This document shows positions 1-64,000 of a DNA stretch of 64,000 nt, piece after piece (position 1 is the first letter of the stretch; each line of letters begins with the position of its first letter). Source of the stretch: Klenkia brasiliensis (GTDB lineage: Bacteria; Actinomycetota; Actinomycetes; Mycobacteriales; Geodermatophilaceae); contig NZ_FNCF01000006.1 of the NCBI RefSeq assembly GCF_900100695.1, forward strand, positions 248,001 through 312,000, read 5' to 3'. The notes beneath the pieces are model-generated. The model worked only from the letters and a program-made list of their open reading frames with translations. It was not told where the DNA came from and searched no databases. Made by a program: the position numbers and the translations under genes.

Positions 1-1224
1 GCCAACCGCGACCTCGCCGGCCAGCTGCTGTCGGCCGCGGACCTCTGGGTCTTCGTCACCACCGCGGCCCGCTACGCCGACGCCGTCCCGTGGGACCTGC
101 TCCGCACCGCCGCCGAGCGCGGCACCGCGCTGGCCGTCGTCCTGGACCGGGTGCCGCCGGAGGCCACCCGCGAGGTCGCCACCGACCTGGCCGGGATGCT
201 CGAGCGGGCCGGGCTCGCCCAGGCCCGGCTGTGGGTGGTCGAGGAGCGGCCGCTGGTCGGGGGGTTCCTGCCCGAGGACCAGGTGGCCCCGCTGCGCGGA
301 TGGCTGCGCGGGCTCGCCGCCGACGCGGAGGCCCGGGCCGAGGTGGTGCGGCAGACCCTGGTCGGGGCGCTGGCCAGCCTGGACGACCGGGTGGCCGGCA
401 TCGCCCGGGCCGTCGACGAGCAGGCCGCCGCGGCCGCGGCGCTGCGCACCGCCGCCGACGCCGCCTACGGCCGGGCCGCGACCGCCGTCGACGAGGGCGT
501 GCGCAACGGCACCCTGCTGCGCGGTGAGGTGCTCGCCCGCTGGCAGGAGTTCGTCGGCACCGGGGAGTGGATGCGGTCGCTGCAGGCCGGCATCGGTCGG
601 CTGCGGGACCGGGTCACCGCCGCGGTCACCGGCCGCCCCACGCCCGCCCAGGACCTGACCGGCGCGCTGGAGAGCGGGGTGGAGCGGCTGCTGTGCTCGG
701 CCGCCGAGACCGCCGCCGAGGACACCGTCACCACCTGGCGCGGCCTGCCCGGGGGCGCCGCGGTGGTCGCCGGCCGCGAGCGGGAGCTGTCCACGGTGGG
801 CCCGCAGTTCACCGAGGCCGCCGGGCGCACGGTGCGTGACTGGCAGGGCGCGGTGCTGGAGCTGGTCCGCGGCGAGGGCGCGGGCAAGCGGTCGCGGGCC
901 CGGCTGCTGTCCTGGGGCGTGAACGGCGCCGGCGCCGTCGTCATGGTCGCGGTGTTCGCGCAGACCGCGGGCCTGTCCGGCGCCGAGGTCGCGGTCGCCG
1001 GCGGCACGACGGTGGTGGGCCAGCGGGTGCTGGAGGCGGTGTTCGGCGACTCCGCGGTGCGCCAGCTGGCCGAGCGGGCCCGCGGCGACCTCGACGAGCG
1101 GACCGGGGCGTTGCTCCACGTGGAACACCGGCGCTTCACCGAGCTGCTCGACGGTGCGGCCGGCCCCGACGACGCCGCCGGGCTGCGGGAGAGCGCCCGC
1201 ACCGTGGCGCGGGCCCGTGGCTGA
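1..1224 (+). CDS. Dynamin-like GTPase, 5'-truncated by the window edge
   Basis: The reading frame is open from base 1, so the N-terminal part with the P-loop is missing; 407 residues are visible. The first visible stretch (DLWVFVTTAARYADAVPW) resembles the segment after the G3 motif in bacterial dynamin/YfjP-type GTPases. The middle is an alpha-helical, Ala/Glu/Arg-rich stalk-like region. Near the C terminus (about residues 305-345) lies a Gly/Ala/Val-rich hydrophobic hairpin that could contact membrane. The stop overlaps the start of the next GTPase gene by 8 bp, so the two are probably cotranscribed and may act as a pair, as bacterial dynamin-like proteins often do. Function inferred: membrane remodelling or stress protection. 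A parS-like 14-mer lies inside the gene at 1113-1126. Confidence 0.72.
   Translation, partial: ANRDLAGQLLSAADLWVFVTTAARYADAVPWDLLRTAAERGTALAVVLDRVPPEATREVATDLAGMLERAGLAQARLWVVEERPLVGGFLPEDQVAPLRGWLRGLAADAEARAEVVRQTLVGALASLDDRVAGIARAVDEQAAAAAALRTAADAAYGRAATAVDEGVRNGTLLRGEVLARWQEFVGTGEWMRSLQAGIGRLRDRVTAAVTGRPTPAQDLTGALESGVERLLCSAAETAAEDTVTTWRGLPGGAAVVAGRERELSTVGPQFTEAAGRTVRDWQGAVLELVRGEGAGKRSRARLLSWGVNGAGAVVMVAVFAQTAGLSGAEVAVAGGTTVVGQRVLEAVFGDSAVRQLAERARGDLDERTGALLHVEHRRFTELLDGAAGPDDAAGLRESARTVARARG
1113..1126 (+). other. parS-like site, version A
   Basis: GCTCCACGTGGAAC. The right half GTGGAAC is one base from the parS half-site GTGAAAC; the left half has one further mismatch. In the gene it reads ttg-ctc-cac-gtg-gaa (LLHVE), with TTG, CTC and GAA, all uncommon here. 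Confidence 0.6.
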
Positions 1225-2791
1225 GCGCGGGCTCACCGCCCGCCTCGGCGGGCTGCGCGAGGCGGTCGAGGCCGCCGAGGGCCGCCTCGAGGTGCCCGAG
1301 GTGGGCCGGGCGCGCGCCCTGCTGGCCAAGGCCGGTGCCCGGCAGGCGCTGGGCGAGGCCACCGTCGTCGCGCTGGCCGGGGCCACCGGCAGCGGCAAGT
1401 CCACCCTGTTCAACGCGCTGTCCGGAGCCCAGGTCAGCACCCCCGGCGTGCGCCGGCCGACCACCGGCACCGCGCACGCCACCGTCTGGGGCGAGCCGCA
1501 GGACGCGCTGCTGGACTGGCTGCAGGTGCCCCGCCGGCACCTGCACGCCCCCACCGGCACACCGCAGGACGCGGCGCTGGACGGCCTGGTGCTGCTGGAC
1601 CTGCCCGACCACGACAGCGTCCGGCTGGAGAACCGGCTGGAGGTCGACCGGCTGGTCGAGCTGGTCGACGTCCTGGTCTGGGTGCTCGACCCCGAGAAGT
1701 ACGCCGACGCCGCGGTGCACGACCGCTACCTGGAGCCCCTGGCCGGGCACGCCGGCGCGCTGCTCGTGGTGCTCAACCAGGCCGACCGGCTGCCAGAGGC
1801 CGACCTCGCCACGATCCGGGCCGACCTGCGGCGGCTGCTGGACGCCGAGGGCCTGGCCGACGCCGCGCTGCTGCCGATCAGCGCCCGCACCGGTGCCGGG
1901 CTGCCCGAGCTGACCGGCCTGCTCGCCGACCGGGTGGCCGCCCGCCGCGCGGCCACCGAACGGCTGACCGCCGACGTCCGGGCCGCCGCCCGCGACCTGC
2001 AGCAGCACTGCGGCACCTCCTCGTCGGGGGCGCGCAGGGCCGACCGGGCCGCGCTGACCCGGGCGCTGTCCGACGCCGCCGGCGTGCCCGCGGTGACGTC
2101 GGCGGTCGAGCGCTCGACCCTCAAGGCCGGCACCGCGGCGACCGGCTGGCCGGTGGTGCGCTGGCTGGGCAAGCTGCGCCCGGACCCGCTGCGCCGGCTG
2201 CACCTGCAGGCGGGCGCGCGCAGCTCGCTGCCCGAGGTCGGGGCGGTGGAGCAGGCCGGGATGGCGACCGCCGTCCGCCGGGCCCGCGACGCCGCGGGGG
2301 AGGGCCTGCCGCTGGTGTGGGCCGACGACCTGCGCCGGCGGACGGAGGTGAGCACCGAGCGGCTGGCCGACCGGCTCGACCAGGCCGTCGCCGGCACCGA
2401 CCTGGGGTCCGACCGCACGCCGCTGTGGCAGCGCGGGGTCGGTGGGCTGCAGTGGCTGGTCACCGCGGCGGCCCTGGTCGGGGCGCTCTGGCTGCTCGTG
2501 CTGGTGGTGCTGGGCTGGCTGCAGGTCGCCGACCTGGTGCCGCTGCCGCGGGTCGAGGGCATCCCGGTGCCGACGCTGCTGCTGGTCGGCGGCCTGCTCG
2601 CCGGGTTGCTGCTCGCCGTCCTGGCGCGCCCGTTCGTGGCCTTCCGGGCGCGCAGACGGGCGCGGCGGGTGCGCCGGCGGCTGGACGACGCGGTCGCCGC
2701 GGTCGGCCAGGCGGAGGTGCTCGACCCGCTGGCCGCCACCACGGCCGACCACGACCGATTCTGCGCCGCCCTGGCCCGCGCCGCCGGCTGA
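1217..2791 (+). CDS. YfjP-type GTPase with C-terminal membrane segments
   Basis: 524 residues. A complete GTPase domain is visible: P-loop GATGSGKS near residue 55, a G3-like DLPDHDS near 132, and NQAD (G4-like) near 190. A long helical region follows, then two membrane segments near residues 415-440 and 455-475, ending in an Arg-rich tail. The GTG start at 1217 overlaps the stop of the upstream dynamin-like gene. An earlier in-frame start at 1154 would add a Pro/Arg-rich stretch that does not look like the family N terminus. The pair is a common actinobacterial arrangement. The role is unproven; membrane-associated GTPase activity is the safe statement. Confidence 0.8.
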   Translation: MAERGLTARLGGLREAVEAAEGRLEVPEVGRARALLAKAGARQALGEATVVALAGATGSGKSTLFNALSGAQVSTPGVRRPTTGTAHATVWGEPQDALLDWLQVPRRHLHAPTGTPQDAALDGLVLLDLPDHDSVRLENRLEVDRLVELVDVLVWVLDPEKYADAAVHDRYLEPLAGHAGALLVVLNQADRLPEADLATIRADLRRLLDAEGLADAALLPISARTGAGLPELTGLLADRVAARRAATERLTADVRAAARDLQQHCGTSSSGARRADRAALTRALSDAAGVPAVTSAVERSTLKAGTAATGWPVVRWLGKLRPDPLRRLHLQAGARSSLPEVGAVEQAGMATAVRRARDAAGEGLPLVWADDLRRRTEVSTERLADRLDQAVAGTDLGSDRTPLWQRGVGGLQWLVTAAALVGALWLLVLVVLGWLQVADLVPLPRVEGIPVPTLLLVGGLLAGLLLAVLARPFVAFRARRRARRVRRRLDDAVAAVGQAEVLDPLAATTADHDRFCAALARAAG

Positions 2792-2812
2792 GCGGCGGCG
2801 CGGACCGGGCCG

Positions 2813-3586
2813 TCAGTTCAGCGGGCGGACGCCGTCGGGCAGGTTGCCGCCGCGGATGGCCGCGGTGGCGAAGTCGGCGAACGCGGTCAGCGCCAGGCGC
2901 TGGGTCCACGGGCCGAAGGACACCCGGGCGACGCCGAGCTGCTCGAGCCGCGACTGCGGCAGCGAGCCGGGGACGTTGATGACCGACACCCGGCGCTCGC
3001 CGATGCCGTCCACCAGCTGCACCACGGTCGGCTCGTCGAGCAGGCCGGGCACGAACACGCAGGTTGCGCCGGCCTCCAGGAAGGCCCGGCCGCGCTCGAC
3101 GGCGTCGGCGACCACGTCGGCGCGGGGGCGGTCGCCGGCCTTGACGAAGGCGTCGGTGCGCGCGTTCAGCACGAACGGGACGCCCTCGGCCTCACCGGCG
3201 GCCACGACGGCCTCGACCGCGGCGACGGCGTCGGCCAGCGGCTTCATCTGGTCCTCGAGGTTCGCGCCGACGACGCCCACCCCGATCGCCTTGCGGACGG
3301 TCTCGCCGGGGTCGCCGTAGCCGGCCTCGAGGTCGGCGGAGACGGGGAGGTCGGTGGCGGCGGCGATGCGGCCGATGGCCTCGACCATCGTGTCCACGGG
3401 GATGACCTCGCCGTCGGCGTAGCCGTAGGAGGCGGCGATGGAGTGGCTGGCCGTGGCCAGCGCCTTCGTGCCGGGGAGGTCGGCGACGACGGTCGCGCTG
3501 ATGACGTCCCAGACGTTGACGACGGTCAGCAGCTCGGGGGCGGTGTGCAGCCGGGCCAGCGCCTCGGCCTTCTCGCGGTTGCTCAT
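2813..3586 (-). CDS. Isocitrate lyase/PEP mutase family protein
   Basis: 257 residues, normal for the stand-alone PEP mutase/2-methylisocitrate-lyase-like group. The TIM-barrel metal-site motif SADLEAGYG is near residue 85 and NARTDAF is near 150. The KKCGH catalytic signature of true isocitrate lyases is absent, so the C-C or P-C lyase substrate cannot be named; carboxyphosphonoenolpyruvate or oxaloacetate-type substrates are possible. The ATG at 3586 is chosen because upstream in-frame sequence is the tail of the STAS gene, 8 bp away on the same strand. The two are probably one transcript. Confidence 0.82.
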   Translation of the reverse strand: MSNREKAEALARLHTAPELLTVVNVWDVISATVVADLPGTKALATASHSIAASYGYADGEVIPVDTMVEAIGRIAAATDLPVSADLEAGYGDPGETVRKAIGVGVVGANLEDQMKPLADAVAAVEAVVAAGEAEGVPFVLNARTDAFVKAGDRPRADVVADAVERGRAFLEAGATCVFVPGLLDEPTVVQLVDGIGERRVSVINVPGSLPQSRLEQLGVARVSFGPWTQRLALTAFADFATAAIRGGNLPDGVRPLN

Positions 3587-3594
3587 GGGGAGAG

Positions 3595-3999
3595 TCAAGC
3601 GGACGGCGGCACGGCGGGCCCGGTGGGATCGGTGGGCGGCACCGACTCCGGCGGCATCCCGGACACGTCCAGCCGCAGCAGCAGCCCGGTCATCTCCAGC
3701 GGGCCGGTCACGATCCTCGAGGTGGCGACCACCCGCACGCCCTTGCCCGCGGACTCGGGGTGCTCGCTGACCCACACCAGCGCAGTGACCCCGGCGGAGC
3801 CGAAGAAGGTCACCCCGGACAGGTCAACTACCAGCCGGTCGGGGGCGGCCCGCAGCGCCCCCAGCAGGGACGCCTGGAGCTCGGGACCGTGCGCGGAGTC
3901 GAGGGTGCCGGTCACCCGGGCCACCAGCTCGCCGTCGTGCGGCCCGTCGGTGACGAGGGTGAAGCCGGGCTCGTCCGCGAGCCCGTGGACCGTCTCCAT
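3595..3999 (-). CDS. STAS-domain protein (anti-anti-sigma factor-like)
   Basis: 134 residues that fit one STAS domain: an N-terminal beta strand, then DRLVVDLSGVTFFGSAGVTAL near residues 52-72, which contains the conserved D-SG-x-FFGSAG segment where the phosphorylatable Ser lies. The C-terminal tail is Pro-rich. Such proteins bind anti-sigma HATPase kinases; one candidate partner type is encoded at 9983-10426. The hexamer CATGCT lies 6 nt before the ATG, a weak match to the leaderless -10 pattern seen elsewhere in the window. The 8-bp gap to the PEP-mutase-like gene suggests cotranscription. Confidence 0.82.
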   Translation of the reverse strand: METVHGLADEPGFTLVTDGPHDGELVARVTGTLDSAHGPELQASLLGALRAAPDRLVVDLSGVTFFGSAGVTALVWVSEHPESAGKGVRVVATSRIVTGPLEMTGLLLRLDVSGMPPESVPPTDPTGPAVPPSA

Positions 4000-4062
4000 G
4001 CCCTGAGCATGGGCCGGGGCGGCGCCGGGCAAACCTGGTGGCCTGCCCACCAAGATGTCGGC

Positions 4063-5010
4063 GTGGACTTCGACGAGGTGGCCGACGAGCTGTACGCGCA
4101 GCTGCCCGCCGACTTCATCGGCGCCCGCACCGACGCCGTGGCCGAGGCCAAGCGCACCGACAAGGGCCTCGCCCGCCGCATCGGCGAGCTCGGCAAGCCG
4201 ACCCTGGCCGCCTGGACGGTGAACCTGCTGGTGCGCGAGTCCGGCGACCAGGTGTCCGAGCTGGTCGAGCTGGGCGACCTGCTGCGGCGCGCCCAGGACG
4301 ACCTGGACCCCGAGCAGCTGCGGGCCCTGGACAAGCAGCGCCGGCAGGTGGTCCGCGCGCTGGCCCGGGAGGCCGCCAAGCACGCCCGCCGCGCCGGCCA
4401 CCCGGTCAGCGACGCCGTCGTCGTCCAGGTCGAGGAGACCCTCAAGGCCGCCGTCGCCGACCCGGACGCCGCGGAGCAGGTGCTCGCCGGGCGGCTCACC
4501 GGGGCGCTCGCCTACAACGGTCTGGGGACGCCGGAGCCCACCGCGCCGACCACCCGCCGCCCGCCCCGCCGTCCGGCCTCCTCCGTGCCCGCCGAGCCGC
4601 CCCCGCCGCCGCTGGACCTGGACGCGGCGCGCACCGCCAAGGCCGAGCGGGCCGCCCGCCGGGAGGCGGAGGAGAAGCTGCGCGACGCCCGGGCCACCCT
4701 GCGCACCGCCCGGGCCGCGGTGGACGACGCCGCCGCCGAGGCCGAGCAGGCGACCGCGGCGGCGAAGGAGGCCGCGCAGGCCGCCGGCGCCGCGCGCGGG
4801 GAGCGGGACGACGCCCGGGCCCGGGTCGCCGAGCTGGAGGCGGCCCTGGAGCAGGCCCGGCAGCGGGCCGCGCAGGCCGAGGAGGAGGCCGGCGCCGCCG
4901 AGGCGGAGGCCGACCGGGCCGAGGCCGACCGCGCCGCCGCGGAGGAGGACCTGCAGCGCGCCGAGGCCGACCGCGACCGCGCCCAGCAGGTGGTCGACGA
5001 GCTGTCCTGA
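4063..5010 (+). CDS. Coiled-coil protein of unknown function
   Basis: 315 residues. Residues 1-145 form a helical domain (start VDFDEVADELYAQLPADF) in a style common in actinobacterial hypothetical proteins. A Pro-rich linker near residues 160-185 follows. From about residue 190 to the end the sequence is almost only Ala, Glu, Arg and Asp in heptad-like order, which predicts a long coiled coil. GTG 4063 is chosen because it begins the conserved-looking N terminus; earlier starts would run across the STAS promoter on the other strand. I do not recognise a function. Confidence 0.68.
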   Translation: MDFDEVADELYAQLPADFIGARTDAVAEAKRTDKGLARRIGELGKPTLAAWTVNLLVRESGDQVSELVELGDLLRRAQDDLDPEQLRALDKQRRQVVRALAREAAKHARRAGHPVSDAVVVQVEETLKAAVADPDAAEQVLAGRLTGALAYNGLGTPEPTAPTTRRPPRRPASSVPAEPPPPPLDLDAARTAKAERAARREAEEKLRDARATLRTARAAVDDAAAEAEQATAAAKEAAQAAGAARGERDDARARVAELEAALEQARQRAAQAEEEAGAAEAEADRAEADRAAAEEDLQRAEADRDRAQQVVDELS

Positions 5011-5035
5011 ACCGCGCCCGTCGACGCGGACGCGC

Positions 5036-5458
5036 TCAGTTGATGATCTCGGCCCGTTCCACGTGGAGCAGGGAGGTCAGCCGGTCCCGCCACCCCTGCA
5101 GCGCCTCCGGGGTCAGGCGGGTCCAGTCCTCGACCTCCCGCACCACGCGCAGCGGCGCGGTGCTGCGGTAGGAGCGGGTGGGGTTGCCCGGGAACTTCTT
5201 GTCCGTGACGTTCGGGTCGTCCTCGAAGGGGCCGGTGGGCTCCACCTCGTAGACGTGCGGGTCGCCCGCCCCCGACCGCAGCTCGACGGCGATCTCGGCG
5301 GCCAGCCCCGCGCCGTCGACCAGCGCGGTGAAGTAGACGTGGTTCATGGTCATCTCGGGCCGGTAGTTCGACGGCCGCCCGGCGACGAGCAGCTCGCCCG
5401 GTCGCAGCGCGGCCGCCGTCCCGTGGAAGAACGGCCCGGTCTCGTCGGCGGCACCCAC
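5036..5458 (-). CDS. arr: NAD(+)--rifampin ADP-ribosyltransferase (Arr)
   Basis: 140 residues, the usual Arr length. The motifs run in order: FFHGTAAALRPG with the NAD-binding His, NYRPEMTMNHVYFTAL, YEVEPTGPFEDDPN, and TDKKFPGNPTRSYRS. The Asp in FEDDPN is the expected catalytic acid. The enzyme ADP-ribosylates rifamycins at the C23 hydroxyl and gives rifampin resistance; soil actinobacteria often carry it on the chromosome. The start is the GTG at 5458; the ATG just upstream is out of frame. A parS-like 14-mer lies in the 3' end (5056-5069). It follows the nucleoside hydrolase by 23 bp. Confidence 0.9.
   Translation of the reverse strand: MGAADETGPFFHGTAAALRPGELLVAGRPSNYRPEMTMNHVYFTALVDGAGLAAEIAVELRSGAGDPHVYEVEPTGPFEDDPNVTDKKFPGNPTRSYRSTAPLRVVREVEDWTRLTPEALQGWRDRLTSLLHVERAEIIN
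5056..5069 (-). other. parS-like site, version A
   Basis: On the minus strand the same GCTCCACGTGGAAC, within arr, again coding LLHVE with ctc and gaa. Confidence 0.6.
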
Positions 5459-5481
5459 CGGTCCATGGTGCCCCCCGGGTG

Positions 5482-6423
5482 TCAGGAGCGGTAGGAGCAC
5501 ATCCGGCTGACCAGGAACTCGACGGCGGCCCCGCTGTCCACGGTCTCGGCGACCTCGACCCCGCGGTCGGCCACCGTGCGGCGGTCCACCAGGGTCTGGC
5601 CGCGGTCGGCACCGAGCGAGGTGCCGACGACGACGTCGCGCCGCACCGTGCCCAGCGTCCCCGGCACGATCGCCTCGGTCAGGGCCAGCGCGTCGTGCAC
5701 GCAGACGCCGTCGATGCCGTAGCGGTCGCGGGCGGCGTCGACGTACTGCCGCAGGAACCCCGCGGCGGCCGCGCCCACCGGCCCGGCGTGGCGGAAGCGG
5801 GCGATGCCGGCCTCGGTGAGCACGGTCGGCAGGGTGACGTCCAGGCCGACCATGGTCACCGGCAGGTCCGAGCCCAGCACGGCCGCGGCGGCCTCCGGGT
5901 CGGCCCAGGCGTTGAACTCCGCGGCCGCGGTGACGTTGCCGCCGCGGGTGGCCGACCCACCCATCCACACCACCCGGCCGATGCGGGCGGCGGCCTCGGG
6001 GAAGACGTGCAGCAGCAGCGCGACGTTGGTCAGCGGGCCGATCGGGGCGACGGTGACCGTGCCGGGGTCGTGCGCCACGAGCAGCTCGGCGAGGGCGACC
6101 ACGGCCGGGCGGGGGTCGACCGGGACGGGGGAGGGCGGCAGCTCCACCCCGCCCAGGCCGGCGGTGCCGTGCACGTGCCCGGCCCGCTCGGGGAGGAGGT
6201 GCACCAGCGGGCCGGCGGCGCCGGCGGCGACCGGGACGTCGGAGCGGCCGGCCAGGTGCAGCACCCGCAGCGCGTTCTCGGTGACCTGGGCCAGCTCCAC
6301 GTTGCCGTGCACGGTGGTGACCAGCCGCAGGTCGACCTCCGGGCTGGCCAGCGCCAGCAGGATGGCCAGCGCGTCGTCGATGCCGGGGTCGGTGTCGATC
6401 ACCAGCGGGATGCGTTCGGTCAC
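5482..6423 (-). CDS. Inosine-uridine-preferring nucleoside hydrolase family protein
   Basis: 313 residues, full family length. The N terminus has the calcium-binding signature VIDTDPGIDDALA (Asp10, Asp12, Asp16, Asp17). The middle motif APIGPLTNVALLL and the later Asp in VCVHDALAL also fit. It should cleave the N-glycosidic bond of ribonucleosides for purine/pyrimidine salvage. The GTG start sits directly after GGAGG, which is too close for a normal ribosome site; it may be read as a leaderless or very short-leader mRNA. It is divergent from the ArsR gene, so they share a 32-bp promoter region. Confidence 0.88.
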   Translation of the reverse strand: MTERIPLVIDTDPGIDDALAILLALASPEVDLRLVTTVHGNVELAQVTENALRVLHLAGRSDVPVAAGAAGPLVHLLPERAGHVHGTAGLGGVELPPSPVPVDPRPAVVALAELLVAHDPGTVTVAPIGPLTNVALLLHVFPEAAARIGRVVWMGGSATRGGNVTAAAEFNAWADPEAAAAVLGSDLPVTMVGLDVTLPTVLTEAGIARFRHAGPVGAAAAGFLRQYVDAARDRYGIDGVCVHDALALTEAIVPGTLGTVRRDVVVGTSLGADRGQTLVDRRTVADRGVEVAETVDSGAAVEFLVSRMCSYRS

Positions 6424-6442
6424 CTCCGAGAGCCTGCCCCAC

Positions 6443-6448
6443 TAGCAT
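6443..6448 (+). promoter_or_regulatory. -10 box for leaderless arsR transcript
   Basis: TAGCAT followed by 7 nt and the GTG at 6456. The same TAnnnT-N6/7-start spacing recurs at several other genes in the window. Confidence 0.55.
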
Positions 6449-6455
6449 GCGACCC

Positions 6456-6791
6456 GTGCACCAGGGCATCGACGACTTCGCCATGCCCGACCCCGCGCAG
6501 GTGCGCGCCGCCACCGACCTGCTGCGGATGCTGAGCGACCCCACCCGGTTCTCGGTGCTGTGGGCCCTGGCGCAGGGCGAGAGCAACGTCGCGTGCCTGG
6601 CCGAGCTGGCCGGCACCTCGCCCACCGCGGTCAGCCAGCACCTGTCCAAGCTGCGGCTGGCCGGGCTGGTGCAGGGCCGCCGCGAGGGCACCTTCGTCTA
6701 CTACACCGTGGCCGAGGGCCCGCTGGGCACGCTGCTGGTCCAGGCGCTGCGCGCGGTCGGGGCCGACCCCGCCGCCGTGCGGCAGCACTGA
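6456..6791 (+). CDS. ArsR/SmtB-family transcriptional regulator
   Basis: 111 residues. It is a winged helix-turn-helix with DPTRFSVLWAL, then CLAELAGTSPTAVSQHLSKL as the recognition region and GRREGTFVYYTV as the wing. A Cys sits at the start of the helix before the recognition helix and His residues lie at both ends, so metal sensing is possible but not shown. I chose GTG 6456 because TAGCAT (6443-6448) lies exactly 7 nt before it and looks like a -10 box of a leaderless mRNA; ATG 6447 would lie inside this box. Divergent from the nucleoside hydrolase. Confidence 0.82.
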   Translation: MHQGIDDFAMPDPAQVRAATDLLRMLSDPTRFSVLWALAQGESNVACLAELAGTSPTAVSQHLSKLRLAGLVQGRREGTFVYYTVAEGPLGTLLVQALRAVGADPAAVRQH

Positions 6792-7073
6792 CCCCGCCCG
6801 TCACACCCGACACGCCCGCCCCAGGCGTCGCGCCGCGAGGTCATCGACCCCGCGTCGGAGCGCGACCTGCGGAAACGCGGTGCACAGTCGACTTGTGACC
6901 CGCTCCGGGGCACGGTCACCGGCCGGCGACGCGCCGTGCACAACGGTTCGGTCACGCGCGCCGCGGAGCGTGTGCGCGCGGCGTCGTCCCGGCTGTCACA
7001 GCAGCCACTCTTCTCCCTGACCGCAGTCCCTTCCCCGGCTGCGGCCCACGCTTCGCAAGGAGAGGAGAGACCC
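6792..7073. other. Intergenic region without a recognisable gene
   Basis: About 280 bases between the ArsR gene and the Arg/Pro-rich gene. No frame has convincing codon use. The right end carries a strong Shine-Dalgarno stretch (AAGGAGAGGAGAG) for the gene at 7074. A GGAAAC near 6871 could be part of an extracytoplasmic-sigma -35, but no convincing -10 partner is visible. I see no terminator or RNA structure that I can name. Confidence 0.5.
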
Positions 7074-8099
7074 ATGCCCGAGTCGCTGCAGTACCCGGTC
7101 ATCCGGCCCAGCAGCGCTGCTCGGCTGCGGGTCGCCGGTGACGCCCGGCGCGATGCGGCACCCCCGCTGTCCGCCCTGACCTCGGCCCAGCGGGTCGAGC
7201 TGGCGCGGCAGGCCGTCGCGGCCCACCGGCCCGGCGGGCACCCGCCGGTGCGGCAGGCGTTCCCGGTCGCCCGGCTGGTCGCCGCGCCGCCGCCGCGGCC
7301 CCGTCCGCGCCGGTCGGCGGTCCCCGTGCTCACCCTGGTCCGGCTGGTCGCCTGGATCCGGGCCGCCTACCGCCGCCTCGGCTCGTGGGGCGCCGGCCCG
7401 GACGGCGCCCACCTGGCGTGGGGCCGGCCCGTGGTCGCGCCCCGTCCGGTCGCGCCGGCCGTGCGGCACCGCGCCCCGGACGACGACGACCCGGTGCCCA
7501 TGCGGGAGCTGCCCAGCACCCCGCGCGTCCCCGCGGCGCCCCCGGAGGCGCTGCGCACCCGTCCCCGCCCGGCGGCCACCCCGCCGCGGCGGGTGGCGCC
7601 CCCCGCGCCGGTCCCGTCGGGTCGTCCTGTCCAGCGGACGGCGCGGCGTGCGGTGGTCCGCGGGGTGGCCTGGACCTCGTCCCGGTCCTCGCCGGGCACG
7701 CTGCGACCCAGCGGCGGGGTCCGTAGGTTGGAGCGGTGTTCACGACCCGTCCCGAGCTCGCCGGGACCTTCGGCATGGTCGCCTCGACGCACTGGCTCGC
7801 CAGCTCGGCCGGGATGGCGACCCTCGAGGCCGGCGGCAACGCCTTCGACGCCGCCGTCGCCGCAGGGTTCGTGCTCCACGTCGTCGAGCCGCACCTCAAC
7901 GGCCCGGGTGGCGAGGTCCCGGTCGTCTTCGCCCGCGGCGGGTCCGGTGGGCTCGCGGGCCGGGCCGCCGTGCTCTCGGGCCAGGGGGTCGCCCCGGCCA
8001 CAGCCACCATCGAAGCGTTCGAGGCACTCGGTCTCGAGCTGGTCCCCGGTACGGGCCTGCTCGCGGCCACCGTCCCCGGTGCCGTCGGTGCCTGGCTGA
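7074..8099 (+). CDS. Arg/Pro-rich protein, unknown function; 3' end uncertain
   Basis: The ATG at 7074 has an excellent ribosome site (AGGAGAGGAGAG) and strongly GC3-biased codons up to about 7630. The visible product has a Pro/Arg-rich body and one hydrophobic stretch (VPVLTLVRLVAWI, about residues 85-97) that could be amphipathic or a membrane anchor. The frame is open to 8099 and would overlap the next gene by 364 bp, where its codons look random. A shift of frame between about 7620 and 7720 would instead end it at the TAG 7724-7726, just before the next start. The true protein is probably about 190-220 residues and the 3' end may be damaged. No family recognised. Confidence 0.45.
   Translation: MPESLQYPVIRPSSAARLRVAGDARRDAAPPLSALTSAQRVELARQAVAAHRPGGHPPVRQAFPVARLVAAPPPRPRPRRSAVPVLTLVRLVAWIRAAYRRLGSWGAGPDGAHLAWGRPVVAPRPVAPAVRHRAPDDDDPVPMRELPSTPRVPAAPPEALRTRPRPAATPPRRVAPPAPVPSGRPVQRTARRAVVRGVAWTSSRSSPGTLRPSGGVRRLERCSRPVPSSPGPSAWSPRRTGSPARPGWRPSRPAATPSTPPSPQGSCSTSSSRTSTARVARSRSSSPAAGPVGSRAGPPCSRARGSPRPQPPSKRSRHSVSSWSPVRACSRPPSPVPSVPG
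7724..7729 (+). promoter_or_regulatory. -10 box for leaderless GGT-like transcript
   Basis: TAGGTT followed by 6 nt and the GTG at 7736. The TAG is also a stop codon in one frame of the upstream gene. Confidence 0.5.
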
Positions 8100-9568
8100 C
8101 CCTCCTCCGCGACCACGGCAGCCTGCCGCTGGACGCCGTCCTCCGCTACGCGATCGAGTACGCCGAGTCCGGCCACCCGCTCTCCCCACGGGTGGCAGCG
8201 ACCGTCGCCTCGGTCTCCGAGCACTTCTCCACCCACTGGCCGACCTCGGCCGCCACCTGGCTCGCCGCCGACGGAGCTCCTCCGGAAGCCGGTCGCCTGT
8301 TCCGCAACCCCGCCCTCGCCTCCACCTACCGCCGGCTGCTCGACGCAGCGCGCGGACCCTCCCGGGAGGCGGGCATCGATGCGGCGCTCGCGGCCTGGTA
8401 CTCCGGATTCGTCGCCGATGCGATCGACGTGTTCTCCCGGCGCCCCGTGCGCGACGACTCCGGTCGCGACCACGCGGGCTTCCTCACCGGGCACGACCTG
8501 GCCAGCTGGCAGCCGACGTACGAGCCCCCGGTCACGACCGACTGGCGAGGGTGGGACGTCTCGAAGGCCGGGCCGTGGTCCCAGGGACCGGCACTGCTCC
8601 AGGCGCTGGCGATGCTGGACGGGGTCCCCGCGCTGGCACCGGGTTCCGGAGCCGGGCAGCAGACACCCTCCGCCGAGGTCGTCCACGCCACCGTCGAGGC
8701 GGTCAAGCTGGCCATGGGCGACCGCGAGGCCTGGTACGGGGACGTGCCCGACGTCCCGATCCCGCAGTTGCTCGACCCGCAGTACACCGCCGGGAGGCGG
8801 GCGCTCGTCGGTGACACCGCAAGCCTGACCTTGCGGCCCGGTGCACCCGACGGGCGCCCGCCCCGGCTCCCCCGGCACGTGACGGACCCGTCCGGGAGCT
8901 TCGCCACCGGCGCCGGCGTCGGGGAGCCCACCGTGGCCCGCACCGGCGAGCACATCACCGAGGCAGACGGCACCACCCGCGGCGACACCTGCCACGTCGA
9001 CGTGGTCGACCGCTGGGGCAACATCGTGTCGGCGACCCCGTCCGGTGGCTGGCTGCAGAGCTCGCCGACCATCCCCGAGCTGGGCTTCTGCCTCGGCACC
9101 CGGGCGCAGATGTTCTGGCTGGACCGCGGGCTGCCCAACTCGCTGGCCCCCCGCAAGCGGCCGCGCACCACGCTCACCCCGACGCTGGCGCAGGACCGCT
9201 CCACCGGCCGCTGGCTGGCCTTCGGCACGCCGGGCGGGGACCAGCAGGAGCAGTGGCAGCTGTGCTTCTGGCTGGCGCACACCGTCCGCGGCCTGGACCT
9301 GCAGGCCGCCATCGACGCCCCGGCCTGGCACACCACGTCCTTCCCGTCGTCGTTCTACCCGCGCGAGACGGTGGCCGGGGAGGTCGTCGTGGAGTCCCGG
9401 CTGGGCGAGGAGGTCATCGCCGACCTGCGCCGCCGCGGGCACACCGTCGTGGTCGCCGACCCCTGGTCCCTGGGCCGGCTGTCGGCGGTGTCGGCCGACC
9501 CCTCGACCGGCCTGCTCACCGCCGCGGCCAACCCGCGCGGCATGCAGGGCTACGCCGTCGGCCGCTGA
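7736..9568 (+). CDS. Gamma-glutamyltransferase family protein
   Basis: 610 residues. The large-subunit start has MVASTHWLASSAGM and GGNAFDAAVAAGFVLHVVEP. The self-processing site is GDTCHVDVVD, with Thr418 as the expected N-terminal nucleophile of the small subunit; the residue after it is Cys where E. coli has Thr. The family N-terminal nucleophile hydrolases act on gamma-glutamyl compounds, but this branch may use other amides. There is no signal peptide, so it is probably cytosolic. Codon use changes inside the gene: Leu is mostly CTC with several GCA/GGA/CGA codons up to about 8950, then mostly CTG as in the neighbours. A mosaic gene is likely. Confidence 0.85.
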   Translation: MFTTRPELAGTFGMVASTHWLASSAGMATLEAGGNAFDAAVAAGFVLHVVEPHLNGPGGEVPVVFARGGSGGLAGRAAVLSGQGVAPATATIEAFEALGLELVPGTGLLAATVPGAVGAWLTLLRDHGSLPLDAVLRYAIEYAESGHPLSPRVAATVASVSEHFSTHWPTSAATWLAADGAPPEAGRLFRNPALASTYRRLLDAARGPSREAGIDAALAAWYSGFVADAIDVFSRRPVRDDSGRDHAGFLTGHDLASWQPTYEPPVTTDWRGWDVSKAGPWSQGPALLQALAMLDGVPALAPGSGAGQQTPSAEVVHATVEAVKLAMGDREAWYGDVPDVPIPQLLDPQYTAGRRALVGDTASLTLRPGAPDGRPPRLPRHVTDPSGSFATGAGVGEPTVARTGEHITEADGTTRGDTCHVDVVDRWGNIVSATPSGGWLQSSPTIPELGFCLGTRAQMFWLDRGLPNSLAPRKRPRTTLTPTLAQDRSTGRWLAFGTPGGDQQEQWQLCFWLAHTVRGLDLQAAIDAPAWHTTSFPSSFYPRETVAGEVVVESRLGEEVIADLRRRGHTVVVADPWSLGRLSAVSADPSTGLLTAAANPRGMQGYAVGR

Positions 9569-9575
9569 CCGCGGG

Positions 9576-10004
9576 TCAGCGGCGGACGTCGGCGGGGCCG
9601 GTGCCGACCGGGAAGCCGGCGTCGCGCCACGCAGCGAACCCACCGGTCAGGTCGGTGGCCCGGTGCAGCCCGACGGCGCGCAGGCTCGCCGCGGCCAGCG
9701 ACGAGCTGTAGCCCTCGTGGCAGACCACGACCACCTCGACGTCCCACCCGGTGGCCTCGGGGATGCGGCTGCCGCTGGTGGGGTCCAGCCGCCACTCCAG
9801 CACGGTGCGGTCGATGACCAGCGCGCCCGGGAGCTCGCCCTGCTCGGCGCGCTGGGTCTCGGTGCGGGTGTCCACGACCAGGGCCCCGCGTGCCAGCGCG
9901 GCCGCCGTACCCGCCGGGTCCAGCCGCACGACACCGGCGCGGGACCGGGCCAGCACAGCGTCGACGCCGGGCCGGTCGGGGTTCAGCGGGGCAGCAGCGC
10001 CCAC
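9576..10004 (-). CDS. Rhodanese-like domain protein
   Basis: 142 residues, one rhodanese domain. ALVVDTRTE begins the fold and the active loop is VVVVCHEGYSSS with Cys95 as the persulfide-forming residue; the tail GGFAAWRDAGFPV is typical. It probably transfers sulfane sulfur or senses redox state. The GTG start lies 22 bp inside the upstream HATPase gene, so the two are translationally coupled. It converges with the GGT-like gene. Confidence 0.87.
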   Translation of the reverse strand: MGAAAPLNPDRPGVDAVLARSRAGVVRLDPAGTAAALARGALVVDTRTETQRAEQGELPGALVIDRTVLEWRLDPTSGSRIPEATGWDVEVVVVCHEGYSSSLAAASLRAVGLHRATDLTGGFAAWRDAGFPVGTGPADVRR

Positions 10005-10426
10005 ACGCTCTTGGTGCCGCCGACGGTGTGCCAGCCGTGCGCGGTCGACATCTCGGCGATCAGGTAGAGGCCGAGGCCGCCCTGGCTGGGGTCGCGGCCG
10101 ATGGCCGGGGTGGGCGGGGCGACCGCGGCGGAGTCGCAGACCTCGACCAGCCAGGACGCGCCGTGCGGAGCGACCCGCGCGACCACGCCGGACCCGCCGT
10201 GCCGCAGCGCGTTGGAGGCCATCTCGTCGAAGGCCAGCACGACGCGGTCGACCAGCTCGGCCGCGTCGTCGGACCCCGAGCCGTCGAGGGCGGCGACGAG
10301 GTGGCGGCGCAGCTGGGCGCGGACCCGCGGCAGCTCGGAGACGTGCTCGAGCGGCCAGACCTCACCGGGCGGCGCGTCCGGCGGTGCCGCGGACGGCCAC
10401 ACCGGGCTCGCCGTGTCGCGGTCCAA
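9983..10426 (-). CDS. Anti-sigma-factor-type HATPase_c ATP-binding protein
   Basis: 147 residues. The N box is FDEMASNALRHGGSG and the G box is DPSQGGLGLYLIAEM, which together define the single-domain GHKL kinases related to SpoIIAB/RsbW. Such proteins bind sigma factors or STAS proteins. The start is not certain: TTG 10426 has GAGGAG about 9 nt upstream and begins LDRDTASPVWP; a farther ATG at 10507 would add an Arg/Pro-rich tail. It overlaps the rhodanese gene downstream. Confidence 0.75.
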   Translation of the reverse strand: MDRDTASPVWPSAAPPDAPPGEVWPLEHVSELPRVRAQLRRHLVAALDGSGSDDAAELVDRVVLAFDEMASNALRHGGSGVVARVAPHGASWLVEVCDSAAVAPPTPAIGRDPSQGGLGLYLIAEMSTAHGWHTVGGTKSVWALLPR

Positions 10427-10527
10427 CCGGGGACTCCTCGTCGTCGTCGCGGGTCGCCGGGGCGGGCGAACCGGGGACAGTCGACCACGGACGCCCCCGT
10501 CCGGCACCCCGGGGGGTCACCCCGACC

Positions 10528-11082
10528 TCACCCCGCGGGCGCCGCGGCCAGGGCCGCCACCCGGGTCACGGTGGTCCAGTTGCGGCCGGTGCCGGTCGTG
10601 CCGAGCAACCGGTCCCACGCCCAGCCGCCGACCGGCGTCCCCAGCACCCCGTCGGGCAGCCACAGGTGCAGGTCGCGCCCGCGCAGCGCCCACGCCCCGT
10701 CGCCCGGGCCCGCGGCGGGCACCGCGGTGACCCGCCCCGGCGCGGGGACGGCGGGCAGGAAGGTGACCAGGTAGCGGGCCGGGTCCAGCTCGGTGCCCGC
10801 CGGCAGCGCCACCGGCCCGGCGGTGACGACGTCGGCCAGCTCGGCGGCGGACCGGACGACGACCGCGACGTCGTGGCCGAACTCCGCCGCGATGCAGGCG
10901 TGCACGTCGGCGGCCAGGTCGGCCTCGACGCGGTCGGTCTCCAGGACGACGTTGCCGCTGCTCAGGTGGGTGGTCACCGCCCCGTAGCCGCGCGCGGCGA
11001 GCACCTCGCGGAGCGGACCCATCGCGATCCGCTTCGCCTTCCCCACGTTGATCCCGCGCAGCAGGACGACCGACCGGGCCAC
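10528..11082 (-). CDS. DUF1697 family protein
   Basis: 184 residues. The N terminus VVLLRGINVGKAKRIAM and the later TTHLSSGNVVLE are the hallmarks of DUF1697, a family with no proven activity. The C-terminal part ends in TGTGRNWTTVTRVAAL, also typical. Start GTG 11082 is fixed by a TACGGT hexamer 7 nt upstream, fitting a leaderless mRNA, and by the family N terminus. Confidence 0.87.
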   Translation of the reverse strand: MARSVVLLRGINVGKAKRIAMGPLREVLAARGYGAVTTHLSSGNVVLETDRVEADLAADVHACIAAEFGHDVAVVVRSAAELADVVTAGPVALPAGTELDPARYLVTFLPAVPAPGRVTAVPAAGPGDGAWALRGRDLHLWLPDGVLGTPVGGWAWDRLLGTTGTGRNWTTVTRVAALAAAPAG

Positions 11083-11089
11083 GACCGGC

Positions 11090-11095
11090 ACCGTA
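11090..11095 (-). promoter_or_regulatory. -10 box for leaderless DUF1697 transcript
   Basis: On the minus strand TACGGT is followed by 7 nt and the GTG at 11082. Confidence 0.5.
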
Positions 11096-11197
11096 GGGCC
11101 CACGACGTCGCGACACGAGTCTGTGACCCCGCTGTGACGCGGACCCGCCAGTCTCGTCCCGAGCAGGGACGACGGGTCCCGGGGGAGGGGTGCAGCG

Positions 11198-12580
11198 ATG
11201 GCGACGACGAGGCCCGCGAAGGTGCGGCGCGACCCGGCCGACCCCGACGGCATGCCGCTGTGGGGCACCGCGGTCCCGCTGGGCCTGCAGCACGTGCTGG
11301 CCATGTTCACCTCGAACCTGACCCCGGCGATCCTGCTGGCCGGGGTGATCGGCGCGACCACCGGCGAGGCCGTGCTGCTGGTGCAGGCCGCGCTGCTGTG
11401 CGCCGGCCTGGCCACGTTGCTGCAGACCATCGGCATCGGCCCGGTGGGCAGCCGGCTGCCGCTCATGATGGGCTCGGGCTTCGCCTTCATCGCGGTCGCC
11501 GTCCCGCTGGCCGCCGAGCGCGGGCTGGACGCCGTGCTGGGTGGGGTGCTGGTCACCGCGCTGGTGCAGGTCGCCATCGGCCTGGGCATCCACCGGATCG
11601 CCTTCCTGTTCCCGCCCGTGGTGACCGGCACGATCATCCTGGTCATCGGCCTGGGCCTGCTGCCCAGCGGGATCAACCTCGCCGCCGGCGGCGTGGGCAG
11701 CCCCGACTTCGGCTCCTGGGCCAACCTCGGCGTCGCCGCGCTCGTGCTCGTGCTGACCGTGGTGCTCAACCAGTACGCCCGCGGCCTGGCCCGGGCGGCG
11801 TCGGTGCTCATCGCGGTGCTGGTGGGCTACCTGGTCGCCGTCCCGCTCGGCCTGCTCGACCTGTCCTCGGTCGGCGAGCGGCCGGTGGTGGCCTTCCCGG
11901 CGCCCTTCGCCTTCGGCGTCTCCTTCGAGCTGGTCGCGATCCTGTCGATGGCGGTCGTCGGCGTGGTCAACATGGTCGACTCGGTGGGCACCGTGCACGC
12001 GGTGACCGAGGGCGGCGCGGGGCGGCCGGCCACCCGCCGGGAGCTGCGCGGCGGGATCCTGGCCGAGGGCGGCTCCGCGGTGCTCGGCGGGGTGTTCGGC
12101 GCGCTGCCCACGACGATGTTCAGCCAGAACATCGGCCTGGTCGCGCTCACCAAGCAGATGAGCCGGCACGTGGTGACCATCGGCGCCTGCGTGCTGGTCG
12201 GGCTCTCGCTGCTGCCGCAGCTGGCCGCGGTGCTGGCCGCCGTCCCGCCCGCGGTGCTCGGCGGCGGCGTGCTGGTGCTGTTCGGGATGGTCTGCGCGAT
12301 CGGCATCGAGCTGCTGAGCAAGGACGGCCTGACCCCCCGGTCGCTGCTCGTCGTGGCGCTGTCGGTCGGTCTGGGCCGCGGCATCGCGTCGGCGCCCGAC
12401 GCGATCGCCGGCGTGGTCGGCGAGTGGGGTGCGCTGTTCAGCTCCGGCATCGTCGTCTCGGCGCTGGTGGCGATCGTGCTCAACCTGGTCCTGCCCGGCC
12501 GCGCGGTGCCCGCGCCGGAGCCGCCGTCGCCGGCCGAGCCGTTCGTCGAGGCCGCCCGCGAGGAGCGCGCCGCGGACTGA
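11198..12580 (+). CDS. NCS2-family xanthine/uracil permease
   Basis: 460 residues with about 12-14 membrane helices. The start LWGTAVPLGLQHVLAMF is the NCS2 signature region, and the later NMVDSVGTVHAVTE and GALPTTMFSQNIGLVALT segments carry the substrate- and proton-site residues. It should import xanthine, uric acid or uracil by proton symport. A GGGGGAGGGG ribosome site lies just before the ATG. The window also holds urate degradation (52.9-55.1 kb) and nucleoside hydrolase genes, so purine use is a reasonable job. Confidence 0.87.
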   Translation: MATTRPAKVRRDPADPDGMPLWGTAVPLGLQHVLAMFTSNLTPAILLAGVIGATTGEAVLLVQAALLCAGLATLLQTIGIGPVGSRLPLMMGSGFAFIAVAVPLAAERGLDAVLGGVLVTALVQVAIGLGIHRIAFLFPPVVTGTIILVIGLGLLPSGINLAAGGVGSPDFGSWANLGVAALVLVLTVVLNQYARGLARAASVLIAVLVGYLVAVPLGLLDLSSVGERPVVAFPAPFAFGVSFELVAILSMAVVGVVNMVDSVGTVHAVTEGGAGRPATRRELRGGILAEGGSAVLGGVFGALPTTMFSQNIGLVALTKQMSRHVVTIGACVLVGLSLLPQLAAVLAAVPPAVLGGGVLVLFGMVCAIGIELLSKDGLTPRSLLVVALSVGLGRGIASAPDAIAGVVGEWGALFSSGIVVSALVAIVLNLVLPGRAVPAPEPPSPAEPFVEAAREERAAD

Positions 12581-12605
12581 GGCGGGGCCGCACAGGGAGG
12601 GGTCC

Positions 12606-12611
12606 TAGGGT
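12606..12611 (+). promoter_or_regulatory. -10 box for leaderless ABC ATPase transcript
   Basis: TAGGGT, then 6 nt, then the GTG at 12618. Confidence 0.55.
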
Positions 12612-12617
12612 GCGGCG

Positions 12618-13307
12618 GTGATGGCGAAGCCGGGGCTGCTCGAGGTGCGCGACCTCTCCGTCGGCTACGGCGGGGAGCCGGTCTGCGCGCCGGTCAGCGT
12701 CGGCGTCGCCCCTGGTACGGCCCTGGGCGTGATCGGCCCGAACGGGGCCGGCAAGTCCACCGTGCTGCAGACCGTCGTCGGCCTGCTGCCGCCGATCGCG
12801 GGCACCGTGCAGTTCGACGGCCGGCCCGTCGACGAGCGCGAGGCCGCCTTCCGCCGGGACGTCGCCACCGTGCTGGACGACGACGCCTTCTTCCCCTCCC
12901 TCACCGGCACCGAGCACCTGCTGCTCACCGCCCGCGGCCACGGGGTGGCCGACGCCGACGAGGTGGTGGACGCCGAGGTCGCGGAGTTCGGCCTGGCCGA
13001 GCGGGCGCACGCGCTGCCCTCGGCGCTGTCGTCGGGCCAGCGCCGCCGGCTGGCGCTGGCCGCGGCGTTCGTCCGGCCGGCCCGGCTGCTGGTGCTCGAC
13101 GAGCCCGAGCGCCGGCTGGACGCCCAGATGCGCCGCCGGCTGGCCGCCCGGGTCGCCGCCGAGGTGGCCGGCGGGCTGACCGTGGTCTTCGCCAGCCACG
13201 ACCCGGAGTTCCTGTCCACCGTCGCCCGCCGGGTGCTCGTGGTCGACGACGACGCGTGCACCGTGGTGTCCCCGAAGGACGCCGTCGCCGCCCTGCACGC
13301 GGGGTGA
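12618..13307 (+). CDS. ABC transporter ATP-binding protein
   Basis: 229 residues. Walker A GPNGAGKST is near residue 42, signature LSSGQRRR near 137, Walker B RLLVLDEPE near 158 and switch ASHDPEF near 193. After Walker B the usual D-loop Asp is kept (RRLDAQ). It overlaps the following membrane gene by GTGA, so the two form a transporter, probably an exporter. No substrate can be deduced. The GTG start is placed by the -10 box TAGGGT 6 nt upstream; an ATG follows directly. Confidence 0.87.
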   Translation: MMAKPGLLEVRDLSVGYGGEPVCAPVSVGVAPGTALGVIGPNGAGKSTVLQTVVGLLPPIAGTVQFDGRPVDEREAAFRRDVATVLDDDAFFPSLTGTEHLLLTARGHGVADADEVVDAEVAEFGLAERAHALPSALSSGQRRRLALAAAFVRPARLLVLDEPERRLDAQMRRRLAARVAAEVAGGLTVVFASHDPEFLSTVARRVLVVDDDACTVVSPKDAVAALHAG

Positions 13308-14842
13308 GCACCGCGGCCTCGGTGACCGCCGAGCTCACCGGCACCGGCGTCCGGCGGTTCACCCGCCGGGCGACCGCCCGCCGTGCGGACACCAGCTGGC
13401 TGACCCTCGGCGGGGACCTGCTGTCCGCGCTCACCACCGCCGGCGTGGTCGTCGCGGTGCTCGGCGGCGCCTTCTCCGCGCTGCGCGAGCGGATCGCGGC
13501 CCGCCCGCCGGCGCCGGCGACCGACCTGCCCGGCGAGCTCACCGCCCTGGTGGCCGCCCTCGTCGTCGCCGCCGCGGTCGTCGCGCTGCTCTCCCGGCTC
13601 GGCCCGCTCAGCGCCACCCCGGCGGCCGCCGCGTGGTGGCTGCCGCTGCCCGCCGACCGCCGCGGCCTGCTGCGCGGGGACCTGCGGCGGGTCGGCGCCG
13701 TCGCCGTGGTGGCCGCGGTCGTGGTCGCGCTGCCCGTGGTGCTGGCCGCACCGGCCGCGCCGACCCTGCTCGAGGTCGTGGTCACCGTGCTCGCCGCGGC
13801 GCTGCTCGCCCTGCTGGCGGTCGGGGTGCTGGTGCTGCTGCAGGCCCGCTCGCTCACCGGCTGGGTGGCACCGGCGGCCGGGTCGCTGGCCACCGTCGCC
13901 GTCGTCGTCCCCGCCGTGCTCGGCACCGTCGGCGCGGGCGGGTCCGGGTGGACCTGGGTGCCGGCCGCCCCGGACCTCCCGCTGCCGGTGCTCGCCGGCG
14001 TCCCGCTGCTGCTGGCCGCGGGGGCGCTGCTGGCCGCCGACCGGGTCAGCGGCCGGGTGCCGGCCGGGGCGCTGCGCGACCGGGGGACGGCGGTGCTCGT
14101 CGCCTCGGTCTCGGCGCTGTCGCTGGACACCCGCGAGCTCGGCCGGGCGCTGGGCACCCCGGTGCACCCGCCGCGGCGGGCCCGGCGCTGGGCCCGCGTG
14201 CACACGCCGTGGCAGGCGGTGGTGGCCGGCGACCTCGCGGTGACCACCCGGTCGCCGTGGCGGTGGGGCCAGCTAGCCATCGGCACCGCGCTGCCGGTGC
14301 TCGCCGCCCGCACCGACGGCCTGGGCGGGGTGCCCGCGCTGGTCGCGGTCGCCGTCGTCCTGGGCTGGTCGCTGGCCGCCGTCGCACTGGGCGAGCCCTC
14401 GCGGCAGGCGCACGGCGCACCCGCCGCCGACCGGTCGCTCCCGCTGGGCGCCCGCGACGTGGTCCGGGCCCGCGCGCTGGTGCCGCTGGCCGGGCTGGTG
14501 GTGGTCTGCGCGGTCTCCGCCGGGCTGGTCGGGCTGGGCTGGGAGTGGGCGGCCCTGGGTGCGGCCACCGCGCCGGCGTGGGCGGGGGCGGCGGTGCGCG
14601 GCGGCTACCGGCCCGAGCTGGACTGGTCGGGCCCGGTGCTGTCCTCCCCGGTGGGCGCGGTTCCGGTCACGGTGGTGTTCACCCTGCTGCGGGGTCCGGA
14701 CCTGGGCATCCTCGGGTCGGTGCCGCTGGTCATCGGCCTGCTGCTCGGCGTGGTCCCGCCGCTGCTGCTGGGTGTCGCCCTGGGCTGGTCGGTGCTGCTC
14801 GGGCTGGTCGCGGTGGAGACCGCGCAGCGCCGGAGGTCCTAG
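13304..14842 (+). CDS. ABC-type membrane protein (DUF6297-like)
   Basis: 512 residues with about 12 hydrophobic segments rich in Leu, Val and Ala, separated by short charged loops such as RRFTRRATARRADTSW at the N terminus. This looks like the large actinobacterial integral membrane partner of a single ABC ATPase, resembling DUF6297; the family name is from memory of the architecture. The GTG start overlaps the ATPase stop by 4 bp. Its TAG stop lies in CTAG (14839-14842), whose complement is also the stop of the convergent ykoC-like gene. Confidence 0.7.
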   Translation: MSTAASVTAELTGTGVRRFTRRATARRADTSWLTLGGDLLSALTTAGVVVAVLGGAFSALRERIAARPPAPATDLPGELTALVAALVVAAAVVALLSRLGPLSATPAAAAWWLPLPADRRGLLRGDLRRVGAVAVVAAVVVALPVVLAAPAAPTLLEVVVTVLAAALLALLAVGVLVLLQARSLTGWVAPAAGSLATVAVVVPAVLGTVGAGGSGWTWVPAAPDLPLPVLAGVPLLLAAGALLAADRVSGRVPAGALRDRGTAVLVASVSALSLDTRELGRALGTPVHPPRRARRWARVHTPWQAVVAGDLAVTTRSPWRWGQLAIGTALPVLAARTDGLGGVPALVAVAVVLGWSLAAVALGEPSRQAHGAPAADRSLPLGARDVVRARALVPLAGLVVVCAVSAGLVGLGWEWAALGAATAPAWAGAAVRGGYRPELDWSGPVLSSPVGAVPVTVVFTLLRGPDLGILGSVPLVIGLLLGVVPPLLLGVALGWSVLLGLVAVETAQRRRS

Positions 14843-15600
14843 CCGCCGACGAACAGCGGCGCCCAGGTGCCCGCCAGCACGCTGGTGGTCACCGCGACCG
14901 CGGCGACCAGCACGGCGCCGGCCACGAACAGGTGGTCGCGGGCGTGCAGCACCGAGCCGCGGGCGTTGGTCCGAGGGATGCCGGAGTCGAAGCCGCGGGC
15001 GTCCATCGCGGTGGCCAGCCGACCGGCCCGTCGGACCGCCCCGACCAGCAGGGTGAACGCGATGCCGGCGACCAGCCGCGCCCGGGCCACCGGGTTGCGC
15101 CCGGCCTCCACCCCGCGGGTGCGCCGGGCCAGCTGCACGGTCTCGAACTCGGCCACCAGCAGCGGCACCAGCCGCAGCGCGGCCAGCGACCCCACCGCCA
15201 CCCGCGGCGGGAACCGCCAGTGCACGGTGAGCGCGTCGGCCAGCCGCACCGGGTCGGTGGAGGCGACCAGCAGCACGCCGGGCAGCGCCAGCCCGACGAC
15301 CCGCAGCGCGATGCCCAGCGCGCCCAGCGCCCCGGCGTCCCCGAGGACGACGTTGACCACGGCCAGCGTCCCCGCGCCCAGCAGCAGGGGCCAGGTGCGC
15401 AGCAGCAGCGCCCGCGGGTCGGTCAGCCCGGCCGCGGGCAGCAGGCACAGCTCGGCGGCGACCACCACGGCCGGCGTGACGGCGTCGAGGGTGGCCAGCA
15501 GCGCCAGGCTGACCGCGACCGCGGCCAGGATCTGCGCGCACGGGTTGATCCGCGACAGCGGGACGTCGGGGGCGGGACCCAGCGACAGGGAGGCGGTCAC
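14839..15600 (-). CDS. ykoC: ECF transporter transmembrane T component (YkoC-like)
   Basis: 253 residues, with hydrophobic segments at both ends and a cytoplasmic helical part between them. The two coupling-helix motifs of EcfT appear as RRTRG near residue 165 and MDARGF near 203. Together with the two genes upstream it makes a complete energy-coupling-factor importer. GTG start at 15600 overlaps the ykoD-like stop (GTGA). Expected role: scaffold that transmits ATPase motion to the thiamin/HMP-binding S component. Confidence 0.87.
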   Translation of the reverse strand: MTASLSLGPAPDVPLSRINPCAQILAAVAVSLALLATLDAVTPAVVVAAELCLLPAAGLTDPRALLLRTWPLLLGAGTLAVVNVVLGDAGALGALGIALRVVGLALPGVLLVASTDPVRLADALTVHWRFPPRVAVGSLAALRLVPLLVAEFETVQLARRTRGVEAGRNPVARARLVAGIAFTLLVGAVRRAGRLATAMDARGFDSGIPRTNARGSVLHARDHLFVAGAVLVAAVAVTTSVLAGTWAPLFVGG

Positions 15601-16997
15601 GGCGCCACCTCGGCGTCGGCGAGGACGTCGACCAGGTCGCGGTCGTGGGTCACCGCGGCCACCGCGCAGCCGGCGGCCCGCTGCTCGGCCAGCAGGGTGA
15701 CCAGCTCCCGCCAGGTGGCGGCGTCCTGGCCGAAGGTGGGCTCGTCGAGCACCAGCACGGCCGGCGCCGTGGCCAGGGCGGTGGCCACCGACAGCCGGCG
15801 CTGCTGCCCGCCGGAGAGGGTGAAGGGGTTGGCGTCGGCGAACGGGGCCAGGCCGAGGCGCTCCAGCAGCTCCTCGGCGCGGGCCCGGGCGGTGGCCGAG
15901 CCGCTGCCGCTGCGCAGCGGGCCGAGCTCAAGCTCGTCGCGCAGCCGGCCGGTGAGGAACTGGTGCTCGGGCTGCTGGAACACCGTGCCGATGCGGGTGA
16001 CCAGGTCGCCGGCCCGCCAGCGGTGCGGACGGCGTTCCCCGTGGACGGCCAGCTCGGCCGACGCCAGCACGGACCCGGTCGTGGGTGCGCGCAGGCCGGC
16101 CAGCAGCAGCGCGAGCGTCGACTTCCCGGTCCCGTTGGGCCCGGTCACCGCGGTCACCGTCCCGGCGGCCAGCGCCAGCGAGGTGGGGTGCAGGGCCGGT
16201 GTCGTCGTCCCCCGGTAGGTGAACCCGGCCCGCTCCGCGCCCAGCCGGGTCGGCCCGGGGGTCGCAGCGGGCAGCACCAGGCTGGCCGCGCGGGGCTGCG
16301 GCGCCCAGCCGGGCGGGTGCTCGACCAGCCCGCCCTCGCGCACCTCGACCACCCGGTCCACCAGCGGCAGCCACGGGCCGGCGTCGTGGTCGACGACCAG
16401 CAGCGTGGTTCCACGTGCAACCACGGCGCGGGCCACCGCCTCGCGGACCACGGCGGCGCCGGCCGGGTCGAGCTGGGCGGTGGGCTCGTCGAGCAGCAGC
16501 AGCCCGGGTCGGCGGGCCAGCGCGCCGGCCAGCACCAGCCGCTGCTTCTCCCCGCCGGACAGCGCCTGGGTGGGCCGGTCGCGCCCGTACCGCCAGCCCA
16601 CCGCGGCCAGCGCGTCGTCCACCCGCGGCCAGATGGCCTCGGGCGGCAACCCGGCGTTCTCCAGCCCGAAGGCGACGTCGTCCCCGGCGCGGGTCATCAC
16701 CAGCTGGGCGTCGGGGTCCTGCATGAGCAGGCCCAGCCGGTCCCGGGCACCGGCGGGTGGCCGGCCGTCGACGGCCAGCTCGCCGGTGACCTCCGCGGCC
16801 TCGGCGTCCAGCAGCCCGGCGAGCGCGGCGAACAGGGTGGACTTGCCGGCCCCCGAGGCGCCGGTGACCAGCACCCGCTCGCCGGGGGCGACGTCCAGGT
16901 CGACGCCGGTCAGCGCCCAGGCCAGCCGGCCGGCGTGCCGCACCGCCAGCCCGCGGGCCCGGACGGCGGCCGGCCGGGCGGTGCCCCGCCCGGCCAC
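15597..16997 (-). CDS. ykoD: ECF transporter ATPase, fused A-A' (YkoD-like)
   Basis: 466 residues holding two complete ATPase domains in one chain. Domain 1 has GASGAGKST, LSGGEKQR and LLLLDEPTAQLD. Domain 2 has GPNGTGKST, LSGGQQRR and VLVLDEPTFGQD. This fused form is typical of YkoD-type ECF systems. It powers uptake by the YkoE/YkoC-like membrane pair. The codons gtt-gca-cgt-gga, all rare here, mark a parS-like site at 16408-16421 within domain 1. Confidence 0.88.
   Translation of the reverse strand: MAGRGTARPAAVRARGLAVRHAGRLAWALTGVDLDVAPGERVLVTGASGAGKSTLFAALAGLLDAEAAEVTGELAVDGRPPAGARDRLGLLMQDPDAQLVMTRAGDDVAFGLENAGLPPEAIWPRVDDALAAVGWRYGRDRPTQALSGGEKQRLVLAGALARRPGLLLLDEPTAQLDPAGAAVVREAVARAVVARGTTLLVVDHDAGPWLPLVDRVVEVREGGLVEHPPGWAPQPRAASLVLPAATPGPTRLGAERAGFTYRGTTTPALHPTSLALAAGTVTAVTGPNGTGKSTLALLLAGLRAPTTGSVLASAELAVHGERRPHRWRAGDLVTRIGTVFQQPEHQFLTGRLRDELELGPLRSGSGSATARARAEELLERLGLAPFADANPFTLSGGQQRRLSVATALATAPAVLVLDEPTFGQDAATWRELVTLLAEQRAAGCAVAAVTHDRDLVDVLADAEVAP
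16408..16421 (+). other. parS-like site, version B
   Basis: GTTCCACGTGCAAC, within the ykoD-like gene. On the coding strand it forces four rare codons in a row (gtt-gca-cgt-gga). Confidence 0.6.
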
Positions 16998-17010
16998 CGC
17001 GACCGGTTGC

Positions 17011-17592
17011 TCAGACGCGGCTGCGCCCCGAGGCGAACGAGCTCAGCGCACCGGTGCGGGCCAGTGCCCGCACCAGCAGCAGGCCGAGCACCCCGGCGAT
17101 GACCACGCTGCTGAGCACGGTCAGCACGGTGTAGGGCACCTTGACGCCCCAGAAGGACACCTCGGGGTAGTAGAGCGTGAGGTCCAGCAGCGAGGTGGAC
17201 AGCCCGGCGGTGACCGCGGCCAGCACCGCGGTGCCCCAGCCGAAGCGCCGGTAGCGGGCCAGCGCGAAGCCCAGCTCGCCGCCCAGGCCCTGCACCAGGC
17301 CGTAGACCACGATGATGCCGCCGTAGGGCGAGGCCAGCAGGCTCACGGCGGCGGCCAGCGTCGAGGCGAAGGTGGCCGCGCCGGGCTTGCGCACCAGCAG
17401 CCCGGCGACCAGGGCCGGCACCAGGTAGACGCCGTTCATCACCCCGGACACCGGCGGGACCAGCGCGATCGCCGAGTTCACCAGGTTCCACAGGATGAAG
17501 ACCACGCCGAAGGCGACGCCGAGGACGGCGGTGGTGACGATGTCCACGGTGCGCCACCGAGCGGTGGTGACGGGACGGTCCTGCACGGACAT
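17011..17592 (-). CDS. ykoE: ECF transporter S component, thiamin-precursor type (YkoE-like)
   Basis: 193 residues with 5-6 membrane helices. The start WRTVDIVTTAVLGVAFGV and the segments NGVYLVPALVAGLLVRKPGA and ASPYGGIIVVYGLVQGLGGE fit YkoE, the substrate-binding protein for the thiamin precursor hydroxymethylpyrimidine. The order ykoE-ykoD-ykoC matches the Bacillus ykoEDC genes. A TPP riboswitch directly upstream supports the role. Start ATG 17592. Confidence 0.9.
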   Translation of the reverse strand: MSVQDRPVTTARWRTVDIVTTAVLGVAFGVVFILWNLVNSAIALVPPVSGVMNGVYLVPALVAGLLVRKPGAATFASTLAAAVSLLASPYGGIIVVYGLVQGLGGELGFALARYRRFGWGTAVLAAVTAGLSTSLLDLTLYYPEVSFWGVKVPYTVLTVLSSVVIAGVLGLLLVRALARTGALSSFASGRSRV

Positions 17593-17603
17593 GTGCTGCT
17601 CCA

Positions 17604-17690
17604 GACTCCCTACGCCGGCATGACCCGGTTCAGGTTCGAGGGTCTGCGGTTGCCCGCACTCTCAGCGCCGAGGCGCTCCCCTGTCGGTGT
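17604..17690 (-). promoter_or_regulatory. TPP riboswitch (thi box)
   Basis: On the minus strand the conserved pieces appear in order: GGGGAGCGCC, GCGCTGAGAGTGCGGG with the CTGAGA element, ACCCTCGAACCTGAACC, and GGGTCATGCCGGCGTAGGGA. These form the THI element that binds thiamin pyrophosphate. It ends about 12 nt before the ykoE ATG, so it probably blocks translation initiation when TPP is plentiful. Confidence 0.95.
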
Positions 17691-17707
17691 GTTCGGTTGT
17701 GCGGACC

Positions 17708-17713
17708 ACACTA
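17708..17713 (-). promoter_or_regulatory. -10 box of the riboswitch transcript
   Basis: TAGTGT on the minus strand, about 25 nt before the riboswitch core. Its TAG is also the stop codon of the upstream GGDEF-EAL gene. Confidence 0.45.
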
Positions 17714-19918
17714 GCCCGCGGTCAGCGCCCCCGGCGAGGCCGCCCGCGCGGCCACCCAGCCGGCCAGCTCGTCGGCGGGCAGCGGGCGGGCGTGCAGGTA
17801 GCCCTGGGACAGGTCGCAGCCCAGCCGCTCCAGCTCGTGCAGGGTCGGCTCGTCCTCCACGCCCTCGGCGACCACCCGCATCCCCAGCCGGTGCGCCAGG
17901 TCGATGGTCGAGCCGACGATGGCCGCCGTCCGGTGGTCGGTGCGCAGGTCGGCGGTGAACGAGCGGTCGAGCTTCAGCTCGCCCACCGGCAGCCGCCGGA
18001 GGTAGCCCAGCGACGACCAGCCGGTCCCGTAGTCGTCGATGCTGAGCCCGGCGCCGAGCCCGGCCAGCGCGGTGAGCACCCCGCGCACCTGGGGGGAGTC
18101 ACCGGCGAACACGTTCTCGGTGACCTCCAGGACGAGGTCGGCGGGGTCGACCCGGTGGTGCAGGAGGCGGCCCAGCAGCCGCTCGGGCAGCGCCTCGTCG
18201 AGCAGGTTGCTCGCCGACAGGTTCACCGAGACCCGCAGCCGCACCCCGTCGGCCCGCCAGCGGGCCAGCTGCGCCAGCGCCAGCTCCAGGACCCGCTCGG
18301 TCAGGGGACCGATGAGGCCGTGCGCCTCGGCCAGCGGCACGAACGACGCCGGGCCCAGCAGCCCCCGCGCGGGGTGCTGCCAGCGCACCAGCGCCTCGAC
18401 GCCGTGCAGCGCGCCGGTGCCGACGTCGACCTGGGGCTGCAGGTGCAGCACCAGCTCGTCGCGGACCAGGGCCAGCCGCAGCTCCTCGACCAGCCGCAGC
18501 TGGCCCGAGGTGTCGTCGTGCCGGGCGGGGTCGTGCAGCACCGGCCCGGTGCGCAGCCGCTTGCTCTCCCGCAGCGCCGTCGCCGCCCGCACGAACAGCT
18601 GCTCGCCGTCGTCGGCGGTGGTCGCCGCCAGGCCCATGCTGGCCGTGACGTGCAGCCGCAGGCCGCCGACGGTGAACGGCCCGGCCAGCGCGGCGGTCAA
18701 CCGGGCACCGAGCTCGAGCGGGTCGGTCGGCGGCATCCCGGGGGGCGTCGCGGCGACCACGGCGAAGTCGTCGCCGCCGAGCCGGCCGAGCACGCACGTG
18801 GCCCGCAGCGCCCCCTGCAGCCGGCCGGCGACCTCGACGAGGAGCTGGTCCCCACCGCGGCTGCCGAGGCCGTCGTTGATGGTGCCGAAGTCGTCGACGT
18901 CCAGGACGGCCAGGCACACCTGCTCACCGGTGCCGGTGACCTGGGCGATCCGGTGCAGCAGGGCGCGCCGGTTCGCGGTGCCGGTGAGCTCGTCGGTGGT
19001 GGCCTGCTGGCGGACCTCGGCGAGCTGGGTCAGCCCGCGCAGGCCGTGCAGCAGCCGGACCCCGCACACCGCGGTGGTGAACCCGGCCAGCACGACGACG
19101 AGGGCGCTGACCCGGGTGGCGGCCACGGCGAGCACCGCCACCACGCCGAGCAGCATCGCCAGCGCCTCGCCGGCGGTGAGCGAACCGTCCCGTCGGCCGG
19201 GCGGGGCCGGGCGGGGCCGCCGGGCGGCGGCGCAGGCGAGCACCGCGGCGGCCAGCGCGAGGGGGAGGGGGGCCCAGTCGGCCCCGGAGATGCCCAGTGC
19301 CCGCGCCCAGACGGGGACGACGACGACCACCGTGGCCGCGGTCGTCAGCCAGCCGCGGGGGTCGCGCACCCCCGCCGACAGCGGGGTCAGGACGGCGGCC
19401 AGCAGCAGGACGGCGCTGGCCGACGCCGGCAGCTCGAGGACCAGCCGGGCGGTCTGCGGCCGGTCGGCGAGGGGCCCGCCGTGCGCCGTCCAGGCCTCCA
19501 GCGCGGCGAGCACCAGCGCCGCGGCGGCGACACCGGTCCAGGCCTCGTACCGGCGCTGCAGCAGGCGGGAGCCCCGGTTCCAGCGGACCAGCCCGCTGTA
19601 CAGCACCGGGAACGCCGCCGTCGTCAGCACCGCCGGCACGACCGACCAGGGGCCGCCGAGGTCGAGGGAGAGCTGGACCAGCCGGTAGAGGGCGTTGCCG
19701 CCGAGCAGGGCGGCGCCCAGCGCCAGCCGGGTCCACGTGCCGCGCTCCGTCGGCGTGGTGCGGGCCCGCCGCAGGCACAGCAGCGCCGCGCCGGCGAACG
19801 CCGTCGTGGTGCCCACCCGGGCGGGCACCGGGTGGCCCAGCGCCACGAGGGCGACCGCGAGGGCGGCCGCGCCGAGGACGGCGGCCAGCAGCCGGACCGG
19901 GCTCGGGGGTGGGTTCAC
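17711..19918 (-). CDS. Membrane-bound GGDEF-EAL protein (c-di-GMP turnover)
   Basis: 735 residues. About ten hydrophobic segments fill residues 1-300. GGDEF domain: TTDELTGTANRRALL to LGRLGGDDFAVVA, so the active loop is GGDDF, a tolerated variant. EAL domain: LQPQVDV, GVEALVRWQHP, SVNLSASNL, EVTENV, SIDDYGTGWSSLGYL, KLDRSF and VVAEGVED; the metal and catalytic residues look complete. It could make or degrade c-di-GMP. GTG 19918 is chosen because AAGGGGAGGGG lies just before it. Its stop lies inside the -10 box of the ykoEDC operon. Confidence 0.87.
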   Translation of the reverse strand: MNPPPSPVRLLAAVLGAAALAVALVALGHPVPARVGTTTAFAGAALLCLRRARTTPTERGTWTRLALGAALLGGNALYRLVQLSLDLGGPWSVVPAVLTTAAFPVLYSGLVRWNRGSRLLQRRYEAWTGVAAAALVLAALEAWTAHGGPLADRPQTARLVLELPASASAVLLLAAVLTPLSAGVRDPRGWLTTAATVVVVVPVWARALGISGADWAPLPLALAAAVLACAAARRPRPAPPGRRDGSLTAGEALAMLLGVVAVLAVAATRVSALVVVLAGFTTAVCGVRLLHGLRGLTQLAEVRQQATTDELTGTANRRALLHRIAQVTGTGEQVCLAVLDVDDFGTINDGLGSRGGDQLLVEVAGRLQGALRATCVLGRLGGDDFAVVAATPPGMPPTDPLELGARLTAALAGPFTVGGLRLHVTASMGLAATTADDGEQLFVRAATALRESKRLRTGPVLHDPARHDDTSGQLRLVEELRLALVRDELVLHLQPQVDVGTGALHGVEALVRWQHPARGLLGPASFVPLAEAHGLIGPLTERVLELALAQLARWRADGVRLRVSVNLSASNLLDEALPERLLGRLLHHRVDPADLVLEVTENVFAGDSPQVRGVLTALAGLGAGLSIDDYGTGWSSLGYLRRLPVGELKLDRSFTADLRTDHRTAAIVGSTIDLAHRLGMRVVAEGVEDEPTLHELERLGCDLSQGYLHARPLPADELAGWVAARAASPGALTAG

Positions 19919-20026
19919 CCCCTCCCCTTCGACCGCCGGGGGGCCTTGCTGAACCCGAGGACTCCGGTGCCCACCCCGGACGGGCGACCGGCCGGGTCGG
20001 CGGCGGGGCGGGGCACCTGGTAGGAC

Positions 20027-20051
20027 GGTCCGCGGACCTACCGGCCGGTAG
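20027..20051. promoter_or_regulatory. Two adjacent palindromes upstream of fabG-like gene
   Basis: GGTCCGCGGACC (20027-20038) is directly followed by CTACCGGCCGGTAG (20038-20051); both are perfect dyads. A wider repeat GGTAGG-N12-CCTACC (20019-20042) encloses the first. The form of the second resembles operators of TetR-type regulators. They lie about 60 nt before the fabG-like ATG. Confidence 0.5.
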
Positions 20052-20110
20052 CGCACCCGGCCGCCCGGTCGGCGGCGGCGCCCGGCCCCCCGAACCAGGA
20101 GGAGACAGCA

Positions 20111-20869
20111 ATGGCGCAGGCTCAGCGGACGGCGATCGTGACGGGTGCGGCCCGGGGGATCGGGGCGGCGATCGCCACCCGGCTCGCCGCGGACGGGATG
20201 TCCGTCGCGGTCCTGGACCTCGACGAGGGCGCGTGCGCCGGCACCGTCGAGGCGATCAAGGCCGCCGGCGGCGACGCCGTCGCGGTGGGTGCCGACGTCT
20301 CCGACGAGGCCTCGGTGGCCGCGGCCGTCGAGCGGGTCGCCGAGGCCCTCGGCGGACCGACCGTGCTGGTGAACAACGCCGGCATCACCCGTGACAACCT
20401 GCTGTTCAAGATGAGCGTGGCCGACTGGGACGCCGTCATGGGCGTGCACCTGCGCGGGGCGTTCCTGATGAGCCGGGCGGCGCAGAAGCACATGGTGGAG
20501 GCCGAGTTCGGCCGGATCGTGAACCTGTCCAGCGTCTCGGCGCTGGGCAACCGCGGCCAGGTCAACTACTCCGCGGCCAAGGCCGGCATGCAGGGCTTCA
20601 CCAAGACCCTGGCCATCGAGCTGGGCCGCTGGAACGTGACCGCCAACGCCATCGCGCCCGGGTTCATCGAGACCGAGATGACCGCCGCGACCGCCGAGCG
20701 GGTGGGCATGCCGTTCGAGGACTTCAAGGCCGCCGCCGCCAAGCAGATCCCCGTCGCCCGGGTCGGCCAGCCCGAGGACATCGCGCACACCGTGTCCTTC
20801 CTGGCCAGCGAGGGCGCCGGGTTCGTCTCCGGGCAGGTCATCTACGTCGCCGGCGGCCCGCGCGACTGA
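20111..20869 (+). CDS. fabG: 3-oxoacyl-ACP reductase FabG-like SDR
   Basis: 252 residues, classic short-chain dehydrogenase. Cofactor motif TGAARGIG near residue 12, NNAG near 92, catalytic Ser in NLSSVSALG near 141 and YSAAK (Tyr155, Lys159 area). The C terminus SGQVIYVAGGPRD is close to FabG. It most likely reduces 3-oxoacyl-ACP or -CoA with NADPH; many SDRs look alike, so the exact substrate is open. RBS AGGAGGAG precedes the ATG. It stands alone between a palindromic operator region and a stem-loop. Confidence 0.82.
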   Translation: MAQAQRTAIVTGAARGIGAAIATRLAADGMSVAVLDLDEGACAGTVEAIKAAGGDAVAVGADVSDEASVAAAVERVAEALGGPTVLVNNAGITRDNLLFKMSVADWDAVMGVHLRGAFLMSRAAQKHMVEAEFGRIVNLSSVSALGNRGQVNYSAAKAGMQGFTKTLAIELGRWNVTANAIAPGFIETEMTAATAERVGMPFEDFKAAAAKQIPVARVGQPEDIAHTVSFLASEGAGFVSGQVIYVAGGPRD

Positions 20870-20877
20870 CCCGCCGG

Positions 20878-20914
20878 GGCGGCCCGCTGACCTGGGGATG
20901 GTTGGCGGGCCGCC
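20878..20914 (+). terminator. GC-rich stem-loop after fabG-like gene
   Basis: GGCGGCCCGC (20878-20887) pairs with GCGGGCCGCC (20905-20914) across a 17-nt loop. There is no T tract, as is usual for actinobacterial terminators. Confidence 0.5.
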
Positions 20915-20993
20915 GCAGCGGGGAGGAGGTGCCGGTCCCACGAGGGCTGGAGACCACGGCCGGAGTGACCCCGCGAGACGCTGGAGTCCCCGC

Positions 20994-21719
20994 ATGCCGT
21001 TCGACTGCACCGCCGAGTCCGCCCACTTCGCCTGCTCCCTGGGGCTGGTGCTGCGCCAGTACGCCCGTGAGCTCGACTGGGCCGACGGCGGCGTGGTCGA
21101 GCTCGGCACCGGCGACGCGCGCGCGGTGTCCGAGGTCGTCGCCGGGCTGCCGGGGCTGGCCGTCCGCTCGTGGGACGTCGACGCCGCCTCGGTCGACGAG
21201 GCCCGCGCCGTGGTCGCCGAGCACGGCGTCGCCGGGCGCTACACCGTCGAGCACGGGGACTTCTTCGCCGGGAGCGCCGGGTCGCCCGCCCGCACGGTGA
21301 TCACCAACCCGCCCTACCTGCCCGCCCCGGACGGCGACCTGCAGCTGCCGGGCCTGTGGGGCGGTCCGGACGGCAACGCGCTGCTGCTGCGGGTGCTGGA
21401 GGGGCCGTGGGAGAACGTCGTCGCCGCGGTGGCCAGCTACGCCGACCCGGTGGGCACCCTGGCCGCCGCCGCGGACGCGGGGTTCCGGGTGGCCAGCTTC
21501 CTGGCCATGCCGCTGGAGCTCGGGCACTACAGCCGCGAGCCCAAGGTGCTGGACCGCATCCGCGAGCTCGTCGACGCCGGCCGCGGCTGGGCCGACGAGG
21601 ACTCCTACATGGTCGCCGTCGCCCTGCTCACCCGGTCACCGCGGATCGCCGGTGACCGGTCGGCAGAGCTGGCCGGTGCGCTGCAGCTACCGGCCGTCCC
21701 GGTCCTCGCCGCTGCCTGA
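20994..21719 (+). CDS. Class I SAM-dependent methyltransferase (NPPY type)
   Basis: 241 residues. The SAM site is VVELGTGDARAVSEV near residue 37 and the catalytic loop TNPPYLPAP near 102 places it with N6-adenine/N5-glutamine-type (HemK-like) methyltransferases. The substrate could be RNA, DNA or a protein Gln; nothing decides it. The ATG 20994 follows CTGGAG by a short gap. The 3' end overlaps the convergent acetyltransferase gene by 33 bp. Confidence 0.78.
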   Translation: MPFDCTAESAHFACSLGLVLRQYARELDWADGGVVELGTGDARAVSEVVAGLPGLAVRSWDVDAASVDEARAVVAEHGVAGRYTVEHGDFFAGSAGSPARTVITNPPYLPAPDGDLQLPGLWGGPDGNALLLRVLEGPWENVVAAVASYADPVGTLAAAADAGFRVASFLAMPLELGHYSREPKVLDRIRELVDAGRGWADEDSYMVAVALLTRSPRIAGDRSAELAGALQLPAVPVLAAA

Positions 21720-22319
21720 GGCGCGGGCCGGCTGGCGGACCATGGCCCAGACGGGCAGCTCGTGGTCGACGGCGGTGCGGGTGGCGTGGGTGACCGCGAA
21801 CCCCTGCCGCTGCGCCCAGGTGACCGCCAGCCGGGTGTAGACGGTCAGCGCGGCCGGCACGCCGTCGGCGTCGCAGCGCTCCAGCACCGGCCGGCAGACC
21901 TCGGCGGCGAGCCCCGCGTGCCGGCGCCCCTCCAGCGTGCCGACGGCGAGCAACCGCCAGTGCGGCACGTCGGGCAGGCCCTGCTCGGCCAGCCGCTCGC
22001 TGGCCAGCACCACCGGCTGCCGGCTGCCCAGCATCCGCGGCAGGTCCCGGTCGAGCACCGCCTGCAGGTCGTCGGCCACCGGCGGCGGGGACGGCGGCGC
22101 CCACACCGCGACGCACGCGCCGTCCCCGGTCGTCCAGACGGAGTCGGTGTCCAGCCCGCGCAGGACGGCGAGCTCGCACCAGCGGTGCAGCCGCTGCGCC
22201 CGGCCGTCCTCGGGCAGCGCCCAGCCCGACCACCGGTAGTCGGCCCAGGCGCGCGCGAGCGTGGCCGAGGTGCGGGGGACGTCGGGCCGGCGGGCGGGCC
22301 GGACGGCGGGGTCGCTCAC
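21687..22319 (-). CDS. GNAT-family N-acetyltransferase-like protein
   Basis: 210 residues. The C-terminal half fits a GNAT fold: WRLLAVGTLEGRRHAGLAAEV resembles the acetyl-CoA pyrophosphate loop (V-x-x-x-RRxGxA), followed by ALTVYTRLAVTWAQRQGFAVTH, the usual beta-alpha ending with QGF. The N-terminal half is less typical. Start GTG 22319 faces the GGDEF-EAL gene across a 104-bp divergent region. Substrate unknown. Confidence 0.72.
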   Translation of the reverse strand: MSDPAVRPARRPDVPRTSATLARAWADYRWSGWALPEDGRAQRLHRWCELAVLRGLDTDSVWTTGDGACVAVWAPPSPPPVADDLQAVLDRDLPRMLGSRQPVVLASERLAEQGLPDVPHWRLLAVGTLEGRRHAGLAAEVCRPVLERCDADGVPAALTVYTRLAVTWAQRQGFAVTHATRTAVDHELPVWAMVRQPARASGSGEDRDGR

Positions 22320-22423
22320 CGCACCACTCCACCACGGCGGCGCATCCGAGGACGTCGAGGTCCGGATCCCCACACGGGGGTGGGTGCCCTCCGCCGGCCG
22401 CCGACCTGCGCCGATGGGCAGGT

Positions 22424-25084
22424 GTGACCTCCCGCTCCGTCCGCACCGGCCTGCCCCTGTGGGCCCACCTGGCCGCACTCGTCCTCGTCCCGCTGCTGGG
22501 CGTGGGCGCCTTCGCCGCGTTCCTGGTGGTCCGGGCCGGCGGCGACGCCGACGCCGCGGCGGAGGCCGACCGCTCCGTCCGGTCCGCGGCCGCCCTGGCC
22601 ACCGCGGCCGGGGCGGTGGACCGCGAGGTGCTGCCGATGCTGACCGTGGCCGCCCTGCAGAACCCCGGCGCGGCCCAGAGCCTGGGTGTCCCGGCGGCCT
22701 TCGCGGAGGCGGCGCTGAGCGCGGCCCGCAGCGGGCTGGCCGACGCCCGGTCGGCCACCGACGACGCCGTCACGGCGGCGGGCCGGCACGGCGCGACCGC
22801 CGCCGTGGACGCCGCGACGACGACCATCGCCCGGCTGCGCGCGGACGTCGACGCCCCGGGCCAGGACCTCGGGTCCCTCGCCGACGCCTACTACGGCATG
22901 GGGGAGGCCGCCGACGCGCTCGCGGCCGCGAGCCGGTCGGAGATGGCCGGGGCGTCGACCGCCGACATCCCGGGCGCCACCACCGCCGCGGTCGCCGACG
23001 TCGACCTGGTCGCCCGGTACGTCCAGGCCAGCAGCCGGCAGCTGCCCCAGTTCCTGGGCTGGACCTTCGCCGCCACCAGCGACCTGGACACCGGCGCCTC
23101 CTGGACCCAGGCGCAGCAGGACTACACCTCCGCGGTCCTCGGCCTGGGCGGGCTGCGCAGCTCCGAGCTGGCGCAGGACTGGCGGGACCTGCAGGCCACG
23201 CCGGCCGCGCAGACGCTGCAGGGCACCATCGGCGCGGCGGGGCCCGAGCCCGTCGAGCTGCCGCTGCTGACCATCTCCGGCCTGGTGACCGCGGGCACCG
23301 AGCGCTCCGCCGACGCGGACGCGCTTCTGGCCTCCGCGGTCGGCACCGCCGTCGACGCCGCGGCGGCCGACCGGGCCGCCGCCGACGCCGAGCGGACGAC
23401 GACCCTGCTGGCCGCGTTCCTGGTCACGCTGGTCGCCGTCACCGTCGCCTGGTGGTTCGGCCGGTCGGTCACCCGGTCGCTGGCCGCCGTGGCCGGGCAG
23501 GCCGCCCAGATCAGCCGCGGCTCGCTGGTCGCGGTGCCGGTGACCGGCCCCCGCGAGGTCCGCACCGTCTCCGGCGCGCTCGACGACGCCGTGGGCAGCC
23601 TGCGCCGCATCCAGGACCAGGCCGCCGCCGTCGCCCGCGGCGAGCTGGACAGCCCGACGCTGTCGGAGTCGCTCCCCGGCCCGCTGGGCGAGGTCGTGCA
23701 CGACTCGGTGCAGCAGCTGGTGCGGTCGGTCCAGCTGCGTGACCGGCTGCAGTCCGAGCTCGCCCACCAGGCCGCCCACGACCCGCTCACCGACCTGCCC
23801 AACCGGGCGCAGGCGCTGCAGCTGGTCGACGCCGCGCTCGCCCGCGGCCAGCGGTCGGGCTCGATGGTCGGCGTCCTGTTCGTCGACCTGGACGGGTTCA
23901 AGGCGGTCAACGACCGCGCCGGGCACGCCGCGGGGGACGCCGTCCTGCGGACGGTGGCCGGCCGGCTGGCGACCGGGGTGCGCGCCGGGGACACCGTCTG
24001 CCGCCTGGGCGGGGACGAGTTCGTCGCGCTCATCGAGCCGGTGGACGACGTCCGGGCGCTGGTGGCCCTCGCCGAGCGGCTGGTGGCCGCGGTGGCCGAG
24101 GACGTGCTGGTGCCGCACGCCTCCGGCGGCCAGGTCGCCGTGCACGTCGGCGCCAGCATCGGGGTGGCCATCTCCCAGGACGGCCAGCTGGTCGGCGAGA
24201 CGCTGATCGCGCAGGCCGACGCCGCCACCTACCTGGCCAAGGCCCGCGGCAAGGGCCGGGTCGAGCTGTTCGACGACGAGCTGCGGTCGCGGATGGCCGC
24301 CCGCCACGAGCTGGACGCCCACCTGCGCGACGCGCTCGAGCACGGCGGGCTGCGGCTGGTCTACCAGCCGGTGGTCGAGGTGGTCAGCGGCGAGGTGACC
24401 GGCTGGGAGGCGCTGCTGCGCTGGGAGCACGAGGGCCGCTCGGTGCCGCCGTCGGAGTTCATCCCGGTCGCCGAGGACTCCGACCTGGTCTGCGACCTCG
24501 ACGCCTGGGTGCTCCGGCGGGCCACCGCCCAGCTGGCGTCCTGGCGCACGGCCCGGGGCGAGTCCGACGGCGGGCCGACGATGGCGGTGAACCTGTCCGG
24601 CCGGCACCTGGCCGACCCGCGGGTGGTCGACCACGTGCGCGACGCGCTGACCGCGGCCGGTCTGCCCGCGCAGCTGCTGGTGCTGGAGGTGACCGAGACG
24701 GTGCTGGTCGACTCCCCGGCCGCGCTGGACCACCTGGCCCGGCTGCGGGCGCTGGGCGTGGGCATCGCCATCGACGACTTCGGCACCGGCTACACCAGCA
24801 TCGGCCAGCTCGGTGCGATGCCGGTGGACACGCTGAAGATCGACCGGTCCTTCGTCGCCTCCGAGGACCCCGCCCAGCGCTCGCTGGTCACCCTGATGAT
24901 CCAGACCGCGCACATCCTCGGCCTGGGCGTGGTGGCGGAGGGCGTCGAGCGGGTCTCCCAGCTGGAGGACCTGCGCGACGACCGGTGCGACCAGGCGCAG
25001 GGCTACCTGATGGACCGCCCGCTGGAGCCGGCCGAGGCCTTCGCCCGGTACGGGGCGGTGATCGCCCCCGGCGTGCTCAGCTGA
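22424..25084 (+). CDS. Sensor GGDEF-EAL protein with periplasmic domain and HAMP
   Basis: 886 residues. One membrane helix near residues 12-35, an extracytoplasmic helical domain (about 36-325, in the style of NIT/nitrate-sensing domains), a second helix near 328-348 and a HAMP-like region near 345-400. GGDEF: AHDPLTDLPNRAQAL to CRLGGDEFVALIE, an intact GGDEF loop. [67 protein letters not shown], all present. It could switch between c-di-GMP synthesis and breakdown in response to an outside signal. GTG start at 22424. Confidence 0.88.
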   Translation: MTSRSVRTGLPLWAHLAALVLVPLLGVGAFAAFLVVRAGGDADAAAEADRSVRSAAALATAAGAVDREVLPMLTVAALQNPGAAQSLGVPAAFAEAALSAARSGLADARSATDDAVTAAGRHGATAAVDAATTTIARLRADVDAPGQDLGSLADAYYGMGEAADALAAASRSEMAGASTADIPGATTAAVADVDLVARYVQASSRQLPQFLGWTFAATSDLDTGASWTQAQQDYTSAVLGLGGLRSSELAQDWRDLQATPAAQTLQGTIGAAGPEPVELPLLTISGLVTAGTERSADADALLASAVGTAVDAAAADRAAADAERTTTLLAAFLVTLVAVTVAWWFGRSVTRSLAAVAGQAAQISRGSLVAVPVTGPREVRTVSGALDDAVGSLRRIQDQAAAVARGELDSPTLSESLPGPLGEVVHDSVQQLVRSVQLRDRLQSELAHQAAHDPLTDLPNRAQALQLVDAALARGQRSGSMVGVLFVDLDGFKAVNDRAGHAAGDAVLRTVAGRLATGVRAGDTVCRLGGDEFVALIEPVDDVRALVALAERLVAAVAEDVLVPHASGGQVAVHVGASIGVAISQDGQLVGETLIAQADAATYLAKARGKGRVELFDDELRSRMAARHELDAHLRDALEHGGLRLVYQPVVEVVSGEVTGWEALLRWEHEGRSVPPSEFIPVAEDSDLVCDLDAWVLRRATAQLASWRTARGESDGGPTMAVNLSGRHLADPRVVDHVRDALTAAGLPAQLLVLEVTETVLVDSPAALDHLARLRALGVGIAIDDFGTGYTSIGQLGAMPVDTLKIDRSFVASEDPAQRSLVTLMIQTAHILGLGVVAEGVERVSQLEDLRDDRCDQAQGYLMDRPLEPAEAFARYGAVIAPGVLS

Positions 25085-25583
25085 CCGCGGCGCCCGGCTG
25101 CGGGCGGATGACCAGGATCGAGCTGGTCGCCGTCGCCAGCAGCCGGTCGTCGGCGTCGGTGAGCCGGGCCTCGGCCAGCGCGGTGCGCCCGCCGAGGTGG
25201 GTGACCGTGCCGGTGCAGCGGGCCAGGCCCGTGCGGGTGGTCATCGCCCGCAGGAACTTCACGGTGAGGTCCAGGCTGGTGTAGCCGACCCCGGCCGGGA
25301 GCATGGAGTGCACCGCGCAGCCGGTCGCGGAGTCCAGGATCGTCGCGTAGACCCCGCCGTGCACGGAGCCGATCGGGTTGTAGTGGTACTCGGCCGGCTC
25401 GATGGTGAACACGACCTTGCCCGGCTCCACCGACTCCAGGCCCATGCCCAGGGTGGCCGCGATCGGTGCGGCCGGCAGCCGGCCCTCGGCGATGGCCCGC
25501 AGCACGTCGATGCCCGAGCTGGTCATCACCTCCGCCGCGGACTCCATCGGGTCGCCCCATGTGTAGCTGCGCTCACGGGTCAT
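25077..25583 (-). CDS. PaaI/hotdog-fold thioesterase
   Basis: 168 residues with the hotdog motif YNPIGSVHGGVYATILDSATG, where the HGG turn and the Asp mark the active site of PaaI-type acyl-CoA thioesterases. The later GRTALAEARLTDADDRLLATATSS is the usual last strand pair. It should hydrolyse small or aromatic acyl-CoA esters. Start ATG 25583 follows TACGTT by 7 nt (leaderless). It is divergent from the GNAT gene and converges with the GGDEF-EAL gene (8-bp overlap). Confidence 0.85.
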   Translation of the reverse strand: MTRERSYTWGDPMESAAEVMTSSGIDVLRAIAEGRLPAAPIAATLGMGLESVEPGKVVFTIEPAEYHYNPIGSVHGGVYATILDSATGCAVHSMLPAGVGYTSLDLTVKFLRAMTTRTGLARCTGTVTHLGGRTALAEARLTDADDRLLATATSSILVIRPQPGAAVS

Positions 25584-25590
25584 GCCCGGG

Positions 25591-25596
25591 AACGTA
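25591..25596 (-). promoter_or_regulatory. -10 box for leaderless thioesterase transcript
   Basis: TACGTT on the minus strand, 7 nt before the ATG at 25583. Confidence 0.55.
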
Positions 25597-25619
25597 GCCG
25601 AGGCGGGAGGATGCCCGGC

Positions 25620-26135
25620 ATGCGTCTGGTCCTCGACGAGCTCGTCGTCCGGCCCTGGCTCCCGACCGACCTCGACGCGGTCTGGGCAGCCCTGCAGGAC
25701 CCGGCCATCCGGCTGTGGAACGGCAGCGGGGCGCGGTCCCGCCAGGAGGCCGCGGTGTGGCTGGCCCGGCGCAGCGAGGGCGAGGACCACGTCTCCCGCG
25801 CCGTGGTCGACGCCGGCGGGGTGCTGCTGGGGTCGGTGTCGCTGCACTCGATCCACGACGGCGGGGCCGAGATCGGCTACTGGGTGGTGCCCGCCGCCCG
25901 GGGGCGCCGGGTCGCGCCGCGGGTGGTGGACGCGACCGTGCGCTGGGCCTTCGCCGAGCTCGGGCTGGAGCGGGTCGAGCTGGCGCACGCGGTGGAGAAC
26001 ACCGCGTCCGGCCGGGTCGCCGAGCGGGCGGGTTTCGTGCTGGAGGGCCGGCTCCGGCAGGCCTACCGGTACGGCGACGGGCTGCGGCACGACGAGCTGC
26101 TGTGGTCCCGGCTGCCGGGTGACCCCTTGACGTGA
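25620..26135 (+). CDS. RimJ/RimL-type GNAT acetyltransferase
   Basis: 171 residues. LVVRPWLPTDLDAVW begins the fold, IGYWVVPAARGRRVAPRVV is the acetyl-CoA loop, and RVELAHAVENTASGRVAERAGF with LEGRLRQAYRYGDG is the typical RimJ/L C-terminal half. Likely acetylates a protein N terminus or a small amine. ATG 25620 is preferred over ATG 25611 because GGGAGG ends 9 nt before it. Confidence 0.83.
   Translation: MRLVLDELVVRPWLPTDLDAVWAALQDPAIRLWNGSGARSRQEAAVWLARRSEGEDHVSRAVVDAGGVLLGSVSLHSIHDGGAEIGYWVVPAARGRRVAPRVVDATVRWAFAELGLERVELAHAVENTASGRVAERAGFVLEGRLRQAYRYGDGLRHDELLWSRLPGDPLT
26127..26132 (+). promoter_or_regulatory. -35 box of the GntR-acdS promoter
   Basis: TTGACG, 18 bp before the TTAGAT -10 at 26151-26156. 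The -10 is followed by 7 nt and the GTG at 26164. Confidence 0.55.
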
Positions 26136-26142
26136 CCGGCAA

Positions 26143-26161
26143 CTGACATCTTAGATGTCAG
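26143..26161. promoter_or_regulatory. Perfect palindromic operator over the GntR-acdS promoter
   Basis: CTGACATCTTAGATGTCAG has two 9-bp arms around one central base. It covers the -10 box and ends 2 bp before the proposed leaderless start, so binding should block transcription. Its form is as expected for an FCD-type GntR dimer, most simply the regulator encoded next to it. Confidence 0.7.
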
Positions 26162-26163
26162 TC

Positions 26164-26799
26164 GTGGAACGGGTGCTGCTCCGCGACCGTGCCGCGGCCC
26201 TGCTGCGCGAGGCGATCGTCAGCGGCGAGCTGCCGCCCGGCGGCGTCGTCAAGGACGCCGAGCTGGCCGGCCGCCTGGGGCTGTCGGTGGCCCCCGTGCG
26301 GATGGCGCTGGCGCGGCTGGCCGACGAGGGGCTGGTGGAGTCCAAGCCGCAGAGCCACACCCGGGTCACCGCCGTCGTCCCCTCGGTGGTGCACGACGCC
26401 GCCGTCGTCGTCCGCGCGATGCACGAGCTGGCGGTGGCGACCGGCGTCCCCCGGGTCACCGCCGAGGACCTGGCCGCGATGCGGGACGCCAACGCCCGGT
26501 TCGCGGCCGCCGTCGCCGCCGGGGACGTCGACACCGCGCTGGCCTGCGACGACGAGCTGCACGACGTGCTGGTCGACCGGGCCGGCAACGGCGCCGTGCG
26601 GGCCACCGTCGACCGGTTCACCCCGCTGGTCCGCCGGCTGGAGCGGCTGCGCTTCGGCGCCGCCCACGGCGCGGACTCCGTCGACCTGCACGACCGGCTG
26701 ATCACCGCCTGCGAGCACCGGGACGTCGAGGCCGCCGTCCGCACGACCACCGCCATCTGGACGGCGCTGCTGTCCGAGCTGACCGAGGAGAACCCGTGA
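26164..26799 (+). CDS. GntR-family (FCD type) regulator, probable acdS regulator
   Basis: 211 residues from GTG 26164 (214 if ATG 26155). N-terminal winged helix: [29 protein letters not shown] and [16 protein letters not shown]. The C-terminal FCD domain has [27 protein letters not shown] with His residues that commonly bind metal. I prefer GTG 26164 because TTAGAT lies 7 nt upstream, as at other leaderless genes, and the ATG lies within the palindrome. It overlaps acdS by GTGA. Likely ligand: ACC or a product, by context only. Confidence 0.82.
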
Positions 26800-27818
26800 C
26801 CACCCTGGCCGACTTCCCCCGCACCCCGCTGCTGTTCGGGCCCTCGCCGGTGCACCGGCTCGACCGGCTGACCGAGCACCTCGGCGGCGCCGCGGTCTGG
26901 GCCAAGCGCGAGGACTGCAACTCCGGCATCGCCTACGGCGGCAACAAGACCCGCAAGCTGGAGTACCTGGTCGCCGACGCCCTCGCCCAGGGCTGCGACA
27001 CCCTGGTCTCCATCGGCGGCGTGCAGAGCAACCACACCCGCCAGGTCGCCGCGGTCGCCGCGCACCTGGGCCTGGACTGCGTGCTCGTGCAGGAGAGCTG
27101 GGTCGACTGGCCCGACGCGGTCTACGACAAGGTCGGCAACATCCTGATCAGCCGGCTGGCGGGGGCCGACGTCCGGCTGGTCAAGGCCGGGTTCGGCATC
27201 GGGTTCAAGGAGTCGTGGGAGACCGCGCTGGCCGAGATCGAGGCCCGTGGCGGCAAGCCCTACGCCATCCCGGCCGGCGCCTCGGACCACCCGCTCGGCG
27301 GCCACGGCTTCGCCCGCTGGGCCCACGAGGTGGCCGAGCAGGAGGAGGCGCTGGGCGTCTTCTTCGACACCGTCGTGGTCTGCTCGGTGACCGGGTCCAC
27401 CCAGGCCGGCATGGTGGCCGGGTTCGCGAAGCTGGAGGAGGACGGCGCGCGCCCGCGGCGGGTGCTGGGCGTCGACGCCTCGGCCAGGCCCGCGGAGACC
27501 CGCGACCAGGTGCTGCGGATCGCCCAGCGCACCGCGGCCGCCATCGGCGTGCAGCGCGAGCTCACCCTGGACGACGTCGAGCTCGACGAGCGCTTCCACG
27601 CCGGCGTGTACGGGATCCCGGACGACACCACCCTGCGCGCGATGGAGACCGCGGCCCGCACCGAGGGCATGGTCACCGACCCGGTCTACGAGGGGAAGTC
27701 GATGGCCGCGACCATCGAGCTGGTGCGCAGCGGCGAGGTCGCCCGCGACGCGACGGTGCTGTACGCCCACCTCGGCGGCCAGCCCGCCCTCAACGGGTAC
27801 AGCGCCCTGTTCAGCTGA
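26796..27818 (+). CDS. acdS: 1-aminocyclopropane-1-carboxylate deaminase
   Basis: 340 residues, PLP fold II. Lys51 in [11 protein letters not shown] is the Schiff-base lysine. The residues that separate true ACC deaminases from D-cysteine desulfhydrases are kept: Glu299 in VYEGKS and Leu326 in [10 protein letters not shown] (equivalents of Glu295 and Leu322). It opens the cyclopropane ring of ACC to 2-oxobutyrate and ammonia, a trait of plant-associated soil bacteria that lowers plant ethylene. Cotranscribed with its GntR neighbour. Confidence 0.92.
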
Positions 27819-28989
27819 CCGCTGCCGTCGGGGTGGGGTGCCGCCGGGTGAGCACCGCCGCCCCGGCCGACAGCACCAGCACCAGGGCGGCGAGCGCCAC
27901 CGCGGCGGTCGTCAGCGACGTCGCGGTGGCGATCTCGCCGACCCCGACCACCGGCACGGTGATGCCGAGGTAGGCCACGACGAAGAAGCTCGAGGTCACC
28001 GCCGCCCGCTCGTCGGGGGAGGCCAGCCCGCCCACGCGGGCGACGGCGGACTGGAAGCTGAACCCGACCCCGGCACCCCCGACGACGGCGGCGAGCAGGA
28101 ACAGCGGGAGCGACCCGACCGCCAGTGCCACGACGACCAGCGCGGTGCCGGTCGGCAGCAGTCCCGCACCGACCAGGGCGGCCCGGTCGGGGTCCCAGCG
28201 CTGCACCAGCAGCTGGCAGCCCACCGCGGCGGCGAACATGACCGCGACGGACAGGCCGACCAGCTGCGGGCCGGGGTCCCCGAGCTCCTGGCCGAGGAAC
28301 GAGGACGTCAGCGAGGTGAACAGGCCCAGGACGGCGAAGGCCGCGAACCCGCCCACCGCCGCGGCGGCGAAGCGCGACCGGGTGGCGCGCGGGACCGACA
28401 GCCGCTGCGGCCGCACGGCGCCGGCCAGCCCACCGGCGCGCGGTCGGGTCTCCGGCACCGTCCCGAGGGCCAGCACCGGCAGCAGCAGGACCAGGAAGGT
28501 CAGGTAGGGGGCGACCGTCGGGCCGGGCAGGTGCTGGGCGACGACCCCGGACACGACCGGCCCGAGGCCCAGACCGCCCATGTTGGCGACGGTGGCCAGG
28601 GTGGTCGCCGTCCGGCGGTCGGGGTGCAGCTCGGCGATGGCCGCCGTCGCCGTCCCCGTGGTCAGCCCGACCGACAGCCCGGACAGCACCCGGGCGACCA
28701 GCAGCCCCGGCAGGGTCGGGGCGAGCAGGAAGACCAGCGTGGAGACCACCGCGGTGCCCACGGCCAGGGCGAGCACCGGACGGCGGCCGACCCGGTCGGA
28801 CAGCCCGCCACCGAGCAGCAGCGCGGTCAGCGTGCCCACGGCGTAGGCGGCGAACACGACGGTGACCTGCAGCTCCGACAGGTCCAGCGACCGCACGTAG
28901 AAGGGGTAGAGCGGCGCCGGCACCGTGCCGCCCAGCATGACCACGGTGAAGACCCACACGACCAGCCAGACCGCACCCCGTCCACGCAC
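27811..28989 (-). CDS. MFS transporter, drug-efflux type
   Basis: 392 residues with 12 membrane helices. The loop between helices 2 and 3 reads [16 protein letters not shown], the MFS signature, and [20 protein letters not shown] lies in helix 4-5. Probable proton-driven export of a small molecule. GTG start 28989 follows TAGCGT by 6 nt, so the mRNA is probably leaderless. It converges with acdS (8-bp overlap). Confidence 0.85.
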
Positions 28990-28995
28990 GGCCCG

Positions 28996-29001
28996 ACGCT
29001 A
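28996..29001 (-). promoter_or_regulatory. -10 box for leaderless MFS transcript
   Basis: TAGCGT on the minus strand, 6 nt before GTG 28989. Confidence 0.5.
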
Positions 29002-29021
29002 GCCGCGCGGGCCGGGTGGGG

Positions 29022-29483
29022 TCAGCGCGGCCAGGTGAACAGGTCGTCCCCGGCGGTCACCCGGGTGCCGGCGGCGACCTCGGGCACGGTGTCGGCGGCG
29101 GCGTCCATGACGACCACCGGGCTCACCGGGGACAGGCCGGCCGCCCGCACCGCGGCGACGTCCACCGTCACCACGCGGTCCCCGGCGGACACCTCGTCGC
29201 CCTCGGTGACGTGCAGGGTGAACGGTGCGCCGTCCAGCTTCACCGTGTCGATGCCGACGTGCACCAGCACGCCGCGGCCCTCGGCCGTCAGCACGATGAA
29301 CGCGTGCGGGTGCACCTTGAGCAGCCGCCCGGACACCGGCGCCACGACGTCGACCGCGCCGGCCCCCTCGGCGGGCTCGACGCCCACGCCGGCGCCCACC
29401 ATGGAGGCGGCGAACACCGGGTCGGGGACCTGCTCGATCGACAGCAGCACCCCGTCGAACGGCGCCTGGACCCGCAGGCTCAC
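29022..29483 (-). CDS. crr: PTS EIIA component, glucose/GlcNAc family
   Basis: 153 residues. The phosphorylation site is VLVHVGIDTVKL with His75, and His60 in KVHPHAF is the second active-site His. It passes phosphate from HPr to the EIIB next door. It follows EIIB with a GTGA overlap. EI and HPr are not in the window. Confidence 0.9.
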   Translation of the reverse strand: MSLRVQAPFDGVLLSIEQVPDPVFAASMVGAGVGVEPAEGAGAVDVVAPVSGRLLKVHPHAFIVLTAEGRGVLVHVGIDTVKLDGAPFTLHVTEGDEVSAGDRVVTVDVAAVRAAGLSPVSPVVVMDAAADTVPEVAAGTRVTAGDDLFTWPR

Positions 29484-29710
29484 AGCAGGTCGTTGACGTC
29501 GTCGGCGAGGGAGTCGGCCTCGGGACCGACCACCACCTGGACGACGGTGCCCGACACCAGCACGCCGTGCGCGCCGGCCGCCTTGAGCACGGCCTGGTCG
29601 ACCAGCGAGGCGTCGCGGACCTCGGTGCGCAGCCGGGTGATGCAGCCCTCGACGTCCTCGATGTTCTGGGCGCCACCCAGCCCGGCGACGATCTGCTGTG
29701 CCTTGTCCAC
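29480..29710 (-). CDS. nagF: PTS EIIB component, N-acetylglucosamine type
   Basis: 76 residues, one EIIB domain. Cys23 in NIEDVEGCITRLRTEVRD is the phosphocysteine. GTG 29710 has GGAGGAG 5 nt upstream; in-frame sequence before it is the divergent promoter region. The separate EIIB, EIIA and EIIC arrangement with nagA and nagB nearby matches the GlcNAc PTS of streptomycetes. Confidence 0.88.
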   Translation of the reverse strand: MDKAQQIVAGLGGAQNIEDVEGCITRLRTEVRDASLVDQAVLKAAGAHGVLVSGTVVQVVVGPEADSLADDVNDLL

Positions 29711-29740
29711 GACTGCTCCTCCAGGTCCGGTACGGGGTGG

Positions 29741-29770
29741 TTGACAGGGAGCGAACAGGTTCGCCATCCT
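29741..29770 (+). promoter_or_regulatory. Promoter of the EIIC-nagAB-gntR operon
   Basis: TTGACA (29741-29746), 18-bp spacer, CATCCT (29765-29770). The spacer holds a perfect inverted repeat GCGAAC-AG-GTTCGC (29751-29764). Confidence 0.45.
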
Positions 29771-29781
29771 CCCGGTCAACT

Positions 29782-29791
29782 GGTCATGACC
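29782..29791. promoter_or_regulatory. Candidate DasR/NagR-type operator
   Basis: GGTCATGACC is a perfect 10-bp palindrome in the flank CTGGTCATGACCGG, close in form to dre sites (TGGTCTAGACCA). It lies between the divergent PTS genes, just after the likely start site of the EIIC operon. The regulator encoded at 33078-33815 is the expected binder. Confidence 0.5.
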
Positions 29792-29837
29792 GGACCGTAC
29801 CGGCTGGCAGTCCACCACGGAACCAGGAGATGAACCG

Positions 29838-31141
<1,304 letters not shown>

Positions 31142-31145
<4 letters not shown>

Positions 31146-32284
31146 CCGTCCTGCGCGGCCGGCTGGTCACCGGCGGGTCGGTCGTCGACGACGGCGTGGT
31201 CGCCGTCGTCGACGACCGGGTCGGCTACGCCGGGCCGGCCGCCGGCTTCACCGGTGACCTGCCGCCGGCCGCCCCCGACCGGCTGCTGCTGCCCGGCCTG
31301 GTCGACCTGCACTGCCACGGCGGCGCCGGCGGCGGGTTCCCGGACGACGACCTGCCCGCCGTCCGCGCCGCCGCCGGGCACCACCGCCACCACGGGACGA
31401 CGACGCTGGTCGCCAGCCTGGTCTCCGCGCCGGCCGAGCACCTGCACCGGCGGCTGGACCTGCTCCGGCCGCTGGTCGACGCCGGCGAGCTGGCCGGGGT
31501 GCACCTGGAGGGCCCGTTCCTCGCGGAGGCCCGCTGCGGCGCGCAGGACCCGACCGCCCTGCTGCCCGGCGACCCGCGGCTGCTCGAGGAGCTGCTGGCC
31601 GGGGGCGGGGTCGTGTCGGTGACCCTGGCGCCGGAGACCGCGCACGCCGACGAGCTGGTCGAGGTCTGCCGCGCACGCGGCGTGCTGCCCAGCTTCGGCC
31701 ACACCGACGCCACCGCCGCCCGCACCGCCGAGGCGCTGCGCGCGGCCGCCGCGACCGGGCGGGTGTCGGCCACCCACCTGTTCAACGGGATGCCGCCGAT
31801 GCTGTCCCGCGCGCCCGGCCCGGTCGCCGCGTGCCTGGCCGCCGCCGGCCGGGGCGAGCTGGTCGTGGAGCTGGTCGCCGACGGCGTGCACCTGGCGCCG
31901 GAGACCGTGGCCATGGTGTTCGACCTGGTCGGCCCGGCGCAGGTCGCGCTGGTCAGCGATGCCATGGCCGCCGCCGGCATGCCCGACGGCGACTACCGGC
32001 TCGGCGCCCTCCCGGTCACCGTGCGCGACCGGGTGGCCCGGCTGACGACCGGCGGCGCCGTCGCCGGCGGCACCGCGCGGCTGGTGGACGTCGTCCGCAG
32101 CACCGTGGCCGCCGGGGTGCCGCTGGCCGACGCCGTCCGCGCCGCGACGCAGACCCCGGCCGACCTGCTCGGCCGCACCGGTGCCGGCCGGCTGGTCCCC
32201 GGCGCCCGGGCCGACGTCCTGGTCACCGATGCCGAGCTCGAGCCCGTCGCGGTCCTCGCCGCGGGCCGCCCCCTGGAGGTGTGA
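31142..32284 (+). CDS. nagA: N-acetylglucosamine-6-phosphate deacetylase with apparent CTG start
   Basis: About 380 residues. Metal and substrate motifs: DLHCHGGAGGG, HLEGPFLA, SFGHTDAT, THLFNGMPPM and LVSDAMAAAG with the catalytic Asp. It makes glucosamine-6-phosphate plus acetate. The N-terminal beta strand LTVLRGRLVTGG needs a start near 31142, yet no ATG, GTG or TTG lies there in frame; the first GTG is near 31196 and would cut off conserved sequence. The best start is CTG 31142, which overlaps the EIIC stop as CTGA, like the GTGA overlaps elsewhere. Confidence 0.87.
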
Positions 32285-32287
32285 GAC

Positions 32288-33073
32288 GTGGAGGTCGTGC
32301 TGCTGCCCTCCCCCGAGGACTGCGCGCGCGTGGTCGCCGACGCCGTGGCCGGCTCGGTCGCCGCCGCGCGGGCCGACGGGCCGGTCGCGCTGGGCCTGGC
32401 CACCGGGTCCTCGCCGCTGCTGGCCTACCGGGAGCTGCTCGCCCGGCACCGGGCCGGGACCTTCCCCACCGAGGGCGTCACCGGCTACCTGCTCGACGAG
32501 TACGTGGGCCTGCCGGCGGGCCACCCGGAGTCCTACCGGGAGGTCATCCGGCGGGAGATCACCGACGAGCTCGGCATCACCGCGCACGGCCCCGACGGCT
32601 CGGCGGCCGACCCGCTGCGGGCCGCGCTGGACTACGAGGCCCGGCTGCGGGCGGCCGGGCCGGTCGCCGTCCAGGTGCTCGGCATCGGCGCGAACGGGCA
32701 CGTCGGGTTCAACGAGCCCGGCTCCTCGCTGGTCAGCCGGACCCGGGTCAAGACCCTCACCGAGCGGACCCGCACCGACAACGCCCGGTTCTTCGGCGGC
32801 GACGTCGAGGCGGTGCCCCGGCACGTCATCACCCAGGGCCTGGGCACCATCCGCGACGCCCAGCACCTGGTGCTGGTCGCCACCGGCGGCGCGAAGGCCG
32901 CCGCGGTCGCCGAGGCCGTGGAGGGCCCGCTGAGCGCGTCGTGCCCGGGGTCGGTGCTGCAGCTGCACCCGCACGTCACCGTCGTGGTCGACGAGGCGGC
33001 CGGGTCCCGGCTCACCCGGGCGTCCTACTACCGGTACGTGCTGGCGCACAAGCTGGCCGAGCAGGGCTGGTGA
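32288..33073 (+). CDS. nagB: Glucosamine-6-phosphate deaminase
   Basis: 261 residues, standard length. GLATGSSPLLAY is the phosphate loop, YLLDEYVGL carries Asp70/Glu71 of the active site, and GIGANGHVGFNEPGSS is the second signature. It converts glucosamine-6-phosphate to fructose-6-phosphate and ammonia, ending GlcNAc catabolism begun by the PTS and nagA. GTG 32288 lies 3 nt after the nagA stop. Confidence 0.93.
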   Translation: MEVVLLPSPEDCARVVADAVAGSVAAARADGPVALGLATGSSPLLAYRELLARHRAGTFPTEGVTGYLLDEYVGLPAGHPESYREVIRREITDELGITAHGPDGSAADPLRAALDYEARLRAAGPVAVQVLGIGANGHVGFNEPGSSLVSRTRVKTLTERTRTDNARFFGGDVEAVPRHVITQGLGTIRDAQHLVLVATGGAKAAAVAEAVEGPLSASCPGSVLQLHPHVTVVVDEAAGSRLTRASYYRYVLAHKLAEQGW

Positions 33074-33077
33074 CACC

Positions 33078-33815
33078 ATGAGCGCCGTGCCCGAGCCGCT
33101 GATCGTCGACGGGCTGGTGCCCAAGCACGAGCAGCTGCGGGCCCGGTTGACCGAGCTGGCCACCCGGCTGCCGGCGGGTTCGCCGCTGCCGGGGGAGCGG
33201 CAGCTGTGCGTGGAGCACGGGGTCAGCCGGATCACCGTGCGGGAGGCCATCGGCCAGCTGGTCAGCGAGGGCGTGCTGGTCCGGGTGCGCGGCAAGGGCA
33301 CCTTCGTCGCCGAGCGCAAGGCGCGGTCGAAGCTGCACCTGGCCTCCTTCCACGAGGACATGCGGCGGCTGGGGCTGACGCCGTCCACCGTGGTGCTCTC
33401 GGTGGACCGGGCGGTGCCGCCGCCGGCCACCCGCCGGGCGCTGGACCTGCCGGCCGGGGCGCCGGCCTGGCACGTCCGCCGGGTGCGGCTGGCCGACGGG
33501 CAGCCGATGTCGATCGACGACGGCTGGTACGTGGCCGACCTGCTGCCCGACCTGGGGGACCGCGACCTGTCCGGGTCGCTGTACACCCTGCTGGCGCAGG
33601 AGTACGGCTGCCCGATCGACCGCGCCGAGCAGACGGTGCGCGCGGCGGAGGTCGACCGGGCCACCGGGGTGCACCTCGGGCTGGCCCCGGGTCGGCCGGT
33701 GCTGGTGTTCGACCGGGTCTCCTGGAGCCGCGGGCGGCCCGTGGAGCACGACATCTCGACCTACCACGGCGAGCGGTACGAGGTGCAGATGACCGTGGAG
33801 CTCGGGGAGCGCTGA
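33078..33815 (+). CDS. GntR/HutC-family regulator (DasR/NagR-like)
   Basis: 245 residues. N-terminal HTH: LPGERQLCVEHGVSRITVREAIGQLVSEG, then VRVRGKGTFVAERK. The C-terminal UTRA domain (from LHLASFHEDMRRLG) binds phosphorylated sugars in this family; DasR/NagR bind glucosamine-6-P. As the last gene of the nag operon it most likely represses this operon through the palindrome at 29782-29791. A strong stem-loop follows. Confidence 0.87.
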   Translation: MSAVPEPLIVDGLVPKHEQLRARLTELATRLPAGSPLPGERQLCVEHGVSRITVREAIGQLVSEGVLVRVRGKGTFVAERKARSKLHLASFHEDMRRLGLTPSTVVLSVDRAVPPPATRRALDLPAGAPAWHVRRVRLADGQPMSIDDGWYVADLLPDLGDRDLSGSLYTLLAQEYGCPIDRAEQTVRAAEVDRATGVHLGLAPGRPVLVFDRVSWSRGRPVEHDISTYHGERYEVQMTVELGER

Positions 33816-33839
33816 TCCGCCCGCGGTGATCCACGTGGG

Positions 33840-33877
33840 GCACCGGCCCGGCCACCGAGGGGTGACCGGGCCGGTGC
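33840..33877. terminator. Bidirectional stem-loop between nag operon and chaplin-like gene
   Basis: GCACCGGCCCGG (33840-33851) pairs perfectly with CCGGGCCGGTGC (33866-33877) across a 14-nt loop. It lies between two convergent genes. Confidence 0.75.
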
Positions 33878-33884
33878 GGCCGCG

Positions 33885-35066
33885 TCAGCGGGCGCGGCGT
33901 GCGGTGTGCAGCAGGCCCGCGCCGGCCGCCAGGGCCAGCAGCCCTGCCAGCAGGAGGACGCCCAGGTCGCTGCCGGTGTAGGCCAGCGTGCCGGCCGACG
34001 CCTGCTGGGTCGCCTGGTCGGACGCCCGGTGCGCCGCCGAGCCGGTCAGCACGGGCGCGACGCGGTCGACGACCGGGTGCGCACCGTCGACCGGCTGCTG
34101 CGGGCCGTGCGGGTCGTCCACCACCGGCGGCTCGGGGTCGCCGACGACCGGCGGCTCCTCGGTGGTGGGCGGGGTGGTGGTCGGGCCGCAGGTCGCCGAG
34201 CCGGAGCCCAGCAGGCCGATCCCGTTGCCGCAGACGGTCACCGGGACGTCGACGTCCACGCCCGGACCGCCGGGGCCCCCGGTGCCCGGGGTGCCGGTGC
34301 CGGGGGTGCCGGTGCCGGGGAGGGCGCACTCGCCGGCCGCGTCGCCGAGCAGGCCGACGCCGTTGCCGCAGGCCGTCACCGGGACGTCCACGTCGATGCC
34401 CGACCCGGACCCGGAACCCGCGCCGTAGCCCGAGCCCGTCCCGGTCCCGACGGTGCCGGTCCCCGTGCCACCGAGGCCGCCGACGCCGTTCCCGCCGACC
34501 AGCACGGGGACGTCGACGTCGACCCCGCCGGACCGGTCGTCGGGAGCCGGCGCCGGGGTGGTGCAGGTGCCGGCCGCGTCGCCCAGGACGCCGACCCCGA
34601 TGCCGCAGGCGGTCACGGGGACGTCGACGTCGATCCCGCCGCCGTCCCCGCCCGGGGCCGGGGTGGTCGTGCCGCTCGCGGAGGCGTCGCCGAGGACGCC
34701 GACCGCGTTGCCGGTGACGGTCACCGGCAGGGTGACGTCGACCCCGCCGCCGTCCGCGGCGGGGGCCGGTGCCGGCGTGCCGGCGTGGGCGGTGCCGTCG
34801 CCCAGGACGCCCACCGCGTTCCCGCTGACGGTGATCGGCACCGAGACGCCCAGCGCGCCGGCGTCCAGGCCCAGGGTGGCGTCGGGGATCGCGGTGCCGG
34901 TGCCGGTGCCGGCTGCGTCGCCGAGCAGGGCGACCGAGTTGCCGCTGACGGTCACCGGGACGGTGACGTCGAGGCCGTCGCTGGCCGAGGCGATCCCGCT
35001 GCCGAGGGCCACCAGGCCACCGGTCAGCAGGGCCGTCTGCAGGCCGCGCTTCATCCACACGTTCAT
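33885..35066 (-). CDS. Chaplin-like repeat surface protein with LAYTG sorting signal
   Basis: 393 residues. Signal peptide at residues 1-28 (MNVWMKRGLQTALLTGG then ALGSGIASA). Seven repeats of the form (V/I)DVxVPVTxxGNxVGxLGDA follow, close to the chaplin core (VPVxVCGNxVxxxGLL). Repeats 4, 6 and 7 have a Cys pair like chaplins; the others have none. A Pro-rich stretch leads to LAYTGSD, a hydrophobic helix and HTARRAR: a cell-wall sorting signal of the LAxTG type used by class E sortases. So it should be exported and bound to peptidoglycan. ATG 35066 has GAAGGAG upstream. It follows another secreted-protein gene by 101 bp. Function inferred: hydrophobic or amyloid-like coat. Confidence 0.82.
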   Translation of the reverse strand: MNVWMKRGLQTALLTGGLVALGSGIASASDGLDVTVPVTVSGNSVALLGDAAGTGTGTAIPDATLGLDAGALGVSVPITVSGNAVGVLGDGTAHAGTPAPAPAADGGGVDVTLPVTVTGNAVGVLGDASASGTTTPAPGGDGGGIDVDVPVTACGIGVGVLGDAAGTCTTPAPAPDDRSGGVDVDVPVLVGGNGVGGLGGTGTGTVGTGTGSGYGAGSGSGSGIDVDVPVTACGNGVGLLGDAAGECALPGTGTPGTGTPGTGGPGGPGVDVDVPVTVCGNGIGLLGSGSATCGPTTTPPTTEEPPVVGDPEPPVVDDPHGPQQPVDGAHPVVDRVAPVLTGSAAHRASDQATQQASAGTLAYTGSDLGVLLLAGLLALAAGAGLLHTARRAR

Positions 35067-35167
35067 GGCAGTGCTCCTTCGAGGTTCCGAGTGAGGGACC
35101 GGTCCCGTCCGGTGGGCGGGCCGGGGAGTGCCGGGCTCGGCGCGCAGAGGCCGAGCGGGGCGTCCCG

Positions 35168-36172
35168 TCAGTCGGGGGAGAAGGAGGGGTCGAACGCGGG
35201 GCCGGCCAGGGCGTCCCGGGCGGCCAGGGCCGCCGCGACGGCCGCGGCGGGGCTGGTGGGCCCGACGACGGCGGACAGGTCGGCCGCCTGGTCGGGGGAG
35301 GCCGGGCCACCGGCGGTGCCGGTGGGGCCGGAGGGGACCGGGGCCGGGGTCAGGGGCAGCCCGGGGAGCGGGGAGGTCGGGGCGACCGGCGCGACGTCGT
35401 CCGTGCCGGAGCCGGCGTCCGCACCGGTGGCGGAGGTCCACCCGGCCGGGGCGTCGGCGGCAGGGGCCTGCGCACCCGGCGCGCCCAGGAGCAGCTCACC
35501 GTCCAGGCCGGCGGACCCGGCCCCGACGGGGGCCGGGGCGAGCACGCCCGTCACCGGGGTGAGCACGCCCGTGACGGGGCCGAGCACGCCGGTCACCGGG
35601 GAGAGCGCATCCACGGCGGGGGTCAGGGAACCGGTGAGCGGTGCCAGGGCCTCCAGAGCCGGGGACAGCGCCTGCAGGGCCGGGGAGGGCGTGCCGGTGA
35701 CGGGCGAGAGGGCACCCACCACGGGGGTGAGCTCGCCGGTCACGGGGGAGAGTGCGCTGGTCAGCGGCACGACGGCGGCCGCGACGGGGTGGGCCGCGGC
35801 GTCGACGGCGGGAGCCGCGACGGCGACGACCGGCGCCGCGACCGCGACCACGGGAGCGGCCACGGGCGCGACCACCGGAGCCGCACCGGCGGCCACGGGC
35901 GCGGCCACCGGCACCACGACCGGCGCGACGACCTGGGTCGCCGACGAGGCGACCGCGGCGGCCCCGCCCTGCACGACCGGCGCGGCGACCTGGGCGACGG
36001 GCGCGGCCACCTGCTGCACGACCCCGCCGAGCAGCGGCGCCGCGGCGGGCTGCTCCGTCGAGGCGGAGGCGGCGGCCTGGCCGGCCAGCCAGAGGCCGGC
36101 GCCCATGCCCGCGACGGCGAGCGTCCGCAGGGCGACCCGGGACAGGCGCGCAGGGCGAGGGGATGCAGACAT
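35168..36172 (-). CDS. Secreted Ala/Pro/Val-rich repeat protein
   Basis: 334 residues. A signal peptide (about residues 1-37, hydrophobic core LRTLAVAGMGAGLWLAG, cut after ASA) is followed by an APVV/VAAPVV-rich stretch (about 50-130) and then about a dozen copies of a short unit such as LSPVTG-x-L or LTPVVGAL (about 135-215). The tail is Pro/Ala/Asp-rich and has no sorting signal or membrane anchor. No Cys occurs in the mature part. ATG 36172 has GGAGGTGAG upstream. Same strand and direction as the chaplin-like gene, so both may be cell-surface partners. Confidence 0.65.
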   Translation of the reverse strand: MSASPRPARLSRVALRTLAVAGMGAGLWLAGQAAASASTEQPAAAPLLGGVVQQVAAPVAQVAAPVVQGGAAAVASSATQVVAPVVVPVAAPVAAGAAPVVAPVAAPVVAVAAPVVAVAAPAVDAAAHPVAAAVVPLTSALSPVTGELTPVVGALSPVTGTPSPALQALSPALEALAPLTGSLTPAVDALSPVTGVLGPVTGVLTPVTGVLAPAPVGAGSAGLDGELLLGAPGAQAPAADAPAGWTSATGADAGSGTDDVAPVAPTSPLPGLPLTPAPVPSGPTGTAGGPASPDQAADLSAVVGPTSPAAAVAAALAARDALAGPAFDPSFSPD

Positions 36173-36333
36173 CCGGCTCACCTCCGCACACGCTTGGTCA
36201 TCGGGCGACCACATCAAGTTACCTAACGGAACGGTGCCGAGCAGGTCCCTCGATCGGCTGGTTCACCGGAACGGACGGTCACGTTCCGTCACGTCGGGAT
36301 GCCGGGCCGGCCCCGGTCGCGTTGGCTCCGGGC

Positions 36334-37344
36334 ATGGACTCCACGCGCACGACCACCGCGATCGCCGCCCTGCGCCCCGGCCCCGTCGAGGCCCCCGACT
36401 CCTTCGCCACCGTCGAGCTCGAGCTGCCCCCGCTCGGCCCGCACGACCTGCTGGTCGACGTCCGGGCGGTGTCGGTCAACCCGGTCGACGTCAAGGTCCG
36501 GGCGTCCTTCGACCCGGCCGAGGCACCCAAGGTGCTCGGCTTCGACGCCTCCGGCGTGGTCGTCGCCGCGGGGCCCGAGGTCACCCGGTTCGCCGTCGGC
36601 GACGAGGTGGTGCACGCCGGCTCCATCGCCCGGCCGGGCACCGACGCCGGCCTGCACGTCGTGGACGAGCGGATCACCGGCCCCAAGCCGGCGACGCTGA
36701 CCCACGCCGAGGCCGCCGCGCTCCCGCTGACCGCGATCACCGCCTGGGAGGTGCTCTTCGACCGGCTCGGGCTCACCGCCGACAGCACCGGCACCCTGCT
36801 CGTGGTCGGCGGCGCCGGCGGGGTCGGCTCGATGGTCACCCAGCTCGCCCGCGCCCGGACCGGCCTCACCGTGGTCGCCACCGCCGCCCGCCCGGAGTCG
36901 CAGCAGTGGGCCACCGCGATGGGCGCGCACCACGTGGTCGACCACGCCGACCTGGTGGCCGCCGTCCGCGCCGTGGCCCCGGACGGCGTCGACCACGTCG
37001 TGAGCGCGTACTCCGAGGGCAACGTCGAGGCCTACGCCGAGCTGCTGCCGCTGCACGGCACCGTCGTCGCCGTCGACGACCCGGTCGGGCTGGACCTGCT
37101 GCCGCTGAAGCCCAAGAGCCAGGGCTGGCTGTGGGAGTTCATGTTCGCCCGCCCGCTGCACCGGCCCGAGGACACCTACCAGCACGACCTGCTCGTCGAG
37201 GTCGCCCGGCTGGTGGACGCCGGCACCCTGCGCACGACGGCGACCACGGTCCTCACCGGCATCACCGAGGAGAACCTGCGCGAGGCGCACCGCCGGGTGG
37301 AGGCCGGCGGCGTCGTCGGCAAGGTGGTGCTCGAGCGCGGGTGA
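36334..37344 (+). CDS. Zinc-independent alcohol dehydrogenase/quinone oxidoreductase (MDR family)
   Basis: 336 residues. N-terminal GroES-like part with VSVNPVDVKVRA and LGFDASGVVVAAG, then the NADPH-binding Rossmann part LLVVGGAGGVGSMVTQLAR. The Cys/His zinc ligands of classic alcohol dehydrogenases are missing, which fits the quinone-oxidoreductase-like branch. Likely reduces a quinone or an alkenal. Single gene, ended by a strong stem-loop. Confidence 0.85.
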   Translation: MDSTRTTTAIAALRPGPVEAPDSFATVELELPPLGPHDLLVDVRAVSVNPVDVKVRASFDPAEAPKVLGFDASGVVVAAGPEVTRFAVGDEVVHAGSIARPGTDAGLHVVDERITGPKPATLTHAEAAALPLTAITAWEVLFDRLGLTADSTGTLLVVGGAGGVGSMVTQLARARTGLTVVATAARPESQQWATAMGAHHVVDHADLVAAVRAVAPDGVDHVVSAYSEGNVEAYAELLPLHGTVVAVDDPVGLDLLPLKPKSQGWLWEFMFARPLHRPEDTYQHDLLVEVARLVDAGTLRTTATTVLTGITEENLREAHRRVEAGGVVGKVVLERG

Positions 37345-37352
37345 CCCGGGCC

Positions 37353-37396
37353 GACGACCCCGGGTGACCCAGCTCTCATCACCCGGGGTGGTCGTC
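37353..37396 (+). terminator. Stem-loop terminator after the oxidoreductase
   Basis: GACGACCCCGGGTGA (37353-37367) pairs with TCACCCGGGGTGGTCGTC (37379-37396), with a small bulge, across an 11-nt loop. Confidence 0.7.
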
Positions 37397-37494
37397 CCCT
37401 CGCCGACGTCACCCGATCGTGGAGGCCCTTCCCCCGGCTCCTGACCTCTCGTTACGTTGCGTCACGCCTGATGGACCGCGTGACGAGGAGACCG

Positions 37495-37995
37495 ATGGAC
37501 CCCCAGCCCGACCGCACGATCCCGGTGGTCACCGGGACCGGGACCGGCAGCACGGAGCTCTCGGCCTTCGACGCCGCGCTGCGCGACGCAGGTGTCGCCA
37601 ACTTCAACCTCGTCCGGTTGTCCTCGGTCGTCCCGCCGCGCACGTCGGTGGACACCGAGGGCACCCACCCGGTCCCGGCCGGCGCGTGGGGCGACCGGCT
37701 CTACTGCGTCTACGCCGAGCAGCGCGCCTCGGTGCCGGGGGAGCAGGCCTGGGCCGGCATCGGCTGGGTCCAGCGGGTCGACGGCGAGGGCGGGCTGTTC
37801 GTCGAGCACGAGGGCGACTCCGAGGAGATCGTCGCCAAGCTGATCGACCTGAGCCTGGCAGACCTCGTGGCCGGGCGGCCCGAGTCCTTCGGCCCGGTGC
37901 AGCAGGTGCGCACCGGGGTGACCTGCACGGAGGAACCGGTCTGCGCACTCGTCGTGGCCGCGTACGAGACGGCCGGCTGGGAGTTCGCCCGGTGA
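37495..37995 (+). CDS. pdaD: Pyruvoyl-dependent arginine decarboxylase
   Basis: 166 residues, matching the archaeal/chlamydial-type enzyme. ELSAFDAALRDAGVANFNLV leads into RLSSVVPP; cleavage between Ser43 and Ser44 would make the pyruvoyl group on Ser44. It converts arginine to agmatine and CO2, the first step to polyamines. ATG 37495 has GAGGAG upstream. The stop overlaps the next gene by GTGA, so the pair acts together. This family is less common in actinobacteria than PLP-type decarboxylases. Confidence 0.85.
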   Translation: MDPQPDRTIPVVTGTGTGSTELSAFDAALRDAGVANFNLVRLSSVVPPRTSVDTEGTHPVPAGAWGDRLYCVYAEQRASVPGEQAWAGIGWVQRVDGEGGLFVEHEGDSEEIVAKLIDLSLADLVAGRPESFGPVQQVRTGVTCTEEPVCALVVAAYETAGWEFAR

Positions 37996-38543
37996 GGGTC
38001 GAGCGGCTGCAGACCGTCCCGACCGAGCTGGTCGACGGCTTCTACGTGCTCTACACCGCGGCGTTCGAGCCGCTGCGGGTGCTCGCGGCGGCCCGGCACG
38101 TGCTGACCGCCGAGGAGTTCGCCGAGGAGATGGCCGACGAGCGGATCGACAAGTACGTGGCCTTCGACGAGACCGGCGCGGCGGTCGGGCTCACCACCTT
38201 CACCGGTGACTTGTCGTCGGTGCCGTGGATCGAGCCCGCCTACTTCGCCGCCCGGCACCCCGAGCACGCGCAGCGCGACGCGATCTTCTACCTCGGGTTC
38301 ACCCTGACCGACCCGCGCGCCCGCCGCGGCCGGGTGTTCCGGGCGACCCTGCAGCCGATCATCGACCGCATGGTGGCCGCCCGGGGCGTCGTCGCCTTCG
38401 ACATCTGCGCCCACAACGACACCGTGCAGCACCTCTCCCGGGGCATCGAGCGCGCGATCGGCGCCGCGTGCGACAGCACGATGCGCGCCCCCGACGTGCA
38501 GACCTACTACGAGATGGTCGTGCACGGCCCCAAGGCCGCCTGA
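37992..38543 (+). CDS. Acetyltransferase-like protein coupled to arginine decarboxylase
   Basis: 183 residues. Features point weakly to a GNAT fold: an N-terminal FYVLYTAAFEPLRVLAA, a middle strand KYVAFDETGAAVGLTTF, and a later helix after RARRGRVFRATLQPIIDRMV that could bind acetyl-CoA, followed by VVAFDICAHND. The classical R/Q-x-x-G-x-G/A loop is not clear. The 4-bp overlap with pdaD suggests action on arginine, agmatine or a linked polyamine, which is inference. A perfect terminator follows. Confidence 0.6.
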   Translation: MRVERLQTVPTELVDGFYVLYTAAFEPLRVLAAARHVLTAEEFAEEMADERIDKYVAFDETGAAVGLTTFTGDLSSVPWIEPAYFAARHPEHAQRDAIFYLGFTLTDPRARRGRVFRATLQPIIDRMVAARGVVAFDICAHNDTVQHLSRGIERAIGAACDSTMRAPDVQTYYEMVVHGPKAA

Positions 38544-38546
38544 GCC

Positions 38547-38596
38547 CGGCACGGATCCTGGGCAGTCCCCGACGGGGACGCCCAGGAGCCGTGCCG
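38547..38596. terminator. Long stem-loop between convergent genes
   Basis: CGGCACGG pairs with CCGTGCCG, inside it TCCTGGGC with GCCCAGGA, and GTCCCC with GGGGAC at the tip. It probably stops both the pdaD operon and the convergent cfa operon. Confidence 0.85.
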
Positions 38597-38608
38597 AGCC
38601 GGCCGGGA

Positions 38609-39892
38609 TCAGGCGGGGAAGGGGTTCCTGGCCAGGCCGAGCTGGCTGACGCCCAGGTAGCCCGAGCGGAAGCCGGCCTCGCAGTAGGCCAGGTAGAACT
38701 CCCACATCCGGCGGAACGTGCCGTCGAAGGCGCCGTCCAGGGTCGGCCAGGCGTCCAGGAACCGGTCGCGCCACAGGTGCAGGGTGTGCGCGTAGTGCGG
38801 GCCCAGGTCGCGGCGCTCGACCACCGACAGGCTGGTGTGCGCGGACAGGTTGTCCTCGATGGAGCGGATCGAGGGGATGATCCCGCCGGGGAAGACGTAC
38901 TTGTGGATCCAGGTGTAGCTGCGCCGGGTGGCCATCATCCGGTCGTGCGGCATGGTGATCGACTGCAGGCCGACCCGGCCGCCGGGGGCCAGCAGGGTGT
39001 CCAGCGCGGTGAAGTAGGTGGCCCAGAACTTCTCGCCGACCGCCTCGATCATCTCCACCGAGACGACGGCGTCGTACTGGCCGCGGGCGTCGCGGTAGTC
39101 GCACAGCTGGACGTCGACGAGGTGGTCCACGCCCGCCTCGGCGGCGCGCTCGCGGGCCAGGGACTGCTGCTCGGAGGACAGGGTCAGCGTGGTGACCCGG
39201 GCGCCGCGCTGCGCGGCCCGGATGGCCAGCCCGCCCCAGCCCGACCCGATCTCCAGCACGTGCATGCCCTCGCCCACCCGGGCCAGGTCCAGCACGCCGT
39301 CGATCTTGCGCCGCTGGGCGTCCTCGAAGGAGTCGCCGGGCTCGAACCAGGCCGACGAGTAGCTCATCGTCTCGTCGAGGAAGGCCTCGAAGAGCTGGTT
39401 GGACAGGTCGTAGTGCCGGCTGATGTTGTGCCGGCTGTTCTCCTTGGTGTTCTCCTCGCCGATCGGCTGGGTGCGCTCGACCAGGTGGCGCAGCCGCTGG
39501 AACGCCGGGTGGACCAGCGAGGACATCCGCGCGGCGAACGGGGCGAGCAGGTCGGCCAGGTCGGTGCCCGGCCCCGTCGTCCAGTCGCCGGTCATGTAGG
39601 CCTCGCCGAAGCCGATCTTGGCGTCGGCGCCGAGCCGGTGGAAGACGTTGGCCGGGTGCACCAGGCGCATGACCGGCGCCTCCCGGTCACCGGCGCCCAG
39701 CACCGTGCCGTCGGGGAACTCCACCCGCACCGGCAGGGTCGACACCGCGTGCCGGAACAACCGCTCGGCGACCGCCGCGCGCAGGGGCGAGCGGGGTGCG
39801 GTCGCCAGTCCCGGCCAGTGCGCCTCGTCGGGCCGGGGCACCGGGAAGCGGGCGTCCGGGGACCGGCTCGGGTTGTGGTGCACCGTGGTCAT
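38609..39892 (-). CDS. Cyclopropane-fatty-acyl-phospholipid synthase family methyltransferase
   Basis: 427 residues. SAM site VLEIGSGWGGLAIRAA near residue 195, before it the family marker NISRHYDLSNQLFEAFLD and MSYSSAWFE, and later VSVEMIEAVGEKFW and YVFPGGIIPS. It should transfer a methylene or methyl group from SAM to a fatty-acid double bond in membrane lipids. It is the third gene of an operon with a FAD oxidoreductase and a DUF1365 protein; in other bacteria such sets make modified (methyl-branched or furan) fatty acids. ATGA overlap with the upstream gene. Confidence 0.88.
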   Translation of the reverse strand: MTTVHHNPSRSPDARFPVPRPDEAHWPGLATAPRSPLRAAVAERLFRHAVSTLPVRVEFPDGTVLGAGDREAPVMRLVHPANVFHRLGADAKIGFGEAYMTGDWTTGPGTDLADLLAPFAARMSSLVHPAFQRLRHLVERTQPIGEENTKENSRHNISRHYDLSNQLFEAFLDETMSYSSAWFEPGDSFEDAQRRKIDGVLDLARVGEGMHVLEIGSGWGGLAIRAAQRGARVTTLTLSSEQQSLARERAAEAGVDHLVDVQLCDYRDARGQYDAVVSVEMIEAVGEKFWATYFTALDTLLAPGGRVGLQSITMPHDRMMATRRSYTWIHKYVFPGGIIPSIRSIEDNLSAHTSLSVVERRDLGPHYAHTLHLWRDRFLDAWPTLDGAFDGTFRRMWEFYLAYCEAGFRSGYLGVSQLGLARNPFPA

Positions 39893-40701
39893 GACCTGTC
39901 CTCGATCGTGTCCGGGAACTTCTGCCGGGGAGTGTTCGTACCGACCCCCGGAAGCGGATCGTGCGCCGGCCTGGGGACGACCGGCAACCTGCGCGCCCAG
40001 AGCCGGATGCCCTGCCACCGGATGAGCGCGGCCACCCACAGGCTCATGAGCGGCCAGCGCAGGATCGTACGGACGACGGCCCCGGTGCCCGCGGCGCGTG
40101 CCCGCCCCCGCAGGGTGGCCACGAACGGCGTGCGGCCGCCGACCTGCAGCGCCATCGTCACGTGCAGCTGCTCACCGGGCCCGGAGAACCGCATGAGGTA
40201 CCGGCCGTCGACGGTGTTGAACGGGGAGACGTAGAAGTCCTTCTCCGCCTCGGCCCGGCCGGCGTCGTCGGGGTGCAGCAGGTAGGCGTGCCGCTCCCCG
40301 TAGGTGTTGTGCACCTCGGCGACGATGCAGGCCAGCGACCCGTCGGCCCGGTAGCACCAGTGCGTGGACAGCGGGTTGAACACGTGCGGGCCGCTGCGGG
40401 CGTTGGCCATCATCACCACGCGGGCGACGTCGTCCACGCCGTGCAGCGCGGCGAACCGCACCACGTTCTCCTTGATCGACGCGGCGGGGTCACCCAGGTG
40501 GTCGGCCGCGTCGAACCGGGCCGCCCAGCGCAGGCCGCGCGGCAGCCGGGGCAGGTCGTCGAGGTCGACCAGCCACAGGTAGCCGCCGTAGGAGAAGGCG
40601 TTCTCCAGCGGGTGCGACCGCCGGTGCCCGACCCGGACGTCGTAGAGCGCGGGCAGCGTGGTCGGCGCCCAGTCCACGAGCCCGGGCCGGACGGCGGTCA
40701 C
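39889..40701 (-). CDS. DUF1365 family protein
   Basis: 270 residues. The start LPALYDVRVGHRRSHPLENAFSY is in the family manner, followed by ENVVRFAALHGVDDVARVVMMAN, FNPLSTHWCYRADG and NTYGERHAYLL, all DUF1365 hallmarks. No enzymatic activity is known to me; it nearly always sits between a FAD oxidoreductase and a Cfa-like methyltransferase, as here. GTG 40701 overlaps the upstream stop. Confidence 0.87.
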   Translation of the reverse strand: MTAVRPGLVDWAPTTLPALYDVRVGHRRSHPLENAFSYGGYLWLVDLDDLPRLPRGLRWAARFDAADHLGDPAASIKENVVRFAALHGVDDVARVVMMANARSGPHVFNPLSTHWCYRADGSLACIVAEVHNTYGERHAYLLHPDDAGRAEAEKDFYVSPFNTVDGRYLMRFSGPGEQLHVTMALQVGGRTPFVATLRGRARAAGTGAVVRTILRWPLMSLWVAALIRWQGIRLWARRLPVVPRPAHDPLPGVGTNTPRQKFPDTIEDRS

Positions 40702-42008
40702 CAGCCGCTGCCGAGGGACTCCGCGGCGCGCACGCCCGACGCGCAGCCGTCCTCGTGGAAGCCCCAGCCGTGGTAGGCGCCGGCGAACGCCGTCCGGCCG
40801 GTGTTCAGCTCGGGCAGCCGGCGCTGGGCGGCGACCGAGGTCGGCGTGTACTCCGGGTGGTCGTAGACCATCCGGCGCAGCACGGTCGAGGGGTCGATGC
40901 GGTCGGTGGCGTTGAGCGAGACCAGGTAGTCGACCGGCTCGTCGACGTCGTGCAGCTTGTTCATCCAGTAGGTGACCTGCACCGACGTCGTGTCCACCGC
41001 GCAGCCGGGCATCCGGTAGTTCCACGACGACCGGGCCTGGGCCGCCACCGGCATGATCGAGGAGTCGGTGTGCAGCAGGGTCTCGTTGCGGGAGTAGCTG
41101 AACGCGCCGAGCACCGCCCGCTCGTCCTCGGTCGGGTCGGCCAGCAGGGCCAGCGCCTGGTCGGGGTGGGTGGCGACCACGACCACGTCCGCGGCGTGCC
41201 GCTCGCCGTCGGCGTCCACCAGCTCGACGCCGTCCACGTGCCGGGTGAGCGCGGTGATGCCGGTGCCGGTCTGCACGCTGGTCAGCCCCTTGGCGGCCTT
41301 CTCCACGTAGGCGCGGGAGCCGCCGGTGACCGTCCGCCACTGCGGGGACCCGCTCACCGAGAGCATCCCGTGGTGGGCCAGGAAACGGAACAGGTACAGC
41401 GCCGGGTACTGCAGCGAGGTGCCCGTGCCCGAGGACCACACGCAGGACACCACCGGCACCATGAAGTGCCGCACGAAGTAGTCCGAGTACCCGCCGAGGG
41501 TCAGGAACGCGCCCAGGGTCAGCCCGTCGAGGTCACCGGTGCCCCCGGCGCCGCGCTCGTGGTCGGCCCCGGCGAGGTCCACCAGCCGCTGGGCCTGGCG
41601 GTGGAACTTCTTCACCTCGACCAGCATCCGCAGGTAGGCCGGGTTGGCCAGCTGCTTGCGCTGGGCGAACACGCCGGGCAGGCCGCGGGCGCCGGCGTAC
41701 TCCAGCCCGCAGCCCTCGCAGACGATCGACATGCTCATCTCGGTGGGCTGGGTGGCCACCCCGAGCTCGCGGAAGAGCCGCAGCAGGTTGGGGTAGGTGC
41801 GCTCGTTGTGCACGATGAACCCGGTGTCGATCGGGATGACCCGGTCGTCGGGGGTCTCCACGTCGTGGGTGTGCGCGTGCCCGCCGAGACGACCGTCGGT
41901 CTCGAAGAGCGTGACGTCGTGGGTGCGCTGCAGCAGGTGCGCGGCGGTGAGCCCGGAGACCCCGGATCCCACGACGGCGGCGGTCGGTCGGTTGTGCACG
42001 GCGGACAT
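40698..42008 (-). CDS. FAD-dependent oxidoreductase (NAD(P)-binding Rossmann)
   Basis: 436 residues. AAVVGSGVSGLTAAHLLQ and FETDGRLGGHAHT are the ADP-binding betaalphabeta unit and the GG doublet of amine-oxidase/desaturase-like flavoproteins; PIDTGFIVHNERTYPNL follows. The C-terminal FAD contact is AGAYHGWGFHEDGCASG. In the operon it could oxidise the lipid made by the Cfa-like enzyme, or supply its unsaturated substrate. ATG 42008 has GGAGAAG upstream. First gene of the three-gene operon. Confidence 0.87.
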   Translation of the reverse strand: MSAVHNRPTAAVVGSGVSGLTAAHLLQRTHDVTLFETDGRLGGHAHTHDVETPDDRVIPIDTGFIVHNERTYPNLLRLFRELGVATQPTEMSMSIVCEGCGLEYAGARGLPGVFAQRKQLANPAYLRMLVEVKKFHRQAQRLVDLAGADHERGAGGTGDLDGLTLGAFLTLGGYSDYFVRHFMVPVVSCVWSSGTGTSLQYPALYLFRFLAHHGMLSVSGSPQWRTVTGGSRAYVEKAAKGLTSVQTGTGITALTRHVDGVELVDADGERHAADVVVVATHPDQALALLADPTEDERAVLGAFSYSRNETLLHTDSSIMPVAAQARSSWNYRMPGCAVDTTSVQVTYWMNKLHDVDEPVDYLVSLNATDRIDPSTVLRRMVYDHPEYTPTSVAAQRRLPELNTGRTAFAGAYHGWGFHEDGCASGVRAAESLGSGW

Positions 42009-42056
42009 CTTCTTCTCCTCGGCAGTCGGGGAGCCCCCCGGTACCGCTGAGAAGGG

Positions 42057-42752
42057 TCACAGCGGAACGGCGAGGCCCTCCGGGCTGGGCTGCTGGAGAG
42101 CGTTCGCGACGTCGGCGCGCATCGGTTCGAGGCCGGTGCCGGCCAGCACCACGTCGCGGGCGAAGCCGTGCCAGGTGTGGGCCCGGCGGAGCATCGAGTG
42201 CCCGCCCGGCAGGGTGAACCGGGCGACCCGCGCCCCGGCCCGGCGCGCGCGGACGGCGAAGTCGGCCGAGAGCTTGGCCGGCACCCACCGGTCGCCCCGG
42301 CCGTGCAGGATCGCCACCGTCTGCCCGCGCAGCTGCATCACCGGCTCGCCGGGCGGGGTCCAGGGGGCCAGCGCGCAGACCGCGGTCACCTGGGGGTCGC
42401 CGCCGGCCTTGAGCGCGGCCCGCCCGCCCATCGAGTGCCCGACCAGCACCACCGGGACGTCGCGGCCGTGCTCGGCGCGCAGCTGCTCGATCGCCCACTG
42501 CACGTCCTTGTAGGCGTCGGCGGCCTCGCCGTTCCAGCCGGCGACCCGGTAGCGCACCAGCGCCGTCTCGACGCCGCGGCCGGCGAGCTCGTCGCGGACG
42601 AACCGCTCGAAGGCGCGCATCCGCACCAGGGACAGGGCACGGTCCTTGGGCGGCGCCTGGCTCGCGGCGGTGCCGCCGTGGCAGAACAGCGCCACACCGC
42701 GGGTCTCGCCGTCGACGGGCTGACGCTCGAGCTGGGGATCGGTCACCTGCAC
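42057..42752 (-). CDS. Alpha/beta hydrolase
   Basis: 231 residues. The nucleophile elbow is GHSMGG near residue 104, the acid is in HGRGDRWV and the His in LPGGHSMLRR near the end. The N terminus GVALFCHGGT gives the oxyanion loop. It resembles small serine hydrolases/dienelactone-hydrolase-like esterases. GTG 42752 is the likely start; GTG 42746 is also possible. It lies 48 bp upstream of the FAD operon on the same strand and may be cotranscribed. Confidence 0.78.
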   Translation of the reverse strand: MQVTDPQLERQPVDGETRGVALFCHGGTAASQAPPKDRALSLVRMRAFERFVRDELAGRGVETALVRYRVAGWNGEAADAYKDVQWAIEQLRAEHGRDVPVVLVGHSMGGRAALKAGGDPQVTAVCALAPWTPPGEPVMQLRGQTVAILHGRGDRWVPAKLSADFAVRARRAGARVARFTLPGGHSMLRRAHTWHGFARDVVLAGTGLEPMRADVANALQQPSPEGLAVPL

Positions 42753-42842
42753 CGTTCGATCGTGGGCCGTGTCCGGTTCGACCGCACCCCAAGGGGTGAT
42801 CCGGCGCGGTGGGGTCTGCACTCCGGACGATGTGGTGCCGAG

Positions 42843-44624
42843 ATGCAGCCCATGACCTCGTGGCTCGCCGGCTGGCGCACCGGCTCGTCGCTGGCCGCCC
42901 CGGAGTGGGAGGCGCGGCACCGGTGGATCACCCGTGCCGCGCTCGCGCAGGCGGTGTGCCTGGCCCTGCTGACCGGCGCGCTCGACCACGGGCGCGGTGC
43001 CGCGGGCCTGGTCCTGCTGGCCACCGGCCTGCCGGCGGCGCTGGCCACCCGGGCCACCTGGCCCAGCCGGCTGCGCACCGTGCTGGCCACGCTGTCCCTC
43101 ACCACCGGTGCGGCGCTGCTGGTGCCGGTCACCGGCCAGGGGGAGTCCTTCAGCTGGATGCTGCTGGCCATCGCCGCCTGCGCGCTCTACCAGGACTGGG
43201 CCATCGTGCCCACCGCGGTCGTCGTCGCCGTCGTCGACTTCGCGATCGTCGTCTTCGGGCCCGCCGAGCTCGACCTTTACGACCTGCTGCCGGTCGTGGC
43301 CACCCTGCTGGTCTGCCTGGTGCACCACCGCACCTGGCAGCTGGCCGAGGACACCGCCCGCACCGACCCGCTCACCGGCCTGGGCAACCGGCGCCGGCTG
43401 GCCGAGGCCACCGGCCGGATGCTCCGTGCGGGCGGGCCGCTGAGCGTGCTGTTCTGCGACCTGGACGGCTTCAAGGGCGTCAACGACAGCCGAGGCCACC
43501 ACTTCGGCGACCAGCTGCTGGCCGAGGTGGCCGGCCGGCTGGGTGCCGGGGTGCGCAGCGGCGACCTGGTGGTGCGCCTGGGCGGTGACGAGTTCGCCGT
43601 CCTGGTCCCCGGGCCGGCCGTGCACGCCGCGGACGTCGCCCGCCGGCTGCAGACCGCGATGCGCGTGCCCGTGCAGCTGACCGGCCGCCCGGTCACCGTC
43701 ACCGCCAGCATCGGGGTGGCGACCACGGCCACGGCCACCGGCCGGGACGCCGAGGAGCTGCTGCGCAACGCCGACGTCGCGATGTACCAGGCCAAGGCGA
43801 CCGGCCGGAACCGCGTGGTCACCTTCGCGCCCGGGATGGCCGAGGCCGTGCTGGACCGGGTCGAGCTGGCCGAGGACCTCACCGCCGCGATGGCCGCCGG
43901 CGACCAGCTGTCCCTGCACTACCAGCCGGTCGTGACCCTGCCCGACGGCCGGGTGCACGGCCACGAGGCACTGCTGCGCTGGCGGCACCCCACCCGGGGG
44001 CCGGTGCCGCCGCTGAAGTTCGTGCCCATCGCCGAGCAGACCGGCGCCATCGGCGCGCTGGGCGCGTGGGTGCTGCACCGCGCGGTGGCCGACGCCGCCG
44101 CCGGGCTGGCCGACGGGTCGGGCCCGAGCCGGGTCGCGGTGAACGTCTCGGCGGTGCAGCTGGCCGACGAGGGCTTCGTGGACGTCGTCGCGGCGGCCCT
44201 GGCGGCGAGCGGGTTGCCGGCGCACCTGCTGGTCCTGGAGGTCACCGAGAGCGTGCTGGCCGACGACGTGGACGCCGTCTGCGCCCGCCTGCAGGCCGTC
44301 CGGGACCTCGGCGTCCGGATCGCCATCGACGACTTCGGGACCGGCTACTCCAGCTTGTCCTACCTGCGCCGGCTCCCGGTCGACATCGTCAAGATCGACC
44401 GCAGCTTCGTCACCGACCTGGCCCGGGGCGGCTCGGCGACCACCCTGGTCGCCTCCATCCTCGAGCTGGCCCGCAGCCTGTCGCTGGACGTCGTCGCCGA
44501 GGGCGTGGAGACCCCGGTGCAGCAGGTGGCGCTGGCCGAGCTGGGCTGCTCGTTCGCGCAGGGCTACCTGTTCGGCCGGCCCGCGCCGCTGGACACCGCA
44601 GCGAGGGCCCTCCAGCTGGACTGA
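42843..44624 (+). CDS. Membrane GGDEF-EAL protein
   Basis: 593 residues. Five to six membrane helices fill residues 30-170. [21 protein letters not shown] to [13 protein letters not shown], intact. [67 protein letters not shown], intact. No obvious sensory domain besides the membrane part. It is divergent from the hydrolase gene. ATG 42843 or 42852 may be used. Confidence 0.87.
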
Positions 44625-44643
44625 GCAGGTTGCGGGCCGGTCC

Positions 44644-44649
44644 TACATT
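44644..44649 (+). promoter_or_regulatory. -10 box for leaderless msrA transcript
   Basis: TACATT, 6 nt before the ATG at 44656. Confidence 0.55.
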
Positions 44650-44655
44650 CGGGGC

Positions 44656-45315
44656 ATGTCGTTCTTCTCCCGCGCCGCCAAGACCCAGCCGGTGTCCGCC
44701 GAGGACGCCCTCCCGGGCCGGTCCGCCGAGCTCCCGCACGTCCCCGAGCTGCACGCGGTCAACGGCAACCGGATCAAGCCGCCCTTCCCCGAGGGCCTGC
44801 AGACCGCCGTCTTCGGCGCCGGCTGCTTCTGGGGCGTGGAGAAGGTCTTCTGGCAGCTGCCCGGCGTCTACTCCACCGCGGTCGGCTACGCCGGCGGCTA
44901 CACCCCGAACCCCACCTACGAGGAGGTCTGCTCGGCGCGCACCGGGCACACCGAGGTCGTGCTGGTGGTCTTCGACCCCGCGCAGATCTCCTACGACGTG
45001 CTGCTCAAGGAGTTCTGGGAGGAGCACGACCCCACCCAGGGCATGCGGCAGGGCAACGACGTGGGCACCCAGTACCGCTCGGCGGTCTACTACGTCACCG
45101 ACGAGCAGAAGGCCGCCGCCGAGGCCTCGCGCGAGGCGTACCAGGCCCGGTTGAACGCCGCGGGCTACGGCGAGATCACCACCGAGATCCTGCCGCTGGG
45201 CGACTTCTACTACGCCGAGGACTACCACCAGCAGTACCTGTACAAGGTCCCGAACGGCTACTGCCCGGTCAACGGCACCGGCGTGAGCTGCCCGGTCGGC
45301 CTCACCGGCGTCTGA
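44656..45315 (+). CDS. msrA: Peptide-methionine (S)-S-oxide reductase
   Basis: 219 residues. Catalytic Cys57 in [14 protein letters not shown], then [44 protein letters not shown] and [10 protein letters not shown]-terminal Cys residues ([13 protein letters not shown]) can resolve the disulfide. It repairs oxidised methionine with thioredoxin. No promoter-distal partner; the mRNA is probably leaderless. Confidence 0.94.
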
Positions 45316-45360
45316 CCCCCGCGGGGCCGGCATCGGCCAGGGTCCCCGGTCCGACTCCGT

Positions 45361-45388
45361 CCTCCTGCACCAGACCTGGCGCAGGAGG
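45361..45388 (+). terminator. Stem-loop after msrA
   Basis: CCTCCTGC (45361-45368) pairs with GCAGGAGG (45381-45388) across 12 nt, about 46 nt after the msrA stop. Confidence 0.65.
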
Positions 45389-45433
45389 GCGGACCCCGGT
45401 GCGGGAGGACGACGCGGCGGGCACCATGCGCGC

Positions 45434-45922
45434 GTGGGCATGCTCTGGACCGCGGTACGGATGGACCCGGACCAGCTGGACGCCGTGCGCGCCGACCCCG
45501 GCCGCTGGTGGGACCTGCTGGAGTCCGACGGCGAGGACGTCGTGGACCTGGACAAGGCCTGGCGCGGCGTCCACGTGCTGCTCAACGGCGACATCGGGGA
45601 CGTGACCACCCCGGCCGGTGCCGCCTTCTTCGGCGGGGAGCCGCTGGGCCCGGACGGGGGCGACGCCGACGCCGGGTACGGCGCGGCCCGGGTGCTCGCG
45701 CCCGACGAGGTGCTGGCCGCCGCCCGGGCGCTGCGGGGACTCGACCTGCTGCAGCTGCTCACCCGCTTCGACCCGCAGGCCTGGGGCGCCGACGGCGTCT
45801 ACCCCTCGGGCTGGACCGAGGGTGATGCGCACGCCTACCTCCTGCCCGCGCTGCAGCAGCTGCGGGAGTTCCTGACCGCAGCGGCCCGGGAGGGGCAGGC
45901 GGTGGTGGGCGGCATCTGCTGA
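45434..45922 (+). CDS. DUF1877 (YfbM-like) protein
   Basis: 162 residues. LDKAWRGVHVLLNGDI and ARVLAPDEVLAAARAL, then YPSGWTEGDAHAYLLPALQQLREF near the end, match DUF1877, a family of small proteins without known activity. GTG 45434 is the only start that gives the usual N terminus. The next gene starts 17 bp later, so the two may be cotranscribed. Confidence 0.83.
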   Translation: MGMLWTAVRMDPDQLDAVRADPGRWWDLLESDGEDVVDLDKAWRGVHVLLNGDIGDVTTPAGAAFFGGEPLGPDGGDADAGYGAARVLAPDEVLAAARALRGLDLLQLLTRFDPQAWGADGVYPSGWTEGDAHAYLLPALQQLREFLTAAAREGQAVVGGIC

Positions 45923-45939
45923 GCGGGCAGAGTGGGGCG

Positions 45940-47034
45940 GTGGCCTTCCTCGACCAGCTCCGCCGTGACCCCGACGTCGAGGCGCCCGACCTGGTCGCCG
46001 TCGACGCCACCGACCGGCTGCTGCTGGACGAGGCGGCCGCCGCGATCGCCGTCCACCCCGACGGCGTGCTCACCGTCGGCGACACCCACGGCGCCCTGAC
46101 CCTGGGTGCGATCGTGCTGCACGGCGCGACCGGGGTGCGGGCGCACACCGACCTGCGGGTGGCCGAGCTGGCGCTGGCCGCCAACGCCGAGCGCACCGGC
46201 ACCACCGGGTTCACCGTCCTCCCGCAGCTGGACGCCACCGGTGCGCGGGTGGTGCTGGTGCAGGCGCCCAAGGCGCTGGACGCGCTGCGCGAGGTCGCCG
46301 AGGTCGTCGCGGCGGGTGCGGACCCCTCCGTCACGGTCTACGTCGGCGGGCGGGTCAAGCACATGACCCGGGCGATGAACGACGTCCTGGGCGACTCCTT
46401 CACCGACGTGCACGCCACCCTGGCCCGGCAGAAGTCCCGGCTGCTGGTGGCCACCGGCCCCCGCCCGGGCACGCCGTCCTTCCCCCGCTCGGCCGAGCAC
46501 CCCGACCTCGGGGTCACCGTCGTGGCCCACGGCGCCGCCTTCGCCGGCACCAAGGTCGACCTCGGCACCCGCGCCCTCCTCCGCCAGCTCCCGGCCGGGC
46601 CCGGCGGGGGGAGGGCGGTCGACCTCGGCTGCGGCACCGGCGTGCTCGCCGTAGCCCTGGCCCGGGCCGGCTTCTCCGTGCTGGCCTCGGACGCCTCCGC
46701 CGCCGCGGTCGCCTCGGCGGCGGCCACCGCGGCGGCCAACGGCGTCGCCGACCGGGTCGAGGTGACCCGGGACGACGCCCTGGCGGGCGTCGAGCCGGGC
46801 AGCGTCGACCTGGTGGTGTGCAACCCGCCCTTCCACCAGGGGACGACGGTGCACGCGGGGATCGCCGACCGGCTGTTCGCCGCGGCGGGCCGGGTGCTGC
46901 GCCCGGGCGGGCAGCTGCTCACCGTCTACAACTCGCACCTGCCGCACCGGGCGGCGCTGCGCCGGCTGGTGGGCCCGACCCGGCAGCTCTCCCGCGACCC
47001 CCGGTTCACCGTGACGGCCTCCACCCGGCTCTGA
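45940..47034 (+). CDS. RsmC/RlmG-type rRNA guanine-N2 methyltransferase
   Basis: 364 residues. The N-terminal half is a degenerate methyltransferase-like domain (DATDRLLLDEA). The catalytic C-terminal half has AVDLGCGTGVLAVALARAG near residue 227 and VVCNPPFHQGTTVH near 290; the NPPF loop marks base-amino methylation. Most likely modifies a guanine in 16S or 23S rRNA. Converges with the GAF-ANTAR gene with a 1-bp gap. Confidence 0.85.
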   Translation: MAFLDQLRRDPDVEAPDLVAVDATDRLLLDEAAAAIAVHPDGVLTVGDTHGALTLGAIVLHGATGVRAHTDLRVAELALAANAERTGTTGFTVLPQLDATGARVVLVQAPKALDALREVAEVVAAGADPSVTVYVGGRVKHMTRAMNDVLGDSFTDVHATLARQKSRLLVATGPRPGTPSFPRSAEHPDLGVTVVAHGAAFAGTKVDLGTRALLRQLPAGPGGGRAVDLGCGTGVLAVALARAGFSVLASDASAAAVASAAATAAANGVADRVEVTRDDALAGVEPGSVDLVVCNPPFHQGTTVHAGIADRLFAAAGRVLRPGGQLLTVYNSHLPHRAALRRLVGPTRQLSRDPRFTVTASTRL

Positions 47035-47035
47035 G

Positions 47036-47785
47036 TCAGCGCTCCAGCGCGGTCAGCAGCTCCTCCGGCAGGGTGCGCGAGACGACCTGCTGGGCCAGCG
47101 CCCGGACCTTGGTGTTGGTGTGCGAGGACAGCACCCGCAGCTGGTCGAACGCCTCCTCCGGGGTGACCCCGGTGCGCGCCGCGAGCATGCCCTTGGCCTG
47201 CTCGATCACCGCGCGGTGCGCCACCGCCTCGCGCAGCTGGTCGACCTCGGCGCGGGCCCGGGCGAACTCGTCCACGTTGGCCAGCACGACGCCCACCGCG
47301 CGCAGCTCGCCGTCCAGGTGCCCGGTGGTCTCCTCGGTCAGCGCGCCGGCGGCGGAGGCGTAGAGGCCCAGCGCCACCCCGAGCCCCTCGACCGGGACCG
47401 GCACCGGCAGCGCCGCGCAGCTGAGCGCACCCTGCCGCACGGCGGCCGCCCGGAACTGCGGCCAGCGGTCGTCGGTGCGGACGTCGGGCAGCAGCTGCGG
47501 CTGCGCGGTGCGGGCCGCGGTGGTGCAGGGCCCCGAGCCGGCCACCCGCTGCGCCTCGTCCAGCTCGTGCGCCAGCAGCCCGGTCCACGCCGCGCTCGTC
47601 GTGCCGGCCGGCGTCGCGACCGTCACCGACACCGCGTCGGCGGCCGGGACCGCGGCCAGGACGGCACGGGTGAGCAGCCGCTGCACGTCGTCGGGGGAGC
47701 AGTCGCGCAGCAGCACTCCGAGCAGCTGGTCCGCCACGCCGCCGGCGGGGTCGCGCCGGGGGTCGGCGGCCTGCGATGGGGTCAA
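47036..47785 (-). CDS. GAF-ANTAR antiterminator-type regulator
   Basis: 249 residues. GAF domain about residues 40-165, then the ANTAR domain with VDQLREAVAHRAVIEQAKGML and TPEEAFDQLRVLSSHTNTKVR. ANTAR proteins bind paired hexaloop RNA hairpins and prevent termination. TTG 47785 is the start I prefer because CGAGGT lies 4-5 nt upstream. An inverted repeat with an AT-rich loop lies about 115 nt upstream (47898-47929). Confidence 0.83.
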   Translation of the reverse strand: MTPSQAADPRRDPAGGVADQLLGVLLRDCSPDDVQRLLTRAVLAAVPAADAVSVTVATPAGTTSAAWTGLLAHELDEAQRVAGSGPCTTAARTAQPQLLPDVRTDDRWPQFRAAAVRQGALSCAALPVPVPVEGLGVALGLYASAAGALTEETTGHLDGELRAVGVVLANVDEFARARAEVDQLREAVAHRAVIEQAKGMLAARTGVTPEEAFDQLRVLSSHTNTKVRALAQQVVSRTLPEELLTALER

Positions 47786-47897
47786 CCGGTACCTCGCCGT
47801 CCGGCCGGCCCCGGACGTGCGGGGACGGCCTCAGGTCCGGTGCCGCGGGGTCGCGCGCCTCGTCCTCGACGTCGACCGGCCGGCTGGGTGGAGCACC

Positions 47898-47929
47898 GAA
47901 CCCGGCCAGAATAATGACTGCGCGGGTTC
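47898..47929 (-). promoter_or_regulatory. Inverted repeat with AT-rich core upstream of GAF-ANTAR gene
   Basis: GAACCCG (47898-47904) and CGGGTTC (47923-47929) flank an unusually AT-rich patch. On the minus strand the patch reads TATTCT (47913-47908), a good -10 box. Confidence 0.4.
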
Positions 47930-47949
47930 CGCTTCCAGGTGGCCCCGGG

Positions 47950-48447
47950 TCAGTGCGCGAGACCTCCGCGGCGGTTGACCACCGGCGGCTGCACCGACCA
48001 GGGGAAGTCGATCCACGCGTCGGTGCGCTTCCAGACGTAGTCGCACTTCACCACCGAGCGCGGCTTCTCGTAGACCACCGCCGAGCGCACCTCGGCGACG
48101 TAGCCGGCGCAGAAGTCCCGGACCAGCTCCAGGGTCTTGCCGGTGTCGGCGACGTCGTCGGCGATGAGCACGTCGGAGCCGGTCAGGTCGACCCGGTCCA
48201 GGTTCGGCGGCAGCATGACCGGCAGGTCCAGCCGCTCGTCGACGCCGGTGTAGAACTCGACGTTCATCACGAAGAGGTTCTTCACGTCCAGGGCGTAGCC
48301 CAGCGCGCCGCCCAGGAACAGCCCGCCACGGGCGATGGCCAGGATGAGGTCGGGCTCGAAGCCGTCGTCGGCGACCTGGTGGGCCAGGTCGCGGCCCGCC
48401 GTCCCGAACATCTCGTAGGTCAGCGTCTCGCGTTCCGGTGCCGTCAC
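47950..48447 (-). CDS. Purine-type phosphoribosyltransferase
   Basis: 165 residues. The PRPP site is VLIADDVADTGKTLELV near residue 92, preceded by AIARGGLFLGGAL. The length and FPWSVQPPV near the C terminus fit hypoxanthine/xanthine-guanine-type enzymes. It would return a free base to the nucleotide pool. Last gene of, or just after, the pseudouridine operon (21-bp gap), so uracil or another base released there is a possible context. Confidence 0.83.
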   Translation of the reverse strand: MTAPERETLTYEMFGTAGRDLAHQVADDGFEPDLILAIARGGLFLGGALGYALDVKNLFVMNVEFYTGVDERLDLPVMLPPNLDRVDLTGSDVLIADDVADTGKTLELVRDFCAGYVAEVRSAVVYEKPRSVVKCDYVWKRTDAWIDFPWSVQPPVVNRRGGLAH

Positions 48448-48468
48448 GCCGTCATCCTGGCACCCTGC

Positions 48469-49385
<917 letters not shown>

Positions 49386-49389
<4 letters not shown>

Positions 49390-50264
49390 GCGGTGTCTCC
49401 CAGAGGGGTGGGGTCGAGGACGGCGCCCGGCTGCTGCAGGACGCGGGCGGCCAGCGCGTGGCCGGCCCGGACGGCGGAGGGGAGGTCGGCGCCCGTGGCC
49501 GAGGTGGCGGCGAGCGCGGTGAGGAACCCGGCGGCGAACGCGTCGCCCGCGCCGGTGGTGTCGCGGACGGCGGCGACGGGGTCCACGGGCACCCGGGTGG
49601 TCGTGCCGTCGGGGAGGGTGACGGTGGTCGCGCCGGCGCCGGCCTTGACCACCGTCGTGCGCGCCCCGGGGACCGGGCCGAGGGCGAGGGACTCCTCGGC
49701 GTTCGCGATCAGCACGTCGGGGTCGAGCCCCGCGATCGCGGCCCGCAGGACGTCGGCGCCCAGCCGGGTGACCAGGTCGACGGAGGAGACGTCGACGCTG
49801 GTCAGCGCACCGGCGGCGCGGGCGGCGGCGAACAGGGTGGCCACCGCGGCGGCCGGGCCGGGGGTGGCCAGCGCGTAGGCGGGGGCGTGCACCACGGCGG
49901 CCCCGGCGACCCAGGAGGTCGGCGGGTCGGCCAGCTCGGCGGCGGCACCGCGGTCGGGGACCATCGTGCGCTCACCGGCCGGGTCCACCAGCACGACGAT
50001 GCTGCCGGTGCGCCCGGCCCGCTGCACCGCCACCTCGACGCCGGCGGCCTCGAGCCCGGCGGTCAGCGAGGCGCCGAGCGCGTCGTCTCCGACCCGGCCG
50101 ACGAAGCGGCTGGCGGCCCCGGTGGCGGCGGCGAACACCGCGACGTTGGCCGCGCTGCCGCCGCGGGTGCGCACCACCCGGCCGGGGTTGTCGGTGCCGT
50201 GCCGGAGGGGGCCCTCGGTCCAGACGACCACGTCCTCCACGACGTCGCCGATGCAGACCAGCAC
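49386..50264 (-). CDS. psuK: PfkB-family pseudouridine kinase
   Basis: 292 residues. GGSAANVAVFAAATGA and the PfkB signature DTTGAGDAFAAGFL with the catalytic Asp near residue 245 are clear. The coupling to psuG identifies the substrate as pseudouridine rather than ribose. GTG 50264 has GAGGAGG upstream. The operator palindrome lies 15 bp before the start. Confidence 0.87.
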
Positions 50265-50278
50265 GGGACCCTCCTCGC

Positions 50279-50294
50279 CGTTAAGCGCTTAACG
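50279..50294. promoter_or_regulatory. LacI-type palindromic operator for psuKG
   Basis: CGTTAAGCGCTTAACG is a perfect 16-bp dyad with a central CG, as LacI/PurR-type proteins bind. It lies directly after the -10 box TACCGT (minus strand, 50302-50297), so it covers the transcription start. Confidence 0.75.
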
Positions 50295-50296
50295 CG

Positions 50297-50302
50297 ACGG
50301 TA
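50297..50302 (-). promoter_or_regulatory. -10 box of psuKG
   Basis: TACCGT on the minus strand with TG one base upstream (extended -10). It lies just after the lacI-type stop codon. Confidence 0.5.
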
Positions 50303-51313
50303 TCACATCGTCGCCGGCCCGGTGCTCCCGCGGACGACGAGCTGGGCGGGGAGCACCACCGGCGCCGGGTCGACGGCGGTCCCGTCGATCACCCGCGACA
50401 GCAGGACGGCGCCGCGGTGCCCGAGCTCGCGGGCCGGCAGCCGGACCGTGGTCAGCGGGGGTGCCGAGACCGCGGCGAAGGGGATGTCGTCGAAGGCGGC
50501 CACCGACAACCGGCCGGGCACCGGGACCCCGGCCGCGGCCAGCGCGGACAGCACCCCGAGGGCCTGCACGTCCGTGGCGGTGACCACGGCGGTGGCCCCG
50601 GACCGCTGCCAGCCCTCCAGCGCGGCCGTCGCGTGGCCCACCGCGCCGGCCAGGTCGATGCCGGAGCGGTCGCCGGTGACCACGGCCCCGGGCACCCGCC
50701 GCGCGAACTCGTCGGTGAACGCCGTCCGGCGCTCCACGAAGGTCGACCAGGGCCGGTTGCTGTCCACGAACACCACGTGCCGGTGGCCGAGCCCGGCCAG
50801 GTGGGCGGCGAGCTCGCGGGCACCGACGACCACGTCCATGGAGACCTGGTGGCCCCCGGCCGCCGGGTCGTCCAGGTGCACCACCGGCAGGTCGGGTCGG
50901 CCGGCGGGCAGCGTCCCGGGGTAGTTGATGAGCACGCCGTCGACCGTCGCCGCCCCCACCGGCTCGGTGTCGGGCTCGGCGTCGTCGGAGGCGAGCAGGA
51001 GCAGCAGGTGCCCGGTGCCCTCGGTCGCCTCGGCGATGCCGGCGGCCGCCCCGGCGGCGACCTGGGCGGTGAAGGGGTTGGTCATGTCGTGGGCGAGCAG
51101 GGCGACCTGGCGGCGCCGTCCGGTGGCCAGGGCGCGGGCCGAGGCGTCGGTGACGTAGCCGAGCGCGGCGATGGCGTCGAGGACCCGCAGCCGGGTGGCG
51201 GGGGAGACCCGTCCCTCGGCCTTGCCGTTGACGACGAAGGAGACCGTGGCCACCGAGACGCCCGCTCGGGCGGCGACGTCGACCGCCCGGGCCCGGCGGG
51301 GCGGTCTGGTCAT
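50303..51313 (-). CDS. LacI-family regulator of the pseudouridine operon
   Basis: 336 residues. HTH VDVAARAGVSVATVSFVVNGKAEGRVS at the N terminus, hinge ASARALATGRRR, then a periplasmic-binding-protein-like sensor (VALLAHDMTNPFTAQV, LAAHLAGLGHRHVVFVD, VTATDVQALGVL). It lies directly upstream of psuK on the same strand and most likely binds CGTTAAGCGCTTAACG between them. GAGGGAGG precedes the ATG. Confidence 0.88.
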   Translation of the reverse strand: MTRPPRRARAVDVAARAGVSVATVSFVVNGKAEGRVSPATRLRVLDAIAALGYVTDASARALATGRRRQVALLAHDMTNPFTAQVAAGAAAGIAEATEGTGHLLLLLASDDAEPDTEPVGAATVDGVLINYPGTLPAGRPDLPVVHLDDPAAGGHQVSMDVVVGARELAAHLAGLGHRHVVFVDSNRPWSTFVERRTAFTDEFARRVPGAVVTGDRSGIDLAGAVGHATAALEGWQRSGATAVVTATDVQALGVLSALAAAGVPVPGRLSVAAFDDIPFAAVSAPPLTTVRLPARELGHRGAVLLSRVIDGTAVDPAPVVLPAQLVVRGSTGPATM

Positions 51314-51470
51314 GGCTGCGCGGCCTCCCTCGGTGCTGGTCGGACCCTAACCCGCTGTGGTCGACCTGTGCCTGACGCAACTCTCACCCCCGACCTGCCC
51401 GTCCGGCGTTGTGCTCCGCGGCCCGGGCTGGGAACGTCGGGAGCGACAACCCCGGACGGAACGAGCCACC

Positions 51471-52088
51471 GTGACACCCCGACCCGCCCAGCCCGCCGAC
51501 GCCGCGGCCGTGGACAGACCGCGGCGTGGCCGACCGCGGGACGAGGAGCTCACCGGCCGGCTGCTGCACGGCGCGCTGGACCTGGTCGCCGAGCAGGGCC
51601 TCGGCCGGCTCAACGCCGACGCGCTCGTCGCGCGCACCGGGTCCGGGCGCAGCGGGCTGTACCGCCGCTGGTCGGACATGAGCAGCCTGGTCGCCGATGC
51701 GCTGGTGCAGCAGCCGCTGGTCCCGGCACCGGCCGACACCGGCAGCCTGCGCGGTGACCTGCTGGCCCTGTTCGAGCCGTGGCGGCACCCGCTGACCGCC
51801 GCCGAGCAGACCGCCGCGGCCCTGCTCGGCCCGGCGGGGCACGACGCCGCGCTGCGCAGCGCCCTCGACGAGGCGGTCGTCGAGCCGCTGGCCGCGGTCG
51901 TCGCGGCGGTCGTCGAGCAGGAGGCCCGTCGGGGCCGCCCGGTCCCGGCCGACCGGCAGCGGCTGGTCGGTGTCGTGGTGCAGGCCCTGTGGTGGGAGCG
52001 CTACGTGACCGGGCGTCCGGGGAGCACGGAGGCCGAGGTCGCGCAGATCGTCGACCGGGCCGTGCTGCCCCTGCTCGTGGACGGCTGA
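51471..52088 (+). CDS. TetR-family regulator
   Basis: 205 residues. The N-terminal HTH is LLHGALDLVAEQGLGRLNADALVARTGSGRSGLYRRWSD-like in order; the recognition helix contains SGRSGLYRRW. The C-terminal helical domain is TetR_C-like and rather acidic. GTG 51471 is chosen because the segment before it is not coding-like. It is divergent from the LacI gene. Target unknown. Confidence 0.82.
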   Translation: MTPRPAQPADAAAVDRPRRGRPRDEELTGRLLHGALDLVAEQGLGRLNADALVARTGSGRSGLYRRWSDMSSLVADALVQQPLVPAPADTGSLRGDLLALFEPWRHPLTAAEQTAAALLGPAGHDAALRSALDEAVVEPLAAVVAAVVEQEARRGRPVPADRQRLVGVVVQALWWERYVTGRPGSTEAEVAQIVDRAVLPLLVDG

Positions 52089-52093
52089 CGGGT

Positions 52094-52105
52094 CTGTTAA
52101 TTTTC
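52094..52105 (+). promoter_or_regulatory. AT-rich -10-like patch before GAF-ANTAR gene
   Basis: TGTTAATTTTCG is the most AT-rich stretch of the region and can supply TAATTT as -10, giving a leader of about 75 nt before the small leader frame. Confidence 0.4.
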
Positions 52106-52179
52106 GGCGGTTCGTGTCCCGCAAATGCGAGTCCGTCGAGTCCGCGGCGGACGGGGACCTGTCGTCGAGGAGCGTCACC

Positions 52180-52218
52180 GTGGTCCCAGCCCGCCGGCGC
52201 GCCGGTGTGCGCCGTTGA
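52180..52218 (+). CDS. Candidate Arg-rich leader peptide
   Basis: GTG 52180 has a perfect GAGGAG (52167-52172) 7 nt upstream and opens a 12-codon frame VVPARRRAGVRR ending in TGA at 52216-52218. The TGA overlaps the TTG start of the GAF-ANTAR gene as TTGA. Six of 12 residues are Arg. It could couple translation or act as an attenuator. It is not certain: the same signals could mean that the downstream gene has lost one base here. Confidence 0.4.
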   Translation: MVPARRRAGVRR

Positions 52219-52919
52219 GCCTGGTCGAGCGTTTCCGCGCCGAGGTCGCGCGGACGCCGGACGGGGACCTGCTGCCCGACCGGCTGGCCCGGGCCTGCGT
52301 GGCCCTGCTGCCCTTCGAGGGCGCCGGGCTGTCCGCGAGCCTGCTGCCCGACCACCGGTTGCCGCTGGGGGCCAGTGACCCGACCGCGGCCGCGGCCGAG
52401 CGGCTGCAGTTCACCCTGGGCGAGGGTCCCTGCCTGACGGCGCAGCAGACCCGTACCCGGGTGGTCGCGGCGACCGCGGAGGAGCTGCGCGACCGGTGGC
52501 CGGTCTACGCCCAGCAGCTCACCGGGCTCACCCCGTTCTGCAGCGTGGTGTCCACGCCCGTGGGCGGGTCCCTGTCCGGCGTCGTCGCCGTGGACCTGTA
52601 CCGGGCGGCGTCGGGCCCGCTCGCGGACGACGTGCTGGCCGCGGTCGACGAGGTCGCCGGCGCGGTGGGCGAGGCGCTGGCCGGTGACCTGTCCGGCGAG
52701 GTCGACCTGCAGCTGGGGCTGCCGCCGGCCCTGCGCACCCCGGCCATCGACGCCCGGCAGCGGGTCTGGCTGGCCATCGGCCAGCTGGCCGGGGCGCAGG
52801 GCAGCACCGCCAGCGCCGCCCTGGCCACGCTGCGGGCGCTGGCGTTCCGGCACGGCATCGACGTCGAGACCGCCGCCGACCGCGTGCTCACCGGCGAGAT
52901 CGAGCTCGCCGGCCCCTGA
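52215..52919 (+). CDS. GAF-ANTAR-type regulator
   Basis: 234 residues. GAF-like domain about residues 20-155 (TLGEGPCLTAQQTRTRV, FCSVVSTPVG, SGVVAVDLY), then an ANTAR-like end ARQRVWLAIGQLAG then STASAALATLRALAFRHG. TTG 52215 is the only reasonable start and overlaps the stop of a 12-codon leader frame. The ANTAR part suggests RNA binding and antitermination. The next gene is convergent. Confidence 0.75.
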   Translation: MSLVERFRAEVARTPDGDLLPDRLARACVALLPFEGAGLSASLLPDHRLPLGASDPTAAAAERLQFTLGEGPCLTAQQTRTRVVAATAEELRDRWPVYAQQLTGLTPFCSVVSTPVGGSLSGVVAVDLYRAASGPLADDVLAAVDEVAGAVGEALAGDLSGEVDLQLGLPPALRTPAIDARQRVWLAIGQLAGAQGSTASAALATLRALAFRHGIDVETAADRVLTGEIELAGP

Positions 52920-52925
52920 CGGGGG

Positions 52926-53816
52926 TCAGACGAAGCCGGGGGTGCCCTGCCAGGCGACCTCGGCCGGGGGGACGTCGTCGCGCAGCACGGCCCCCTCGAT
53001 GAGCCCGTAGGGCCGGTCGTCGGCGTGGTAGACGACGTCGGGGTTGTCCAGCCCGAAGGCCGACAGGTCCTGCAGGAAGTGGTGCTTGTTCGGCATCGAC
53101 AGCCGGACCTCGGCCACCTCCGGGACGGTCTCCAGCACCGCGGTGCCCATCGCGTGCAGGGTCTGCTGCAGGGCGAGGGAGTGGGTCGAGGCGAAGGCCT
53201 CGAGCATCGTCGTCCGCACCGTGTCGTACACGCCGTGCCAGTCCAGGTCGGTCGAGGTGTACCGCCAGCGCGCGGTCACCGCGGTGGCCAGGATGCGCTC
53301 CCGGGTCTCGGCGAGGGTGGTGTAGGCGTCGCGGGGGAAGCCCCAGAACTCCGACCCGGTCGACTTCAGCACCACCAGGTCGGTCAGCCCGGCGACGACG
53401 TGCAGCTGCGCGTCGTCGGCGGTGACCACGGCGGTGCGCACCTCGGCGCCGGCCCGGCGGAACGCGTGGTCGTGCGGCTGGCCGCCGACGGCGATCCGGT
53501 CCCAGCCGTAGGACTCCAGGGCCACCCGGGCGCCGCTGATCCACGGGTAGGACCCGGCGAAGTGGGCGGCCAGCCGGATGCCGAACGCCTCGGGGGAGGA
53601 GATCCCGTCGCGGGCGAAGGCGAACACGGTGTTCTTCTGCGCGTCGGTGGTCAGCACGTGCGCGTTGTCGCCGGTCAGGTGCGCGGCGGAGAAGTCACCG
53701 CGCAGCGCCGAGCTGACGTTGAGGTCCACGAGGGTGTGCCGCGGGGTGGAGCGGTCGACCGCGACCACCCGCACCTCGGCCTTCCCGTACTGGTTGGGTC
53801 CGAGCACGATCGCCAT
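52926..53816 (-). CDS. uox: Urate oxidase (uricase)
   Basis: 296 residues, cofactor-free uricase. N-terminal GPNQYGKAEVRVV with Lys12, VLTTDAQKNTVFAFA with Thr57, and MPNKHHFLQDL with the His of the catalytic triad. VVLKSTGSEFWGF and RYTSTDLDW are also typical. It oxidises urate to 5-hydroxyisourate. The last gene of the uraD-hiuH-DUF1348-uox set. Confidence 0.95.
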   Translation of the reverse strand: MAIVLGPNQYGKAEVRVVAVDRSTPRHTLVDLNVSSALRGDFSAAHLTGDNAHVLTTDAQKNTVFAFARDGISSPEAFGIRLAAHFAGSYPWISGARVALESYGWDRIAVGGQPHDHAFRRAGAEVRTAVVTADDAQLHVVAGLTDLVVLKSTGSEFWGFPRDAYTTLAETRERILATAVTARWRYTSTDLDWHGVYDTVRTTMLEAFASTHSLALQQTLHAMGTAVLETVPEVAEVRLSMPNKHHFLQDLSAFGLDNPDVVYHADDRPYGLIEGAVLRDDVPPAEVAWQGTPGFV

Positions 53817-53849
53817 GGCGCCACCCTCCCCGATCTCGATGTCAGCCGT

Positions 53850-53863
53850 GTTGCACGTGGAAC
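53850..53863 (-). other. parS-like site, version B
   Basis: On the minus strand the same GTTCCACGTGCAAC; it fills part of the 48-bp gap between the DUF1348 and urate oxidase genes. Confidence 0.6.
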
Positions 53864-53864
53864 C

Positions 53865-54326
53865 TCAGCGCAGCGGGATGTCCCGGCCCCGCTCGTCGTC
53901 GGGCCGTGGCCCGCGGATGCGCCGGTCGGCCTCCGCGATGGCGGTGTCGTTGATGCTCGCCTCGCGGCGGCGCATGAGGCCGCGGTCGTCGAACTCCCAC
54001 AGCTCGTTGCCGTAGCTGCGCCACCACTGCCCGCCGGCGTCGTGCCACTCGTACTGGAACCGCACGGCGATCCGGTCGTCGGTGAAGGACCACAGGCTCT
54101 TGCGCAGCGCGTACTCCAGCTCGCGCTCCCACTTGCCGGTCAGGAAGGCCACCACCTCCGCCCGGCCGGTCAGGAACTCGTCCCGGTTCCGCCAGACGGT
54201 GTCCTCGGTGTAGGCCAGGCTCACCCGCTGCGGGTCGCGGCTGTTCCAGGCGTCCTCGGCGGCCTGCACCTTGGCGGCGGCGGTGCCGGCGTCGAAGGGC
54301 GGGAAGGGGGGACGGGGCTCGGTCAC
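53865..54326 (-). CDS. DUF1348 (NTF2-like) protein
   Basis: 153 residues. [21 protein letters not shown] and [20 protein letters not shown] with [20 protein letters not shown]-type sequence later define DUF1348, an NTF2-fold family of unknown function. Here it is inside a urate operon, so a role with a purine-breakdown product is possible. GTG 54326. Confidence 0.85.
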
Positions 54327-54337
54327 GGGGATCCCTC

Positions 54338-54655
54338 TCAGCTGCCGCGGTAGGTGGAGAACGCGAAGGGGGCCAGCAGGAGCGGCACGTGGTGGTGCGC
54401 CGTACCGTCGACGACGGTGAAGTCCAGGCTCACCGACGGGTAGAAGGTCTCCCGGCCCTGCTCGAGGAACCACGACCCGGTCGCGAAGACCACCCGGTGC
54501 GGGCCGGTCCCGGTGTCCCGGTCGGCCAGCCGGAACCGGCCGTCGGCGTCGGTGACGCCCTCGCCGAGCAGCTCGTCGCCGGCGAACAGCTGCACCACCA
54601 TGCCCGCCGCGGGCCGGCCGAGCACCGAGTCCAGCACGTGCGTGGAGACGCTCAT
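54338..54655 (-). CDS. hiuH: 5-hydroxyisourate hydrolase
   Basis: 105 residues, transthyretin-like. N-terminal [16 protein letters not shown] with the active-site His, and the exact C-terminal tetrapeptide YRGS that marks this enzyme instead of transthyretin. It turns 5-hydroxyisourate into OHCU. ATGA overlap with the OHCU decarboxylase gene. Confidence 0.95.
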
Positions 54656-55149
54656 GCCGGCACCAGCGCCCGGACCCGCAGCTGCGTGATCTGGGCGAGC
54701 TGCTCGACCACCTCGGGCCGCTCCTGGTCCGGCGTGTGCGCCAGCCGGCGCCGCAGCTCGGCGAGCATCTCCTCCGGCGTCCGGCCGGCGGCCCGGACCA
54801 GGAACACGTGGTCGAACCGGTCCTCGTACGCGCGGTTCCCGGCCAGGATGGCCTCCCGGACGTCGTCGTCGGCCCCCGACATCGAGGCCTGCTCCCGCCG
54901 GGACGACGACGCCTCGGCCGAGTCCCCGGACACCCGGTCCCCGATCCGCGGGTGCGCGGCCAGCGCCTGGGCGACGGCGTCCCAGGGCAGGGCGCGGGAG
55001 ACCTCGCCGGCCCGGTCCACCAGGGCGTCCACCGAGTCGTAGGGGCGTCCCGACGCCACGGCGGGGGCGAACGGCGCGGCCGCGTTGCACGCCCGCAGCG
55101 CCGTCGTCACCTCGTCGTCGTCGGCGGCGTTGAAGCTGGCCAGGTCCAC
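54652..55149 (-). CDS. uraD: 2-oxo-4-hydroxy-4-carboxy-5-ureidoimidazoline decarboxylase
   Basis: 165 residues. The catalytic His is in [14 protein letters not shown], and EFNAR-type binding residues appear as [16 protein letters not shown]. It decarboxylates OHCU to (S)-allantoin. GTG 55149 is preceded at 7 nt by CATCCT, a likely leaderless promoter. First gene of the urate operon. Confidence 0.93.
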
Positions 55150-55156
55150 GGCTGCG

Positions 55157-55162
55157 AGGATG
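55157..55162 (-). promoter_or_regulatory. -10 box for leaderless uraD operon transcript
   Basis: CATCCT on the minus strand, 7 nt before GTG 55149. Confidence 0.4.
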
Positions 55163-55191
55163 CCAGGACACCCCCGAGTCGAGGAGAGCGC

Positions 55192-56760
55192 ATGGTCGAC
55201 GTGCAGGTCGTCGGACCCGAGGTCGAGCGGTCCGGGGAGGTGCTCACCCCCGAGGCGCTGCAGTTCGTCGGCACGCTGCAGCACCTGTTCGGTGCCTCGC
55301 GCGACGAGCTGCTCGCCGCCCGCGCCCGGCGGCGGCAGGCCGTGGCCGACGGCGAGCCGCTGGACTTCCTGCCCGAGACCGCCGACGTGCGCTCCGGCGA
55401 CTGGTCGGTGCCGCCCCCGCCGCCGGGGCTGGTCCGCCGCCGGGTGGAGATCACCGGTCCCACCGAGCCCAAGATGGCGATCAACGCCCTCAACTGCGGC
55501 GCCGACGTCTGGCTGGCCGACCTCGAGGACGCCAACACCCCGCACTGGCGCAACGTGGTCACCGGCCAGCTCGTGCTGCGCGACGCCGTCCGCGGGTCGC
55601 TGGAGTTCACCAGCCCCGAGGGCAGGCACTACGCCGTCCGGCCCGACGCCGTGCTGCCCACGATCGTGCCCCGCCCGCGGGGCTGGCACCTGGACGAGCG
55701 GCACGTGCTGGTGGACGGCGACCCGGTGGTCGGCGCGCTCGTCGACGCCGGGCTCTACCTGTTCCACAACGCGCAGGCCCAGCTCGACCGCGGCAGCGGT
55801 CCCTACTTCTACCTGCCGAAGATGGAGAGCCACCTCGAGGCGCGGCTGTGGGCCGACGTCTTCGTGCACTGCGAGCGCGAGCTCGGCCTGCCGCGCGGGT
55901 CGATCCGCTGCACGATGCTGATCGAGACCATCCCGGCCGCGTTCGAGATGGAGGAGCTGCTCTACGAGCTCCGCGAGCACGCCACCGGCCTGAACGCCGG
56001 CCGGTGGGACTACCTGTTCAGCGTGGTCAAGGTCTTCCGCGACGCCGGGCCGGCGTTCGTGCTGCCCGACCGGTCCGCGGTCACCATGACCGCGCCGATG
56101 ATGCGGGCCTACACGCAGGCGCTGGTGGCCACCTGCCACCGCCGGGGCGCCATGGCGATCGGCGGCATGGCCGCGCAGATCCCCAGCCGCCGCGACGCCG
56201 AGGCCAACGCCCGCGCCCTGGCCAAGGTGCGCGAGGACAAGACCCGCGAGGCCGGCGACGGCTTCGACGGCTCCTGGGTCGCCCACCCGGACCTGGTGCC
56301 GGTCTGCCGCGAGGTCTTCGAGGGCGTGCTCGGCGACGCCGACAACCAGCTGGGCACGCAGCGGGACGTCCACGTCACCCGCGAGCAGCTGCTGGACGTC
56401 GCCGGCGTCCCCGGCGACCGCACCGAGGCGGGGCTGCGGGCCAACGTCGAGGTCGGCATCCGCTACCTGGCCGCGTGGCTGGCCGGCAACGGCGCCGTCG
56501 GCATCCACGGCCTCATGGAGGACGCCGCCACCGCCGAGATCAGCCGCTCCCAGGTCTGGCAGTGGCTGCGCGGCGGGGTCGTGCTGGACACCGGCGAGAC
56601 GGTCACCCCCGAGCTGGTGCACCGGGTCATCGACGAGGAGGTGGCCGGCATCGGCGAGCTGGACCGGCTCGACGACGCCCGCCGGCTGTTCGAGCAGGTC
56701 GCGCTGGCCGAGGACTTCCCCGACTTCCTCACCCTCCCCGCCTACGCCCTGATCGACTGA
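55192..56760 (+). CDS. aceB: Malate synthase A
   Basis: 522 residues. EITGPTEPKMAINALNCGA, DLEDANTPHWRN, PRPRGWHLDERHV, TMLIETIPAAFEMEELLYEL and MGGMAAQIPSR-type segments are all family signatures, and GIHGLMEDAATAEISR near the end carries the catalytic Asp. It condenses glyoxylate with acetyl-CoA to malate. It is divergent from the urate operon, which fits glyoxylate coming from allantoin. RBS GAGGAGAG precedes the ATG. TGATG overlap with the next gene. Confidence 0.93.
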   Translation: MVDVQVVGPEVERSGEVLTPEALQFVGTLQHLFGASRDELLAARARRRQAVADGEPLDFLPETADVRSGDWSVPPPPPGLVRRRVEITGPTEPKMAINALNCGADVWLADLEDANTPHWRNVVTGQLVLRDAVRGSLEFTSPEGRHYAVRPDAVLPTIVPRPRGWHLDERHVLVDGDPVVGALVDAGLYLFHNAQAQLDRGSGPYFYLPKMESHLEARLWADVFVHCERELGLPRGSIRCTMLIETIPAAFEMEELLYELREHATGLNAGRWDYLFSVVKVFRDAGPAFVLPDRSAVTMTAPMMRAYTQALVATCHRRGAMAIGGMAAQIPSRRDAEANARALAKVREDKTREAGDGFDGSWVAHPDLVPVCREVFEGVLGDADNQLGTQRDVHVTREQLLDVAGVPGDRTEAGLRANVEVGIRYLAAWLAGNGAVGIHGLMEDAATAEISRSQVWQWLRGGVVLDTGETVTPELVHRVIDEEVAGIGELDRLDDARRLFEQVALAEDFPDFLTLPAYALID

Positions 56761-57956
56761 TGGAGGAGGCAGTCCTCGCCGAGCTGGACCGGGCGCTCGA
56801 GCCGGTGGACGCCGCCCGCGCGGCGGCCTACCCGGGCGAGGCACCGACCCGCCAGCCGGTGCACACCTGCTACGTGCCCGCCGACGCCGTCGTCCCCGGG
56901 CTGGTGGGGTCCTGGGGCGAGCAGGCGCTGGCCGCGCTGGACGAGCACGGCCTGCCCGACCTGGGGCTGCCCGGCGAGCTGGTCGAGCAGGTGCTGCCGC
57001 GGGTGCGGGCCAAGCTGGCCGCCGAGCCGGTCGAGGACCTGCGGGTGGACAGCGAGGACGGCTACCGCGGCCCGCCGGACCGGGAGGACGACGACGTCGC
57101 CCGCGCCGCGGCGGTGCTGGCCGCGGAGCCGGGCCTGCCGCCGTTCTGGGGCACCCGCGCCAAGTCGCTGGAGGGGCCGACCCGGCGCCGGGGCGTCCGC
57201 TCGCTGGACCTCTTCCTCGGCGGGCTGGCCGGCCGCGGCCGCGCGGTGGTGACGCTGCCGAAGGTGACCGCGGTCGAGCAGGTCGCGGCGTTCCTGCCGG
57301 TGCTCGACGCGCTGGAGCAGGCGCACGGCCTGGCGCTGGACCTGGAGCTGCAGGTGGAGACGCCGCAGGCGGTGCTGGGCGCCGACGGCGCGGCGACGCT
57401 GGCCGCGATGCTGCACGCCGGGCGCGGCCGGGTGACCGGGCTGCACTACGGCACCTACGACTACTCGGCGTCCCTGGGCATCTCCGCGGCCCACCAGGCC
57501 AGCGACCACCCGGCGGCCGACCACGCCAAGGCCACCATGCAGGTCGCGGTCGCCGGCACCGGGGCGCGGGCGGTCGACGGCTCCACCAACGTGCTGCCGG
57601 TCGGCGAGCGGGCCGCGGTGCACGCCGCCTGGCGGTTGCACGCGGGGCTGGTCCGCCGGGCGCTGGAGCGCGGCTTCTACCAGGGCTGGGACCTGCACCC
57701 GGCCCAGCTGGTCACCCGCTACACCGCGACCTACGCCTTCTTCCGGGCCGCGCTGCCCGCCGCCGGCGCCCGGCTGGCGGCCTACACCGCCCGGGTCGAC
57801 GGCGGCGTGCTCGACGAGCCCGCGACCGCCCGGGCGCTGGCCGGGGTGCTGCTGCGCGGGCTGGACTGCGGCGCGCTGGACGCCGCGGAGGTCGCTGCGG
57901 CGGCCGGGGTGGGGCGCGCGGCGCTGGACGCCCTGGCCGGGCGCCCGCCGCGGTGA
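56760..57956 (+). CDS. Aldolase/citrate-lyase-like protein (DUF6986-like)
   Basis: 398 residues. The core has VTLPKVTAVEQVAAFLPVLDAL, LDLELQVETPQAVLG with the Mg-binding Glu, and TGLHYGTYDYSASLGI, similar to HpcH/HpaI aldolases and citrate-lyase beta subunits. WDLHPAQLVTRY near residue 305 is also family-like. It is coupled to malate synthase (ATG overlaps TGA), so it may make or use a C2/C3 keto acid such as glyoxylate. The exact reaction is not known. Confidence 0.78.
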   Translation: MEEAVLAELDRALEPVDAARAAAYPGEAPTRQPVHTCYVPADAVVPGLVGSWGEQALAALDEHGLPDLGLPGELVEQVLPRVRAKLAAEPVEDLRVDSEDGYRGPPDREDDDVARAAAVLAAEPGLPPFWGTRAKSLEGPTRRRGVRSLDLFLGGLAGRGRAVVTLPKVTAVEQVAAFLPVLDALEQAHGLALDLELQVETPQAVLGADGAATLAAMLHAGRGRVTGLHYGTYDYSASLGISAAHQASDHPAADHAKATMQVAVAGTGARAVDGSTNVLPVGERAAVHAAWRLHAGLVRRALERGFYQGWDLHPAQLVTRYTATYAFFRAALPAAGARLAAYTARVDGGVLDEPATARALAGVLLRGLDCGALDAAEVAAAAGVGRAALDALAGRPPR

Positions 57957-57969
57957 GGGCCGACACGCC

Positions 57970-57989
57970 GCATGTGCGCGCTCACATGC
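57970..57989. promoter_or_regulatory. Inverted repeat after malate synthase operon
   Basis: GCATGTG (57970-57976) and CACATGC (57983-57989), spacer 6 nt. It may be a weak terminator of the aldolase-like gene or an operator for the next gene. Confidence 0.4.
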
Positions 57990-58131
57990 CCCGCGGCGGG
58001 GGTGCCTGTGCAGGTCAGGCGGGCAGGGGGCACCATGACGTGTCGGCGACCCCGGCCGGTGCCGGTTGTGCGCATCCGAATCAGTCATGATGACGCGGTC
58101 GATCGGGTTCCGGCAGCGGGGAGGAAGGCGC

Positions 58132-59085
58132 GTGCACGTGGACGTGGGCACCCCCGACCGGGTGCACGGGCTGGTCGCCTGCTCCTCCGACGACGAGCTG
58201 CTGTCGGTCGTCCTGGGCTGGGCGCGGGCCGGGCTGGCCGACGGTGACCTGACCGTCGTCGTCGTCCTGCCCTGGGCCGCCGAGCACGTCCGCGCGGAGC
58301 TGCCCGGCGCCGAGGTCTGCGAGCTCGGGCCACCGGCCCCGCGCGCGCCCGACGGCATCGCCCTGCAGCTGGGCCTCGTGCGCCGCGCGGCCGCCGAGGG
58401 CCGCCGGCTGCGCATGGTGGGCCAGGTGCACGAGGACGGCGGTGACCCGCGGCTGTGGGACGAGCGGCTGCGGTGCGAGGTCGCCTACGAGCACGTGTTC
58501 GGGGCCACCCCGCTGAGCACGCTGTGCGTCTACGACCGCCGCACCGTCCCGCCCGCGGTCCTCGAGGCCGCGCTGCTGGCGCACCCGCAGTGCATGGTCG
58601 ACCGGCACCTGGGGACCAACCCGGCGCACCTGGCCCCCCTCGACGTCGTCGCCTCGCTCGGCACGCCGGTGGAGCCGCTGCAGGCCGCCGAGCCGGTCTT
58701 CGCCGTCGACGACGCCCCGACGCTGCCCGAGCTGCGGCACGCACTGTCGGCGGCGCTGCGCGGCCGGTTCGCCGACCGGGACACCGAGGAGGACGTGCAC
58801 CTGGCGGCCAGCGAGATCGCGGCCAACGCCTTCCGGCACGGCGGCCGCCCGGTCTCGGCCCGGGTCTGGGCCGATGCCGAGCGCGTGGTGCTGACCGTCT
58901 CCGACGGCGGGCAGCAGGGCTTCGACGGTCGGCTGGCCGGCTACCGGCCGGCGCACGGCGACGACCTCGCCCACGGCGGCATGGGCCTGTGGCTGGCCCG
59001 CAAGCTCTGCGACCACGTCGACGTCGAGTCCGGCGCCACCGGCACGACGGTGCGGCTGACCACCGCCGTGCGCCCCCGGGCTTGA
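58132..59085 (+). CDS. MEDS-HATPase regulator (anti-sigma-type)
   Basis: 317 residues. N-terminal MEDS-like sensory domain (VHGLVACSSDDELLSVVLGW, RRLRMVGQVHED, CVYDRRTV) and a C-terminal GHKL ATPase with ASEIAANAFRHGG and HGGMGLWLARKLCDHV. Streptomyces-type proteins of this layout act as anti-sigma kinases. GTG 58132 has GGGGAGGAAGG upstream; farther starts at 58066 or 58087 lack one. Confidence 0.82.
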   Translation: MHVDVGTPDRVHGLVACSSDDELLSVVLGWARAGLADGDLTVVVVLPWAAEHVRAELPGAEVCELGPPAPRAPDGIALQLGLVRRAAAEGRRLRMVGQVHEDGGDPRLWDERLRCEVAYEHVFGATPLSTLCVYDRRTVPPAVLEAALLAHPQCMVDRHLGTNPAHLAPLDVVASLGTPVEPLQAAEPVFAVDDAPTLPELRHALSAALRGRFADRDTEEDVHLAASEIAANAFRHGGRPVSARVWADAERVVLTVSDGGQQGFDGRLAGYRPAHGDDLAHGGMGLWLARKLCDHVDVESGATGTTVRLTTAVRPRA

Positions 59086-59094
59086 CGCGGGCGG

Positions 59095-59112
59095 TACCTC
59101 ACCGCTGAGGTA
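59095..59112. promoter_or_regulatory. Perfect palindrome over the NmrA-marR promoter
   Basis: TACCTCACCGCTGAGGTA has 7-bp arms and a 4-nt centre. TTGACG (59082-59087) may be the -35, and the palindrome covers the -10 and ends 5 nt before the GTG 59118. The MarR protein in the same operon is the expected repressor. Confidence 0.65.
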
Positions 59113-59117
59113 AGCGG

Positions 59118-59936
59118 GTGATCGTGGTGACGGCGGCCGGGGGCAGCACGGGGACGGCGGTGGTCCGCGCGCTGCGGGCGCGGGGGGAGCAGGTGCGTGC
59201 CGTGGTCGGCAGCGACCGCGCGCGCCCGGAGCTGGACGGGCTGGGCGCCGAGGTGGTGGTCGCCGACCTGGTCGGCGACCCGGCCGGCCTGCCGCTGGCC
59301 GGTGCCGACGCCCTCTACCTGATCTGGCCCAACTTCGAGCCCAGCGAGGCCGCCGGGGCGCCGGCCGCGTTCCGGGCGGCCCGCGACGCCGGCGTCGGGC
59401 GGGTGGTCTACCACTCCGTGCTGCGCCCGCAGCTGCGCTCGATGCCGCACCACGCCGCCAAGGACCGCGCCGAGGAGGCCCTCGACACCGCCGGCGTGCC
59501 CTGGCGGGTGCTGCAGCCCTGCGCCTACGCCGACAACCTCGACGCCGCCCTGGCCACCGCGGCGACCACCGGCGAGCTGCGCAGCGCGTGGGGCACCCGG
59601 CAGGCGCAGTCCTTCGTCGACCTGCGCGACGTCGCCGAGGCCGCCGCGGTGCTGCTCACCGAGGACGGCCTGGACGGCGGCACGTTCGAGGCGGTCGGGC
59701 CCGCCGCGCTCACCGCCCCCGACGTGGCCGCGGCGATGGCGCACCGGCTGGGCCGGCCCGTGGTCGCGGTCGACGCCCGGGCGCCCGAGCGGGACGACTA
59801 CGCCGGCCGGTGCCTGCGCACGATGCTCGAGCACTACCGGGCGCACGGGTTCACCGGCAGCCCGCGGGTGCTCACCGACCTGCTGGGCCGCGCGCCCCGC
59901 ACCTTCGCCGAGCACCTCGAGGAGGTCGCGGCGTGA
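59118..59936 (+). CDS. NmrA/NAD(P)H-binding atypical SDR
   Basis: 272 residues. TAAGGSTGTAVVRALRARG is the dinucleotide-binding turn, followed by VVVADLVGDPAG and YLIWPNFEPSE; GVGRVVYHSVLRPQ and VPWRVLQPCAYADNL are typical of NmrA-like quinone reductases or sensor proteins. It probably binds NADP(H). Cotranscribed with a MarR gene (GTGA overlap) under a palindromic operator. Confidence 0.83.
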   Translation: MIVVTAAGGSTGTAVVRALRARGEQVRAVVGSDRARPELDGLGAEVVVADLVGDPAGLPLAGADALYLIWPNFEPSEAAGAPAAFRAARDAGVGRVVYHSVLRPQLRSMPHHAAKDRAEEALDTAGVPWRVLQPCAYADNLDAALATAATTGELRSAWGTRQAQSFVDLRDVAEAAAVLLTEDGLDGGTFEAVGPAALTAPDVAAAMAHRLGRPVVAVDARAPERDDYAGRCLRTMLEHYRAHGFTGSPRVLTDLLGRAPRTFAEHLEEVAA

Positions 59937-60463
59937 GCGGCGACGCGATGGACGTCATCCTGGCGCAGTGGGCCCGCGAGCGCCCCGACCTGGACTGCTC
60001 GCCGATGGGCATCATCGGCCGGATCTCCCAGCTCCAGCGCGAGGTGCACCTGGCCCAGCGGGCCACCTTCGCCCGGCACGGGCTGGACGCGCCGTCCTTC
60101 GACGTGCTGGCCGCGCTGCGCCGGGCGGGGGAGCCCTACCAGCTGACCCCGACCGCGCTGATGCGCACCGCGCTGGTCACCAGCGGGGCCATCACGCAGC
60201 GGCTGGACCGGCTGGAGGAGAAGGGCCTGATCACCCGGGAGCGCAGCGAGGCCGACGGCCGGGCCGTCGTCGTCACCCTGACCGACGCCGGGCGGACGGC
60301 GCTGGACACCGCGCTGCCCGACCACCTGGAGACCGAGCACGGCATGCTGGCCGGCCTCAGCCCCGCCGAGCGGGAGCAGCTGGCCGGCCTGCTGCGCCGG
60401 TTCCTCGTCGCGCTGGGCCGGGTGCCCGACCCGGACCCCTCAGCCGAGCAGGTCGGCGGCTGA
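59933..60463 (+). CDS. MarR-family regulator
   Basis: 176 residues. Winged helix: FDVLAALRRAGEPYQLTP, MRTALVTSGAITQRLDRLEEKGLI and RERSEADGRAVVVTLT in the wing. The C-terminal helix is for dimer formation. It probably represses its own operon by TACCTCA-N4-TGAGGTA; a phenolic or oxidant inducer would fit the NmrA partner. It converges with ald (24-bp overlap). Confidence 0.87.
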   Translation: MSGDAMDVILAQWARERPDLDCSPMGIIGRISQLQREVHLAQRATFARHGLDAPSFDVLAALRRAGEPYQLTPTALMRTALVTSGAITQRLDRLEEKGLITRERSEADGRAVVVTLTDAGRTALDTALPDHLETEHGMLAGLSPAEREQLAGLLRRFLVALGRVPDPDPSAEQVGG

Positions 60464-61555
60464 GGTCCACGGCAGGTCGTGCGCGGCGGCGACCGGCTCG
60501 CTGGTCAGCTGCCCGCCCAGGCTGGTGAGCCCCTTGGCCAGCACCGGCGAGGACGCCGCCGCGCCGCGCACACCGGAGTCGGCGACGGTGATCAGGTAGG
60601 GCAGCGTCGCCGAGGTCAGCGCCAGCGTGGAGGTGCGGGCGACCGCGCCGGGGATGTTGGCCACGCAGTAGTGCACGACCCCTTCCTCGACGTAGGTCGG
60701 GTCGGAGTGGGTGGTGGGCCGGCTGGTCTCGAAGCAGCCGCCCTGGTCGATGGCGATGTCGACGGCCACGCTGCCCGGCCGCATGGAGGCGACCATCTCG
60801 CGGCTGACCAGCTTGGGGGCCTTGGTGCCCGGCACCAGCACGGCGCCGATGAGCACGTCGGAGTCGGCCACGTAGGAGGCCAGCCGCGCACGGTTGGGCT
60901 GCACCAGGTCCAGTCGGCCCTCGAAGACGTCGGAGAGGTAGGCCAGCCGCGCCGGGTTGGTGTCGAAGACCCGCACGATGGCCCGCATGCCGACCGCGAT
61001 CTTGGCGGCCTCGGTGCCGGACACGCCGCCGCCGATGATGGTCACCTTCGCCGCGGGCGTGCCGGGGACGCCGCCCATGAGGATGCCGGCGCCGCCGGAC
61101 GGGCTCTCCAGGTGGTGCGCGGCGGCCTGCACGGCCATCCGGCCGGCGACCTCGCTCATGGGGGTCAGCAGCGGCAGCCGGCCGTCGGGGGTCTGCACGG
61201 TCTCGTAGGCGATGGCGTCGATCCGCCGCTCGACGAGGAAGTCGGTCAGCGAGCGGTCGGCGGCGGCGTGCAGGTAGGTGAACAGCTGCTGACCCTCGCG
61301 GAAGCGGTGGTACTCCGCGGGCACCGGCTCCTTGACCTTGACCACCAGGCCGGCCTCGGCGAACACGGCGTCGGCGTCGGCCACCACCCGGGCGCCGGCG
61401 GCGGCGTACTCCTCGTCGGTGAACCGGGACCCGGTGCCGGCACCGGACTGCACGAGCACCTCGTGCCCGTGGTGCACCAGCTCCGCGGCGCCGTCGGGCT
61501 GCAGCGAGACCCGCTGCTCGTTGTCCTTGATCTCGCTGGGGATGCCGACGCGCAC
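60440..61555 (-). CDS. ald: Alanine dehydrogenase
   Basis: 371 residues. From GTG 61555 the known active residues fall in place exactly: Arg15, Lys75 and His96. NAD site VTIIGGGVSGTEAAKIAVG, then SRPTTHSDPTYVEEGVVHYCVANIPG. It interconverts alanine and pyruvate plus ammonia. The start has AGGAGG 6 nt upstream. Its divergent neighbour is an Lrp-type regulator, as with aldR-ald in mycobacteria. Confidence 0.94.
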   Translation of the reverse strand: MRVGIPSEIKDNEQRVSLQPDGAAELVHHGHEVLVQSGAGTGSRFTDEEYAAAGARVVADADAVFAEAGLVVKVKEPVPAEYHRFREGQQLFTYLHAAADRSLTDFLVERRIDAIAYETVQTPDGRLPLLTPMSEVAGRMAVQAAAHHLESPSGGAGILMGGVPGTPAAKVTIIGGGVSGTEAAKIAVGMRAIVRVFDTNPARLAYLSDVFEGRLDLVQPNRARLASYVADSDVLIGAVLVPGTKAPKLVSREMVASMRPGSVAVDIAIDQGGCFETSRPTTHSDPTYVEEGVVHYCVANIPGAVARTSTLALTSATLPYLITVADSGVRGAAASSPVLAKGLTSLGGQLTSEPVAAAHDLPWTSAADLLG

Positions 61556-61574
61556 GATGTCCTCCTGGGGAACG

Positions 61575-61591
61575 GGTGGCACCATTCCACC
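61575..61591. promoter_or_regulatory. Inverted repeat in the ald-aldR region
   Basis: GGTGG-N7-CCACC. Possible half of an AldR binding region, on the ald side. Confidence 0.35.
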
Positions 61592-61648
61592 GAGCCGCTG
61601 CGGTCCAGGACCAGAGGAGCCGAACAAGTGCGCAGAGATCGAAGCCTC

Positions 61649-61667
61649 CACCGCACCGGGTGCGGTG
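61649..61667. promoter_or_regulatory. Palindrome before aldR-like gene
   Basis: CACCGCACCGGGTGCGGTG has 9-bp perfect arms around one base. It lies 7 bp before the GTG of the Lrp-type regulator and may be its autoregulatory site. Confidence 0.5.
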
Positions 61668-61674
61668 CGCGGCG

Positions 61675-62136
61675 GTGAGCGAGGGGTCCCGCCGAACGCT
61701 GGACGACGTCGACCGCCGGCTGCTGGAGCTGCTGCGCGCCGACGGACGGCGACCCAACAACCAGCTGGCCGCGGCCGTGGGCCTCTCGCCGTCCACCTGC
61801 CTGGCCCGGGTGCGCGCGCTCGTCGCCGAGGGCGTCATCACCCGGTTCACCGTCGAGCTGGACCCCGACGCCGTCGGCGACCCGCTGCAGGCGCTGGTCG
61901 CGGTGCGGCTGCGCCCGGGCGCCCGGCACCAGCTCAACGTCTTCGCCGACGGCCTGCGCCAGCTGCCGGAGGTGGCGCAGTTCTTCTACCTGGCGGGCGC
62001 GGAGGACTTCGTGGTCCACGTGCGGGCCCGGGACACCGCGCACCTGCGCGACTTCGTCACCGACCGCATCTCCACCCAGCCGATGGTGGCTGCGACCAAC
62101 ACCAGCCTCATCTTCGAGCACGAACGCGGTCGGTGA
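61675..62136 (+). CDS. aldR: Lrp/AsnC-family regulator (AldR-like)
   Basis: 153 residues. N-terminal HTH: LDDVDRRLLELLRADGR, NNQLAAAVGLSPSTCLARVRAL; C-terminal RAM domain: ALVAVRLRPGARH, FFYLAGAEDFVVHVRARD. The divergent position next to ald, and the 9-bp-arm palindrome between them, point to control of alanine metabolism. GTG 61675 begins the usual N terminus. Confidence 0.87.
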   Translation: MSEGSRRTLDDVDRRLLELLRADGRRPNNQLAAAVGLSPSTCLARVRALVAEGVITRFTVELDPDAVGDPLQALVAVRLRPGARHQLNVFADGLRQLPEVAQFFYLAGAEDFVVHVRARDTAHLRDFVTDRISTQPMVAATNTSLIFEHERGR

Positions 62137-62149
62137 CCGCGCCGGCGGG

Positions 62150-62473
62150 TCAGTGCGTGTCGGCGGCCGGCAGGGCGGCGTCGACGCCGGGCACCCAGCG
62201 GACGGCGCCGTCGAGGGTGACGACGACGACCTCGTCGACCTCGGCCGGCAGGTCCAGCCCGGCCAGCAGGGTGCTCACCGACTGGGCGGTGGCGGCCAGG
62301 GCGCGCTGCACGTCCGTGGCGGTCGTGGTTGCCTCGAGGTAGAACACCTCGGGCACGTGCGGGTCCTCGCGCACGGCGGTGCCCTCGGGGGCCTCCAGCC
62401 GCAGCGCCACGCCCACCTCGAAGGCGTGCCGCAGGTCGGTCTGCACGACCGCGCAGGTCACGAACGTCTGCAC
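62150..62473 (-). CDS. Small protein of unknown function
   Basis: 107 residues, acidic, no signal peptide or membrane helix. VQTFVTCAVVQTDLRHAFE begins a predicted alpha/beta fold and the middle has EVFYLEATTTATDVQRAL. One Cys (residue 7). The start GTG 62473 has GGGAGAGGGAG upstream. It is divergent from the YcaO gene (183 bp between them) and convergent with the Lrp gene. I do not recognise a family. Confidence 0.62.
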   Translation of the reverse strand: MQTFVTCAVVQTDLRHAFEVGVALRLEAPEGTAVREDPHVPEVFYLEATTTATDVQRALAATAQSVSTLLAGLDLPAEVDEVVVVTLDGAVRWVPGVDAALPAADTH

Positions 62474-62656
62474 CTTGTCTCCCTCTCCCCGCTCCGTGCG
62501 ATGCGGACCCGGCCGGCTCTGGAACGGGTGCGTACACGGTCTTCGCAGTCAGGGGTGCCCGTCAATGGCCGACACATGCTTCAGCGCTGAGAGATCACTC
62601 GCTGGGGTCACCCCGGTGCTCGAGCGGGTCAAGGACGCCCGGGGCACAGTGACGGG

Positions 62657-64000
62657 GTGACCGACCCGGCCGCGGCCTACCGCGCAGCCCTGCCCGACGG
62701 CTGGACCACCGAGCTGGACCTGCGCGGGTACGACCGCACCGGCGTCCCCGTCGTGGCCACCGTCTGGCGCTCCGCCGACGGCACGCGGTCCGGCCACGGG
62801 GTCGGCTACGGCGCCACGGAGGCCGCCGCGGCGACCGGGGCCTGGGGCGAGCTGGCCGAGCAGGTGCTGCTGGACGACGCACTGCTCCACGTGGAACCAC
62901 GCACGGCCACGCACCGCGAGCTGGTCGCCGAGCGCGGCGCCGACCGGGTGGCCGACCCCCGCACCCTGGTGCTCCCCGCCGGCGCCGACCCCGACCGCCC
63001 GCTGCGCTGGCTGCCCACCACCCGCTGGGCGACCGGCGAGGAGGTGCTGGTCCCCGCCGAGTTCGTCGCCCCGCACGCCGGGGGCATCGCCGGCGGACCC
63101 CCGCCCGGCGGCTGGCTGGTCACCCCGATCACCAACGGCATGGGCGCCGGGGACACCGCCGAGCGGGCCGTGGCGCACGGCATCGGCGAGCTGCTGCAGC
63201 GCGACGGCGACACCGTCGACTTCCGCGCGCTGGACACCGGCCGGGTGGTCACCGGCATCGACGACCCGCAGACCGTGGCGCTGCTGGACGCGCTGTCCGC
63301 CGTCGGCCTCGACGTCACCGTGAAGCTGGACAGCACCGAGTTCGCCGTCGTCGTGCACGCCGTGGCCCGCGACGCCGCCGCCGACCCGCCGGTGGTGCTC
63401 AGCGCGGTCGGCGAGGCCGCCGCCCCCGACCGCGCCGAGGCGGTGCGCAAGGCGGTGCTGGAGCTGGCGTCCTCCCGCGCCCGGCGGGCGTTCGCCTTCG
63501 GGCCGCTGGACCGGGTACGCGCGCTGCACCCGGACTACCTGGCCGCCGAGCTCGCGGTCCCGCTGCCGCCGCAGGAGGAGCGCGCGCTGGCCGAGATGAC
63601 CGCCTGGGACGGGCTGTCCACCGCGCAGCTGGACCAGCTGCTGGCCCCGATGTGGCGGCGGAGCTCGGAGGTGGCCTTCGCCGACCTGCCGACGTCCGCC
63701 GTCACCGGGCCCACCGACACCCTGGCGCTGTACCGGGAGCGGCTGGCCGGTTTCGACCTGCTGGTCGCCCCCGCCCGGGTCGGCGACGTGCACGTGGCCA
63801 AGGTGCTGGTGCCCGGGCTGGAGGTGGAGACGCTGTCCTACGGCCGGATCGGCGAGCGGGTGCTGCGCCGGCTGCTGGACCGCGGCTCGGACCTCGTCGG
63901 GCTGGGGGCGCCGTCCGGGGACCGGCGGCCGGTGGTGCTCACCCCCGAGGCCACCGAGCGGGTCGGCGGCCCGGCCTGGCTGGACGTCGCCGCCGTGGCC
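62657..64000 (+). CDS. YcaO-domain protein, 3'-truncated by the window edge
   Basis: 448 residues are visible and the frame is still open. YcaO features: GYGATEAAAATGAWGELAEQV near residue 56, GMGAGDTAERAVAHGIGELLQRDGD near 165, and VRKAVLELASSRARRAF near 262, giving the ExxxE and ExxxR ATP/Mg residues. YcaO enzymes phosphorylate amide backbones to form azolines, thioamides or amidines, or modify ribosomal protein S12. No precursor peptide or partner is seen inside the window. GTG 62657 begins it. A parS-like site lies within (62884-62897). Confidence 0.85.
   Translation, partial: MTDPAAAYRAALPDGWTTELDLRGYDRTGVPVVATVWRSADGTRSGHGVGYGATEAAAATGAWGELAEQVLLDDALLHVEPRTATHRELVAERGADRVADPRTLVLPAGADPDRPLRWLPTTRWATGEEVLVPAEFVAPHAGGIAGGPPPGGWLVTPITNGMGAGDTAERAVAHGIGELLQRDGDTVDFRALDTGRVVTGIDDPQTVALLDALSAVGLDVTVKLDSTEFAVVVHAVARDAAADPPVVLSAVGEAAAPDRAEAVRKAVLELASSRARRAFAFGPLDRVRALHPDYLAAELAVPLPPQEERALAEMTAWDGLSTAQLDQLLAPMWRRSSEVAFADLPTSAVTGPTDTLALYRERLAGFDLLVAPARVGDVHVAKVLVPGLEVETLSYGRIGERVLRRLLDRGSDLVGLGAPSGDRRPVVLTPEATERVGGPAWLDVAAVA
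62884..62897 (+). other. parS-like site, version A
   Basis: GCTCCACGTGGAAC within the YcaO gene, coding LLHVE (ctg-ctc-cac-gtg-gaa) exactly as in the two other version-A copies. Confidence 0.6.

What the first reader, a model, noticed from the sequence alone, without database searches (positions are those of the whole stretch)
1113..62897. Five parS-like 14-mers in two exact versions suggest a ParB-bound, origin-proximal region
GCTCCACGTGGAAC occurs at 1113-1126, 5056-5069 (minus) and 62884-62897; GTTCCACGTGCAAC at 16408-16421 and 53850-53863 (minus). Both resemble the known ParB site GTTTCACGTGAAAC with the CACGTG centre kept. Each has one identical half (GTGGAAC) and one half with a further mismatch. 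Three copies force LLHVE in unrelated proteins (dynamin-like, Arr, YcaO) with the same uncommon codons ctc and gaa, and one forces gtt-gca-cgt-gga in the ATPase. Such rare-codon islands in a GC3-saturated genome suggest selection on DNA, not protein. The asymmetric half-sites would be unusual for parS.
Basis: partly seen in the sequence, partly recalled or inferred. Interest (0 to 1): 0.75.

Follow-up and report, generated by a model that had tools for sequence, protein, structure and literature searches.

The report
Origin-clustered parS chromosome-segregation sites
Five short repeats in this soil actinobacterium look like outer members of a cluster of docking sites for the chromosome-segregation protein ParB around the replication origin, a known kind of system whose distal sites are one base short of perfect and mostly hidden inside genes.

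Summary
In detail: all five 14-mers are there, each one base from the palindrome GTTCCACGTGGAAC. The genome (a Klenkia, inferred from ParB identity) has 23 places within one mismatch of GTTYCACGTGRAAC, all around parAB and dnaA; the reversed pattern gives 1. In a single-contig relative all 29 lie in a 20% arc that includes parB. The ParB/origin reading is supported by sequence; binding is not shown.

GTTCCACGTGGAAC is a published parS (P. aeruginosa, M. xanthus) and occurs in 103 of 112 family genomes; the other 9 have GTTTCACGTGAAAC. Less ordinary: one-mismatch sites are strongly enriched, two-mismatch sites are not; 45 of 49 mismatches are at positions 2 or 4; such sites tend to lie further out. 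In genes they use rare codons (GAA 3.4%), and in two relatives the YcaO site trades one asymmetric version for the other through a Leu codon swap. Against this: these sites turn over, and in the more distant of two relatives their conservation is not above control. CTC is not rare, and one site is intergenic.

The parts
1113..1126 (+). Site 1, GCTCCACGTGGAAC, one mismatch (position 2) to GTTCCACGTGGAAC; codes LHVE near the C-terminus of a P-loop, dynamin-like protein
   Evidence: identical in G007, G005, G003, G004, replaced (5-6 differences) in G001, G002, G008; G006 not aligned there
5056..5069 (-). Site 2, GCTCCACGTGGAAC on the minus strand; codes LHVE 11 codons before the end of the frame with an Arr domain
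   Evidence: identical in G001, lost in G007 (2 differences, 3 mismatches to parS); G002 and G008 do not align across it
16408..16421 (+). Site 3, GTTCCACGTGCAAC (position 4 mismatch on the minus strand); codes V-A-R-G-T with four rare codons in an ABC-transporter ATPase
   Evidence: identical in G007, lost in G001, G002, G008
53850..53863 (-). Site 4, GTTCCACGTGCAAC on the minus strand; intergenic, one base after the stop codon of the DUF1348 gene and 33 bases before the first start codon of the uricase gene
   Evidence: identical in 5 of 5 relatives aligned across it (G001, G002, G005, G007, G008)
62884..62897 (+). Site 5, GCTCCACGTGGAAC; codes LHVE in a YcaO-domain protein
   Evidence: identical in G007, G005, G002; GTTGCACGTGGAAC (Leu CTC to TTG) in G001 and G008; lost in G003, G004, G006
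1..1224 (+). Host gene of site 1 (starts upstream of the window): P-loop protein with a GGSTGAGKS motif, dynamin-like by inspection
   Evidence: frame open from C11:247239; no Pfam hit
5036..6691 (-). Frame holding site 2; rifampin ADP-ribosyltransferase domain (PF12120) at residues 421-523 of this long frame, so the real start is probably further in
15597..16997 (-). Host gene of site 3; ABC transporter ATPase
   Evidence: PF00005, 2 stretches
62591..64000 (+). Host frame of site 5 (runs off the window); YcaO cyclodehydratase domain
   Evidence: PF02624

Best explanation
The five 14-mers are distal parS sites of the chromosomal ParA-ParB-parS segregation system. ParB is expected to load on them as a dimer clamp, slide into neighbouring DNA and help form the origin-proximal partition complex that ParA moves and on which SMC loads (mechanism inferred from the ParB family). 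The lineage's site is GTTCCACGTGGAAC. Exact copies lie on average nearer parAB and oriC; copies with one tolerated mismatch (mostly position 2 or 4 of one half) lie on average further out. In genes, one-mismatch copies occur where the protein has Leu, Val or Ala in place of the Phe or Pro that an exact copy would encode, so Leu-His-Val-Glu can be written CTC-CAC-GTG-GAA or TTG-CAC-GTG-GAA. Shown: clustering, enrichment, partial conservation, mismatch positions, codon swap. Inferred: ParB binding and its strength, and the coding cause, which does not explain intergenic site 4.
For: Own genome: 23 places with 0-1 mismatch, reversed control 1; 18 on C11 (17-332 kb), 5 on C6 (26-94 kb). ParB_N at C11:149176 and DnaA at C11:155521. 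One exact and one mixed copy lie just upstream of parA. The start of C6 abuts the start of C11: C11:17248 and C6:26381 map 45.1 kb apart in G007, against 43.6 kb if joined directly. Genus: 9 of 9 genomes have 19-30 places, controls 0-2. Family: GTTCCACGTGGAAC in 103 of 112 genomes, GTTTCACGTGAAAC in exactly the other 9. In 448 kb of origin-side sequence the counts by mismatch 0/1/2/3 are 14/9/1/16, against means of 0.08/0.08/2.1/27.7 in 12 order-3 Markov simulations. Exact sites are identical in 10 of 12 aligned in G008 against 27 of 120 CACGTG-centred controls (Fisher p 5e-5); one-mismatch sites, G007 and G008 pooled, 10 of 16 against 87 of 267 (p 0.017). Of the 6 changed one-mismatch cells in that comparison, 3 still have exactly one mismatch: C11:56787 and 310884 in G008, 332507 in G007. 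Own ParB is a ParB/Spo0J homologue by sequence and, by spacing, has the parS-contacting residues named in the passages read of PMC7383237, with Arg for K171 and His for Q162 (His in every displayed row but L044).
Against: No binding data exist for this organism. One-mismatch sites turn over: site 1 is lost in 3 of 7 relatives aligned, site 2 in 1 of 2, site 3 in 3 of 4, site 5 in 3 of 8. In G008 alone one-mismatch sites are not conserved above control (3 of 7 against 27 of 120, p 0.21). The distance difference has p 0.025, 0.005 and 0.07 in three genomes that share ancestry. Site 4 keeps its mismatch although it is not in a gene. A C at the same place as in GCTCCAC (position 3 of the 16-mer) was rare, 2 cases, among 1030 predicted parS sites cited in PMC3899335 (passage). 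In P. aeruginosa sites with two mismatches, and in C. glutamicum degenerate sites with at least three, were not bound in vivo (passages), so tolerance of one mismatch here rests on counts, not on a test.
Confidence: 0.86

Rival explanations
1. Only the exact sites are functional parS; the one-mismatch copies in the window are decaying relics or sites in birth that ParB hardly uses.
For: One-mismatch sites turn over faster than exact ones and lie on average further out; each is one step from an exact site; in G008 the exact site C6:47627 has become a one-mismatch site; C at this position was rare in a published set.
Against: 9 one-mismatch sites against 0.08 expected but only 1 with two mismatches against 2.1 expected: decay without selection should run on into two and three mismatches. 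Mismatches at positions 2 or 4 in 45 of 49, orthologues counted in each genome. Changes from one one-mismatch form to another and identity of site 4 in 5 of 5 suggest selection on the one-mismatch state.
Confidence: 0.13
2. The motif belongs to another DNA-binding protein with a CACGTG palindrome (a transcription factor, or a Noc-like protein) and not to ParB.
For: A second protein with a ParB_N domain exists on contig C7, not studied.
Against: Clustering round parAB and dnaA in the own genome and round parB in G003. Two exact or mixed copies about 1.1 kb before parB in 10 of 11 named Klenkia, Modestobacter and Blastococcus loci; L028, whose contig begins 54 bases before the match, has none. 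Noc sites differ at positions 1 and 6 (passages), where all five window sites keep G1 and A6. Same palindrome as published parS of two bacteria of other phyla.
Confidence: 0.03
3. Coincidence of common peptides (LLHVE) and codon usage, with no DNA-level function.
For: Three of five sites encode the same LLHVE peptide.
Against: Unrelated host proteins; rare codons GAA, GTT, GCA, CGT, GGA; an intergenic copy identical in 5 of 5; 23 of 23 copies near the origin.
Confidence: 0.01

Closest known systems
Chromosomal ParABS of P. aeruginosa (parS TGTTCCACGTGGAACM) and M. xanthus (TGTTCCACGTGGAACG)
   Same: Same 14-base palindrome; sites near oriC and parAB; in P. aeruginosa affinity falls with mismatches, sites with one intact arm bind better than sites with both arms changed, and the CACGTG core matters (passages).
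   Different: P. aeruginosa has 4 such sites and no further copy when one mismatch is allowed; M. xanthus has a cluster of 22 in about 3 kb. Here 23 are spread over about 427 kb, 9 of them with one mismatch.
Streptomyces ParB/parS (S. coelicolor 23 central sites and one near a chromosome end; S. venezuelae 16 within about 200 kb)
   Same: Many parS scattered round oriC in an actinobacterium (passages of PMC4852455).
   Different: The Streptomyces sequence given there has TTTCAC-type halves (printed as GTTTCACCTGAAAC); here 13 exact copies are GTTCCACGTGGAAC and one, upstream of parA, is the mixed GTTTCACGTGGAAC.
Corynebacterium glutamicum parS1-10
   Same: Actinobacterial cluster near oriC; one site inside a gene, trpCF (passages of PMC7083940).
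   Different: 10 sites in 35 kb, 9 of them intergenic; degenerate sites with at least 3 mismatches not bound. In the own genome 13 of 23 fall in coding frames by a simple GC3 rule.
P. aeruginosa half-parS (GTTCCAC/GTTTCAC)
   Same: Each window site contains an intact GTTCCAC half (half-sites: passages).
   Different: Half-sites are hundreds of copies over the genome; these are 13-of-14 matches confined to the origin domain.

Membership tests
Chromosomal parS (ParABS) | 14-16 bp palindrome with CACGTG core close to a known parS consensus | tested here: met
   All five have one mismatch to GTTCCACGTGGAAC; 14 copies without mismatch to GTTYCACGTGRAAC elsewhere in the same genome
Chromosomal parS (ParABS) | Clustered near oriC and the parAB locus, not spread over the chromosome | tested here: met
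   23 of 23 sites on C11 and the abutting start of C6, parB and dnaA on C11; 29 of 29 in a 20% arc in G003
Chromosomal parS (ParABS) | Genome encodes ParA and a ParB with the parS-contacting residues | tested here: met
   parA-like and parB frames adjacent; ParB matches solved ParB/Spo0J chains, among them the Caulobacter DNA-binding domain 6s6h at E 3.6e-23; residues equated by spacing, not by a displayed alignment to Caulobacter ParB
Chromosomal parS (ParABS) | Sites conserved as DNA between species beyond background | tested here: inconclusive
   Exact sites: yes (10 of 12 in each of G007 and G008, p 0.005 and 5e-5). One-mismatch sites, the kind in the window: 7 of 9 in G007 (p 0.034), 3 of 7 in G008 (p 0.21), pooled p 0.017, with turnover
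Chromosomal parS (ParABS) | ParB binds the sites and spreads from them in vivo | not testable with these tools
   Needs ChIP-seq or a CTP-dependent loading assay
Noc binding sites (NBS) | A1 and C6 in each half-site; protein with Q173, R201 and Lys at 179 or 184 | tested here: not met
   Sites keep G1 and A6; by spacing own ParB has R and G at the 173 and 201 equivalents. It does have Lys at the 184 equivalent, as do some relatives with the GTTTCACGTGAAAC consensus
Half-parS sites of P. aeruginosa | Isolated heptamers scattered over the whole genome | tested here: not met
   13-of-14 palindromes confined to the origin domain; isolated heptamers were not counted

The most novel reading that the evidence does not exclude
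Klenkia maintains a graded centromere: exact parS copies nearer oriC and a selected outer set of imperfect copies with one broken position (2 or 4 of a single half), tuned to load ParB more weakly over a 0.4 Mb domain. The imperfect state itself would be under selection: codon swaps keep exactly one mismatch, and intergenic site 4 keeps its mismatch in 5 of 5 relatives with no protein constraint.
Probability: 0.25. Interest if true: 0.6.

Novelty: new member of a known kind. Interest (0 to 1): 0.38.

Why it matters
It is a natural example of chromosome-segregation sites apparently selected inside protein genes, where DNA function dictates rare codons and sometimes amino acids in unrelated proteins. 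The sharp limit between one and two mismatches and the two tolerated positions give a testable rule for what this ParB accepts; one of the tolerated changes was rare in a published set of predicted parS sites. The family also holds a mutually exclusive change of parS consensus (GTTTCACGTGAAAC in 9 genomes of 3 genera, GTTCCACGTGGAAC in 103 genomes of 9 genera) without a change in the base-contacting ParB residues named in the passages read.

Tried and rejected
Rejected: chance and peptide coincidence; Noc site; protein coding as the only cause of asymmetry (intergenic site 4 is asymmetric and conserved).

Led little further: a comparison of ParB residues between loci with the GTTCCACGTGGAAC consensus (24 rows) and the rest (78 rows; 5 partial or duplicate rows left out). 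Some residues differ (K and T at own positions 211 and 214, for example), but none is among the base-contacting residues named in the passages read, and the differences are confounded with descent. Pfam gave no family for the site 1 host. A translation of a G002 stretch was only looked at. PMC5815017 held none of six searched terms. No paper in the library holds both 'Geodermatophilaceae' and 'parS' as whole words (open-access papers only). A search for the 14-mer gave 9 papers: four read as passages (PMC5098823, PMC4368675, PMC3899335, PMC7022226), five seen as a listing.

Papers seen as passages only: PMC7383237, PMC7022226, PMC10419367, PMC7083940, PMC4852455, PMC5098823, PMC4368675, PMC3899335. 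The others were seen in search listings.

Limits of the counts: the match lists were cut, so mismatch positions were taken only from the four genomes with complete lists; G008's list was incomplete. Sites 2-4 could be compared only in relatives whose stretches were fetched. Distances in G000 assume that C6 joins C11 without a gap.

I added the rarity of C at position 3 of the 16-mer, and lowered confidence from 0.88 to 0.86 for it.
Full report
WHAT WAS CLAIMED AND WHAT IS THERE. Against the palindrome GTTYCACGTGRAAC (up to 2 mismatches) the window holds these five and no other; each has one mismatch, and 100 shuffles give a mean of 0.31 and a maximum of 2. Sites 1, 2 and 5 encode L-H-V-E in high-GC3 frames, and site 3 encodes V-A-R-G-T. 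Site 4 is intergenic, in 48 bases between a DUF1348 gene and a uricase gene. In 25 GC3-typed frames of the window (8,650 codons) GAA, TTG, GTT, GCA, CGT and GGA are rare, but CTC is not (23.8% of Leu).

GENOME-WIDE MAP. The window is C11:248001-312000 of a 4.45 Mb, 14-contig genome. Allowing one mismatch, GTTYCACGTGRAAC occurs at 23 places: 18 on C11 (17-332 kb) and 5 on C6 (26-94 kb); the reversed pattern occurs once. The ParB_N domain is at C11:149176-149457 and the DnaA domain at C11:155521-156006, so the window sites lie 94-155 kb from dnaA. An exact and a mixed copy, 35 bases apart, lie just upstream of parA. Alignment to G007 puts the start of C6 next to the start of C11, so the cluster spans about 427 kb. 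In G003, one contig of 4.6 Mb, all 29 sites lie in 926 kb that include its parB. All 9 genomes of the genus searched have 19-30 places.

HOW SHARP THE MOTIF IS. In the 448 kb of origin-side sequence fetched (C11 whole and C6 1-100000), places with 0, 1, 2 and 3 mismatches number 14, 9, 1 and 16; twelve order-3 Markov simulations give means of 0.08, 0.08, 2.1 and 27.7. Enrichment therefore stops between one and two mismatches. Of 49 one-mismatch sites in the four genomes with complete lists (G000, G001, G003, G007; orthologues counted in each, so not independent), 24 have the mismatch at position 2, 21 at position 4 (all to G), 3 at position 3 and 1 at position 6. Median distances from the parAB pair, exact against one-mismatch: 74 and 151 kb in G000 (p 0.025), 60 and 194 kb in G003 (p 0.005), 74 and 154 kb in G007 (p 0.07).

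CONSERVATION. The five window sites: site 1 is identical in 4 of 7 relatives aligned there (G007, G005, G003, G004) and replaced with 5-6 differences in 3 (G001, G002, G008). Site 2 is identical in 1 of 2 (G001 yes, G007 no). Site 3 is identical in 1 of 4 (G007). Site 4 is identical in 5 of 5. Site 5 is identical in 3 of 8 (G007, G005, G002), swapped to GTTGCACGTGGAAC in 2 (G001, G008) and lost in 3 (G003, G004, G006). At site 1 the loss goes with HV to AA or AG in the protein. At site 5 the swap is CTC to TTG, both Leu, and TTG is 1.3% of Leu codons. For all 23 own sites against two relatives: in G007 10 of 12 aligned exact sites and 7 of 9 one-mismatch sites are identical, against 60 of 147 aligned CACGTG-centred control 14-mers; in G008 10 of 12 and 3 of 7, against 27 of 120. 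Fisher p: 0.005, 0.034, 5e-5 and 0.21; pooled one-mismatch 10 of 16 against 87 of 267, p 0.017. In G007 one of the two non-identical exact sites differs only by an alignment gap at its first base. Of the 6 changed one-mismatch cells, 3 still have exactly one mismatch (C11:56787 and 310884 in G008, C11:332507 in G007) and 3 do not (C11:253056 in G007, 249113 and 264408 in G008). Random changes would keep one mismatch in 11%, 7% and 0.7% of cases for one, two and three changes.

WHY TWO ASYMMETRIC VERSIONS. By a simple GC3 rule 13 of 23 sites fall in coding frames (the strand is uncertain at C11:195153 and 235603, and site 4 was taken out because its frame has no start codon before the site). 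In the commonest frame an exact site reads Phe-His-Val-Glu (TTC CAC GTG GAA): C6:79641, C11:17248, 106846, 235603. One-mismatch sites in that frame have Leu (CTC or TTG) or Val (GTC) in place of Phe: C6:26381, C6:93971, C11:249113, 253056, 310884. In another frame Val-Pro-Arg-Gly-Thr (exact, C11:78071) becomes Val-Ala-Arg-Gly-Thr (C11:264408). The two versions are thus single-step forms that a Leu or Ala at that place permits. This is an inference and does not explain intergenic site 4, so tolerance of ParB for positions 2 and 4 is also needed. In a published set of 1030 predicted parS sites a C at the corresponding place (position 3 of the 16-mer) was seen in two only (passage of PMC3899335), so the tolerance at position 2, if real, is unusual.

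LINEAGE CONSENSUS. GTTCCACGTGGAAC occurs in 103 of 112 genomes of the family (4-15 copies; 9 of 12 genera) and GTTTCACGTGAAAC in the other 9 (1-2 copies; 3 genera); no genome holds both. Allowing one mismatch to GTTCCACGTGGAAC the 103 genomes have 9-24 places, reversed controls 0-4. Near parB in 80 named loci, 10 of 11 Klenkia, Modestobacter and Blastococcus loci carry GTTCCACGTGGAAC and none GTTTCACGTGAAAC; of the 69 others 61 carry GTTTCACGTGAAAC and 3 carry GTTCCACGTGGAAC. The parS-contacting ParB residues named in the passages of PMC7383237 are shared by both groups in the rows displayed, as far as spacing allows them to be equated.

MECHANISM. From the ParB family (recalled, with abstracts and passages seen): ParB dimers bind parS, close as CTP clamps and slide into flanking DNA, and the complex is moved by ParA and loads SMC. 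In P. aeruginosa, whose parS is the same palindrome, affinity falls with mismatches, sites with one intact arm bind better than sites with both arms changed, and two-mismatch sites are not bound in vivo (passages), which fits the cut-off seen here.

VERDICT. A parS cluster by every sequence test, a new member of a known kind. The unusual part is the position-restricted, mostly gene-embedded set of one-mismatch sites, which tends to lie in the outer domain and whose use by ParB is untested.

Noticed in passing
G000:C7:47756-47941 (locus L017): A second protein with a ParB_N domain (E 9.5e-7, open frame 528 aa) away from the origin contig; nature unknown.
   Followed up: no
L044, L050, L056, L072, L074, L075 (Nocardia loci): Near parB these Nocardia loci carry one-mismatch parS-like sites mostly changed at position 6 (GTTTCACGGGAAAC), unlike positions 2 and 4 in Klenkia; tolerated positions may differ by lineage.
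   Followed up: partly
G075-G083 (three genera placed in the family): Only these 9 of 112 genomes carry GTTTCACGTGAAAC and none of them carries GTTCCACGTGGAAC; they mark where the parS consensus changed.
   Followed up: partly
window 5036-6691 (-): Frame with a rifampin ADP-ribosyltransferase (Arr) domain whose 3' end carries site 2.
   Followed up: no
G003:C1:1582518 and 2508675: Two one-mismatch sites about 450-480 kb from parAB, far outside the cluster core of this single-contig genome.
   Followed up: no
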